DNA of 64,000 bases from Bryoerythrophyllum caledonicum (taxonomy: Eukaryota; Streptophyta; Bryopsida; Pottiales; Pottiaceae). Below are positions 1 to 64,000 of the stretch, in pieces. Where the stretch lies: assembly GCA_963971425.1 (NCBI GenBank), contig OZ020515.1, positions 8,014,291 through 8,078,290 of the forward strand, read 5' to 3'. Under the pieces are notes generated by a model that searched no databases, had not been told where the DNA came from, and saw nothing but the letters and a program-made list of their open reading frames with translations. How positions within the stretch are numbered: the stretch's first letter is position 1; every line of letters begins with the position of its first letter. The translations under genes were made by a program, and so were the position numbers.

Positions 1-54
1 GGTAATTTTTGTGTTCATAGTGCTGAACTGGATTATTTATCATGTATCTTTCAG

Positions 55-2663
55 GTGGAAATGGAGCATTTGAAGCGGCTGAACGTTCAGAAATTGCCTC
101 TGGGTAGAACTCCACGTCGGATTTTGTATCATTCAGAGTCGAAGACGTTGATGGTAATGCGAACAGATCCTGGACCTGATGGTAACTTGGTTTCTGATTT
201 ATGTTGTGTGGATCCTTTGAGTGGTGCCAGCCACTCTTGCTACACTCTCGAGGCTGGAGAAGTGGCTCGTTCTATTCAGTTATGGAAATATAGACAGGAA
301 CAGCTTTTGCTGGTTGGAACGAGTCTCAGCAATGGAGGCGTGGTTATGTCTAGTGGTGAAGCACAGAGGTACTTGCCGAATTCACGGCTCTGCCGCTTTG
401 GGTTCAGTTTAATCAAATATTACTCTTGGGTTCAATCACCTGTTTTGCAGACCTTCGTTCTAAAGTTGTTGAAACTTGTGTCGATACCGTTAGTGTCTAT
501 CGTTACTGACTTTTTTCTACGCTGTAACTTTGGAGTTACCTCGTTAGTTGGTTCTCCATATACTGCAGTTTATAGCACTCTTTTTTCCTTCTCTTCCTCA
601 AAAATGGAGTTTGATCAGGTTCTAATCGTTTCTTTACTGCTATGTAGTTCAAAGGGCCGGCTGCTGGTATTTCAGCTGGAAACAAAGGACGCGAGGTTAC
701 ACTCCCAATCTGTTATGAGCTCTACAAACACTCCAACCACATCCAGTCGAGAAGCATCAGGTTCCTCGGCAGCTGATCCTATGGTGCTTTCAGATTCCTC
801 TACTTCAACCGACGAGAGTGATTTAGCTGATGGCGAAGTGTGGGAGCTGCGACTCAAAGCTCATGTTGTTCTTCCTGGGGCTGTCCTATCCGTGAGCTCA
901 TATCTAGGACAGTATGTACTTGCATCAGCTGGCAATTGTGTAAGTACTCATAACCCTACACAGCTTCCCTCGAAGGTTAGTTTTAAGTTGCATAATATTA
1001 ATGTGGTGATTGGTTGCATGTGCCTACATTTGGGCAGTGAAGATAAAGTGGTTGAAGTAGTTCACCCTGCTTACCCTGGTTCTACATGGTATTCTGAATT
1101 TCGGTTTGGTGTGTTATCAGCTGTTTTGTTTAGGATTTCCACCTGATTTACCACAGCGACTGCGGAAGTTTGCCATGGTGAAGACACGCTTTATGATTAC
1201 CAGTCTCGCAGTTCATCTCTCAAGGATTGCAGTTGGTGACTGCCGCGATGGGATCTTATTTTATTCATACCAAGAGGTAATTTAATGCTTCTGGGTACAT
1301 GCTTTCAAAATTGTAGCTAGGCAACTCTTTCGACAAAGCTAGAGCTACCGAGGGTAATGATATATCATAGTGCCCATGGTCCAGCTCTATATCTAATCAC
1401 GCTTGCATTTCATGTTATGTACGTAGGTCTCTCAGCAGCTGGAGCAATTGTATTGCGATCCTATTCAACAGCTAGTTGCAGATTGTGTCCTCATGGATGT
1501 GGACACTGCTGTAGTTACAGACCGTCGTGGGAACTTCTGCACCTTGTCCAGTGCCAGCACTCCTGAAGGTCCTTTTAATTTCTGCTCTTGTATTATGGAA
1601 ACTTTCTGGTTGTTGGCGACCTCAAATTGCATGATAAGATTTGCCACTTTTAGATTAGCAATTGCAGAAGCTTTATCGAAGCATCATATTCACACATCGT
1701 TTGCCTGCTGTCTTTGCAGAAAGCGTCAGTCCGGAACGCAATCTATCTCTGAGCTGCTGGTACCATGTGGGTGAAACCTTGATGAGGATTCACAAGGTAA
1801 GACTGGTTGAACTCTAAGTGCTTTATGTGCGAAGAAAGTTTCACATTAGATCAAATTCTCAGCCTCTTCGCACGTGTGGTTGATGCAAGTCTCTTTATGA
1901 GGGCCTAATTTTGATAAAAATAGGAATCGTATTTGTTTGAGCAATTTTAAGTTTCAGGGACTTGGGAAGTAGAGTTTTGTTAGTTTCAGAAGATATCAAC
2001 TGACGTGCGTTCATTGTGCCAGGCCTCATTCGCATATGAAAGCCCCACGGACGAGAGTCTAAAGAACTGTGGTAGCAATGATGCTGTCACTAACCCCACG
2101 CATTCATCTGTGGTCGCCAGTTCACTTTTGGGTAGCGTGTTCATATTCATCAAAGTCACAAGGTATGAATTGGTACATGGAGTATGAATCACTAGACGTC
2201 TTTCATTTGTTTATCAGTATTGAGTATCAACATGTACATCAATCCTTCATCTGTTGCATGCACAGGGAGGAGTACGACCTGTTGAAAGCCGTGCAATCCC
2301 GGCTTGCATTCTATCCTCTCACTTCTCCGCTCTTAGGAAACAACCACGATGATTACCGAAGCCAAGGCTGTTCTGTACGTCTGCCCTACCCGTTCATTTT
2401 TCTTGCCGATGAGCTTAATCTGGACAGATGATCTGATATGGAATTTGCTTGGATCGCAGGCCGGAGTGTGCAAAGTGCTTGATGGTGATATGCTGTGCCA
2501 GTTCCTGGAATTAACTAGCACTCAACAGGAGAATGTATTATCGGAGCCTCCTGGCGTCGTGTCGCTCAGCGTTCCAAACCAAGGATCTTCCTTCTTAGAA
2601 CGGAGCCTCCCTGTTGACCGCGTGCTTCGCTTGCTTGAGCGTGTGCACAATTCTCTTGCCTAG
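55..2663 (+). CDS. CPSF-A / SF3b3 / DDB1-family propeller protein, 3' part
   Basis: Partial gene cut by the left window edge; positions 1-54 are the end of an intron (acceptor tttcag). I read eight exons with in-phase GT-AG junctions: 55-368, 648-939, 1121-1276, 1427-1568, 1720-1796, 2023-2162, 2266-2374, 2460-2663, giving 477 residues and a TAG stop. The protein resembles, from memory, the plant 'CPSF A subunit' protein of the Arabidopsis At3g11960 type: blocks such as HLKRLNVQKLPLGRTPRRI, CCVDPLSG, VGDCRDGILFYSY, YCDPIQQLVADC and a CPSF_A-like C-terminus ending RVLRLLERVHNSLA. Relatives are large beta-propeller scaffolds (SF3b3, DDB1, CPSF160) in splicing, repair or ubiquitin ligase complexes; the role of this branch is not established. 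Exon 3 starts at 1121 because this gives an ungapped match across the junction. No breaks seen. Family assignment is firm, exact function is not. Confidence 0.9.
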
Positions 2664-3792
2664 ATTCGACTGCCATGATGTGAGAAGATGTAATGAAACA
2701 ACGTAGTTTTGTGTGCTCTCCTATTAGTCAAATGTAAATCAGCCCACCGGGTTCCGAACCCCATCACAGTAAACAATTGTACATGCCTTGAACTTGGAAT
2801 ACAATCACGTTCCAGTTTATGACGCTGCAAAGCTTGGAAGGTGTGCGAACGCTTTTACTCGTACAGAGATGTCATAGAGTGACTGTTAAGGCTGCTAACT
2901 TGACATTCAGTAGCTTGAATTTTACAAGTGGTCACTTCAGCTTCTGAATCTAAAACTCTCCAGTTTTATATTAAAGAGCTTATAAATTTTTATTTCCATC
3001 TCCAAGTGTAGGATCTTGTTCTAATTGCACCAGAAATTGGAAGATTATGATGTCCAAAGGATAAGTTTTTACTGCCTAGATATAAAAGATTATCCAACTT
3101 TGATCATATTAGTTACTTGAAAACCACATCACTTATATTGGATTTTTTTTTAATAGGGAGGTTATATCATATAAAAATACCGATGCTCAATAGGCTGTGA
3201 CGAAGGTGTAATAGATATCTGGAGAATCTCTGGGTGATAAACCAAAACGAGTGAGTTTACAAAAACGTCTTGATCTCTTGGTCCCTGATTTCTAAGGCAG
3301 CAACGTCCGTGCTCTTGCTGTCGCAGCGCTCGCGTGTCGAGCACTCCTCCGAATGCCCATCTCGCATCCCGCTCCACCTCCCACCGCCTTCTAATTGCGG
3401 CGCGGTTGCGCATTCCAGGTGCACTCACTCACCAGTTTAACATCAACTTGTCCACTCGCAGAATCAATCTCATTCTCAGGCGTGTCGTGGTGTGGAGTTC
3501 CCGTGGTGCGGCTCATCCTAGTTCAGGTGCGCAATCCTTGCACTCTCTTCACGCTCCTGTCCGGTCCACTCCTCATTAGGGGAATTGGGTTAGGCCGAGA
3601 AGGAGATGTTCGGAATTTATCAGAGAGTTTCGTGTTGTTGTGGCAATTGGGATCGCAATCGCGAAATCGCTTCGCCATCTGGATTGGATTTGGTTGCTAC
3701 GGGTTATGGTGTGAATTTCGGAATTTTGACTGTAGGTAGGAGTTCTATGTGTATGTGTGTGCAGTGATTGTGGGCAGGGTTTGGCATATTCG
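2664..3792. other. Intergenic: 3' flank of CPSF-A-like gene and leader of DUF1350 gene
   Basis: No coding region seen. 2664-3300 is AT-rich and probably carries the upstream gene's 3' untranslated region. From about 3300 the base composition turns GC-richer (CpG-bearing, pyrimidine-rich), as expected for the promoter and 5' leader of the next gene. Candidate splice signals in the leader (for example cag|gtgcactc near 3418 and gtgcag near 3763) allow a leader intron, but transcript data would be needed to place it. Confidence 0.5.
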
Positions 3793-5988
3793 ATGGCGCT
3801 GGTGGCGCCTGTTGGGGTCGCCATAGCGGTCGCCGCCATCTCCGCGTCGAGCTCCGTGGGCGTTCCAGGGCACGTGAGCTGCGGGTTCAATGGGTTGCGG
3901 ACGTCGAGCTTGGGCTTGGTTATGTATCGCAGAGGCGCGAATCGGGGTGTGAGGCGTCTAGCAATGCCAGCGCGGGCCGAGCTCAACGACAACCAGAAGG
4001 ACAGCCTTCAGCTCTATGGCAAGATCGAGAGGTCAGTGCAATGCCGAGTTATGTGCAATCCTTCGCTATTATGTCATAAAATGTACTGGTGTCTTGCTTT
4101 ATCGTTGATGATGTGGAATCTCGTGGGAATCAGGGTGATTGCAGACACCGCCAAGCGCACCGCCGGTGGTGACACGGATCCAGGAAGGTGGCAAGATGTT
4201 CAGGTAGAAAATTCTGGACCTGTCTGTCATATGAGAACGCTTGCAAGGGTTTAAATCACTTTTTTGGGGTTGCTAATCGGAGAGTTTGTGGCATGAGTTT
4301 AGGGTTCATGGGTTCTTACACCGAGCAAGAAGGAAGCGGTGGCGGTGGTGCATTTCATAGGTGGAGTGTTTGTTGGAGCAACACCTCAGTTGACATACCG
4401 TTTGTTCTTGGAGCGTCTTTGTGAAAGGTAGCTAATGTGAATTCTCCTTTATCTTCGGTGTCGCTATTGTTGTCGAGTCTCATCGTGTGGCATTTCTTGT
4501 TGGCAGAGGTTATGTCATTATTGCCACGCCGTATGCGAGTGGGTTTGATCACCTACGAATTGCGGATGAGGCCCAGTTCAAGTTCGACCGCTGTCTACGT
4601 GCTCTTCTCGACGACTCCAGATATCGACCTTTGGTGCAGTATCTGATCCTCTTTGCTCAACTGCTGATATTATTTACACCTGGCCCTTCCCTGAACTAAT
4701 GGTGTTGAACATGGCAGGTCGAGGAAATGCCCATTTATGGAGTTGGACACTCACTTGGAGCACTGACGCATCTTCTTATCGGTGAGATGTTTTCTAGTCG
4801 AGTCTTTGCTAGAGGCTAGAGTTGTCCATTTTAATGCGACTTTGGGTATCTAATGTTGTTTCCTTGGCTTCGCAGGAGCTAGATATGCAGTTCAGCGAAA
4901 GGGCAACGTAATATTATCTTTCAACAACAGGGTAAGCATCACTTCCCTTGGATGGTTTTCTGGTTTATCAGATCTTCCATGTAGTTCTGACTGCAAAGTG
5001 GGTACTAAACGTTTGTGCAGTCAGCTAGCGATGCAATACCTTTCCTATCGCCAATGGTAGCACCCATGATTCCAAACATTGGTCCACTCCTGTCACAGCT
5101 CACGTCTTCACCTGCAGTTCGCCTCGGGGTATGTAAAAGCCTGTGACCTTCTAATCATGGGCAGCAAGTATGCATTAGTTAGCCTTTTGATCTTTGTGAA
5201 GCTTCTAGTAAAGGACTCTTCTTTTTGATTGGGTTATTGCTCCATTGGCAGGCAGAAGTTGCGTTGAAAAGGCTGAAGGAGTTTGGGGACCTAAGTCCGC
5301 CTATGGTCAAGCAAGTCCTGCCATTCGTAGAGCAGCTCCTCCCTCTGTACCAAGATTTCGCGAATGGGAAGGACCAATTCTCTCCGGCTCCTTCAGAGAC
5401 CGATCGCCTGGTGAGTGGTTGTTCCTCCATATGTCTTCCAATATCATGTCCTTCTAAACCATGAAAGGTCCTAACCATGAGGCTTTGTGTGGCAGCTAAA
5501 GGCGTATTACGGCGTAAAGCGAAACTTACTCATCAAATTCAAGGACGACACTATCGATGAGACACCTCGGTTAGCACAGATCTTAGCCCATAAATCAGCA
5601 GTGAGCGCTTTCCTTGACCTCACATTACGAGCCTTACCTGGAGACCATGCTCGACCTTGCCTACAGGTAATAGTCTTTATGATGAGAACTAGGACTTCAC
5701 CTGGAGCTTGTTTATTGACGAGGTCTGAAATATTTGGTGCAGGTTTTTCCTGAACTTCCCGATGAGCTGACAAGTACTCTAAACCGAGGCTCCGAGATGT
5801 TTTCAAGCATGGCAGCGGGTACTCCATGGGTTGACCTTGCAAAAGGATTCGGTGTGAACCCTGCCGCCCAGCGACGTCGAGCGGAAACAATTGCAAACAT
5901 TGAGAGCTTAGTTGATGAGATATCGACCTGGATATCTGCGTCGCCCAAAGACACCCAAGCTCTGCTTAGGGGAGATTACACCAACTGA
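3793..5988 (+). CDS. DUF1350 family protein (alpha/beta-hydrolase-like), probably plastid
   Basis: Complete gene of ten exons: 3793-4031, 4134-4203, 4303-4427, 4507-4633, 4718-4781, 4876-4931, 5021-5128, 5252-5410, 5496-5666, 5743-5988. All introns are GT-AG and phases agree; the product is 454 residues. The first ~60 residues are rich in Ala, Ser, Val and Arg with few acids, like a plastid transit peptide. The core matches plant DUF1350 proteins (At3g43540 type) end to end: AVVHFIGGVFVGATPQLTYR, YVIIATPYASGFDH, a nucleophile elbow GVGHSLG with Ser199, LIKFKDDTIDET, and AAGTPW near the C-terminus. The fold suggests a serine hydrolase, but no reaction is known for the family, and I do not assign a catalytic acid or His. 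The start is the first ATG in frame with the conserved core. The gene lies 1.1 kb after the CPSF-A-like gene on the same strand. Confidence 0.92.
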
Positions 5989-6993
5989 ACTCGAAAACTA
6001 ACCTCACTTGAAAAGTATTCCAGGTTTAAAGGTTGAGGGTCTAGGACTTTGTAGTTGGGCACCAATCCTGTCTGTTGAATTCTTGTGACTATAGTGCTCT
6101 TTAGAATATGAACATCAGGTGTATAGATTCCTGTACCAGGCATTGATTTCGTCTAGTCCAAACCAGAGAAGGATTACTGTAATATGCGTTGTACATTTTT
6201 GTAGAAGAAAAGCATACTTTGCTATTAAGAAGCATTTTTGTGGTCTACTATCAAGAGGGGCAAGTTGTTCACATGCTTAGCGGTAGAACGAAGACACTTT
6301 ATCTACGCAGGTCTTTACAATTACAGGATCTTTCTTTCCGCAATCTCGAACTTCATGGGAATAGGACTACGGAGCATTACTCAAACTGAAGAGACTGTTT
6401 TTCCAGCAAGTTTGATCATACCCCTGAGGTTGAATTTTGTGACTCAACAGCTGCGAGGGGACTCAAGTTGAATACTTTTTGGCACACTAACTTCTAAGTC
6501 AGCCTTGTGGCTTGTCCAAAAATAAAACCGAACATTTTTATGCTGTCATGTGACCCCATGATTGCTGACAACCTTATCTTGCCGAACACAGGATGTACTC
6601 TGAGATTACTTTGAATTGAGTGATACACTTGTTAGCACAAGATTAGTCATCCAGTGCGCCCCTGAGATCGTGGCTGTCATGGCCCATGGGATGCGGAATC
6701 CTAAATTAACAATTCCATGCTGTAGAATCTCTCACGACACTGATTACTGTTCACGCGTCTGCAGCTCACGCAATGCAAGATTACAGATTCTTAGACAAAG
6801 AAGAATTCGGAATCAGCATCAACGACTCATCTGCTCTACGCAATGGTCGGAATCCACAAAAGTTTGTTAAGTTTGTTAAGTTTGAGCATGGATAAATTTC
6901 AATATGATATTTGCTTTTCATTCTTAATAAACATTACTATTTGTTTATTGTTCCTAGTAGCTATTCGATATGAAAGAGCTTGGTGGTGAATCC
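5989..6993. other. Intergenic, 3' flank of DUF1350 gene
   Basis: No gene supported. Short open frames here (for example 6189-6389 and 6616-6870) have no recognisable domain. An aataaa hexamer at about 6521 could be a distal poly(A) signal. The stretch ends at the TTA target duplication (6994-6996) of the Harbinger element. Confidence 0.5.
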
Positions 6994-7292
6994 TTAGGCC
7001 CTCTTTACACTAGAGGCGAGAAGCCGTGGAGAAAACCTCACAAGGGCCATAGCTCATCCTTGAGAAGCCAACCTTTGAACTTGACGGCCTTTGGATATAG
7101 TGTAAAGTGAGAAGGGGCCACAAAATAAAGTGCTGATTTTTTTAATATATTTTCTAATTTAGGGCTGGTCGTAACTTCCACTACACTACCTCCCATTTCC
7201 ACCCCAAGACCGGTCTTGTCTTTCTAGTTGTTGGCGGTTTCTTTTGCTTCTTTCTTTCTCGTTTTTGCCTTGTTTATTGAAATTTCAGCACT

Positions 7293-8758
7293 ATGGAGGA
7301 GAGGAGGAAGAAACTTGTAGTGATGATGGCTTGTATTGGTGTTCCTACATGATTACACAACATGTTAACAACATGCAAGCTTTGATTTTACAAGGTGATT
7401 GGACGAATGTTGCAATTTTCAGCATTTGCCTTCAAAGTTTAGGGTTTAGAGATCGAACCATTTGGAGTTTTGAGAGGCAATCTGGCTTTCTAGACCGGTA
7501 TTTGTTGGGTTCATTTACGAAGAAGATGTTCAAGGAAAGGACCCATATCTCGCATGCTACATTCAGATTTTTATGTGAGAAATTAGGTCCGTTTTTGAAA
7601 AAACATCAAACTTATTTGAGAAGACCAATTTCTATAGAAGAGAGAGTTGCAATGTCTTTAGCTAGACTTGGTACAGGAGATGGACTGCATATGGTTGGAG
7701 AGGTATATGGAATTGCGGAATGTACAATTTCAGGAATTGTGAGGGAATTTTGTAAAATAGTGAGACTACATTTGCAAAAGATTTTTATACAAATTCCAAA
7801 TGAAAACAGACTTAGAATTTTAGCAAAAGAGTTTGAGAGGTTGCATAATATACCTTACATTATAGGAGCCATAGACGGTTCACACATTCCTGTGCTAGCT
7901 CCAGTTATTGGTGGAGAGGATTATTACTGCCGCAAATCTTTTCATTCAGCTTTGTTGCAAGACATTGTTGATACAAATTGCATTTTTTGGGATTACGAGT
8001 TTGGGTGGGCGGGAAGCTTGCATGATTGGATTGTTTTTCAATAAACCAAGGTTGGAAGAGCTTGTATGGAAGGGAAATTCCTACCATACAAATTGATTGG
8101 AGATGCGGCGTATCCGGTGCGGCCTTGGATGTATTGTCCATTCAAAGGCACTTATGATGGACTGGAATCTTATAAGGCACATTGGAATTTTATCCAATCT
8201 TCAACGCAAATGTGTGTGGAGCGTGCATTCGGGATTTTGAAGGACAGATGGAGAATAATTGAAAAGAGAGCAGATGTTCCTTTACAATCAATGGCAGATG
8301 TTGTGTCAACTTGTATTGTCTTGCATAATTTATGTATCATCACGAAAGACAAGTTTGATGCAATATGGATTGAAGAAGCTGAGGTTGAATTGAAGAAACG
8401 GGTTGAAGATGGCACGGTGAAGGGAGGGCAAGTGCTACGAGGGCAACGAGCTTCTATTGAAGAGGTAAAATCTTCGATTTTGAAATCTACTATGAAAAGA
8501 ACATTTCAAAATTTTGAGATAGAAGAAGTAGATGCTGAAGAGGAAGTTTTTTTGATAAAACAAGATGATAAAGATGTTGATTTATTCAGAGAAGCTACTA
8601 TGGCTCATGAATCCATTGCAAAAACTTTGTGGGAATACAACTTGTCAAAGGAGTCGACTATTCAATTTTCAAAATCAAGTAGTGATTCTGAAGCTATGGA
8701 AGAATACCTACAATTTTTCTACAATGGCTGCCATATACCTATCCATGTTTTTCAATAA
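7293..8758 (+). pseudogene. Harbinger DDE transposase (DDE_Tnp_4 type), frameshifted
   Basis: Most of the protein is in one frame. The part to 8044 carries an HTH-like segment (EERVAMSLARLGTGDGLHMVGEVYGIAECTISGIVREF, about 7640-7752) and the first catalytic Asp in GAIDGSHIPV (7866 on). The part from 8066 has the second Asp in LIGDAAYP and the Glu in VERAFGILKDRW, so the DDE triad is visible. Between 8030 and 8075 the reading shifts to another frame for about 17 codons (NKPRLEELVWKG), i.e. two compensating indels, and the main frame has a TAA at 8042-8044. The likely true start is ATG 7293 (MEERRKKLVVMMACIG), in a third frame that ends after 19 codons, implying a further indel near 7350. The last ~50 bp overlap the 3' end of the convergent Myb-like gene. 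Confidence 0.85.
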
Positions 8759-10209
8759 AGCCGTGCTTTCTTGGAAGCTGATAGAATTGGAGACAACCTT
8801 CTCCAAGATCACTTCCAAATTGTCTTGAAATTTCTTCTTCTTCTCTTGCTTTGGAGTAACCTCACGGTCTTGCAATTCTGATGGTGCTTTGTCTTCATCG
8901 TTTTCATCTTCACCTTCCGTGGCACATGCTGGAATTTGGGTTTTTACACAAGCACGAGTAGAATTCCAAACATCAAGCTCGTCAAACCATTTGCAATCTT
9001 GGTACCTATCCAAACTTGAAATTTCATTGGCTCTCTTATCATTCTTGTATTCGGCATAAATCACCTTGTACTTTTTCTTGCATGATTCCCATGAGCAGTC
9101 AAAGCCTCGAATTGTTGCTACCATTCTTGCTTGCAATTTCAACCATGTACTAATCCCTGAATTTTCACAGTAATACACATTAGTACATTCATATACAAGC
9201 ATATGGAAGTGTTATGATCCTCAAATGTTAAAAAAACAACCGGGAGGGCCTCATTACGGGATCTAAAGATTGAAGGCAGCAGAACAAAAGGGTAGGAAAG
9301 TCAAATTGTCACACAAAGGGGGGGGGAGAGAAGGTTGGTGTGGCACACTTCCCAAGGTATTCCCCTTCCTTGGGAAGAGGTCCACGGTTCAAACCCCTAT
9401 GGCCGTGCCCTTTAACAAGGCCCGATAGGGGGGAAAGGGGGGGCACTTGGCTAAGCCTAAGGCCAAGGCCTTTAAAAAACCAAATTGGCCAAATCTGATT
9501 TCTTTTTTTTTTAATTTCCAAAAAATTTGATATGCAAAAATCTTAAAGGTTATAGTTTTTGTAAAATGCACAACTTCTTTTTGAAAAAAAATTATGTGTA
9601 CACATGGGTATGAAATAGCTCAAAACTTTATAGAAGGAAAAAATACACACACAGACAAACCTTGTTTTTTCGCACATCTTGAAAATTCTTCTTCCATCTC
9701 TCCCCGAATCGATATCAAGGTTTCGACCTCGTAATCTTGCCACTTCCGAGTGGATCCTTCTTCTTCCAAATTTGAACGAGTCAAATTCACTACTTCCTTT
9801 GTTGCCTTCTTTGTTGTCTTCTCTGATTTCTTCTTCTTTGTTGGAGCCCTTATTTTCATCCTTTTGATGGCCGTCCTCTCTTCTTTGGTGTAGGTACATG
9901 CTTTCCGTGTAGCTTTGCTCCAGCCTAGATTGCCTCCTCCTCCTTCACATTCATTAGAGAATTCCTTCCATTTTCACTCGGTGTCACTTCCTCACTTGAT
10001 GGTTCCAAATCTGAACCACTACAACGAGGCATTCCAAGAGGCTTAAAATATTTAGCACTACTAGCACTAAAACGTTCAAAATTTGAAACATGCATTTGAG
10101 GAGAAATGGGCTGAAATTGGGGATGAAAATAGCTCATCCAAGGCGAATTTTGACTCCATGCTTGTCCTTGCAATTGCAAGAACTCCCCATCTTCAGAGTA
10201 GCCTTCCAT
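8708..10209 (-). pseudogene. Harbinger second gene: Myb/SANT-like (trihelix/MADF) DNA-binding protein, broken
   Basis: Reads leftward. The start ATG at 10209 opens MEGYSEDGEFLQLQ and runs to a TAG at 9925. The next coding block lies in another frame just downstream (about 9929 to 9661), so one frameshift near 9930 is likely. This block holds KWQDYEVETLISIRGEMEEEF, the first helices of a Myb/SANT-like domain. A GT-AG intron (9660 to 9157) joins it in phase to the last exon (9156-8708), which completes the domain (WESCKKKYKVIYAEYKNDKR) and then has an acidic and coiled C-terminus. In Harbinger elements this protein binds the ends and brings the transposase to the nucleus. The stop at 8708 lies inside the transposase 3' end, so the two genes converge with ~50 bp of overlap. 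Confidence 0.8.
9325..9513 (+). repeat. SINE-like insertion with Pol III B box and poly(T) tail
   Basis: Sits inside the intron of the Harbinger Myb-like gene. It has a good B box (GGTTCAAACCCC at about 9390), a weak A-box-like TGGCACACTTCC about 30 bp upstream, GC-rich sequence unlike the surrounding intron, and ends in a T run at 9501-9512. Some plant SINEs (Au type) end in a T-rich tail. I could not find clear target duplications and the A box is poor, so another GC-rich repeat is possible. Confidence 0.4.
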
Positions 10210-10735
10210 TGCAATGAACACAAGGCAAAAAAAATTGGGCAAAAAAGCCTCAAAAAACAAGCAAACCTATACTACTTCCCAATCACATATGAGGAAGAAG
10301 AAAAAAATGATTTCAAATGATCAAGGAGTAGTCCTTAAGGAGGACAATCGGGAATGAATAGTAATAGCCGTTGGGTAGAAAACGGGTCAAAAAACTGGCC
10401 GTTAGTAAAAGTGACCTTTCTGAAATATTCTTAAAAAAAATAAAAATGATTGGCTGTGAGAATTTTGGCCAAACAGCCTCCCGGATTTTGCGTCAGGCCC
10501 ACCTCTTGAGGTGGGCTTGACAAAAAATCCAGGGGCCTTTAAAAATGTGCCTTTTTGCTACCACGAAGGACAAAAGTGTTGTCCATGTCATTTTCCCCTT
10601 CTTTCGTCCCTTGGGCTGAAAAATCAAGTGTAAAGTGACATTCTTTGGTCTTCTCGATTTCTACGCCTCCCATTGGCTGAAATTTCTCTCCTCACGGCCT
10701 CTCGCCTCTAGTGTAAAGAGGCCCTTAGTACTGTA

Positions 10736-11100
10736 GGTGAACCTCTCGTTCGACACCTCCATGCCGAATAATTAATCAAAGTGGGAAAAGCCCATTCAAC
10801 ATCCAAAATAACAAAAAAGTAATCACCAAGATCACAAATTAGGATATTAAGCACCTTTTGACGACTATTGATTTTGAACCAAAAAGTTCCAAACGAGGTT
10901 TAAAAGAAGAAAAAGCAAGACTTTGTGCACATGCAACCATAGACAAAGACTTTCCAAGCCCCACACCCCTTTGATGTCTCTTCAAGCCACAAATCTTGTA
11001 AATAAACATTTAATTCAATTTTTGCATCTTCACTTAATAATTTTCCAATTAATTAGGCCTACATTTTTTTAATTAATAAATGTCGGACTAGAGGTTCACC
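10736..11100. mobile_element. MITE, 365 bp, TA target duplication
   Basis: Inverted ends GGTGAACCTCTCGTTCGACA (left) and GGTGAACCTCTAGTCCGACA (right, read inward), differing at two of 20 positions, with TA on both sides (10734-10735 and 11101-11102). The AT-rich interior has no ORF. TA duplication suggests a Tc1/mariner-type (Stowaway-like) non-autonomous element, though the termini are not the usual Stowaway CTCCCTCC. The element starts only 9 bp after the Harbinger target duplication. Confidence 0.8.
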
Positions 11101-11334
11101 TATGGTATGTATAGACAAGCTTTGATGGTCTCTCTATATATATATATAAAATAGATTTAGCTGCATTTAAGAGGAAAGGAGAGATCATATTGTATTATGA
11201 GTCTTAGACCTTTTTCTTCTCTCAGTTAATAATAGAAATATAGAGCTATTTAGGATTGATATAATAATAAATTAAAAAAGACGTTAAAGTTCATGGCATC
11301 TTTGTGTCATTTTATGTTTAAATTAGACAATAAA

Positions 11335-12129
11335 CTTTGTAAAAGTTACAGGATTTTGAATTTCATATGGAGAGAGCAGGCGCATCGGGCAAGTTTATAA
11401 ACTTTTGCTAGAACACTCTATCAAATGTGAGATTTTCAATACTATCAAGTAATATTATTTCCTTTCATCTTGTCCTAAAATGTTTCTTGTCTTTAGTACA
11501 AAACAGCACATTAAACCCAAGTCAAACATTTTCACATATTGTCACACATTGTTGGGCAAGGTACCAATACGACTTCTTCTTTTCCACATAAAACTTTGGG
11601 GTCTTCATATTTTTTTAATTACAAGGTCTAAGTCAATTACCATTATGCTAAGCATGATTTTATTTCCTTTCACTCCAATTTTTAGAGGTAGAAAAGGGAT
11701 GTAGCATATTCAAAACAATGTGGCAAGTAGTGGAGGTTCAAAAATTGCCAATTCACGTTATATTTTTTTGTGAACTAAATATGTCATAGAACGAGAATCT
11801 TAACGGTCAATAAGATGGTTTACACCAAAGCTTGAAGATAAAAAAAAATAGATAGTGCAAAAGTTGGACATCAAGTGAAGTCAAAGTTTGTTGATCCACT
11901 CAACGCAATGAAGAAAATGAATTGTTTTCTCTGCTTCAAACACTATTATCTTTCAATCCGTGCAGTCAAAGCTTATGAAAATTTTGAGGACATTACCTAG
12001 TAAGTCTTAATGGTAATCCTATGGTTAGATGTAGAAATAAATAAAAAATTGTTTCCCTCCTTACTCATTGCACTAGGAGGAGCAATTTTGAAGTGTTTTT
12101 TGTGTGAAAAGGCATTGGGCCTTTAGAGG
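11335..12129. mobile_element. TTAA-flanked element, family F1, left-truncated copy
   Basis: Shares the F1 interior found also at 26.7, 37.2, 50.5, 52.9, 57.3, 58.3 and 59.8 kb: a block with 'cacattgttgggcaaggtacc', a 'gaatatgct/agcatattc' block, 'cttcaaacactat', 'tccgtgcggtcaaag' and 'ccttactcattgcactag'. The right end reads GGGCCTTTAGAGG followed by TTAA (12130-12133). The left end is replaced by unrelated AT-rich sequence, so the boundary is approximate. No coding capacity. Confidence 0.7.
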
Positions 12130-12533
12130 TTAATCCCTCCGGATCCTGACTATTTCATACCAAAAATACTGCCAATTTTAGTGTAAAGGGCGGAAAAGGA
12201 AATTCATAATTTTTTAAAATTTCAATCAATAAGATCTTGATCTAGATTCATAAAATCACATGCTTACAAAATCTCATAAACTTGATAAAAAAAATCCAAA
12301 AGTATTAAAATACAGTATATGGAGATCCGTTTACATTGCTTTTTTTTAAAAAAACCGTGGCTCAAAAAATAAGTCCAAAATTATCCTACATGCCTTGAAA
12401 TAACTTGAAACGCTTCTAAAAACACCAAATTCCATTCACAAGAAGTGCAAGATGGTAATCGTGCATATCGTAATGGAAAATGAATAAATTGTGCTTTACT
12501 AAAAGCCAAAAAATTGGTGTTTCACGTGTTTAA

Positions 12534-13299
12534 CCCTTTCATGACCACGCAACTTTTTTTGGTCTCTAGACCGGTTAAACAACATTTCGCATGAAAATTG
12601 TGAGGAAGTAGATTTTGAACTACAAAGTTCAAATTTGCACATACATTGTACATTTTTTAATAATTGAATCATGACATGGAGTTTTAGAACTCTTGGAATA
12701 TCTTAGAATACATTACTACATACACCAATTACACTTAAATTCAATAAATACCTACAAATACACTGCCACATACTAATTTGTATTTCATACACAAGGAAAA
12801 TGATGTTGGTCTAAAACTTTGATTAAAATTTCTTCCTACGAGACTCTCCAATGTTTTTGTGAATGTTAATCTCCCTATTCAGTTACGAAACTTTTTATTT
12901 TATTTGTATGAGTTTTGGAATATCTTCATACACAATCAAGAAAACAATGAATGAAAATTCATCAAAAAGGATGCATCATCATGTGTTGTATGTAAATGCA
13001 AAGCTATAAATATGTGTAGTGCACGTCTTAACCCTCCTCCATAAACAGTGTGAATTTTCTTGCAAGATAACATTGATTGGCAAAGTTATACACCCTTAAG
13101 CATCCACAATTTTCACTACCAAATTATATAAATTGACTTCAAAAAATTATAACCATTGGAAGTTGTGCAAAGTTTCCCCAAAGTTCAGATCATGGGTTAG
13201 GTTCAACATTCTAGGGCTAGATATTTAAATTAGAATTTCTATTTCCATGAAAAGCAACGCAAATTTTAAGATTGTGGGAAAAGTTCCTGGGCACTAAAG
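12534..13299. mobile_element. TTAA-type element, family F2, inverted relative to the 36.4-kb copy
   Basis: Begins CCCTTTCATGACCACG after TTAA (12530-12533) and ends near GGCACTAAAG. The interior, read on the - strand, follows the element at 36355-37150 (for example 'ccatgatctgaactttgggg' against 'ccatgatctaaactttgggg'). The right TTAA is no longer intact, so the right boundary is approximate. No ORF of note. Confidence 0.6.
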
Positions 13300-13426
13300 A
13301 TGCTCTTTACCAAACTCTAATGGCCAGTAGTTTCCATGGATACTAGTGGCCACACAGCCACATAGTAAGCAGCCAATTAGATCAATGGATGTCAAATTCG
13401 TATCTGTATCTGATACCTGATTCACA

Positions 13427-13523
13427 TACAAAATATGGGGTGCTTCCACCTACAAATTATGGGGTGCTTGCGCATACAAAATATGGCCTGCTTTCATCTA
13501 CAAAAATATGGGATGCTTCTAAC
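13427..13523. repeat. 24-bp tandem repeat, four copies
   Basis: Four head-to-tail units of 24-25 bp, consensus tacaaaatatggggtgctt plus five variable bases (13427, 13451, 13475, 13499). The period is a multiple of three and the short frame over it would read as an octapeptide repeat (TKYGVLPP-like), but the frame is only 60 codons and has no other support. Confidence 0.75.
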
Positions 13524-13912
13524 CCCCTAGAGGACGACATTTCCCTTTTGGAGACAAAATTTCTCATTTGACTGCACATATCTTCAAATCCATCATCCTA
13601 CACAAGTGTAGAAGAAGATCCTACACTTACAGTCTCCAAAAGTTCATTTTGGTAGTTTTTAATCAATGAAGTAGAGATTCTTCAAAAATGTTTTGGTCAT
13701 TTAGTGATGGCATCCAACAACTCAACTACCAATCAACATCCATGGTTTTTCCAACTTACAACTATATTTTCCACTCTCAGTCTTTTGCAGCGCTTTAAAA
13801 TACCACTAATGAATAAATTGCAAACTTATATCTATTGTGCTCTATCTAAGGAGAGTAAATGGGAATATTGTCATATCATGAAATTTATCAGCTAGAGAAA
13901 CCTTCTTCTTAA
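13524..13912. other. AT-rich spacer with no gene seen
   Basis: Lies between the 24-bp tandem repeat and the F3 element. The small open frames have no recognisable product. Confidence 0.4.
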
Positions 13913-14207
13913 CCCTTTAAGGCCAACTGACCATATATGGGTCGTTGTGGCACAAGAATCTTCATAGAAAGCACTACAAGCCACCTCAAAGGAAGAAGTA
14001 GACCATGATTTAGAGTGGAGGAAGATGGACATCTATTGAGACCATCACATCCGCAATCGATGCAAGCATCGGCGAACTACAGTGATTTCCGTGAAATGAG
14101 TTCGTAGATGTTGTGCTAAAATGTACCCTCTGCGTAGAAGTCATTTTGCATGATCTAGAACACTCGTAGATCCTGGCATGCCAAAAAAGTTCATTGGCCT
14201 TAAAGGG
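13913..14207. mobile_element. TTAA-flanked MITE, family F3, 295 bp, intact ends
   Basis: Perfect 14-bp inverted ends CCCTTTAAGGCCAA / TTGGCCTTAAAGGG, with TTAA immediately outside both ends (13909-13912 and 14208-14211). Interior about 265 bp, no ORF. A second, right-truncated copy starts at 34272. Confidence 0.85.
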
Positions 14208-14211
14208 TTAA

Positions 14212-16562
14212 TGATGGTGGCATATGTGGGGCATAATTGAGTTGTTTTCAAGATTCTATTTCTATGTAGATGCTCTTCAACTAAAGTTCGGATGACTTAG
14301 TACAATCCACAATTTTTGGTAGGCCCTTATCTTTCTTCATACTTTTGTAATTTTCTCCTTCCTTATTACACTCTGAACCTAGGTACAACTGGTAATTTAT
14401 GTTATAACTGTCCTTTGGCACCCATAGACATGCATAATCTAGGTCGGCATGTTGGTCGGCAAATTTGCTCATCTTCATCTCTTTCACCAAATTCTTTCAC
14501 CATATCCTCATTAAGGGCCATGAAGGGAAGACAGCCTTGGTTTGTCAAGAAAGGATGGCAAGTTTTGCATGTTGAGAGCTTCCCATTATGTATGGTCCTC
14601 TTGCCATCATCAAGGACAAACATTGGAGGAATGTGATGCCTAGAAACGTTTAAGACTTTGAGTACAATATTAGGTGAAGGCAAATGATAACAACAACCTT
14701 CGGATTGACCATAAGTACAATGGAGATATTGTCAATGTTAAATTCATTCATCAAAATGCCTACATAAATTCATTGACAATTTTTTCTAAAGGTGCACTTC
14801 ATTTCAGAGGGGGTAATCATGTGTATGGTAGGAGTGGAAAAGTTGCTTCATTGAAACTGCTATGTAATATCTGCATAATAACAGCAAACAATGTAACTTT
14901 GGCTAAGAGTTCTTTTGATGAGTAATTCTTCACTACATGAATTCTAAAATCATCATGGTTTATATGCTGATAGTTACATTTGCATTATATTTCAGCTTCT
15001 TGCTTATTGTTGAAAAAATGAAACATGTAATTTAAATTGAACTACAGGAGACCACCCAAGAATCCCAAAATTTCCAACTTGGATCAATGTTAATTAGGGT
15101 TCAAAAACCAAAAATTTATTTAAGGCACAATGAGAATTCTACTTGAGAGACCACCAAGACTCAAGTTCTTTGTGTTTGATAAATATTTACAATAGAAAAT
15201 AAGATTTTTTTTTTATTCAAAACTCATGATAATTGATTCATACTTTGGGTTGCCTATTATGAATAACTCTATTAAGCAATGAGGCGGTGGGTACAAAATT
15301 TTGACCCTACCCATGATAAGTACCACATATTCTACAACACAATTTATGGCTATGGTGGTTTTTGAGCTTTTAAATTTGGCACTTTTGAGACAGAAAATTT
15401 AAAAAATGTTCATAGAGCTTCCATTGCTAATTCTTCATCTTTATGCATTCAATAAGCTCCCTTTACAAAAGCATCTCATACAACGACAATTCCATTATAA
15501 TAGGCAACTTGTGTCCAGAAGCATTTGTTCTCTACAACATCATGTAACAACTTGGATGTCATGAGCCACCTTTTCCTTAGTAACAACTGCTTGAAACAAT
15601 AACCTCTATATATAACATGTAGAGCAAACAAGGTTGTTGTAAAGGGAGCTGACTATATTTCCCTGTAACATTCAATGTGATTTTAGACCCCATTCGGCTT
15701 AAAGAACAGTTTAGGGTTGCTCTACCTTAATGCAACTGTGCACCATCTGACCTTCAAGCATGTGCATTTCCTACAACTTCAAAACTATTAAAAAAACATG
15801 TTGCCTCATTTAGTTGAAAATATTAAAGCTTGTAAATGCTCTTCATAACACTATGTTCTTGTTTTTAAGCCACATAACTAATGCTAGATGAGATTTTGGT
15901 CAATGAAGAATCTGTGATGAGTCTCCAATATTATCCTAATTCCATAGATGTAACAAATCTCTAGACTCTTCAAAAATTTCTAAAAATAAGAGTGAACCCT
16001 GGTGGTCAAGGGTATAGCACTAAGAGTCTAAGACACACCCGTACATGAAGCAACTCAATCACTCACTACAGTACTGACATGGTTTCCATTAACTTGCGTG
16101 GTGAGTCGTGACATCAGCTTTTCAAACGAGCATCACCCAAGGAAACTTACAAACAAATCCACCAGAAATTTCTTCCATGAGGTAAGCTTACGTGTGGAAT
16201 GTCCAAGGGAAGTTACGTGGTCTGCTGTTGTGAACAATGACTGGTGTCACAACACTTGGACATCTACATACTTTATGTCATAGCCTCAGATGTAACTGCC
16301 GCCACTCACAATCACCTTTGTCCAAATGTTCCTGCTTCATCCAATGCAATGCTCCAGAGTACGACCCCATCGTAACTTGTCAGCGTGAAGCGTGAAACTC
16401 TTTCACAATTTAAGAAGTGTCTGTAACTGTAACTGCTTCCTGCTGTTTCAGTTGGATCACTTTTTCATGCCCGAGCCGCCGAGTGCATGGCACTTCAGGG
16501 CCAGCTTCCCTGCAAGGACTCTGCCTCTTTCTTCAAGGCTCTAACACGGCTTGGACTAAAGC
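14212..16562. other. Gene-free stretch with a possible coding relic at 14281-14683
   Basis: Between 14281 and 14683 the - strand has two overlapping frames with ordinary protein-like composition (93 and 69 codons; for example TCHPFLTNQGCLPFMALNED), which could be a decayed exon or transposon fragment. I do not recognise it. The rest to 16562 is AT-rich and I see neither genes nor clear repeat ends. Confidence 0.3.
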
Positions 16563-17255
16563 AGAGGCACCCAATTCCGATCACTTAAGCCAGTTGGGAA
16601 CTCAAATGACATTGTACGTCAAAAACATTCATGTAGGAAGATGTGGAATTAGGAATGAAACTCAACAAATATTTTTTTCAAATTTAATCTCAAAGATTTG
16701 CGATTGATGTAGAATATTTAGAAGCCCAAAAACCACCGGAGCCCATAATTAAACTCTTGAGTAGGTGAGATTTGGTGCCCTCCTTTGCCCAATGCCAACA
16801 AGTGAGAGTGAGTAAAGAGAGAAGACATGCCATGGATAATGGATCACCTTATTGACCCTGGTCGAGCGGTGCACCAAACCTCAGCCTTGGGTAGGTCCAT
16901 TTTTCTGGCCCTACCCGATTTAGGGTTCTAGAGGTTTTTTTTGGTTTTTTTTTTTTACCTCTCGACCGGGGTAAATAGGCAAATCCATGGATAACCAACT
17001 CATGAAGGTACCCAATGCCGATCGGCCTTGTTCGACTTTCGAGGCAAAGCCACCAATGAGAGCTTAATTGAGGTGGAGCAACCCAAAATTGCACACTTCA
17101 TGACCCAATGCCAATAATGAGTGGAGTTTTCAGATTTTGAGTTATCGATTTTGGGTCGCTTCATGCACCATTTCATGCATTTACCATTTTCATGCACCAT
17201 TCCATGCATACTCTACCGGTCGGAATTGGGTGGCCGATCGGAATTGGGTGCCTCT
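16563..17255. mobile_element. MITE family M3, copy 1, carrying a nested insertion
   Basis: Inverted ends AGAGGCACCCAATTCCGATC (left) and GATCGGAATTGGGTGCCTCT (right), perfect over 20 bp; the match may extend about 6 bp outward (taaagc / acctta). A second copy at 47927-48451 matches along its length. The right end also carries a subterminal duplicate of the end sequence (ggtcggaattgggtgg near 17218). No ORF. I could not settle the target duplication. Confidence 0.8.
16839..16984. mobile_element. 146-bp insertion inside M3 copy 1, 9-bp target duplication
   Basis: Flanked by ccatggata on both sides (16830-16838 and 16985-16993). The other M3 copy has the uninterrupted site with one ccatggata (about 48190-48198), so the insertion is proven. 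The ends are imperfect inverted repeats (accctggtcgagcggt against accccggtcgagaggt). A 9-bp duplication fits a Mutator-like MITE. Confidence 0.85.
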
Positions 17256-19936
17256 ACCTTAAATCACTACTAGGCAGGCCTTTTTTTTGGCGAAAAACTA
17301 ACAAACAAGCATTGTTGTCCTGCGTAGATGATTTGGTAGTAAAATTAGAGGGAAGTTGTGTTAGTGGCCACAAGGAAATTTGGTGACCCCAAAAAAAACC
17401 CGTTGCTGCTATAAATTTCACACGGTGGAGGTGTGGACAAAATATACCCCTTGCTATGTTGGAGGAGGGCCTATCTTTACCAAGGTGAGACGTCCAAGGA
17501 TTATTTGGGGTCACATGTCCCAAATTTGACCAAAATTTTCAAAAAACCTCTGAAACCCCCAAAATGAAGAAGCCTTAAAAAAAACGAGGTCCACAATTTG
17601 AAACATCCATAGCAATGAAATAACAAGGCCCCTCTTATACTTCTTTCCTCTCCTTTTCACATGGCAAGGAGCCTAAGACCAAATGGAATTATAGTTTTTT
17701 GGAAAAAGGTGAAAATAAGTTTCAACTACTGTGGTGGAGAGCTTTGCAAACGGATGAAAACTAACATGGTTGCCCACGTGGTGACACTATTTTGAAGATG
17801 AGTTTTTAGAGGTCAAGTTTCTTTGGGCAGCCTCAAAGCCTTGGACAAGAAACTTGGCTTTTAGAATATTCCAACTTGAATGAAGTATCAAGGAATTTTC
17901 TTAATTGTCTTTTTATCTACTTCAATATACCATCCCTTGCTTCAAATAACCAAGTTTTGGGTTGAAACTCTTGACTATCTGGTGCACTACTTTACCGCAG
18001 TGTAAAGAAACCTTAATTATGGTATTTAGTATCAATAACACTAAATACCAATACAAACACTAAAGTTCAACAAAGGCCTAAATGTAGCTAATACCAAATG
18101 TAACACTATTTGTCAATTTTACTAAACTTTTGGAGTAGAAAAAAGTCACATGTGTACATTTAGTGCAAGGTTGACCCAACTCCTAGCTTAGCTTGACATT
18201 TACTATTATACCTCACTACAACACACACTAAATTTCAACTTATGTACATTTGGAGTACAAAACCATATGATGAATCTCAAACCACACCTAATTCAATAGA
18301 AAACCAATTTTCAACTAAAAATTTATGAATGTTTGTGAAGGACCTCAATATCATGAATTTGAAGATATGCTTTGGATCTAGGGATTGCAATATTGTGGAA
18401 GGTGAAAAATAAAAATGATTATTCAGTTAATATTTATATTTGGGTGCTTCAAACATTTTGGTGGATTTTTAAGAGGACAAAGGTTCTACAATGCAAAAAA
18501 ATAGCACTTTATACATTAAATCACTCCCTCCTTGCCTTACTCAATTAACAAGATGTTAGTGAAACATTAATTAGATATTACAATTAATTCAATGTATTGG
18601 CCATGCAATATTTCCATGGTAAATATGGTTGGGGCCCTACATTCTATTTGATAGTATTATAGGATGAATTAAAGTCATTTTGATTGGAAGAAATCAGGTG
18701 ATTGTTGTGATAGTGCTTTCAAAGACCCTTTCTCAAAGTATTATATCTTGAGAAAATTATTACTTATTAATATCAATTAACCTGCAATAATACAATCCTT
18801 ACTTGTTGTACGCACGAGAGGCATCCCAAACTAGGCTTTCATTCCTCTTATTTGAAATGATTTGGATTCATTTCAATACAATGTAAAGGAAAAATCAAAT
18901 AATGCAAAAACATGGAAAAAGTGACTCCCACCTTCCTTTCCTTGAAAATCTCTTCCTAGTTGTTTGTCATCATAGTATAGCATCTTTACCCACACGCCAG
19001 CCTACCTACGCTAAGGCGGCAGACAACAAGGTGGGAGACGCCACGTGTTGCCGATGGTGGGGCTATTATCGTACTGCAATCCCGTTGCCCCACTGTTAGG
19101 TCGTCATTTGCCATCATACGTTAAGAATGTTGTCAAATACAACATCATCGGAAATGCGACATGCCCTCATTTGACACTGCACCCGGTTATATTCTGTGCG
19201 TGGCCCTGCAAAAGTCCGTCATTTGCCATTAAGACAATAAGTCCCCGTAGTCCCCCCGACCGGAGAGCTTGTCCAACGTGGTAAGTCGGCTTGCCCTCTC
19301 CAGCTCTGCAATAGGGCATTTCGTTGGGGGCAGTGGGCCCCAGTGGAGATGTTCTTAGAAATAGAACAAAACAAAACAAAATTAAATAAACCCTCAAAGA
19401 TAAATGCTTAAACCCTAAGAAAATGAGGAAAAGGAAGGGTGAAATCACGTAATTCCAGAAAAAGATTGAGTGTGGAGGAAAAGGCTTTGAAGAGTATGCA
19501 ATTGATTCTCATGTAATATGCTTCAGTGCCGGCACTCTTGAGGATCAAGCAAGTAACTACCTCGCAGAAAGCGAAGTGAGAAAAGCCAGCGTCACCAACG
19601 ACCAGCATCCAAATTCCTAGATCTCCGAAGTGTTCCTGTACCTCGGTAGTACATATTGTGGGAAAACGGTAGATTTATAGACCGGGAAGGAGACGAAGGT
19701 AGACAAGAAGCATCACCGGGGACACTGTGACCGTGACTGACGAGGTTTGCTTGTTGGCGAAAGCATTCATGGCGGTGGGGACTCTGCTATAAGGTCTCGC
19801 GGAGCTCCTCCTCCTTCACCAATTTGATCCCTCGCCACGGCGCTCTCTCCTCCCCACACGCCAGCTTCAGTAGAGCCGCAAATTGTCACATTTGCGTTGG
19901 TTTCATGTTTGTTGGAGCTCGAGGTTGCCTGATTCG
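17256..19936. other. Gene-free stretch and serine acetyltransferase upstream region
   Basis: 17390-17620 has GC-richer sequence that recurs in diverged form at 52556-52745 (ggtgtggacaaaat, tgccccaaatttgaccc), an old repeat. 17640-18990 is AT-rich without features I can support. 19000-19345 is GC-richer and ends cagtgggccccagtggagatgttctta, like the terminus of some plant hAT or Mutator MITEs, but I found no partner end. From about 19640 the sequence is the promoter and leader of the serine acetyltransferase gene, with a possible TATA (tttatag near 19673). Confidence 0.4.
19769..19792 (+). promoter_or_regulatory. Upstream ORF 1 in serine acetyltransferase leader
   Basis: ATG followed by six codons and TAA (MAVGTLL), 145 bp before the main start. 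It counts only if the transcript begins upstream of 19769, which the sequence alone does not show. Confidence 0.35.
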
Positions 19937-19940
19937 ATGA
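19905..19940 (+). promoter_or_regulatory. Upstream ORF 2 overlapping the main start (ATGA)
   Basis: Eleven-codon ORF (MFVGARGCLIR) whose TGA stop at 19938-19940 overlaps the main ATG at 19937-19939 as ATGA. Ribosomes ending here would be placed on the main start. Peptide function unknown. Confidence 0.5.
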
Positions 19941-21205
19941 AGGCGGCAGGAGGGATGGCGGCTTTGTCGCGAGGTGGAGTGATGGTGGAATCCGCCGGGG
20001 GTGGGAATGGGATTCGGTTCTGTGAGCGGGGGTGTGTGAGGTGTGCGCCGGTGTCGTTGGCGATGCGGTCGGACGGGTCGGGGTCGTGCCAGCGGTCGGA
20101 GTGCTCGCCGTCGCCGTTGTCGTCGGCCGGGGGCAATGGCGTGGTGGGGAGTGCGGGGGAGTTGAAGGCGAGGAGGAGGAGTGGTGGTGGTAGTAGTGCG
20201 GGGAAGGCAGTGGCGGCAACGGTTGCGATTTTGATGGAGGAGAGAGGCTCCAGCTATGGGAGTGAGAGGAGTAGGGATGCGCAGTTGCTGAGGGATGTGA
20301 TTCCGATGCTGGAGTATCAGAGTGCGCTGCTGTCGCGAGCAGAGAGTGAGAAGAGCGTGAGTGTTGTGGAGGACCTGCCTGCTCTCGGGGAAGTGGACGA
20401 GCTGTGGCTGAAAATGAGGGAGGAGGCGCGCTGGGATTCCATCAAGGAGCCCGCGCTGGCCAGTTACTTGTATTCGACGATACTTTCGCACAGATCGCTG
20501 GAGAGATCGCTGGCGTTCCATCTCGGAAACAAGCTCTCGAGTAGCACGCTGTTGAGCACGCAGCTCTTCAGTCTTCTGAACGATACATTCATGGAGGATG
20601 CGGAGATACGACGAGCCATCCGCGACGACATCAAAGCCGTTAAGGAGCGCGACCCGGCATGCGTCTCCTACTCCCATTGTTTGCTTAATTTTAAGGGATT
20701 CTTGGCGTGCCAGGCGCACCGAGTAGCCCACAGGCTCTGGAATCAAGGGCGCCACTCGCTGGCGCTCGCCATTCAGAGCAGAGTCTCAGAGGTTTTTCAC
20801 GTCGACATTCATCCCGCTGCCAAGATAGGGTCCGGCGTTCTCTTCGACCACGCCACAGGGCTGGTTGTAGGCGAGACAGCCATCATTGGAAACAATGTTT
20901 CAATTTTGCATCACGTTACTCTCGGAGGAACTGGTGCCGTAGGAGGCGATCGTCATCCGAAGATCCAAGATGGAGTCCTCATAGGAGCTGGCGCAATCAT
21001 TCTCGGCAACATTACAATTGGAGCTGGCGCAAACATTGGAGCTGGTTCCATTGTGCTCATCGATGTGCCTCCGCACACCACAGCCGTCGGAAATCCCGCT
21101 CGTTTGCTAGGCGGTAAACAAAAGCCTGCCAAGTTGAAGGAGATTCCCGGCGAAACCATGGATCATACTTCCTTCATCAAGGATTGGTCTGATTACGTGA
21201 TCTAG
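19937..21205 (+). CDS. Serine O-acetyltransferase (EC 2.3.1.30), intronless, 422 aa
   Basis: Transfers acetyl from acetyl-CoA to L-serine, giving O-acetylserine for cysteine synthesis. The first ~90 residues are Gly/Ser/Ala/Arg-rich and weakly conserved, consistent with an organelle leader, though I cannot say plastid or mitochondrion. Then comes the SATase N-terminal helical domain (ELWLKMREEARWDSIKEPALASYLY, about residues 155-180) and the left-handed beta-helix of hexapeptide repeats (IHPAAKIGSGVLFDHATG through VLIGAGAIILGNITIGAGANIGAGSIV). Catalytic Asp304-His305 in DHATG and His340 in GDRHPKI are present. The C-terminus ends SDYVI; the terminal Ile is what docks in O-acetylserine(thiol)lyase in the cysteine synthase complex. 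No introns, as in many plant genes of this family. ATG 19937 has a weak context; ATG 19955 (residue 7) has a better one and could also be used. Confidence 0.95.
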   Translation: MKAAGGMAALSRGGVMVESAGGGNGIRFCERGCVRCAPVSLAMRSDGSGSCQRSECSPSPLSSAGGNGVVGSAGELKARRRSGGGSSAGKAVAATVAILMEERGSSYGSERSRDAQLLRDVIPMLEYQSALLSRAESEKSVSVVEDLPALGEVDELWLKMREEARWDSIKEPALASYLYSTILSHRSLERSLAFHLGNKLSSSTLLSTQLFSLLNDTFMEDAEIRRAIRDDIKAVKERDPACVSYSHCLLNFKGFLACQAHRVAHRLWNQGRHSLALAIQSRVSEVFHVDIHPAAKIGSGVLFDHATGLVVGETAIIGNNVSILHHVTLGGTGAVGGDRHPKIQDGVLIGAGAIILGNITIGAGANIGAGSIVLIDVPPHTTAVGNPARLLGGKQKPAKLKEIPGETMDHTSFIKDWSDYVI

Positions 21206-22577
21206 ATTTTATACATTCTCTAGTTAGAGTTTGCAGTCCTACACAAATTCGTGTTTGGATTTTTTTGGTCCCTCTTCGTTGCAACGAATATATGCATCTA
21301 AGCATGCTCTCTTCTGTGTTGGCCGGGTCTCGTGTGAATATCCATGAATCATTGTTGTATCTTCTCTTCTCCAGGATCACGTTCGCATGCGCATGTGATG
21401 GATACCGGCAACGGCACATTCGGGTCATATGGCAAGGGGACAACTTGCGTGCGACGAAGCTGAAGTTTGAATGCCGTGGCTAGAATATGCGGCACAGCGA
21501 CACTGGAAATTCACTGGTCGACAGTAAACAGTGAGATTGTATAACGCAATCTCCAATACAGTATATATTCTGCATCTTTCAATATATTCGGTGCAGTGAA
21601 TGTGGACCGAAAGTTATAATCTCTTTTGGATTATATGGCGGAATGTGATGTGCTTGGAGGAGACAACGTCACGTACCGTGCACACCAGCTTGTTCGACCG
21701 AGTCATGGTGAAACGGAATCGATTAATGCCAACGACAAACGGCCCCTAGCAAAGTTCACAGCGAAAAAGGGCTCACTTCTCTTGGAAGAAGTGAAAAGTG
21801 GTACGTCACCTGCCATTACTGGTAGCAATGGCTGTTGATCATATCCACAGCCGTTGATCATGCTCAGCACCGCGGTTGTTGAAGATGCGGCGTCATAGGA
21901 AGCAAGTGGAATAAGAAGTGGCTCTTTGACTCGGGGGGAAAAAGTTTTAACCTCAACATTATCACAGCAATTGGCAGCTGCAGAGTGGTGGAGATCTTTG
22001 GGAGAGGAACACACGACACCAGAAAAGTGACGACTACTGAAGCAAAGAGGACTTGAGCAGGAACGGGACATCTATACGGATGTGTCTCATCAGCAAGATG
22101 ATTTTTTTATTCCCTTTCCTTTAAATTTAGAAAGGAAGAATAACTCAATGGAATGCTGGGTCACTCAGTTACCTGTGCTTGCTTGCACCAGACGAGGAAG
22201 GTAATGCAAAACTCTACTCACCGGAGATTACATCACTTGCTCATAGCGCGCGTGGAAGCTCGACCAAGAGAGAACTGCGTCACAACTCTTAGCTAACGAT
22301 TGTTATGAAGAAATGAAGGAAACGGAAAAAGAAAAAGTCTAATCAGTAAGAACGTCGAAGGAAAAATCACATCAGACCAATCAAAGGATGTAACTATCAC
22401 GTCATACTCTTATTTAATAATATAATGTCGGGAAGTTTGTACACTCTGACCATCAGTCGATGAAGGCGTTTCAGGACAACAGAAGGCGTTTCGACATTGC
22501 CCAAGAGTTACTTAATATTATTGCACGACGTTGCGATGTACTGTACATCAGCACTATGTGGAGAGGATTGCTGTGTA
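21206..22577. other. Serine acetyltransferase 3' flank and intergenic
   Basis: The first few hundred bases are probably 3' untranslated region. Beyond that I see no supported gene; frames such as 21626-21838 (+) and 21703-22071 (-) overlap each other on opposite strands and have no recognisable domain. Confidence 0.4.
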
Positions 22578-23101
22578 CGTGCGGGAAGCGGAAACTTCTA
22601 GTAGAATTTGTGATGTATACAAGGAGATCCTGTCCTCCACCTTTCAGAAAAATGATGTGAATAAGCGTATGGGGAATGTTAACTTCATCCAAAACTCATC
22701 GGTGGCGGTTAAATGGTCCAAGGCGCGTGCGAACTCCTTCGCGACATCGACGTCACGAAGTTGTCACTGAGGTATGCGCCCAATCATCATCGCTCATTGA
22801 GTGCACAATGCAATGCCGACATGTTTATGAATCAACAGGTGGAGGAAGCGGAACCTTCAGCGGATCCTTCTATGAAAACTTGTGAGGATTGCTGTCCGCC
22901 ACCTTACGGAAAAACTGACTTGAATAAGCGTATGTGGATTCTAAACTTCATGCAAGAGTCATCAGTGGCGGTAAAATGGTCCAAGGAGCGTGCGAACTCC
23001 TTAGCGTCATCGACGTCACGAAGTTGTCCAGCTTGTCACTGAGGTAAGCGCCCAGTCATTGAGCACTGCACACAATGCAATTCCGACATGTTTATGAATC
23101 T
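22578..23101 (+). repeat. Tandem duplication of about 260 bp with similar translations
   Basis: Two adjacent diverged copies (about 22578-22834 and 22840-23101). Each has an open frame, in different absolute frames, giving related peptides: NDVNKRMGNVNFIQNSSVAV in copy 1 and KTDLNKRMWILNFMQESSVA in copy 2, both followed by VKWSK-RANS and STSRSC. I do not recognise the protein. It may be a decayed gene or a repeat. Confidence 0.55.
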
Positions 23102-25870
23102 ATGATTTTCACGCTCAAAATCAGGTAAGGAATCCTGCAATTATAATGGGAGTCTCTACAAGAGATCACTATCAAGGTAGACTTATACATCTAAGCGTTT
23201 GGTGAAGGAACATTGACTTAGGCTTGGTAACATGCAGAAGATGGGCCAGAGATGGTATATGATTGTCTTAACAATGCTAGGAATATCAACCCTAATTCAG
23301 ATTTCATGATGGGCTTGATGGGTCAAGACAAAAAGTATGGCTGCGACAACGTCTCTTCACAAACCCTAAATGAACCTAACCTCAACAACAGTATATTATG
23401 TGGCTTGAAACTGTTAGAGATAAGAGCATAATGAAAATCACTAACAGTTCTAAGTCTCAAAAATTGCGGCATGAAAGCTTGATGTGTGGTGGTGCACAGT
23501 GATGGACTTCATGACTTCCTAAAATATACCTCCAGGAACTCATGCTCAGTCCATTCACTCTCCTCGAAACTTAGAAGTTCAAGTTGTGGGTTTAGGGTTG
23601 GCACTACACCTAGAAGAGGATACCGACAGATGTGTGGTGATAATCACCAAAAACATGAAGCAGTACTAAGAAGTTAACCAGGGTTTTTATTTTTTTATTT
23701 TTAAATTTAAATTTAAATTATCATTTTAAAAATAAATTATATATATATATATATATATGTAATTTATTTAATAAAAAAATTAATTCGGTGCGGAAACCGC
23801 ACTCACAACATGACAGACCACAAACAGAAAACGGTTTTTTGCATGGAGGGGCAAGACAGACGAATGTGTTGATCTTCACGACAATAAGCTCATGTACATG
23901 TGTGCGGATGAGCCTCTGTTGGGGCCCCAACGATTGGTGGTGGGCCCCACTAAACAAAAGGTGAATTTGGATAAAATTTTAAAAGTATCAATTGGTTCCC
24001 GGTGTAAACGCATTGGGAACTCTTTGGGAACATGGGAACTTTGGGGAACAACATGGGACTCATTGGGAACGCAATGGGAACGTTGTGGTAATAGTATGGT
24101 TAAAAAGGGAAAATCAGAAGAGGGTAACCAAATGGTTTGGTTAGGAACCATACTAGATTTTACCATGAAACTTGTGTGGGCATGTGGAGCCCAACCTGGA
24201 CTTTTAGGGACCATATTTAGGAGATGAAGCCCCATATGGTGGTCATGTGCGTCTACATAATGAAAGAACATTGTCTTTTGAATGTCTAATTCAAAGAGGA
24301 CCACCCAACTAAAAACGGTGCATGAACACATGACCTCCTGCTTACGTTTATATATGATCAATTTGCAATTTTCCTTGGGAACATGTAGGTGCATTTACCG
24401 ATGAGTGTGCATGCATGATCGTGAGTGACTTCAGTGAGATCGATTTAAGGAGGGTCACATACATTGGGGTTTTGTGATAATATTGTGAGGGAAAGCAAGT
24501 GCAGCTTATGCTGTGTCAATACCACTATTAGAGTGGGGGTCTAAGCAACGGCTAAAAATTGTCATATTTAATTAAACCAGGAATTCCATGTTAAATCTAG
24601 ATTTTGGATTGTACGTCTGACAGGGACATCTTGAGATGAATTTCACTTAATTGAACTGAAATCATCAAGAGATTTATTAAATCATTCGGAGATTACAACA
24701 ACCGTCTTTATTTCTGGACTTTGCATTTATCTAGTTAAATTTGGCATAAATGTAAAGTCACATGTTTGAAGTGACATTTGTATGGTTTGGATTGTCTTGT
24801 AATGGGATGATTGGGTGGACTCCCTAAGAAGCAATGTTTGAGTGTTTGAACTTGCATGGAAACAACGTTCCATTTTTATAGTTCCCTTGCCTAATTTTTT
24901 CCCACGGGCCCATTGTAATTTTAGTTGGAATGTGGTTGGTGAATTATGGTGGATCTCTAGGATACTTGTTACTACATGCCGCTTCTTTCGTTTTAGTGTT
25001 TCACCTCTATGATTTAGCTCAATGTACGTTAAATTTACTATGTAATGTTTCTAGTGTACATGTAAGGGAATTTCATAATAAAAACAAACTTGGGTTATGT
25101 TCCGTCTTGATGTAAAAATAGCAAAGTGAAATTATGTTTGAAGAGGTTGCTATAAAAACAAATGAAAAAATATATTTTATAGTATTAGACAATTTTATAA
25201 TATAAAGTGTTGACACCAGGTACATGACGTAGTAGAAACCATTCACAACAACCTCAAAACCTCACCACTGTAACAATGCTTCCAACAAACTCATGAATAG
25301 CCAACATCACAAAAATCCGAGGGTCTTTGAATGATATCGTTCGCATATGAAAATCATATCATTCCAAGGGGCTCCTGGGTCTAATATATTCCGTATGTCG
25401 AAACGATATCGTTTGCATCTTTTGAAAAAAATTATATCGTTATTAAGTAAAATTTGTATCACAAAGTTTGAATGTGAGATTTAAACAAATGATGTCTCAA
25501 ACCCATATGAAAATAATTTTATAGAAATCTGATATGAAAATTTTAAAGGCACAATTAAAATCAATGAAATTGCAAAAAAATTGGTTACAACAAATGAAAT
25601 GAACTAGAGGTACTGAACTCGATACCACCATATTCAGTGCCACCCTAGTTTATGCCGTATCCCGTTCAGTATACCGTATCCCACCCAGTACGATACCCCA
25701 CCGATATTGATCCCAGACAGATTCGAACTCAAGTCATATCCCTCCCTGTTCTAGGTCCCTATTCAGCTACCATCACCATCAACGCGTGTTCATGCACAGA
25801 TACCATTCTCTATTGGAACATGGACCAGCTGCACGCCTTGCGCATGACACAACTTTGGAGGATTCTCTAC
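23102..25870. other. Gene-free stretch with AT-rich and low-complexity sequence
   Basis: 23690-23760 is A/T-only with an (AT)n run. 24000-24085 has repeated 'tgggaac' words, which produce a long but unconvincing frame on the - strand (23876-24394). 24400-25130 resembles the end of an old repeat unit, but I see no termini. 25330-25440 has 'gatatcgtt' motifs also found near 28970. Confidence 0.35.
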
Positions 25871-25874
25871 TTAA

Positions 25875-26692
25875 CCCCTAAAGTCGAAAGCCCTCAAAAC
25901 TGCCAAAAACCCTCAAAACTGCCCTCTCTCAATGCAAGGTGAAAATTTTTAACTTTTGACAAATTTTCAAGTATAAAACCGTAAGATCTAGTACCTAACT
26001 TGTACATGTACATGCATACCGAATCTTAGATTCAAATTCCTCACCATTTGTGAGATCGTAATGTTCAAAGTTGAAAAAAAAGATTTTTTCCTTGTTGTAG
26101 AATGGAAAACTAATGTTTTGGGGCCCAAAAAAACCATTTTTGAAAGGAAATTTGACATGAGGCTCTTCAAATTCTTGTTCCTATGTGAGTAAGGAATATG
26201 TCCATATAATTTTTACCCTCATAGGACCTACAAAACCTAAAGAAATGCTTAATTTTTCACATGGAGGTATCCTGAAATACAAATACAAATGCCCATTTTC
26301 AACAATTAAAAAGGCATGTAAAAAATTATCGGATAGAAAATCCAAACGGTGAGATCATGCTTTACTACCACTTTTACATGTACGCAAAAACGAAATCGAA
26401 AAAAAGTAAAATCTCAATTTTTGGTGAATTTTTGAAGTTACTGCGATCTAATTGATTTTGGGCAGATTTTGAGAATAAATGAGCATATACCGCAGTTTTG
26501 GGCAGATTTCAGCATGCCCTAACAGTGTTTTCAAAGTATGAGGAATTTTGAAGCATGAATGGTGTCATTTTAAAGGTATGGGAAAACTCTACAACCTGAA
26601 AAAAGTTGTAACTTCATACGATTTAAATTTAGTAACTGAGAGCCTGGCCAGAGTCAAATCGACCACATTCTCGTCGATTTCGACTTTAGGGG
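25875..26692. mobile_element. TTAA-flanked element, family F6, 818 bp, intact ends
   Basis: Inverted ends CCCCTAAAGTCGAAA / TTTCGACTTTAGGGG with TTAA outside both (25871-25874 and 26693-26696). Interior differs from F1 and has no convincing ORF. Its right TTAA is also the left TTAA of the next element. Confidence 0.85.
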
Positions 26693-26696
26693 TTAA

Positions 26697-27626
26697 CCCC
26701 TAAAAACCCAATCCAATTTTCCTCAAGAAACACTCCAAACCTACCACTACCAAAAAGTGGCAAGAATATTTAATTTTGAAGTAAAATTCTGGTCATTTAA
26801 CCTTAGGATCTCAAACTAGATATCTATATAAAGTCACCATATTTGTAAGGCTAAAATCCACCACACGGATTGAGAGATTATCGTGTTTGAAATTTAAAAA
26901 ATGGCTCATTCTTTTCCCTGCATTAAGTGGATCAGCAGGCTTTAACTTCACTTGGTATCAAATTTTTGCACTACATAAGGTCTAAATTTTTTACAATTGT
27001 GTTTAATATGATGTTAGTTGCCTACACACCAATTTTTAGGCATAGAAAGGGAGTGTAGCATATTCAAAACACTTGTGCAAGAAGCGGATGTTGAATTTTT
27101 TGGGAAAGTTTCTATTTCACGAATTATTTTTTTGTGAACTCAATATACTTTAGAATGATAATCTAAACGATTGATAAGAAGGTTTTCACCACATGCTGTG
27201 GTCAAAAAAATAAAAAGTGGAAAATTTGAAGATCTCTAGGTTTTATGTAGAAATAATGTTTTTTTTACCCCCTTTCCCGAAATGTGTGAAAATGTTTGAC
27301 ATGAGTAAAAATGCTCTTTTTACACTAAAGACTAGAATTTTTTTTTAAATCTTAAAATAAGGTATTATTCTTTATATGTACAAAAATCTCAATGTCAATA
27401 GAAACTTTTAGCAAACTGCCCGAACTTCCTGGACTCCCCATATTGACCTTTAAATGGTGATAACTTTTGTATCATGAATTCAAATAAAATTATAAAAATA
27501 TCCCTACGAAGCTCTTACAAGGGACAATCTAGTCTAAAATTTTTGTAAGACTGTGATTTTTTTCGAATTTTAGGTACCTGCCCAAAATCCAAAATGTACC
27601 CTGTTGGTACACTTGGGCTTTTAGGG
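26697..27626. mobile_element. TTAA-flanked element, family F1, reverse orientation, 930 bp
   Basis: Left end CCCCTAAAAACCC after TTAA (26693-26696); right end read inward is CCCTAAAAGCCC, with a decayed ATAA at 27627-27630. The F1 landmarks occur on the - strand in reverse order. No ORF. Confidence 0.75.
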
Positions 27627-29100
27627 ATAAACTCCTAAAGGACCGTCATAATTTTACACCAAAAACATTTCAAAGTCACTGAATTTAGTGTAATGAGTAT
27701 GAAAGAAAACAAATCTTTTTATTTCCAATTTTTATGATAAGATCTCAACTAACCCCTAAAATTCCTTGACAATTTCACACCAAAACCTTTATCAAACTAC
27801 CTCTCTAAGATGCACAATTGCAAGACTAATTGAAACAAAATTTTACTACTTTCAACCATAGGATCCTCAACTTAACTGCTACAAGGTGACACTCAAAAAA
27901 ATTCATAAACTTTGACCATACGGATTGTAAGATACATGCATTTGAAAAGTGTAGTGTGGTTTCCTCTTCCGGGCTGGAACAGGGTCAACATACTTTGACT
28001 CAAGATATTTGCATACTTTTCCATTACACATTGCATAAAATTTATGGTTATATGTTCTACCTTGTGTTAGGTCATTGCACACAAATAATCACAAGTATTG
28101 GAGGTCTTTTGGATAAAGAAAAAAAATTGCAATGGCAAAGATATAGAACCTAGCCAATTTCTTAGGAAAATAAGATTATTCTCTAAATAGAAAAATATGT
28201 GTGGATCTAAAATCCGAATGGTGGATAGAAGTATCATGCATTATTCCATCAAGAGAAAAAAAAAATCATGAAAAATGAAACCTTAATATCTATGCGTTTT
28301 CAAGTAAAAACGACGAAGGTTGCCAAGAACTTTCCTTCATTGCTACCCACCACCAAATAGTACACTCCAGATGGTTTTTACATCAATTTAACCATTAAGG
28401 ATTTTCTTGATGTTTTGGACTCTTGACAGTAAAATTTGGTCAAAAAAGTTGATAAAATAGTTGATTGAGAATTTGTAAAATGGTGAGGAAAAAATTAGTT
28501 ACTCACAATTGATTATGATCCACATAATTTTCTTTTTCACACATAAAAAGAAATGATGTTATTGGTAGGACAAAGACGTTGAAGGCTTCAAAATACATTG
28601 TAACATATTATGGTTCCATTCTTATGTAAATAGTGTACTTGTATATGAAATCTATATATTTCCCATATTGTTTTTGTATACAAAATACTCTATCTAGTAT
28701 TTATATCGTTTTTGTATATGAAATACTTTAAATGCAAATCATATCAAGTTTAACTTATACAAATACTATATAACATTTTTATGTACACTATATCGTATTT
28801 TAGAATATATATTTATAATATAAAGTTTTTTCCATATAAAATATGTGTAAGATTTTAGATATATCACAATCATATCAATTTTATATAAAATTTGTATCAA
28901 AAGTCAAAACACATAAATTTCATATTGCAAATTTCTGATATGAATTCGAGGGGTATCAAGATGATATCGTTTTCAGTTAGATTTTATACACGCTCTGTAT
29001 GATTATCACATGCAAGTTGTATATGGTTTTTCTCATATAAAGAATATATATTTTTTACATTACAGCGAGGGTCTGGGATTTTCCTGATGAAAGCCTCACA
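27627..29100. other. Gene-free; fragments of TTAA-type elements and AT-rich sequence
   Basis: 27631-27960 starts CTCCTAAAGGACC and has reversed F1 landmarks ('ctttgaccatacggattgtaag'), a fragment of another copy. 28560-28930 is A/T-rich with repeated 'tttttgtata.gaaata' words. No gene seen. Confidence 0.4.
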
Positions 29101-29151
29101 ACATAATTTGGTCCTCGACATAATTCGGTCCTCGACATAATTCGGTCCACC
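29101..29151. repeat. 17-bp tandem repeat, three copies
   Basis: Three head-to-tail units, acataattcggtcctcg with one or two changes each. Confidence 0.7.
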
Positions 29152-29362
29152 GTCTACGTATGAAACCCATGCTGAAGAGTAGTTCACCTTGTTTTCAGAT
29201 TGTCTACTATTGTACCTCTGTGATGGACTAATGCATTTCAAATGGATGTTCTGTGTTGATGTTGATGTTTGATTTAAAGAGTTGATTTTCTTCAACACAT
29301 GAACTGAAAGTGCATGTAGTGTCCAATTCTTGTATTAGTGCTTACGTTTTCTTTACATTGAC

Positions 29363-29864
29363 TACACTAAACATCGCATTAACTGTAGTCACACAAATAG
29401 AGTAATTACCCTACTACGCTATTTGCGAACTTGTTCACAATTAGTGTTAGTTGCGGCAAGCTTTTTCATACACTAGTAGTGATTTTTTTCACTGCGGCAA
29501 GCTTTTTCATACAATGTATGAAAAAGCTAATTACTTGTGTCACTAATTGTGCACAAGTAAAAAAAAAAACACCCCTTTTTACTGCCATTCACGTATAGTG
29601 TAATGTTTCACATTTAGTGTAATGTTTCACATTTAGTGTAATGTTTCACATTTAGTGTAATGTTTCACATTTAGTGTAATGTTTCACATTTAGTGTAATG
29701 TTTCACATTTAGTGTAATGTTTCACATTTAGTGTAATGTTTCACATTTAGTGTAATGTTTCACATTTAGTGTAATGTTGTGTCATTACACTAATTGTAAT
29801 TCTTACATTTAGTGTAACGGTTCGTATTTAGTGTAGACGACACTAAATGCGATGTTTAGTGTAG
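29363..29864. mobile_element. MITE family M6, about 500 bp, with internal tandem array
   Basis: Inverted ends TACACTAAACATCGCATT (29363 on) and AATGCGATGTTTAGTGTA (to 29864), nearly perfect. Internal inverted 'gcaagctttttcatac' blocks and a 19-bp tandem array whose unit resembles the end sequence. Related ends occur at about 48832, 56825, 59772 and 60735. No ORF. Target duplication not clear. Confidence 0.7.
29596..29778. repeat. 19-bp tandem array, nine copies plus a partial
   Basis: Unit tagtgtaatgtttcacatt, identical in all nine full copies (29596-29766), then a partial copy. No spacers, so not a CRISPR array. The 'ttagtgta' core equals part of the surrounding MITE's end, so the array probably grew from subterminal sequence. 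Confidence 0.95.
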
Positions 29865-32800
29865 TGGAAAATAGCTTTACACCGGACTACTTTCCATTTT
29901 TTCCTACTTTTGCATCCATTTATTGTGCCCAACTTCCTAAGTGAATTCTGCCAATTTTTATGAGAAGTTAATATGAATGAATCTCCTTCACATACTCATG
30001 ACTTTAATATGTCTTAATACATACATATATACATATTAAAGACATATTAAAGTCTACTTAAACCAATTGGTTTTTGGTTGTTGTTGCCAAATTTTTTGTT
30101 TAAAAAAGTTCCATACTCCAAAAGTTTATAAGTTGTATTGCTTATAAACAATATTATAAAAAATCATATCATATTTCATTTATCATTAAGTGGTGTACAA
30201 AGTTTCTCCAAAGTAGACTATATCATATACAATATGTGTCCTTGGTCACATTAGATATTAAATTAGCTCCAACCGTAAATTTTTTTTTATTTCATTACCT
30301 TTTTAATTCCAACAAAAAAAATTCTAATAAATATGCTTTAAAAACTACCTTCTAATTGTTTTAAATAATTTTTACGGTTTTTATCTCCTAGTGAATATGT
30401 CCAAAAAAATATTTTAAATTATTCTCCCATATAATTTCTATAAATATCTTCAAAGTTCTAAAACATTATTTGTTCAATGAAAGTTATATTCTATACTATA
30501 ATCCAAATATAAATTACCTTAATTATCATTCTTAATCATTTTTATTTTAAATTTTGGATTGTGAAATTTATTTGATATAAAATACAATGGTTGAAAAAAT
30601 TATTATATTACCTAACAAAATATTACAGCCAAAAGTTTTTTATACAATAGACGTACCAAAGCTATACAATCGAAAACTATACATTCTATAGTCTTTATCT
30701 TTATGTAGTTGATGATCAAAATCATCAAATGAAAAGATTAAATTACTAGCAAAAACAATTTCTTTTGAAATGTTACACTCACAATCTCCAAAGTTTGGAG
30801 TTTGAGCCTTCTATGCTTCTTTAGTAGTTTGTTGAAATAAATGATGTGATAAATCTTCAAACTAGTGTTTAATAAAAATCAACTTTCTAACTTCCCTCAT
30901 CTTGATCTTATACCCATTCTTAAATTTCATCATCTTTTTGTTGCATATATCTGCTTGGAACATATTCTCTAAATAGTAATTTTTTTAAATTATACTCTAT
31001 TTGAAACGCAAATCTATAGCAAACAATTTGCCATTGCCTTCTTTATGTGCACTATGACAAGTTATTGGCCTAATATGTCTATGAATCTGTGGCAAGACTA
31101 TGGTTGATATTCAAAATTCTTAGACTATGTGGTATTTATCACATCAAAAGCTGTAAATCTTACAATCTATAATACATCCCTTGAGTCATGTAGCGATCAA
31201 CCTCGCAGTGAATCCTGATGAATCTACACAGTGAACCATGATGAATCAAAACCATCGTTGTGCTCAACACTGCGCAGATAATCAAAACCATCTTCATGCT
31301 CAACTAGTCCTCCATTTGTTTTTATACACATGGGCCCAAATATCATGAGTATGAGGACATTAATTATTATTTCAATGAACTTCATCATGAAAATAATTGA
31401 CTGTATAGGTTGAGCAACCCGAAAAACCTTCAAGAGCTTGTTGTAGATCAATAAAATCCGTTTGCAATAAATTTAAATTATTTACCTTGTCGACAAATTT
31501 TGTGATAACTTCAAATAATATTAGCATGAGTTGATTAAATCTCTTTTTGTAAAAAGCAACAATCCATGCAAGAACATATTTTTCATCATCCTTTGATTCT
31601 TAAAGTTTGAAAGTAGTTTGTTGAATTAAACAACTACAAATAGAGGATTCAAAATGTAATAATATTGGATATAGTAAATATTTAAATTATCTTTTTGTTG
31701 ATTGAGAAATTAGATTAATATGTTAAGTCCTGCAATTATTGTTGATTGGACATCCTAGACTAACTTCATATCGATGTGCAATAATGATTACTCATTAGTG
31801 GCCTCCTCAAAATGAGCCGTCACTCAAGGTTTGTCCTCCTCATAGGACATGTAGAGCACGACCTGCCCACATCAACATTCTTGAGTCCAATGGGATTTCT
31901 TTCTTGTATTCATGTGTTTTTGCACATTAAAGTCATGGAGGTTTAGATTGTTCAGATAATTCAAAATTATATTGTAGCAAAAATTTGGCATCTTTAATGT
32001 TCTTGCAAAAAAGAAGTATGGAGGAGGGACTTATTTCACTACTGCAGAGCACGAGGATAGGAGGATTGGACATTGCATTGTAGAGTGCAGAGAAGAGAGG
32101 AGAGAAGTGAAGAACAACAACGACTAGCAAAGCGACAAGGTGCGTTATTTTTTACGTTGTTTTTTCCTTTGCTCTGTTGCGCGTCATTTGGTGTTTCACT
32201 TGCAAGATTGTTAATGTTTGCTACCTTGGGGAGGTCTGTATTGAAGGCAAAGGAGTGTGGAAAAGCAGTTTAGGTAACGGTCCAGGTAATTCAAGATTTA
32301 ATTCGGAGTAATTGGGTCTATATCCAAAGTTTGGAATAGACAATAAAAACGTAATCATGAAAACAATTTTGATGAAAATGTAAATTAAATTTTTTGTGGA
32401 GTTACCAACATCACTACTCAAAAACTATAAATTCTTAATCAAATATCAATTTGATTTATATGGTTTCTATTCTATAATTCTTTTTATTTGATTTCAATTA
32501 TGTATATTTTCTTCAATATTTCTTTATTTTCTAGTTTAAATATTTTAGTGGTTTTCTAATAATTTAAAGTTACATATTTATGAAAAAATCTTTGATGTTG
32601 TATATTGAATTCCATATGAATTTTTATGGTGATATTTATGAACATGAAGTAAACAAAAGTAACAAGTTTTGTGTATATGAACTAAAAAAAACATTTACTT
32701 TTACAATAAATGCTACAATATCTTAGATGTCATTATATGATTTTTGAAGTTTTTTAGATAACTTGAATTCTAATTAATGTTTTAATATTGATATTATGAG

Positions 32801-34271
32801 AATTTTTTTCTTGAAGTACAATTTATTACTCTTAACGTTCAAATTACTAATACTCTATTGCAAAAAAATCACTATAAGACCAAAAAATTTAGAGAAAACG
32901 TTGTAAGACTCATTAAAATATATGGTTATTATTTTCAATTGTAGGAATTATAAGTTCGCTACTACATTGAGAGTAGATTTCTAAAATTATGTATACTTTG
33001 ATTTTATTTTTGTAAAGTACATGCAATTAAAGAATATATTATAGGTTATTTTCCATCCAATACTTGATATTGTTATCAAAGTTTTCCATGGTATAGTTTC
33101 ATTCTAAGTATATGCTGGAATTTCCGGCCACCATTTTTGTTCAATGAAAAACCTATGTAACTAAACAATGATGTAACTAAACAAACTATATACACACTAG
33201 GATTTTTTGTTGTTCAATTTCTTTAATGGAAAGTTTTATCCAGCCCTTTTTTCCCGTCGATATGATGGTGAAGGCAAAAATGAAAAACCCCCGGTGAAAA
33301 GCCCTTGGTAAAAAAAGAGGTCCAAAAAAAACCACATTGCACTGGACGTTCACTACGCCTTAGAGAGGAGGCGAGGTAACGTGGAGTGGTGGGCCTCCCG
33401 GAGGTGACGCTCTATGATGATGGGCAAGTGGCAGTTGCCTCAACGCTAATTTTCAAGGCGAGCCCCTGGCGTTTTTCACCTCTGCAACCCGGCAGGTGCA
33501 CTCATTCGTCAATTTCACTCACAGGAAGTAGTCGTTCATCGCCTAGCAATATTGTTGCGGATCTCGTGAATTCATTGCCTGCTAGCAAGACACTTCTCTA
33601 TGGGCAAACACCACCTCTAACTCTTATGCAGTTGGTCCGTCGCCTAGGTTTGCAAATTTATTTCCTTCCTCCATGGTTTGCCACCCCAGCTTGTAGATCT
33701 AGCGCAGTTATTGCCTGCACTTTTATTACTGAGATTTGGCAAGATGGCGTCGTTGCTCTTGGAGATTGGACTGTACTATGAGCCTAGACGAGCGTTGCGT
33801 TTAGTAGTAATGCTTGTCATTTCAATTTGGCAATGTAGAATAGTAATGCATGTGATTTCAATAGCAATGAGATCTAGATGGTTTGAAGGTCATGAGATGA
33901 GATGGTGAATGTAGTTCTTTGTGCTTGAATTGGTGGAGATTTTTGAAGCGTTCACTTTGTTCTTGTTTTGAATTGGGCATCTCAAGTACTAGCGGATCTG
34001 AAGTCGTTTCTTTCATGAAGTCAATGGAGCACGTAGCGGATGTGGAGTACATCGTGGCGTAACTGCTTGATTTGGAGACAAGCGCTTCAAGTGTTCATCT
34101 TAGCAATGACAAATTTTGAGACAATGATGCGCCTATGTTGTGTGTGCAACCAGAGCCCAAAGCGTCCACCCAATGCAAGGAGCTATCATTTGAAGCGGGA
34201 GATGCTACCGTGGTTTTGTTGCCTAGCCTTGAGGAATGCATGATTTTATAAAGTGAGACGCATCGACTTAA
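29865..34271. other. AT-rich gene-free stretch; GC-richer patch at 33330-34260
   Basis: 29.9-33.2 kb is very A/T-rich with no gene I can support; 31200-31450 has a short - strand frame and may be a decayed transposon fragment. 33330-34260 is GC-richer and has a 131-codon + frame (33386-33781, starting at GTG) with no recognisable domain and no splice context. It could be a captured gene fragment. Confidence 0.35.
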
Positions 34272-34556
34272 CCCTTTAAGGCCGATCGACTATATATGGG
34301 TTGATTTTGGACAAAAACCTTCTAGAAAGAGCTATAGGCTACCTCAAGGGAAAAATTGACCATGACTTAGAGGTGGAGGAAGATGGGCATCTTTTGGGAC
34401 CGTCTTCACGGCAATCGGCGCAAGCATCAACGAGCTACAGTGGTTTTTGTGAAATAAGTTTGTCATTTTTGTTCTGAAATGTAACCACTGTGTAGATGCC
34501 ATTCTGCATGATCTAAAACACTCGTAGATCTTCACAGGCCAAAAAAGCTCATCATC
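34272..34556. mobile_element. TTAA-type MITE, family F3, copy 2, right end decayed
   Basis: Starts CCCTTTAAGGCCGATCGACT after TTAA (34268-34271) and follows the 13913 copy to 'gatcttcacaggccaaaaaa', where the right terminus is lost. Confidence 0.65.
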
Positions 34557-36350
34557 ATTCATGGTGAAGCTAATTTTTGGGCTGATGATCTTTTTTGGCT
34601 CAATAGCCAAAAATTGCCCAGATTTTGAATTCCCTCGCCTAATTGCACCTGCAAAAATTTCTTCAGTGCCAAACTGCTCTTTGTTCCTACTTCATTATTG
34701 CCGAAACTATCATGTTAAGATTCGCCAACACATGCATTTTCAAATTTTTCAATGGCACCTACTTGCTTCCTATATTTTTTTTATGAAGAGCAAGACGTTT
34801 CAACTATCTTATATCTTTGAAAAGCCAAATTTGCCGCAATTGTCGCTAATGTGGAGCCACTAGGCTAAAACGTGAAATCAAAAGAAAAAAAAGTTGCTTT
34901 CATCTTTTTTTTGTTTCTTCCTTTCTTTCATTATATCATTACCATTTGTTCTACCATCACCGGATCAATCAAAACTTCTATGTAGACGATCTGAATAACA
35001 TGCATCTCATACTTTTTATCTACACACGAACAAAATTATCCACTACAAGCGGCTAAACTGGAAGATAAGAAACAACATTTAATGCCATCAAACAAAAGAT
35101 TGAAGTTACTTAAGAAGTTCCTTGGCCTTGGAAAAATGGAGCCATAGCTATAGTAACTAGTGCGGTTCAAACACAAGTTAACTATACTAGGGCCCGTGCA
35201 TTTACAACCTAGGCGTCTCCATCCTCGGCCCCATAGCATTTGGGTTCTCACTGTGTTCTAGTTGTTCCTTCAGAGGAATTTCCAATGCTAGCAAACGTTT
35301 CTAAAAAGCGGACCCCTGCACTTGCTCAAAGTTTTGAATGGTTGCTTTGTTGCATAAAACAACGTTTTTGTTGTAAATTACTTCCTCTCCGTAGTATATT
35401 TAGTGAGACTTGAGGTATTGCTTAGACTCCTCATTCTAGTAGGGTACGTTAAGCAAGATAGTTTTTCGTTTGCATGTTACATTCCGTGGTAACTCTTTTA
35501 ATTCTTTATTATTGAATTATTTCTCCTATTTTAAATAATCTTTGTAGTTGAGTACATGATCATGGCTAGCACAATACACTTGCACCCTTATGGTGGTGGA
35601 GTATAATTGAATTGTTCTCAAGATTATTTTTCTAAGAGTATGCCACTGCACACTTTCCATACATGGATCGTCCATAATTTTACAAAGTAGGACTTCTCTA
35701 TTCTTCATACTTTAATCCTTTAAAGCCTACAAGCTCACAAGGCCTAGGAAAACCTATAAGTGCAACAGATTATGTGGAACTTCATCTATACATCATATAC
35801 ATTTCATCGCGACCCAAATTCACAGAAATCATTATACTTTGCCTATCATACTCCAATGCACATTCCCACCGCATTTCATTGCACACATCCACCTAAGTTA
35901 TCTGAGTTTGCGGATCAAGCTATGATAAACTAGCGGATCCGCTATTTGCAGTTACTTCAAAAATGACCAGCTATGGATCTATAGTCCTTAAAGTGTCAAA
36001 CATGAATCAAAATTAGATGACAACCAATCAAAAGGTATGGCATGTGTATGGAATGTTAAGAGTTTAAGGACAAGAGGCTTATAGGTGTTCAGTTAAATTT
36101 GGAGTAATTTGCAAATTTGATGGACAGATTCTTCATTTCTGTATGATCCGCAGCCTAAGTTAAGTTTCTCAAATTCGTGCGCTTTTGACAGATGCTGTGA
36201 AAATGTATGCTCAAGTCTGACAAGCAAACTGTAGTGATTTTTGTAGTGAGTAGTTGCAATAAAATGTATCCACTTTGTAAATGTAGTGACTAGTTGCGAT
36301 GAAATGTAACCACTTGTGTATTCTTCCAGGCTTGGTCACCCTTGTCGTCC
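34557..36350. other. Gene-free stretch
   Basis: No supported gene. 35710-35880 resembles 48890-49035 ('cctataagtgcaacagattatg' against 'tttatgagtgcaatagaatatg'), showing an old shared repeat. Confidence 0.35.
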
Positions 36351-36354
36351 TTAA

Positions 36355-37150
36355 CCCTTTAGCACCGACGTCATGTTTCTCCAAAACCAAGAAATGTGCT
36401 GATTTTTTTCTTTGAACTAACTTTGATGGAAATATCATGCCTAATTTTAGTATTCAACCTTACAAAATTGAACTCAAACCATGATCTAAACTTTGGGGAA
36501 AATTTGCACAACATCCAACAGTTGATGGAATAGATTATAATGTTTAAAGTTACCATACATTGATAATGAAAATTGTTGACTTTGGAGGGTATACAACTTT
36601 ATCCATTGATAGATTCTTGCAAGAATTTTTGTACTTTGAATAAAAGAGGTTCACATGTGCACTAGGTTGATAGCTTTGCATTGACATATTGTATGTGAAG
36701 ATAACATTTATACATGATTATTGATGATTTTTTACCTTTGTCTACTTGATTGTAAATAGAAATGTTGCAAACTTATACGAATTAAAATAGAAGCTTTGTA
36801 TGCGATGAAAGAGATCAACAATCACAAAGCAATGAAGAATATCTTAAAGACAAATTTCAACCAAAATTTAAGACCTAAATCATTTTGCATGTGTTTGAAA
36901 AACAACATAGTATGTGGCATGATATTTTCTATATTTAAGTGTATTTGATGTATTATGTGTTGTGTCCTTGGCTTTTCCATGAGTTCTATAACTCCAAATC
37001 AATGATCATAATCTAATTTTTGTGGAGTTCATGTAATGTGTGGGAATATCTGAACTTCACATTTCACAACCTAATTCCTCATGGATTTTATGCAAATTGA
37101 GTTTTTAACAACTCCAGAGTCCCATTTTGGGTCTCCTAGGCACTAAATGG
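36355..37150. mobile_element. TTAA-flanked element, family F2, about 796 bp
   Basis: Left end CCCTTTAGCACC after TTAA (36351-36354); right end CCATTTAGTGCC read inward, before TTAA (37151-37154), itself followed by AGGGTTAA. A reversed copy lies at 12534 and a terminal fragment at 52750-52828. Confidence 0.7.
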
Positions 37151-38085
37151 TTAAAGGGTTAATTTCCACGTGTCGCTCTTAACTCCTAAGAGCCCAAGTG
37201 TACGTGGGGCGTACGTAATGGATTTTGGGCAGGTTCCTACAATTAAAAAAAAAACATTTAAAAAAAAATCTTGTGCTAGATTGTGCCTAATAAGAGCTCC
37301 ACGGAGATATTTTTATTGTTATTTTTGGATTCATGGTGTAAAAGTTAGTACCACTCAAAGATAGAAATGGGGGCTTTGGGCAATTCCAAAATTTTGCTAG
37401 AAGTCTCTATTGACATTGAGATTTCCCATTCATGTAGAGAATATTACTTTCTTTGAATGTGTCAAAAAAATTCTAGTCTTTAGTGTAAAAAAAAAAATTT
37501 AACACGTTTTTACACGTTTTTACACATTTATGGCAAGCAGGGAAAAAGCTTCATCTTTTTTACATAAAACCTAGAGATCTTCATATTTTTCACTTTTTAT
37601 TTTTTCTACAACAATATGTGGTGTAACCCTTTTTATTGACTATTTAGATTATCATTCTAAAACATATTCAATTCTCAAAAAATAAATCGTGATTTGACAA
37701 TTTTTGAACCTCCACTCCTTGCACACTTGTTTTGAATATGCTACATCCCTTCTCTACCTCTAAAATTTTTTGTATACGGAACTAACATCATGCTCAACAC
37801 AATGGTAAAAGATTTAGACCTTGTGTAGTGCAAAAATTTAATACCAAGTGAAGTCAAAGTTTGCTGATACACTCAACGCAAGGAAGAAAATGAACCATTT
37901 TCTTGACTTCAAACACTACGATCTTTCAATCCGTGGAGTCAAAGTATATGAAATTTTGTGAGTATGTTATTTAGTAAGTCTTTATGGAGATCCTACGGTC
38001 AGAAGGATAAATATAAGGTTTTGTTTCCTTCCTTACTCATTGCACTAGAATCAACAATTTTGAAGTGTTTTTGATGTGAAATCAT

Positions 38086-38255
38086 TGTGAAGAATGACAC
38101 TCTGATGAGTGTGTTTTGATTAAGAGAATTGTACTTAGCAAAGAAGCTCAATATATATAGGTTGAGTAGAGGCGACTGTACAATAGTGAGGTGGTCCAAT
38201 GGGAACGCAGGATGATACAGTGGTAATGAACAGATACAGACAGAGAATACTAACA
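38086..38255 (-). repeat. Copia 3' LTR (left in window), 170 bp
   Basis: Starts TGTGAAGAATGACACTCTG and ends ACTAACA on the + strand; same length as the right LTR. Confidence 0.93.
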
Positions 38256-38745
38256 GCCCCCCTCCAATGTCTGATTCCTGTGTTCGCAGGTGAAGTTGGG
38301 GTGAGTGAAGGCGAGTGAAGCTCACAGAGATTGATTGAGCAATGAGTCGTGTGCTTGAGCTGGTGAGAAGGAATCGCTGTGAGTTGGCTTTTGAGGACGT
38401 CGACTGAAATGTTGTGAATTTGACGCTGTTGCAGGGTGTGTTGTTGTGGACTTGGGTCCACGTTTCGTTGTTGGTGGTGAGACAGGTGTTGATGGCGCTT
38501 GGCGAGTGGACTGGAAGGGCGGCAGCTGTGGTGGAGGGGCGAATCTTCCTTAGTTCCGTAGGAGCGCCAGAGACTAGAAATCGATCTAGGAAGGGTTTCG
38601 AGACAGGTAAGAGGGTGTGGGGTTTCCTGGTGGTTTTGTGCTAGGGAAGGTTTTGAACCTGTTTGGGTTTGATGTGTGCAGAATTGCCTAGAATGTGTGT
38701 GTGGGTTCGTCTTCAAGTAGTGTGGTTGATGCAGCGGGAAGAAAA

Positions 38746-38973
38746 ATGAAGTGTGAAGGTTGTTGTGGACTGGAAGAGATCGGAAATAATAGAGTCCGGT
38801 TGGCTTCTTCTGTAGGAAGTGATTCTAAGGTGTATGCGGTACGGCGGGTTTTTACACGTGGTTTGTTCAACTCTTGGCAGGATTGTGAGAACCAAGTGAA
38901 GGGCTATAGTGGGGCGCAATATAAGAGTTTTAAGGACTTGAATAGGGCTTTAGAGTATTTGAATGGTTTCTAG
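38746..38973 (+). CDS. Antisense ORF in the copia element: RNase H1 / viroplasmin-type hybrid-binding domain
   Basis: A 75-codon + strand ORF (ATG 38746, TAG 38971-38973) inside the retrotransposon, antisense to gag-pol. The C-terminal ~46 residues match the small domain shared by eukaryotic RNase H1 N-termini and caulimovirus protein VI (Cauli_VI family): VYAVRRVFTRGLFNSWQDC then QVKGYSGAQYKSFKDLNRAL, with the usual Trp, Cys, Gly-Tyr/Phe, Ala-x-Tyr-Lys-x-Phe spacing. That domain binds RNA/DNA hybrids or dsRNA. The ORF could be longer through an upstream exon (a cag lies at 38679-38681). Its stop and the pol stop share the palindrome CTAG at 38970-38973, so the two frames converge exactly. 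Function is inference; the domain call is fairly firm. Confidence 0.75.
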   Translation: MKCEGCCGLEEIGNNRVRLASSVGSDSKVYAVRRVFTRGLFNSWQDCENQVKGYSGAQYKSFKDLNRALEYLNGF

Positions 38974-41900
38974 GTGGGAGGGGAGATGGGGCAGGTGATG
39001 CCTAGAGCTGTGCGGTGTATTTCGAATTTAGTGCGTGAGAGGGATTTTGTGAAGATGTCTGTGGGTTGTGCATCTGTTGAAATGTAATGAAGCTCTATTT
39101 TCCCTTTCAAAACGCATTCTCGCACAAAGTGATGTGCAACTTCTATGTGTTTAGTCCTAGCATGAAATACCGGGTTTTTTGCTAGTTTAATAGCAGATTG
39201 ATTGTCGCAGTGAACAGGGATAGGTGAGGAGGTGTGAAGGTCTGTTCGGATTTGGTAGCTTGTGATTGTAAGAGATAGAGATGAGTTTGAGGGAATGGGA
39301 GAGGATGGGATTTCACAGAGGAGGCGACGAAGCCAAGTAGCCTCAGAGGCTCCAATAGAGAGAGAAACATATTCTGATTCTATAGAAGATTTGGCTACTA
39401 TGGGTTGACGCTTGGATTGCCAGGTAATGGCGGCTCCGGCGAGAATGAAGCAGTAACCCCCAGTGGACTTACGGGTTTTGTGGCATGTAGCCCAATCGGC
39501 ATCGGTATATCCTTGGATGGATTTTGTAATGTTTCTGGCGTAGAATAGATCGTAGGAGGCTGTTTTCTTCAAGTAGCGGAGGATATGATAAACAACATCC
39601 AGGTGAGTCTGTTGTGGTGCGGTCATGTATCTTGAGACAAGGCCGACAGGAAAGGCCAGATCGGGACGTGTATTGGTAAGAAAAATCAACTTCCCTACAA
39701 GTTTGCAATAGGAGGTGGAATCAACGTGTGGTGAGTCCATGTCGGTGAGAAGTTGAAGACCGGAGGGAAGTGGAACATGCTCAAGTTTGCATTCTAACAT
39801 GCCGCTTTCGGTTAGGATTTGAATAGCATATTCGGATTGGTTTAGAAAGATGTCTGTCGGGAGATGTCTAAATTCTACCTCTAAGTATTTGTTGACGATG
39901 CCAAGATCTGTGATGGCAAATTCTGTTTTGAGTTGGGTTTTTAACTAACTAATGGCCTCTTTGTCACCACCGGTGATGAAAAGATCATCAACATAGACAA
40001 CTAACAGGGTTTTGTTGTCACCTGAACCTTTGTAGTAGAGGTTATTGTCACTGTCGCTACGTGTAAAGCCTTGGGAAATTAGATATGCGTTGATTCGTGC
40101 ATACCATGCTCTGGAGCTTTGTTTTAAGCCATATAGTGCCTTTTTGAGATTGCAGACAAGGTGTTCTTGGCCGGGTTTGACAAAGCCAGGTGGTTGTTGA
40201 AGGTATACTTGTTCTTCTAAGTTTCCGTATAGAAATGCGGTTTTGACATCTAGATGGTGAATGTCATGTCCGAGTTGAGATGCGCGGGCTATAATAGTCC
40301 TAATAGTGGACTACTTGACTACAGGTGCAAAGACCTCATCGAAGTCAATGCCATGTCTTTGCTGAAAGCCACGAGCAACAAGTCGGGCTTTGAGGCGTGG
40401 TGCTTCTCCGGGTAGTGCAGGTTTGGTTTTGTATACCCACTTGGCTGTGATTGGTTTTTTGTTGGGAGGTAGTGGAACTAAGTCCCAAGTGTGATTCCTG
40501 TGGATGGAATTCATTTCATCTTGCATGGCATCGATCCAGCCTGAGTGTTGTGATGCTTGGCGATAAGTAATATTATCACTGGTTATGTCTGCATCAGCTT
40601 CGGTAAGGCATATGTCAAAGTTATCTGGAGTCACAGAAAGAATGTAGTCATCCAGCTTTACGCTTCGCTTCCTGAATCGAGTTGAGCGGCGTGAAGGATG
40701 TTGGGAAATGTCGTAGTTCATCTAATCGTGAATATCATTGTCAACTATGTCTGGTGGAGTTATGATCAGCTGCGAAGGAGTTGTAGCAGGAGGAGTTGGC
40801 GGCTTTGGTACCTGCGAGGACTGACGAGGAGGGAAGGTCTTCGGCGATGCTGGATTTGTGTTGGCGTAGATAACTGAAGAGGGTGAGATCGGGGAAAGTT
40901 CCGTGGATGGACAGGGTCGGGAGAGATCCGGGAAGGAACTAGGCTGGGGTAGTTCCGGGTCAGAGTCATGTTCGAGTAGATTGGTAATCTGGGGTGCGAC
41001 AGGTGGGGAGCGGGGAGCCTGGGGTTCGATGGGTTGGAAGCGGGGAGCCTGGGATGCGACGGGTGGGGAACGGGGAACCTAGGGTTCGGTGGTGCCGTCA
41101 CTGGACAGTGGCGGAGATCTGTGAGGGCCCTGGTATTCTTGTCGAACATTTTCCTGAGTATAAGGTTGAGAATTTCGTAGTAGAAATTCGTCTATAGTCT
41201 CGTAATCAGAGACGTTGGACAGAGTGGGAGAGAGAAGGCCCAAGATACTTTCATCAAACATGAGGTCTCTAGAAATAAGAATTTTGTTTTGAGAGAGATC
41301 AAAGCATCTGTAGGCCTTGGATTTGTCGTCATACCCTACAAGTGTAGAAACTAATGATTTTTGTTGAAGTTTATTACATGTTTTGAGATGGATATATGCG
41401 CGGCATCTGTAGATTCGTAAATGGGAGATATCTGGTGTATTGCCAGTATATCTTTCGTAGAGAGTTGTCATGGATAGAGCTCGGTGAGGCATACGATTAG
41501 ATATATAAGTGGCTGCTCGAAGTGCTTCCTCCGATAGGCTTGTTGGTAAATTTGCTCCAAATAATAATGTGCGTATGGTCTCGCATAGATGACAATTCTT
41601 CCGTTCAGCGATGCCATTTTGTTGTGGTGTATACGCGGTAGTCAAGTGGCGCGTAATTCCTTGTTGAGTGCAGTAGTGGTTGAATTCGGTTGACAGATAT
41701 TCACCGCCACGATTTGTACGGAGACGTGCGATAGAAAGAGAGGTTTGTTTTTCTACCATGCGTTGGAAGTTCTGGAAAATTGAGTAGGTTTCACTCTTCG
41801 CAGAGATAAAAAATGCCCATGTGTGCCTGGAATAGTCGTCTATAAAGGTTAGAACATAGCGGGAGCCTGTGAGAGAGGCATGGGGAAATGGTCCACATAA

Positions 41901-44350
41901 GTCTGAGTGCACTAGTTCTAAAGGTCGTGATGTTTGCGAGAGGCTCTGTCAAGGAATGGGATGAATATGCTGTTTCCCTAGAATGTAGGATTCGCAAGTG
42001 GGATGAATATTTTTCAGAGGTGGTAATCCTGTCACTAATCCTTGATGTGAGAAATTGTGTAGTGTTTGATAGTTGAGGTGCCCTAACCGTTTGTGCCATA
42101 ATTCAGTAAGTCCTGGTGGGGTGAGAGACGCAAGGTTTAGTGACGGAGATGAGTCAAACTTGTGGATCTTTCTTGCTAATGATGTGTTCAGCCTGTATAG
42201 ACTGTTTGAGTGAGATTGTGTGCCAAGTAACATAACCTTGGTTGGATCATGCCTGTGAAATATCCAGCAATTTCTAGGACCGAAGAGAGTAAAGTGACCA
42301 TTATCGGCAAATTTGCCTACTGATAAAAGATTCTTGCATAGGCCAAGGACATAAAGAACCTCGGTAGTCCGTTTATTTCCAGGAAGAATGACTACCCCTT
42401 GAGAGTTTAGAGGGAGAGAGCGTCCGTTGGCAATAATAATCTGCGAGTTTGGTCCTCTTCTTATCTTTGTGAGTAGATTCTTGTTGCCTGTAACATGAGT
42501 AGTTGCACCACTATCTAGATACCAGTTGTTGGAGGAAGGGTAGGTAGTAATTTCAGTAGCATATACCTCATGTTCTTCATCGTCGTTGGTGTGATACTCT
42601 TCAACTTCTTCTTCAGTTTCTTCAGTTTCTGCAATATTTGCCTGTGAGTTCTTCCTCCAGTTGGAACTTTGAAGTCGCAGTTCCCTGAGCTTGTTTTTGT
42701 GGTAGCGTATTGGACAGGTATGTGCCCAGTGATTTGGGTTGCCGCACTCATGACAAACCCCTTGATTGTTAGATGATTTGGTGTCCTGGTTTTGTCTGCG
42801 GCCTGTGTATGCTTGTGTCGCAGTGGCCCTGCCGCCGCGAGTCGCGCGATTGCCGCATGATAGCCGCCGCGAGCCGTAGGGTGGCCGTTAGTTGCCGCCG
42901 AGTAGTCGCCGGAAGCTGGAGGGTCGCGTCTCGGTGGATTTCCACCACCTCGTGTCGCCGAAGTACTGTCTGCAGTGCGTCCGCCGTTTCTGCTTGTTTG
43001 ACTTGATCCTTGGCGTCCTCTACCACGAGGTCTATAAGTTCCTTCTGTGTAGAGTGCCTCTTTTGTAGTGTTGCGATTTTTGTATCGCGACCTGCGTTCA
43101 TCTTCTTGTAGGAGTAGAGACTCTAATTGTGTATATGAAACTAGAATTTCCCTGGCTGTTATAAATTGACAGTAGAAGGACCATGATTTTGGGAGACTCA
43201 TGAGAATTCTTTCCACTAGTTCATCATCAGGTATGACTACGTTGATGTTTGTTAGTTGTACTACGAGAGAGCTGATGTTTCTCATGTGATCATCAAGACT
43301 TGTTTTTTCAGACATGCGCAAGTTGTATAGCTGAGTCTTTAGCGTTAGCTTTCTATTGATCGACGTGGATTCATAGAGGGTTCGAAGTTTGTTCCACATC
43401 TGTCAAGGTTCTCTAAGAGGCATGATGTGAGGGAGTATGGAGTCCTTAACTGTAGAGATGATAATTCGCATTGCTCTGGTCTTCTGGTCCTCCAGTTGTT
43501 GTTGTTCTTCTGTGGTAGTTGGATTGAACTTGCTCTTGCCGTGTGGTTCAGCTCAACTTGTATTGACCGCAGCTGATGATTCTCCTTCGTCTAGAGTTAG
43601 TGTCTGAAGACTAGTATCAGATTCTATAAGATGCCAGATGCGTTCTCCGCGTAGAGTCATTCCAACCCTGAACGACCACAGCGTGTAATTGTTAGCGCCC
43701 TGCAGCTTTGTCGTTTCTTGAAGTTCTCGGCTCGTTAGCGCTGACTCCATGATTCTGAAGAAACTGTATCAGTTTCTTTTTCTACGGCACTCCTCTGCTC
43801 CTCAAACGTCTGACTTCACGGTCAAAAAACTATGTCTCATAAGCCCTGATCTTGTAGTATGATTAAACATCAATCCGGTGATAGTTCCGGTGATAGCTCC
43901 AGTGACAGCTTCACGAAGTTGCGAGGCTGAGACGGCCTGTTTTATCAACTCATATGAGCCGTGTTAGTGCGATGCTGCTCGTTCGGGCGTAGATGCAGAA
44001 TGTGCGGCGCTACAGCTGGATGCGGGTGCTGCTGCAACAGGTGATATCTTCTAAGTTGAAAACCTAATGCGCAGAAAGAACTTCCGCACTCTCCATCTCC
44101 TGCTCTGTTCTGCAAGTAGTATGGTTAGAACGTGTAAATACAATGTGTGTTAGACTTAGCTGATGGTGGTTGGAACCTGCCGATAAGCTTTGTCAAGTGA
44201 GTGTGTCGGAGAGTAGCTGAGGCGGTGGAACCGGTCATTTAGCTTCTCTCTGTGAGTAAGATTACTCGTGCTAGGTAGTGTAGCCACGATGGGCTTGAAG
44301 TATCACTCAGATGAGTGATTGTGAAGGATCAGAGGTTCGCTATGATACCA

Positions 44351-44520
44351 TGTGAAGAATGACACTCTGATGAGTGTGTTCTGATTAAGAGAATTGTACT
44401 GAGCAAAGAAGCTCAATATATACAGGTTGAGTAGAGGCGACTGTACAACAGTGAGGCGGTCCAATGGGAACGAAGGATGATACAGTGGTAATGAACAGAT
44501 ACAGACAGAGAATACTAACA
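44351..44520 (-). repeat. Copia 5' LTR (right in window), 170 bp
   Basis: Pairs with the left LTR at the same length, about six differences; followed inward on the - strand by the tRNA-iMet-like primer site. Confidence 0.93.
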
Positions 44521-44545
44521 ATCATCACGGGCTTTCAGGGGTTAA

Positions 44546-45141
44546 CGGCTGTACTTGCTATTCCACTGTTTTTTACTGTTGTAGAACATGCCTACATGGC
44601 AACCGTTCCCAACATCAGCATACATTTCTGAAGACACGCATAAATCTAGTGCAACGTTCACCAAGAGGTAAACTAGAAGCTTGGCGCATCTCAACTTCAA
44701 CACGCAGCAAGAAGATATTCAAGGTGGCAGCAAACACATAAATCATGGCAACTTACAAACTGAGTGTCAGAGTAACCATTCTTTTTTTATTGTTACAATT
44801 TTATTTTTGTAATATCTCCATATGATTTCAGTGAAGGCTTTGCCTTCAGGTTCTGTGTGTGATTACACAGTTGCGGAGAGTAAGATATCAGTTGCTGATC
44901 TATTCTACATGAATGAGTTCCTCATTATATCCTCTTCTAACAAATGAGAGTTGCGATATCTCTGCCCTCCTTGTCGGAGGTGGACACCAACTTCGCCTCA
45001 GACTCTAATGTACAGATTGCAGCTTCGCCGCATTTCGTCACTAGACCTACACTACAACTGGATAACATCATGTTACTCTTCTCTACCTATGTCAATTGAT
45101 CCTACCAATACAAGAAGCGTTCTCTCTAAATGTCTGTGGCG
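44546..45141. other. 3' flank of the GAPDH gene
   Basis: Between the TTAA-type element and the GAPDH stop. No other gene seen. It probably holds the GAPDH 3' untranslated region (reading leftward). Confidence 0.45.
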
Positions 45142-46962
<1,821 letters not shown>

Positions 46963-46979
<17 letters not shown>

Positions 46980-47013
46980 GGTCGAGATCGACAACTACTG
47001 TACCTCTTCCCAT
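46963..47013 (-). promoter_or_regulatory. Upstream ORF overlapping the GAPDH start
   Basis: ATG at 47013 opens a 16-codon frame (MGRGTVVVDLDHGYGF) that ends at 46963, past the main ATG at 46979 and in another frame. A shorter upstream ORF (MQLVS) lies at 47110-47093. They matter only if the leader is not spliced. Confidence 0.4.
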
Positions 47014-47643
47014 CCTCAGCGCCTGGACAGATCCACCTTGCCTTCAGATCAAGTCCTGGACTGCTGTACCAACCTGCAGATTGAGTTCAAAACTACGAAA
47101 CCAGCTGCATCCCTAGACAAGAAAATATCGAGCAGGCGTCGGCAAAGCGATCTAGCAAATCAAATTGCGTGGAGAGATAGAGCGAGACGTCAGGACCTCG
47201 TAACGGCACCTGAGACTCAATCTAGACGACAAAGCGGAAGACGACAAGGCTGTAAATGCGAGGTTCTTCTGTTCAAGAGAGCCTGCAGGAGAGGGGAGAT
47301 CAACGGAGCGATGAGATTGGAAAGAGGATTGCGAGGCGAGCGGGGTGTTATATGGAGCATGGGCGGGGGTGGGGCGAAATGCTGGGCCCAGTTGGCGGTG
47401 GGGGGACCAGTCGCGCGGGTGGGCGGCGGCACGGTCATCACGGCGTCGCGGCGTGGATCGGGTCAGCGACCACTTGGACGGGATGACCACTCCCCATTAC
47501 TTCCTTGCACTTTCATTCCTCCGGCTTCGATCCGCCTCGGCGACTCCTCAGCGACGAAATGCCTGGTAATTTCAGTCAATGTTTAATCATCCTGCAAGTA
47601 TTACTACCGTACCTAGTGGTTGCTTTCAACACCTCTAAGGTAG
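46980..47643. other. GAPDH leader and promoter region
   Basis: GC-rich, with overlapping open frames on both strands (for example 46945-47586 + and 47152-47490 -) that I take as composition effects, because none matches a known protein and they run through the promoter. Confidence 0.45.
47347..47355 (-). promoter_or_regulatory. Possible TATA box of the GAPDH gene
   Basis: CCATATAAC on the - strand, about 370 bp before the ATG, in GC-rich sequence. It implies a leader of roughly 340 nt. Confidence 0.4.
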
Positions 47644-47916
47644 GCCAGGGAGAATTGACCCCTCGCTCGTCCTTACCCATGGGGGCCACGAGGTGGTGGG
47701 CCCAAACCTAGCCCCTATTTTGTTTTTGTATAGCCCCTACGTATAGAAATAGAGGATCCTAGAGGGTAAACAATTGCCATAGGCTCCAAATTTGTCCGAA
47801 AACAATCCAAAAAAAGCCTCTGGTCCCCCAAAATAAAAGGGCCAGAAAAATGACCCTGCAACTACGACACGGCCCACCTCGGGTAAGGACGAGCGAGGGG
47901 GTCAATTCTCCCTGGC
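47644..47916. mobile_element. MITE family M5, 273 bp, Mutator-like
   Basis: Inverted ends of over 30 bp, beginning GCCAGGGAGAATTGACCCC on the left with the complement on the right and continuing through tcgctcgtccttaccc. Flanked by cctctaaggtag on both sides (47632-47643 and 47917-47928), 12 matching bases that could be a 9-bp duplication plus chance. GC-rich interior without ORF. Its right flank is the start of M3 copy 2. Confidence 0.85.
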
Positions 47917-47926
47917 CCTCTAAGGT

Positions 47927-48451
47927 AGAGGCACTCAATTCTAATCACTTAGGCTAGTTCGAGGCTCAAATGACATTGTATGTCATAAACATTTATGTAG
48001 GAAGATGCAGAATTAGGAATGAATTCAACAAATATTTTTTCAAATTTAATCACAAAGATTTGGAATTGATATAGAATTTAAAAGCCCATAAACCACCGGA
48101 GCCCATAATCAAAGTGTGGAGTAGGTGAGATTTGGTGCCCTCCTTCACCTAATGCCAATCAGTGAGAGTGAGTAAAAAGAGAGAAGACATGCCATGGATA
48201 ACCAACTCATGGAGGGTACCCAATACCGATCGGCCTTGTTCGACTTTCGAGGCAATGCCACCAATGAGAGCTCAATTGAGCTGGAGCAACCCAAAATTGC
48301 ACACATCAAGATCCAATGCCGATAATGACTGGTGTTTTCAGATTTTGAGTTATTGGTTTTGGGTCACTTCATGCACCATTTCAAGCATTTGCCATTTTCA
48401 TGCATACTCTAATGATCGAAATTGGGTGGCCAATCGGAATTGGGTGCCTTT
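47927..48451. mobile_element. MITE family M3, copy 2
   Basis: Ends AGAGGCACTCAATTCTAATC and the complementary GGAATTGGGTGCCTTT. Follows copy 1 (16563) along its length but lacks the 146-bp insertion. It is the empty-site reference for that insertion (about 48190-48198). Confidence 0.8.
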
Positions 48452-49040
48452 ATCTTATTTCAAAAGAATTATTTTTCTTTGACAGAGCGATTCGGACACA
48501 ATGGGTATCACCTATGCATTATAAGGTAGCACCTTGTCATTACATGGATAATCACTTGGACAAAAACCTTATATTTTCCGAAAAATCTAACAAGTTACTC
48601 TTCAATTTGAATTAATTATGTATAAATGCAACCACAGCGAAGGGTACTCTAAATTTTATGTTAAGTGTAGGCACACAATATGGTTCATAAATGCTATAAG
48701 TTGTTATTCTCAATGCATATTTTTACCAACCATGCTCACAATGATCACCCTCTTTAAATTGTACTTTCGGTAAAAATCTTCATCAAAAGTAAAAAGTTGT
48801 AGAGCTTTCAAATCATGAACTACCACTACACTAAACATAAAATTTAGTGTACTGTAGAAGAGGAAAGAGAGGGTGAACTATAGGTCATGTTAACCTTTTA
48901 TCTTTTAACATCTAAGTGGACTATGAGGCCTCAGGAGAATTTATGAGTGCAATAGAATATGCACAACATCATTTGCATAGTGCATACATTTCATTGCAAC
49001 TCTACTTCACGAAAATCACTATAGTTTGTCAATGCCTGCA
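48452..49040. other. AT-rich gene-free stretch
   Basis: Contains a short palindrome of M6 end sequence (48832-48852, actacactaaacataaaa then tttagtgta) and a repeat shared with 35.7 kb. No gene. Confidence 0.4.
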
Positions 49041-49044
49041 TTAA

Positions 49045-49852
49045 CCCCTAAAGGACCAAAGTCCCCTCCGAGGGCATTTTGAGTTTGAGTAAGGTACCAC
49101 ATTCTCAATTCTAGGCATTATTTTCTGAGATTTTTTAATTGAATAGACAACTTTTGATTAGTTTTGCGTAGACACAAATTTCGTTGAATTCCAACTTACG
49201 GTTCAAAAGTTACAATTTATTTTCACTTATATATACAAATAGTGCAGCAGTTTAGTGTGACATATCACAAATACTGTCACTAAACTTTAATAACTTCTAA
49301 ATTCAGTAGAAATTCGAGTTTTTGTCCATTTAAAAGAAAGAAAATGTCCTCATGGGAAGGAAATTGAGATCTTTGCATCTACCATACAAATTTGTGAATT
49401 TCAAAAATTTGAGAAGGATATGATATATGCAAAATATAAAGTGTATTGATACTTCTCAGCACATAGTTGCATTGCAGGATTGTTTAGGACATCTTATACA
49501 CCTCTTCTACTTCTAAAATTTAATGTACATGTGCCTAACATGATCCTTTTCAAGTTAACATAATAAATTCTCGGCCCGTAGTGCAAAAAGTTGCCACAGA
49601 AGGTGGTTGACGTTTGTTGAAGGTGTTTAGTATGCCTCAGAAAGAGATTATGTCTCACTTCAAAGAGTGATATCTTTCAATATGTGCGGTCAAATTTACC
49701 AAAATTTTCACCACACACTCTCATACAACTCTAGTACAAGATCCTACTGTTTAATTTTCAGAAAAAATATTTTGTATCATTTCGTGTTGAATGCGCTGAA
49801 AATGGCACTTTTGGAGTGATTTTGAGGGGAAAATGTCTTGGTCCTTTAGGGG
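49045..49852. mobile_element. TTAA-flanked element, F1-related (F7), 808 bp, intact ends
   Basis: Ends CCCCTAAAGGACCAA / TTGGTCCTTTAGGGG, perfect over 15 bp, with TTAA at 49041-49044 and 49853-49856. Interior is distantly F1-like. Good type example of the terminus. Confidence 0.9.
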
Positions 49853-50010
49853 TTAATGGAGATCAAAGAGATGCATAACCTAGAAAGCTCTCGCGGAGCT
49901 CTAAGTGTGTTTTCAAGACGGCGACATCAATGGCTCATCATTGGAAAAGTTACAACACCTAGAGCACCAAAATCGGCCCTCCCAAGTCTTTGCAGGCCTT
50001 CACAGGTTAA

Positions 50011-50242
50011 CCCTCAAACGATCCAATGACTCATGGAGAGCGTATATATATTCACGTATTTTATTCTATAAAAAACAAAAAATTGTACAAAATTTAGAGA
50101 GACCAAATAAAATTATGTTAGTTGAAGAATCTTCAATCCAAAGGTGTATGTCTTTTTAAATTTTAATACATTTTTTGTATTATATAGAGTAAAATACGTG
50201 ATTGTATGTACGGTTTCCATGGGTCACTGGGTCGTTTAAGGG
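50011..50242. mobile_element. TTAA-flanked MITE, family F5, 232 bp
   Basis: Ends CCCTCAAACGATCCAATGA and the inverse CACTGGGTCGTTTAAGGG, imperfect, with TTAA at 50007-50010 and 50243-50246. No ORF. Confidence 0.8.
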
Positions 50243-50459
50243 TTAAACGGCCCCATGTGTCGTTGTGGTCATGTATTCTACTTGTATGGTGTTGTATTGA
50301 ACATGATAAGATTCATATATTGAAATGAATCCCAAATGAAAGATGTTAATTGAAGAATCTTAAATCCAAAGGTGTATGTCTTCCTAAATTCAAATACATT
50401 TTCTATGTTCTAAAGAGTAGAGTACGTGGCCATATCTTTGGTCTCCATGGGTCATTCAA

Positions 50460-51915
50460 CCCCCAAATTACAAAGAATTCCCTCGGGAGACAATTGAAGG
50501 TTTGGACAGGTTCTTACCGTGTCAATTTATAACATTCTTTTTTAAAATATATTTATTGTAGATGGACAATACTAAAAGCTTTGTGTGAGTCATTTTTTTC
50601 CTAAATCCAATATTTAATGAAAAAATTATAGGGTTTTGAAGTTCAAATGGGGAGAGCGGGCACTTTGGGCAACTCCAAAAACTTTTGCTAGAACACTTTA
50701 TCAAATGTGAGATTTTCAAAACTAGCAAGTTATATTATTTCCTTTCACACATTGTCAAAAAGAATATCTTGTCTTTAGTATTAAAAAAAAAGCATACTAA
50801 TCCAAGTCAAACATATTCACACATCATTGGGCATGGTACCAAAAAGTCTTCTTCCTTTCCACATAAAACTTAGAGATCTTCAAATTTTTTTTCCCACAGC
50901 ATTATGTGGTGTAAAACTTCTTACAAATAATTCGGATTCTCATTCTAAAACATATTAAGTTCACAAAACAATTAAACGTGAATTGAAATTTTTGAACCCC
51001 CACTCCTTGCACAATTCTTTTGAATATGCTACACCCCTTCTCTACCTCTCAAAATTGGTGTGTAAGGAACTAACATCATGTTCAATACAATGGTAGAGGA
51101 TTTAGACCTTGTGTAGTGCAAAAATTTGACACCAAGTGAAGTCAAAGTTTGTTGATCCACTAAACACAAGGAAGAAAATGAACCATTTCCCCTACTTCAA
51201 ACACTATAATCTTTCAATCCGTGCGGTCAAAGTTTATAAAATTTTGTGAGTATGTTATTTTGTAAGTCTCAATTGAGATCCTACGGTTGAAACTAGAAAT
51301 TAAAAGTTTTTTTTCCTTCCTTACTCATTTTTTTCCTTTCCTTCCTTACTCCCCCTATAACATGATATAGGTCATTGGCCCTACAGTGAATGGAAAAGAA
51401 ACTAAAATTCATTGCATCCCAAGTGATTTTTGCGGATGACAAGCACTTCCAAACTCTTTGCTACAACAATACAACAATCCAATATATGAGATTTTTTAAA
51501 CACGTAAGTAGCATGATCATCTTTGAAATTTTCAAAAAAAATGTTGTTCTACATTGTAGAAATTTTACTGTAAGAAGTGTCAAAAACGTTTCATCTTGGG
51601 AACAAAGTGCAAGAAGAAGAAATAATCATTCCCACATGATAATTAGAAATCTTGGTTTTTCTACTTCAAAAGGATGCAAGAACCTTTGTAATTGTAATCT
51701 ATTATAAGATGTCTTTATTAAAAATGTGTTTTGGAAATATTTGAACCTCCCTTCTTTGCAAAATTTAGACCTTGCATAATGCAAAAACTTGATACCAAGT
51801 GAAGTCAAAGACTATGGATCCTCTAAATGCAAGGTACTAGAAAAGAACTCATTTCTCTTCACTTCAAATACTACAACCTTTCAATATATGCAATCAAAAC
51901 TCATGACGATTTTCA
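50460..51915. mobile_element. TTAA-type family F1, one truncated copy and one fragment
   Basis: 50460 to about 51330 is a forward F1 copy without clean ends. 51700-51915 repeats part of the same landmarks ('tgaacctcccttctttgc', 'gataccaagtgaagtcaaag') and is a second, more decayed piece. Confidence 0.6.
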
Positions 51916-52749
51916 ATTACGTTGAAATAAGTTGAAATTCCAATCTTAACAACTAATATTGGTAATTTGGTAGACCAGAGAGAAATGTACATGTGAGTTG
52001 AATGATAGAGTTTTCCTCAAAGTACCTAGTATGGCAACCTTGGATTAGATTGTGCATCCGTGGTTTTATTAATTGGCCTAGATGTGGCCTCCTGAAATCT
52101 AGGATCCAAAAAGGTTGGATATCCAGGTGATGGTCTAGCCAGATTTAGGATGCAGTCATGAATGGAAGAGGCTATATTAAGATGTAAAAATCATGCACAT
52201 GTGCATGTCGAACCTATGTTTAGAAGCCTAGGTGGAGCTACATATCGTTGTAGTACTATTCAAGGAATGTCAACCTGTATTTTATGAAATTTCTCACCTT
52301 CTAAATATTTCCATTTCTAAATCTCACCCTTTTTTTGTGATTAGAATAGAACACAAGGTTCTCAAAAGGCGCTCCAACCGGTCTTTTGGCCTGACACAAG
52401 GTGGCCACCCTCTAATAATTGGACTTTAGAAAAACTCTAATGTCTTGTAAAATCTAACCCTTGTAGATGTATCCTTTGTCAATTCACTCATCCGAAGTGA
52501 TATCTACCTTGACAAATTTGGAACTTGTTATAAAAGTGTCACACACTTTTCTAGAGGTGGACAAAACATGGCCTCTATTTTAATTTTGAAGGGGCCCTTA
52601 TTTTTACAATGGTGGAGCCTCCAAGGACAAGTTGAGACTGCATGCCCCAAATTTGACCCAAAAGAAGTCCACAAAAAAATATGGACTCCCCAACACAAGA
52701 ACGCTAGAAGAATGACCCCATTCCATCAACCGTTGGATGTTGTTGCCTA
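51916..52749. other. Gene-free stretch with an old repeat
   Basis: 52556-52745 is a diverged relative of 17390-17620. I see nothing else supportable. Confidence 0.35.
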
Positions 52750-52828
52750 ATTCCTCATGGATTTCATGCAAACTCAGTTTTAGCACCTCCAGAGTCCCAT
52801 TTCGGGCTTCCTGGGCGTTAAAGGGTTA
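52750..52828. repeat. Terminal fragment of a family F2 element
   Basis: Matches the last ~85 bp of 36355-37162 ('cctcatggatttcatgcaaa', 'tccagagtcccatttcggg') and ends in ttaaagggttaa. Confidence 0.7.
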
Positions 52829-52919
52829 AGCCAAAAATAAGAGTCGGGTTTCATGTGAGCTCATTCCCATGGAATTACCAATGAGTAGTAGTAGTAGTAA
52901 GAACTCCAATCCCTTTTAA

Positions 52920-53840
52920 CCCCTAAAGGACCAAATCTCCTTCGGGAGGTTTCTAATTTTGGGCAGGTTTCTAAAATTTGAAAAAATATCTTTTTTCTCT
53001 GATTTTTTTTCTAGATTGCCTCTGATAAGAGCTTTAAGGAGATATTTTTATTTAATTTTTTGGATTTGTGGTTTGAAAGTTGGTACCACTTAAAGCCAAA
53101 AGTGGGGACTCCGGGCACCTCCAAAATTTTTGACAAAAGTTTCTATTGACATTGAGGATTTTCACGCATATAAAGAATATTTATTTCTTTAGATATTTTC
53201 AAAAAAAATTCTTGTCTTTAGTGTAAAAAGGCATTTTATTCCAAGTCAAACATTTTCACACATTGTCGGGCAAAGGGGGGAAAAAATTCATCTTTTCTAC
53301 ATAAAACCTAGAGATCTTCATATTTTTCACTTTTTATTTTTTCAACAAAAATATGTGGTGAAAACCTTCTTCTTGACCGTTTGGATTATCATTCAAATAC
53401 ATTCGTAGTTCACAAAAAAATAAAACGTGAAATGGCAATTTTTGAACCTCCACTCCTTACACACTTGTTTTGAATATGCTACACCCCTTTTTTACCTCTA
53501 AAAATTGGTGTGTTGGAAAATAACATCATGCTTAAGACAATGGTAAAAGATTTAGACCTTGTACATTGCAAAAATTTGATACAAAGTGAAGTCAAAGTCT
53601 GCTGATCTACTCAACGCAGGGAAGAAAATGAACCATTGTTTTGACTTTAAACACTAGAATCTATCAATCCGTGTGGTGGATTGCAACCAAAATTTAAAGG
53701 CATGTTTATGTAGAAGTCTTTTTTAAGATCTTACGATTCAAAATTCAAAATTCACTTTGAAATGCGATTTTCATGTCTCTTTTTGGCAGTGGCACTTTTG
53801 GATTGGTTTTAGAGCAAAATTGGTCATGGTCCTTTAGGGA
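52920..53840. mobile_element. TTAA-flanked element, family F1, 921 bp, both ends present
   Basis: Left CCCCTAAAGGACCA after TTAA (52916-52919), right TGGTCCTTTAGGGA before TTAA (53841-53844). Full set of F1 landmarks in forward order. This is the best complete F1 copy in the window. Confidence 0.9.
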
Positions 53841-53844
53841 TTAA

Positions 53845-55248
53845 GGGGTTGGCGTGAATAAAGTGTTTGTTTGTTCCCGTCACTATATTAATGTCTACTA
53901 TACAAGGATAAGTGTAGGAGAACTACTGCCCTCTTGCAAGGATAGGCACTATGAAAGTAACTAGTAGCCAGAGCCTAATGAAGAGGGGAAAGTATCACCC
54001 TCTAGGTCATGTTTGATAGTGAAAGGTGGAAGTGGATAGAGAGTTGTGAGTTTGGTTATTAAGAGGTTGTGTAAAATTCACGGTGGCTGAAGACGAGTTC
54101 TAGTGTGATGTTGTATGTATGTGTCTATGGGGGGTCATATGTTGGTGGGAGTGGTTGGTTGTTTTGATGCGTCGTTTGTGAAGGAGTATGGACATAGCAT
54201 GATGTGCGGCAATGGTGTTGATATTTTGGAAGGTGTGGCGGATCTTGGTGAGAGGGATTTTGAATCTATCCAATTGTGTTGTCATTGGTGGTATATGGAT
54301 TGAGGCATGGGCGCCAACTATGATAATGATGATAGGATCTACTTTCCACCTATGGTTTATAAGTCCGTCAATAAGTGGCTAATATTTGTTAGTTTTGTTT
54401 AATATTTCTTGGGCCAAAATCTATCAGTACAATAAGTAAATTCAATAAATTGGAGAGTTAAGTTGGGGTTGACGACGGTTGGAGGGAAGCGTCGTATCGG
54501 AGTCTCTGGACACAAAGGATATCAGGCTTGAATCTAGCAATGCATTGGCAGCGTAGGAGGTGGCATATGCAAGGTGGGAGCCAATTGGGGACTACATTTT
54601 CCTGGGGGTAATTGTTGAATGTGCCAACATTCATGAGAGTGTAACAACGAGGCTTATTAGTAGAGATTAACATTTTTCAGAGTTCCTAGACAACTTTGTT
54701 GTGACAATTAGTGATTAAAGCATGGATGTGGGGGGTTGGCATTTTAGGAGGACGTGGAACCAAGTGTCAAGGTTCGTGGAATTACTAGTGAAGAATGAGT
54801 CCATTGCACAAATGCTACTTCTTGGAAGAATATAGTTTTGAACAAAGCCCCAAGAAAAGCTATGATCCCAAAGCTCTGATGCTTTGTTTGAAACTTGGTG
54901 TAAATTGTGTGATTTTATATAAGGTAGGACTACTATTTTACAATTGCTCTGGGGAGAAGTATAGTCAACTTCCTTTACAACAACCTTGTTTGTTTTGTCT
55001 GGTGTATGTAGATATTGTTATTTCAAGCAATTGTTATAATTATTAGAATGAGTTATGACATACAAGTTGTTACATGTTGTTGTAGAAAACACATACTTGT
55101 TCTCGACCCAAGCCACTTGATATAATGAAATTGTTGTTATATGAGATGCTTTTGAATTGGGAGCTGAATATATGACTTGTGCCCATACAATTAGGGTTGA
55201 TAAGGTGAATCTCTTGGATCGACATGCTGCAATGTACCTCGAGTGATT
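53845..55248. other. Gene-free; weak LINE-endonuclease-like relic
   Basis: On the - strand at 54458-54673 a short frame has FKPDILCVQRLRYD, like the 'PDIL-LQE' motif of LINE endonucleases. It is too short and isolated for a firm call. 54055-54310 has a + frame without recognised domain. Confidence 0.3.
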
Positions 55249-55252
55249 TTAA

Positions 55253-55895
55253 CCTCTAAGGACCAAGAGTCCCAAGGTGATCTTTTGCAAATCTTGGACA
55301 ACTTTCGATAATTGCAATTCATATTTCCAAATCTCTGAGGTTTCAAACTTGAGAGATGCAAGAAGACAATAGCTACATGTGAATATTATTTTTAATCTCA
55401 TTGCACCTATAGAAAAAAACATGTGCCATCTTAATTTATTTTTGTTAAAGGCAAGCACGTTAGCAACTTCATTAACTTTTAATACGACCCTCTATCAAAT
55501 GTGAGATTTTTATACAATTGATCCAACAATATTCAATTTGAGGTTGTCGGAAAAAAAAACTTTTCATACTGTAACACTTTCACTCCAAGACAAGTCAAAG
55601 TTTTTTCACCATTTTCAAGCAAGGTGCAAAAAAAATTAATTTCTGCAATAAGATTTGAGATCTTCTTTTTTCACCATTAGATTCTTTTTCTTCAAAAAGA
55701 AGCATGAACCCTTGTTTTGACCATTTGAATTCTCAATTCTCACATGAATGCAATTATCAAAAATCAAAATTTAATTTGGGGATTTTTTACCCGCTTTTTA
55801 TTTTATTATAAAATCCTTCTTCTCTCCATTACCTCTCAAAATTGGTTTACAAATCATAATTGTACAAATCTTAGAAATTATGTAATGCAATAGCA
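55253..55895. mobile_element. TTAA-type element, diverged F1 relative, right end lost
   Basis: Starts CCTCTAAGGACCAAGAGTC after TTAA (55249-55252) and has blurred F1 landmarks ('ctctatcaaatgtgagattt', 'cattacctctcaaaattgg'). Confidence 0.6.
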
Positions 55896-57274
55896 ACTTA
55901 TTGTTTCCATATTGACCCCAAAGATGATGGATGAAGATAGATGGAGTTATCCCCTTCCTCATTCCCATAGCCACGTTCCCCTATCCATTCTAATAGCCTC
56001 ATTCAAACGCTAAATTCTAAAAGTCACTAATGAACCTTGAACCCTAACATCAAACTCCAAATCCTAAATTTTGATTCATATATCCTAACCCTAAAACTTG
56101 GTTGTTGAGGGAACGGGGAGGGAGATGACTCCGCATTCAACTCTGACCACCCCTAGTCCCTTAGGGGGGCACAAGGGGGTCATTCTACCCTGTCCATTGA
56201 AGAGGTAGCAAATTTTTGAGGGTCATATACAAATTACAATCATGTGGTGGAACATAGTTTCCCCACATGAAAAATGACCCCATGCAATTAAGATGGGGCC
56301 CACCTCGGGAAACTCCCAACGAAGGGGTCAATTTGGCCTGGGCCATCGAAACTGGGTTCATTGTTGATAAATCCTGTGAAACTCTTATCAGGAAAGAACC
56401 AAAGGACAGGGATTTCTTGGATGGATAGATTTGTTCCTCCATGATGATGTGGGATATTCTCCAGGCTCTATACTGAATTGGGAAGGCAGTTTCCTGTTTC
56501 ACAAGTCTAGTTACCCTGGAAGGCAAGGCTGGAAGTGGTGATTCTCAATCTCAATCTCATGAGTAGCCAAAACCAGTTCTGGCAAATGCATGTAACTTAC
56601 TTTTTTTCTTCTTTTTTTCTAGGTTGGCACAAAAAAACAAAAAGAGTTTGAATTGCAAAAAAAAAACAGGGAACAAATGCATGTCACTTAAACTACAATA
56701 ATTGGAAATTTACATCCAATCAGCAAGTGACACACACTTGCTTGAAAATGAATAGCCAATCAAATTTGACATGCATGTGCTTGACAAAAGTTAGTGTGGG
56801 TGATCCACATCAATTGTGAATCTACACTATATTCAATGTTTGGTGTAGTTGTTGGATAAGAAAGGTACAGATTTTGATAGGTGGCTGAGCAGCAAATTCA
56901 GAACCTGGCTTTGAATATCCCTTACATACGGATACACACACATATTATGGAGAAGATAGCACATGTCTCTCTTGATGAGTTCATCAGCTGGCCATGTACG
57001 TATATCAAAGTGATGAGGAAGAATATGCTGGATGTCTCCAAGCAGACCAGGGAGCCCGGCTTTGATGAAATGAGCCTGTGTTCAGGCAGTTTTTGTGGTT
57101 TCATGGACGGGCTGCCACGTCCCACTTTTTGTTAGGGTACCCATTCAGTCTTAGCATGAAAGCAAGGGAAGTAATAAGTTTTTGTTTTAGTGGGATCAGC
57201 ATTGCACGGATACCTTGGGAGCAGACAATTCTGTTCAGGTTTGGACCTCAATTGTTATATGTTTTAACACATAA
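55896..57274. other. Gene-free; M5-like GC-rich patch and unassigned frame
   Basis: 56110-56345 is GC-rich and resembles the M5 MITE ('gggcccacctcggg', 'aaggggtcaattt'). 56881-57135 has an 84-codon + frame of normal protein composition (opening codon GTG) that I cannot assign. The rest is AT-rich. Confidence 0.35.
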
Positions 57275-58160
57275 AATTGTTGGTTCTAGTGCAATGTGTA
57301 AGGAAGGAAATAAAACCTTATGCTTATTCTTCTGACCGTGGGATCTCCATTAAGACTTACTAAGTAATATACTCACAATATTTCATACACTTTGACCGCA
57401 CGGATTAAAAGATTATAGTGTTTGAAGTCAAGAAAATAGTTAATTTCCTTCCTTGCATTGAGTGGATTGGCAGACTTTGACTTCACTTGGTATCAAATTT
57501 TTGTCTTACATATTGTCTAAATCTCTTACCATTTTGTTAAGCATGATGTTAGTTCCCTACACACCAAGTTTTAGAGGTAGAGAAGGGGTGCAGCATATTC
57601 AAAACAAAAGTGCAAGGAGTGGAGGTTCCAAAAATGTCAATTCACGAAGAAAAAAATTCAAAGAATTTAATATGTTTTAGAATGATAATCCAAATGGTCA
57701 ATGAGAAGGTTTACACCACATATTGCTGTTGAAAAAATAAAAAGTGAAAAATATGAAGATCTCTATGTTTTATGTACAAAAGATGAAGTTGTATTCCCCA
57801 CTTGCCCGAAATGTGTAATAATGTTTGACTTGAGTTAAAATGTTTTTTTACACTAAAGACAAGAATTATTTTTATGACATTTTCAAAGAAGGTAATATTC
57901 TCTACATGTATGGAAAATCTCAATGTCAATAGAGACTTCTAGCAAAAGTTTGGAGGTGCCCGAAGTCCCCATTTCTAACTTTGAGTGGTACTCACTTTCA
58001 AACCATGAATCCAAAAATAATAATAAAAGTAACTCCATGGAGCTCTTATCAGGGGCAATCTAGTATAAAAGCTTCCAAAACAAAAGACTTTTTTTTTGAA
58101 TATTAGGAACTTGCCCGAAATCAAAATCGTCCCCCAAAGGGACACTCGGTCCTTTAGGGG
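57275..58160. mobile_element. TTAA-type element, family F1, reverse orientation
   Basis: F1 landmarks in reverse ('gaccgcacggattaaaagatt', 'gtttgacttgagttaaaatg'). The right end reads GGTCCTTTAGGGG followed by TAAA. The left end is not preserved. Confidence 0.7.
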
Positions 58161-58339
58161 TAAAGGTCAACGTTGCATATGATTTGCACTTGAGTGGAAT
58201 TATTATATATATATATACCTTTTTTATTTTATTTTTTTCTTTCACAAATCACAAGTGAGTTGAGATGCAATGATCTTAGGGATTTGACCCTTGAATTAAG
58301 CTCCAAGCAATTATTAAATACACATATGTAAAACCTCAA

Positions 58340-59553
58340 CCCGTCATTTTCAAGAGTTCCCTTGGGGGACTCTTGAAGGTTTAGGCACATCCCTACTATG
58401 TCAATTCATATCATTTTTTTTTTCTGAATTTCTTTATTGTAGATGGACAGTACTAAATTCTTTGTGCGAGTCTAATTTTTTCCTAAATCTGACATAATAT
58501 AAAATAGTTATAGGGTCTTGAAGTTCAAATGGAGAGAGTGGACACGTCGGGCAACTCCAAAAACTTTTGCTAGGACACTCTACTAAATGTGAGATTTTCG
58601 ATACTATCAAATAATATCATTTCCTTTCATATTGTCGAAAACAAACTCTTGTCTTTAATGAAAGTAGCATATTAATCCCGGTCAAACATTTTCACACATT
58701 GTCGCACATTGGCGGACAAGGTACCAAAACAACTTCTTCTTTCCCACATAAAGCTTAGAGATCTTCATGTGTTTTAACTTTAAGTGTTTTCCCACCGTTG
58801 TAAACCTTCTTATTGACCATTCAAATTCTCATTCTAAGTCATTTTTAAGTTCACAAGAAAATATACTGGGAATTGAAATTTTTGAACCTCCACTCCTTGC
58901 ACAATCTTTTAAAAATGCTAAACCCTTTCTTTATCTCTCCAAATTGGTGTAAACATTTTCACACATTGTTGCACATTGGCGGACAAGGTACCAAAAAAAC
59001 TTCTTCTTTTTCACATAAAACTTTGAGATCATCATATTTCTTACTTTTTACTTTTTTTGCAGCATTATGTGGTGTAAACCTTCTTATTGATCATTTGAAT
59101 CCTCATTCTAAAACAAACTAAGTTCGCAAAAAAATATAATGCAAATTGACAATTTCTGTACCACCACTCTTTGCACAATTTTTTTGATTGTGCTACATCC
59201 TTTCTCTTCCTCTAAAAATTGGAGTACAAGGAACTAATATCATGCTCAACATGATGGTAATGGTTTTAGACCTTGTGTAGTGCAAAGATTTGACATTCAG
59301 TGAAGTCAAAATTTGCTGATCCATTAAACATAGGCAAGAAAATGAACTCTTTTCTCCATTTTAAACACGATAATCTTTCTATCTGTGCGGTCAAAGTTTA
59401 TGAAATCTTGTGAGTATGTTACTTAATAAGTCTTAATTGAGATACTATGATTAAAACTAAATATAAGACTTCTGTTTTTCTTCCTTACTCATTGCACTAA
59501 AAAGAGTAGTTTTGAAGTGTTTTTGGTGTGAAATTGTCAAAGAAATTTAGGGG
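58340..59553. mobile_element. TTAA-type element, family F1, with internal duplication
   Basis: Forward F1 copy enlarged by an internal direct duplication of about 265 bp: the block from 'aaacattttcacacattgt' to 'cacataaa' occurs at about 58683 and again at about 58948. The right end reads TTTAGGGG before a decayed TTGA; the left end is unclear. Confidence 0.65.
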
Positions 59554-59801
59554 TTGAGATGTGGCTTATCCATATGAGAATCTCTTCCTAGGTTCTTCAA
59601 ATCAACACTTCGCAAATCCACAAGCATGGAATAATGGAACAAAATCAAACACTGAAGTCTGGTCCTTACTTGACAGCTTTCACATGTTTCCCTGTCCCTC
59701 TTATGTTAGCTTTGATCATGTTTAAAGAATAAAATGAAACTGTCTAATTCACCCAAAAGAGACTAGGCCTAATGTTTAGTGTAGTGGTTCTATATGATTA
59801 T

Positions 59802-60700
59802 CCCTAAAGGACCAAGTGTCATAAAATGATATTTTGAAGGTTCTATCAGGTTCCTATGATGTCAATATCCAATATTCCTCTTTGAAATCTTAATTATAGA
59901 TGCGCATTACTAAAACATGAGTGGGAAAACAAATTAGTCCTAAATCCGACATTTAATGAAAAAGTTATAGGGTTTTGAATTTCAAATGGGGAGAGCAAGC
60001 ACCTCGGGCACCTCCTAAAACCTTTGCTAGGACATTCTATTGAATGCGAGATTTCCAATGCTAGCATAAAATATTATTTCCTTTCAAATTGTCAAACAAA
60101 AGTTCTTGTCTTTAGTTTAAAATAGCATATGAACCAAGTCAAACATTTTCACACATTATCACACATTGTCAGGCAAGGTACCAAAACAAATACTTATTTT
60201 CCACATAAAACTTAAAGATCTTCATTTTTTTTTCTTTATAGTATTCCCACAAAAATATGTGGTGTAAACCTTCTTATTGACCGTTCGGATTATCAATCTA
60301 TAACATATCAAGTTCACAAAAAATTAAAAAGTGAATCGGCAATTTTAGAACCTCCACTCATTGAACAATCTTTTGAATATGCTACATCCCTCCTCTACCT
60401 CTAAAAATTGGTGTATAAATTATTAACATCATGATTAACACAATGGTAATGGATTTAGACCTTAGGTAGTGCAAATATATGACACCAAGCAAAGTCAAAG
60501 TCTGCTAATCTACTCAACATAGTGAAGAAAATGCACGGTTTTCACTACTTCAAACACTATAATCTGTTAATCCGTGCGGTGAAATTTTGGTGAGGACGTC
60601 AATTAATGAGTCTTGATTGAGATCCTACGGTTAGAGGTAGAAATAGAAGCTTTTGTTTTCCCCCTTACTCATTGCACTGGAACAAGTAGTTTTGAAGTGC
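59802..60700. mobile_element. TTAA-type element, family F1, right end truncated
   Basis: Left end CCCTAAAGGACCAAGTGTC after TTAT (59798-59801). F1 landmarks run in order to about 60700, then unrelated sequence. Fragments of M6-type ends lie on both sides (59772 and 60735). Confidence 0.7.
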
Positions 60701-63216
60701 TTTGTGACTTGTAGCATTTACAAATTATATAGTGTGGCTACACTAAACATCATAATCGATGTAGTACAGTTTGGCCTCTTTCAATGGTAATGGTCGGGAG
60801 CGGAAAAAACGGGAACACATATCGAAAATAAATGTAACACATATTAAAAATTACACCTATCAAGTTTTCAATCAAGTTTATATATCCAATTTTCATCCAA
60901 AATTTTCATCCAAAATTTTACCATAAATCCTAAACCCTAAAACTGCATTTTACTTCGTCAATTTTACTACCTTGCTCCTATCTTTTGCCTTGTAATCTCT
61001 CCAAATTTACCAACTTTATCACTTATAAAAATGATATTGGCAAAGTAGGGAGCCAAACATGTCATAGCACTTAACATATAACACTCAATAGTATAAATTT
61101 TAGGGAGCGTAATTTGCATGACATATATGAGACTATAACATATAAAGTGGTAACATTTAAAGTGGGCAGAATGTAAGGGGCTTTCATATGTGAGCCCAAA
61201 AGCTGAACTCCCTTGACAACCAAGCTACACTGAAGGGCTAAGTTTTGGAATTAAAAAATCATCAAAATATGAAATCACAATTTCTATGAATGTTTTAGGC
61301 CCAAACTCTTCTCATGGGGCCAAACTTGGCCCCTAAATCTCAAAATGCGATGCCATTGAGAATATTCACAGCATCTGATACTACTCCAAAGTTGTGGAGA
61401 GGCCATGAGCCATCCTTGGTTGGTCCCAAAGAAAGGGGTTTGAGAGTGGGCTCCTGCAATAGTTGGTACTGTAAGTTGAAGATTCACTGGTTTGTTAGAA
61501 GGTGGGAGATGCAGGCCATTTAAGACAATCATCAAGGCCTGTGTGTTGTGTGGCCTGAGGTGATCACATGCATTGGGCCATGGAGCCGCCCTTTCTGGAA
61601 CCTCTGAAGGGGCTCCTTGTAACAAGGGAAGGTTGCAGTTTGTCCACCTTCCATGCCTTCCGGAAGTTGAGGTGTTGAGACCTTTAATTGACTTGTCTTT
61701 GTCTGGAAAATGTGATGGGCTGATGGTTGAAATCAAACCGTACTTGCCAACCATCCATTAGAGCAGCCGCACAACCTACGCCAACGTGCATAGCAACGGC
61801 CTGCTCTTCACGGGTAGCTCTCCACTGTAGAATTTTTTCTTCACGTCAATAATGTCGCAACCACAAAACCCGGCCAATTCATGCCAACCAGTTCTGAAAT
61901 TTGCAAGACTCCAAATTTTTTGGTCAATGTTGTTTGGTTGGAAAGTGGAGCTGATGAGGTGCACCTAGGTAAGCTCCCCTAAGACCGACAAGTTAAGGAA
62001 TGTGCATATGTGGAGAGAGGAGATAATTATACTATTATTTTTTAGTGATAGCGAATAGAATTACAATTCCAACTCAAGTGATTTCATATTTTTTCAATGA
62101 AAACTGAGTTAGTTATGAATTTTCAAACTGTGCAACCATGTTTAGTGGGTGGCCAACAATAGGTACCTCCCATAACCAACGACCAAAAGTAAGGGTCTTG
62201 ACTAATAGCAAACCTCCATTTGGAACTGAGTTGGTGGTAATGGGATGGAAGAGGGTTGGATATACCCCAATTTTATAGGCGTTGGCTATGGATTTTTGTT
62301 GGTTATGGAGAGTCTTACCTTAATGGAATGAGGTGATGGCCGTGTGCTGAAGGTGGAGCTGATCCACAACGTAGTCGTCTAAAACATGACATGTGGCCCT
62401 CCATTTGTTAGCAAGGCAGGGTTGCCGTGGTCGCGGTGTGGGGGCTTGGTGCAAAAAGCCCGCTGGCCCTACATCCTAATGGACTCCATTGTTTGCAGCG
62501 TGCCCCGCATTGTGCCCAATGGTGTGGGTGCTTGTAGTCCTTCAAGTTGTGCCCTTTTGAGTTTTTGAGCCTTCTACAAGTCAAATCTACAATTAAAATG
62601 GGTTTGTGAAGTCTCTTGGGTGGAAATGAAACACATATATTAAAAAACCCAATAGTAACTAGTAAAATCAACTCTGGAGTCTTGGTGTGAATATATATAT
62701 ATAGGTCTAATACCCATTGGTGGAGTACGGAGGTGAAACCTAGGAAGATAGCCGCGCTGCAATTTCTTCACGCATGACAATTTCTTGCGAGGGAGGGAGT
62801 GAGTGAGCAAGTGCATGTTGAGTTTGTACAAGAGTGGAGCCTGACCTGTATGTTAAGTTTGTGTTGAGGTTGCGCGGAGCTTGTGCAATAGTGTAGTTCA
62901 ATTTGTGCACCTGGAGTTTGTGCGGGAGTAATGCCGCGACAATGTCTAGGCGAGGAAGGTGTGGTCGGCGGCCCAAAGGACACGAAGAGAGAGAAGGCGA
63001 CAAAGGAGAGCGGCACTAGAGCTTTAGCTTGCATTGGATAGGGCCAAGAGCATACATAGCCATGCATTCCATTGTTGTAGAGCAAGGGAGCATGCAATTC
63101 CGCTCTTTCTTTCTGTATTTAAATTTCACCTTGCCTTTTTCATTGCTTTCCTCTTCAGGAAAACTCTAACAGGATGAATATCAAGAGTGAAAGATAATAA
63201 TTTCCTTTTCATATGT
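60701..63216. other. Gene-free stretch; unassigned frames
   Basis: 60930-60950 has a telobox-like aaaccctaaaac. 61284-61754 (-) is a 156-codon frame with no start ATG support and no domain I know; its GC content is above the neighbourhood, so it may be a decayed gene piece. 62380-63110 has short frames only. Confidence 0.35.
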
Positions 63217-63668
63217 GGCCCAGGCTAGATCACATCTTGTTTCAGTTGGGCCCCGCCTCTCCTACGCCTTCTTCACCGCCCGGTCTCCCTGCCCGCACTT
63301 GCATTTGAACTCTCTTCATTGGAAACCCATCCCCGAATTGAAGTTGGTTGCCAAAGATTCATAGGAGATCATGGAGGATACAAAAGACTCTCCAGCTAAT
63401 GATGATGATTCTAAGGTAGTGAAGGAATATACTAGAATGAGACATGCTATGTCCATCATTGAGGAGCATTTAATTAATAAGAAATTTACTTACAACCAAT
63501 TTTGTATCCTCCATGATCTCCTACGAATCTTTGGCAGCCAATTTCAATTTGGGGATGGGTTGCCAATGAAGAGAGTTCAAATGCAAGTGCGAGTAGGGAG
63601 ACCAAGCAGTGAAGAAGGCGTGGGAGAGGCGGGGCCCAACCAAAACAAGATGTGGTCTAGCCCGGGCC
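63217..63668. repeat. Long inverted repeat: two 169-bp arms, 114-bp loop
   Basis: Arms 63217-63385 and 63500-63668 are complementary at about 91% (15 differences, nearly all transitions, so many would still pair as G-U in RNA). The arms include the start of a frame (ATGGAGGATACAAAAG at 63371) and its antisense, as if a gene's 5' part had been duplicated in inverted orientation. No TTAA or other clear target duplication. A transcript would fold into a long hairpin. Confidence 0.9.
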
Positions 63669-64000
63669 TTGATATCTAACCATTATGAATGTGCTTACCT
63701 TACACTCTGGATTTGGATTTATTTGACGAGTGCTTCAGATCTGCTTCTTCAGTGCCGAAATATGATCTCCTAAATGAAAAATGTGCGCAAATGATAGATT
63801 TTGGTGAAGACGAGGATTCTAGGAGGAGCGAGGGTTCTGAGCTCCAAAAGCATTGAGACTCGGGAGAGGACAAGGGTTTGCTTGCGGTTGGTTTCTTTAC
63901 AGATTTAGTACAGTACAGGTTGTTGGGGTGTAAGTTAATGGTGGAATGGCGATTAATTGATGATACTGTATGTGTAATGTGAACCAGTAACACCTTGTCA
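63669..64000. other. Right edge; possible coding relic
   Basis: The + strand from about 63705 to 63855 reads as ordinary protein (LDLFDECFRSASSVPKYD...DFGEDEDSRRSEGSEL) before a stop. It may belong with the frame started in the hairpin's left arm, but I recognise no family. Confidence 0.3.

Follow-up and report, generated by a model that had tools for sequence, protein, structure and literature searches.

In the window analysed here, a stretch of 64,000 nucleotides (64 kb) from Bryoerythrophyllum caledonicum, a profile search located 22 copies, either intact, broken or nested, of gene-less TTAA-flanked elements, which have inverted ends, fall into families, in several cases hold a TTAA in common with a neighbouring copy and in one case are nested at a TTAA of the same family (Table 1). 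By our own count from this search the copies cover ~13.8 kb (21.6%), and about a fifth of this plant window appears to consist of decayed gene-less mobile elements. We consider it probable that they are old non-autonomous DNA transposons that relied on one or several piggyBac-type transposases for their mobilisation in trans. The five TTAA elements with inverted ends named in the original prediction (C1, B, G, H1 and A2) were all found in place; they had been delimited without the TTAA, which Table 1 includes on both sides. The ends were expected to start with CCC, and nine of the ten do so, the remaining one starting with TCC.

Table 1. TTAA-flanked copies and their fragments in the window (coordinates include the flanking slots where present).
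Element	Position	Strand	Length (bp)	Features
A1	26693..27631	-		A copy; one end TTAA, other TTTA
A2	52916..53844	+	929	complete A element, TTAA both sides
A3, main part	37179..38085	+		left TTAA; split by Copia element
A3, tail past Copia	44521..44545	+		duplicated ATCAT, right TIR, TTAA
A4	50456..51331	+		A copy lacking its right end; left slot TCAA
A5	57267..58164	-		A copy with left slot TTTA and a decayed right end
A6	58350..59557	+		A copy carrying an internal tandem duplication; left end uncertain; + strand right slot TTGA
A7	59797..60708	+		A copy with left slot ATTA (two mismatches) and a decayed right end
A8	11310..12133	+		A copy, middle segment inverted; left end lost; right TTAA common to A12
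A10	27628..27752	-		A right-end fragment, broken by A11
A11	27749..28320	-		A copy within A10 at the family's internal TTAA; slot CTAA, one mismatch
A12	12130..12283	-		A right-end fragment; TTAA common to A8
A13	55249..55890	+		A copy; left TTAA; right part not located
A-family fragment	51440..51911	+		from profile search
B	25871..26696	+	826	15-bp TIR CCCCTAAAGTCGAAA, TTAA both sides; weak A relative; right TTAA common to A1
C1	13909..14211	+	303	perfect 14-bp TIR CCCTTTAAGGCCAA, TTAA both sides
C2	34268..34562	+		second C copy; left TTAA+CCCTTTAAGGCC preserved, opposite end decayed
D1	36351..37162	+	812	CCCTTTA ends (7 bp perfect, diverged beyond), TTAA both sides
D2	12530..13261	-		diverged D copy; TTAACCCTTTC at 12530, opposite end decayed
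D3	52743..52829	+		D right end: TTAA + CCCTTTAACGCCC
G	49041..49856	+	816	15-bp TIR CCCCTAAAGGACCAA with TTAA on both sides; divergent relative of A
H1	50007..50246	+	240	foldback, near-complete hairpin, TTAA both sides
H2	50247..50456	+		decayed H copy; adjoins H1 and A4

Family A (~0.92 kb) predominates, with eight long copies and additional fragments in the profile search; once the Copia element and its ATCAT duplication are set aside, A3 is whole and joins A2 as an A copy bounded by TTAA on either side. It had been proposed that at least six families share this architecture. Their interiors are indeed distinct, but six independent families are an overcount, because the profile ties to A both G, which is diverged (29.6 and 82.4 bits), and, weakly, B (23.6 bits). 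Repeat clustering of the window likewise grouped G with A, in repeat family D18. C, D and H are separate families, and about four or five groups remain in total. C2, D2 and several A right ends were too decayed for scoring. For A8, the inverted segment in the middle makes the divergence figure too high.

The piggyBac transposase is recognised by the domain DDE_Tnp_1_7. As anticipated, no such transposase was present among the annotated genes and the 33 of 88 extra ORFs (≥75 aa) compared with Pfam. A plant as the host was supported. A search of viral contigs with one 18-base end pattern gave no matches, and in the window there were no Rfam matches at the gathering threshold and no tRNA in a tRNA search.

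The pairing of TTAA with inverted ends was compared with chance by scanning for TTAAs 80–1500 bp apart with inverted bases matching at no fewer than 11 of 13 positions. The window gave six rows, corresponding to five elements and one cross-pair, against a mean of 0.11 and a maximum of 1 in 100 dinucleotide shuffles, which rules out a chance origin of these pairs; the same scan with 15 other palindromic 4-mers gave 0–3 rows each. Across the full set of 256 4-mers, TTAA was exceeded by TGTT alone (nine rows), whose rows we suppose to come from the tandem array of 19-bp repeats at 29588-29778. A simple tally of TTAACCC and GGGTTAA together gives a weaker signal than the pair scan (17 versus ~9.3 expected, with a shuffle maximum of 16).

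In the 28 aligned end rows (25 distinct slots), from which the uncertain left end of A6 (TCAACCCGTC at 58336) was left out, the slot outside the element reads T, T, A and A in 26, 25, 25 and 28 rows, respectively, and the flanks beyond it are near random. A slot other than TTAA was observed in seven rows, namely TTTA and TAAA (one shared stretch), TTTA, TCAA, TCAA, ATTA (two mismatches) and CTAA. The end rows of B, C, D, G and H are biased, because they were located by a search for TTAACCC; among the A rows, placed via the end alignment, exact TTAA occurs in 8 of 15, the background being 357 TTAA positions in 64,000. All seven two-ended elements have TTAA on both sides. Outside it, as originally noticed, the flanks are unlike each other: none of the seven carries a direct repeat of 2–10 bp and two carry one of 1 bp, and a longer duplication beyond TTAA was ruled out by the end table. 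We infer that TTAA is the true duplication.

Empty sites with a single TTAA had been suggested as a check, and within the window three half sites could be compared, with a divided outcome. A11 sits in A10 where family A reads AAGTC-TTAA-TTGAGATC, a TTAA retained there by three of the eight long A copies, in agreement with insertion at TTAA. The other two junctions gave no such agreement. The left flank of G is a C-type fragment in reverse, ending at G's TTAA; it aligns to C1 up to that TTAA (score 46, against at most 24 in 200 shuffles), and at this point C1 reads TCGA and C2 CCGA, while the right flank of G has no match to C1 or C2 (15 versus a shuffle value of 25). Similarly, A4 adjoins H2 at a point where H1 has no TTAA. 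Since both junctions are without a matching far side, deletion or decay is possible. Eight joined queries found no complete paralogous empty site in the window, those of A3 and A1 having ends 1 and 3 bases away from the final coordinates. The joined query of H1 matched across its join at 49857-50168 (82.6%); this is H1's own locus, since H2 resembles H1.

The ends of piggyBac elements are described as TIRs of 12–19 bp with a CC[C/T]T motif next to TTAA (PMC2872659). In the window the TIRs measure 14 bp in C1, 15 bp in B and in G, and 14 bp with one mismatch in A2, so that four of the seven two-ended elements lie within this range; A3 has 13 bp with three mismatches, D1 7 perfect bp, and H1 is a long foldback. 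The C, D and H ends are CCCT and fit the motif, whereas those of A, B and G are mostly CCCCT (CCCCTAAAG) and do not match it literally; base 5 of the element is T, and base 7 is A, each in 26 of the 28 rows. The likeness to the coral CMITEs and AmiPB elements, as presented in the available text of PMC2872659, includes TTAA on both sides, ends starting with CCCTTT or CCCC and displayed to ~14 bp, several families and tandem copies; in fact, the D3 end is identical to the left TIR of AmiPB2 (CCCTTTAACGCCC) at 13 of 13 bases. On the other hand, the coral CMITEs are ~100 bp long with a conserved interior, whereas the window copies measure 0.24–0.93 kb and differ in their interiors, and coral also yielded piggyBac elements that carry ORFs (PMC2872659), while no piggyBac transposase was found in the window among the ORFs compared.

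According to the piggyBac-type reading, the inverted ends starting with CCC would be bound by a transposase, which would excise the element and insert it at a TTAA in a cut-and-paste movement, so that TTAA stands on either side. That A/B/G, C, D and H have related ends but differing interiors suggests that several internal-deletion or foldback families may have been served by one transposase or by related ones. A TTAA adjoining an element already in place can serve as a target in its turn; the abutting copies with one common TTAA would be accounted for in this way. Plant cells permit the mechanism, since moth piggyBac transposes in rice cells (PMC4309413).

TTAA is its own reverse complement and, therefore, a TA duplication at a TTAA-preferring target by elements with ACCC...GGGT ends leaves identical flanks. 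By this logic a TA-duplicating, Tc1/mariner-like superfamily with such true ends and a strong TTAA preference would be formally equivalent, but slot positions 1 and 4 (26 and 28 of 28) are conserved like positions 2 and 3 (25 and 25 of 28), and we regard this origin as unlikely; the literature passages, in which it was not specifically sought, contained no Tc1/mariner family with these ends. Quite improbable, in our opinion, is a different group that duplicates TTAA, such as a Sola subgroup, or an undescribed superfamily: in its favour, the ORFs compared contain no piggyBac transposase and the A/B/G ends depart from the literal piggyBac motif, but the C, D and H ends fit that motif and the ends are alike across groups.

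The window also contains a Harbinger element at 6993-10728, carrying DDE_Tnp_4 ORFs plus a weak Myb-like one, which could be taken to drive the copies as Tourist-like PIF/Harbinger elements with a TTA/TAA duplication. It is likewise a TIR transposon at the same locus; however, its TTA flanks and its ends (GGCCCTCTTTACACTAGAGG...), unrelated to those of the TTAA copies, disfavour it as the driver. Moreover, with a 3-bp duplication TTAACCC...GGGTTAA would require asymmetric ends, and the symmetric ends leave TTAA on both sides of the seven two-ended elements, in disagreement with a TTA/TAA duplication between symmetric TIRs; a PIF/Harbinger origin is very improbable. The original prediction had left the choice between piggyBac and Kolobok. 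The TTAA flanks and the piggyBac-like ends uphold the former, whereas Kolobok, which shares the TTAA duplication, is disfavoured because its termini are 5'-RR...YY-3', as against 5'-CCC...GGG-3' in the window copies, where the first base is C or T in 28 of 28 rows; in the available text its plant hosts are algae (a chlorophyte and rhodophytes; PMC9587614), and we give it hardly any probability.

Returning to a piggyBac-type origin, it is conceivable, but rather doubtful, that this plant lineage has, or once had, its own long-lived piggyBac-type transposases, and that these drove a diverse non-autonomous radiation, which would account for a considerable share of the genome and be largely missed by current repeat annotation of plants. 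Research on piggyBac has been carried out mainly in animals, and in a term search of the available text of four plant TE or MITE papers the name was absent from three, the other naming both the superfamily and the engineering tool. In openly licensed PMC literature no description of such a swarm was found among the matches listed. By term search, piggyBac is absent from the main text, as available, of two fern genome papers (PMC12868710, PMC9477723), and that of PMC10619864 contains only 'piggybacking', not the transposon. Nevertheless, the claim that these elements are rare in land plants was too strong, since a review counts PiggyBac as one of seven angiosperm MITE superfamilies (PMC10004981) and 1,230 PiggyBac copies are listed for the assembly of the fern Ceratopteris, though of only 122 kb in total (PMC6890710). 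With both, the window copies share a plant host and the superfamily label, the comparison being by label alone. PiggyBac-type MITEs in plants are thus already on record, and the interest of the window lies in local abundance and diversity; if the radiation were real genome-wide, it would offer an example of TTAA-specific transposition native to plants and would be grounds for revisiting unassigned plant repeats. The 122 kb of PiggyBac in all of the Ceratopteris assembly (PMC6890710) compare with 13.8 kb in a single 64-kb window here.

The five elements named in the original prediction were all present in the sequence, its coordinates beginning after the TTAA; they are listed here with the TTAA included. 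Scanned mechanically for paired TTAAs with inverted ends, the window returned 6 rows (five elements and one cross-pair), against a mean of 0.11 and a maximum of 1 when the same scan was run on 100 dinucleotide shuffles. Each of the 15 other palindromic 4-mers yielded 0–3 rows, and among all 256 4-mers TGTT alone exceeded TTAA, with 9 rows. TTAACCC and GGGTTAA together occur 17 times, versus about 9.3 expected and a shuffle maximum of 16; this raw count is just a mild excess when taken alone.

Limits of the five elements, TTAA included
Element	Position	Length
C1	13909-14211	303 bp
B	25871-26696	826 bp
G	49041-49856	816 bp
H1	50007-50246	240 bp
A2	52916-53844	929 bp

Across 28 aligned ends, the four letters directly outside the element (25 distinct slots) read T, T, A and A in 26, 25, 25 and 28 rows, and exactly TTAA in 21, counts biased toward TTAA by the selection of the B, C, D, G and H family rows via TTAACCC. 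The 15 family A rows, positioned by end alignment, had an exact TTAA in 8; the uncertain left end of A6 was left out. Over the 28 rows, the 12 outer positions were near random (≤0.51 bits, vs 1.18–1.73 in the slot). A TTAA slot was common to A1 and B, and another to A8 and A12; A1 and A10 had a TTTA slot in common. As originally predicted, flanks outside the TTAA differ, and none of seven two-ended elements had a direct repeat of 2–10 bp beyond it.

By self-BLAST and a nucleotide profile, the main component is family A; it is about 0.92 kb long and occurs as eight long copies (A1–A8) plus several fragments. Seven of these eight went into the profile, and their matches to it are by construction. 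G matched family A along 175 bp on its left and 409 bp on its right, and B matched weakly (23.6 bits, E 1.2e-7). The window also holds two copies of C, one complete and two partial copies of D, one H foldback and one decayed H copy, and further C-type fragments at 35713-35846 and 48917-49043, the latter adjoining G. Together the 22 pieces, with approximate fragment limits, take up about 13.8 kb, or 21.6% of the window. K2P distance from the majority sequence, by which the A copies are old, was 0.13–0.26 in six copies and 0.41 in A8, the last inflated because A8 carries an inverted segment. This middle segment (11605-11887) is oriented opposite to the other A copies. The foldback H1 (50011-50242) is predicted to fold into a single long hairpin, at −108.2 kcal/mol and z −17.6, and could be a source of small RNA.

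A Copia retrotransposon (38086-44520; 38081-44525 with its ATCAT duplication at both sides), whose 170-bp LTRs show 6 differences over 170 positions, lies inside A3. Past it, the right end of A3 and a TTAA resume at 44526-44545, which makes A3 a second A copy bounded by TTAA left and right. Three junctions of one copy inside another element served as half empty sites, and as a test of the TTAA target the results were mixed. A11 interrupts A10, another A piece, where the family has AAGTC-TTAA-TTGAGATC; this TTAA is kept in A5, A6 and A8 and differs in five other copies, and A10 reads TTAG beside TTGAGATC. The left flank of G is a reversed C-type fragment matching C1 as far as the TTAA, where C1 has TCGA and C2 has CCGA; TCGA could have become TTAA by two CpG-type changes. 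The right flank of G did not match C. A4 adjoins H2, and H1 has no TTAA at the corresponding position. The far side was found at none of the three junctions, and eight joined-flank queries returned no complete empty site in the window.

Most likely, a piggyBac-type transposase would have mobilised the elements in trans and inserted them specifically at TTAA; copies would abut because each insertion makes another TTAA. The absence of TTAA from the paralogue in two of the three half empty sites counts as a doubt about this mechanism. The remaining doubt is duplication of TA at TTAA targets instead of TTAA; TTAA being palindromic, flanks alone do not separate the two. As to the superfamily, the piggyBac features given in a passage of PMC2872659 are TIRs of 12–19 bp, CC[C/T]T and TTAA. 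The motif fits literally in the C, D and H ends, whereas A, B and G ends are mostly CCCCT; C1, B, G and A2 fit in TIR length (14–15 bp), A3 and D1 fit less well, and H1 is a foldback. The D right end at 52743-52829 (D3) is identical to the left TIR of coral AmiPB2 in 13/13 bases, which is support, not proof, since 6 of the 13 are the common CCCTTT start. Kolobok, according to a passage of PMC9587614, also duplicates TTAA, but with 5′-RR...YY-3′ termini; it is disfavoured, as all 28 end rows begin with C or T. No resemblance to a piggyBac transposase was seen in the 33 of 88 extra ORFs (at least 75 aa, stop-free frames) compared with Pfam, the few Pfam matches being all below cut-offs.

PiggyBac is among seven angiosperm MITE superfamilies in part of a review (PMC10004981), present in every taxonomic group studied according to a survey passage (PMC4438587), and listed with 1,230 copies (122 kb) in an excerpt on the C-fern assembly (PMC6890710). 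Going by these passages, the kind is therefore already known; what is unusual in this 64-kb window is how densely the elements lie and how many different interiors stand behind similar ends. The host is, judging by protein resemblance, a plant. One ORF, a serine acetyltransferase, matches 4n69 across its C-terminal 276 residues; the nearest match of a GAPDH fragment is cytosolic GAPC1; and the Harbinger at 6993-10728 matches Pfam Plant_tran. The 4n69 and GAPC1 entries are presumably flowering-plant proteins.

Other repeats were also observed. The PIF/Harbinger-like element at 6993-10728, unlike the TTAA elements in its flanks and ends, is flanked by TTA on either side and has 36-bp inverted ends (92%). 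Its DDE_Tnp_4 ORFs lie within 7175-8755, and the opposite strand has a weak Myb/SANT-like ORF. At 16830-16994, a 145-bp insertion, Mutator-like from its duplication length, lies between two copies of the 10-bp repeat CCATGGATAA, found once in the paralogue at 48192-48201, a clean empty site. A 275-bp element at 47633-47927, with inverted ends GGCCAGGGAGAATTGACCCC and the 10-bp repeat CTCTAAGGTA on both sides, is likewise Mutator-like by duplication length. The 381-aa open frame at the window edge (1-1143) had no Pfam match; by eye, it may be CPSF-A/DDB1-like. An element at 29361-29865 has inverted ends ACTACACTAAACATCGC around about 10 tandem copies of a 19-bp unit, and a foldback at 63217-63668 has 169-bp arms that are 91% complementary.
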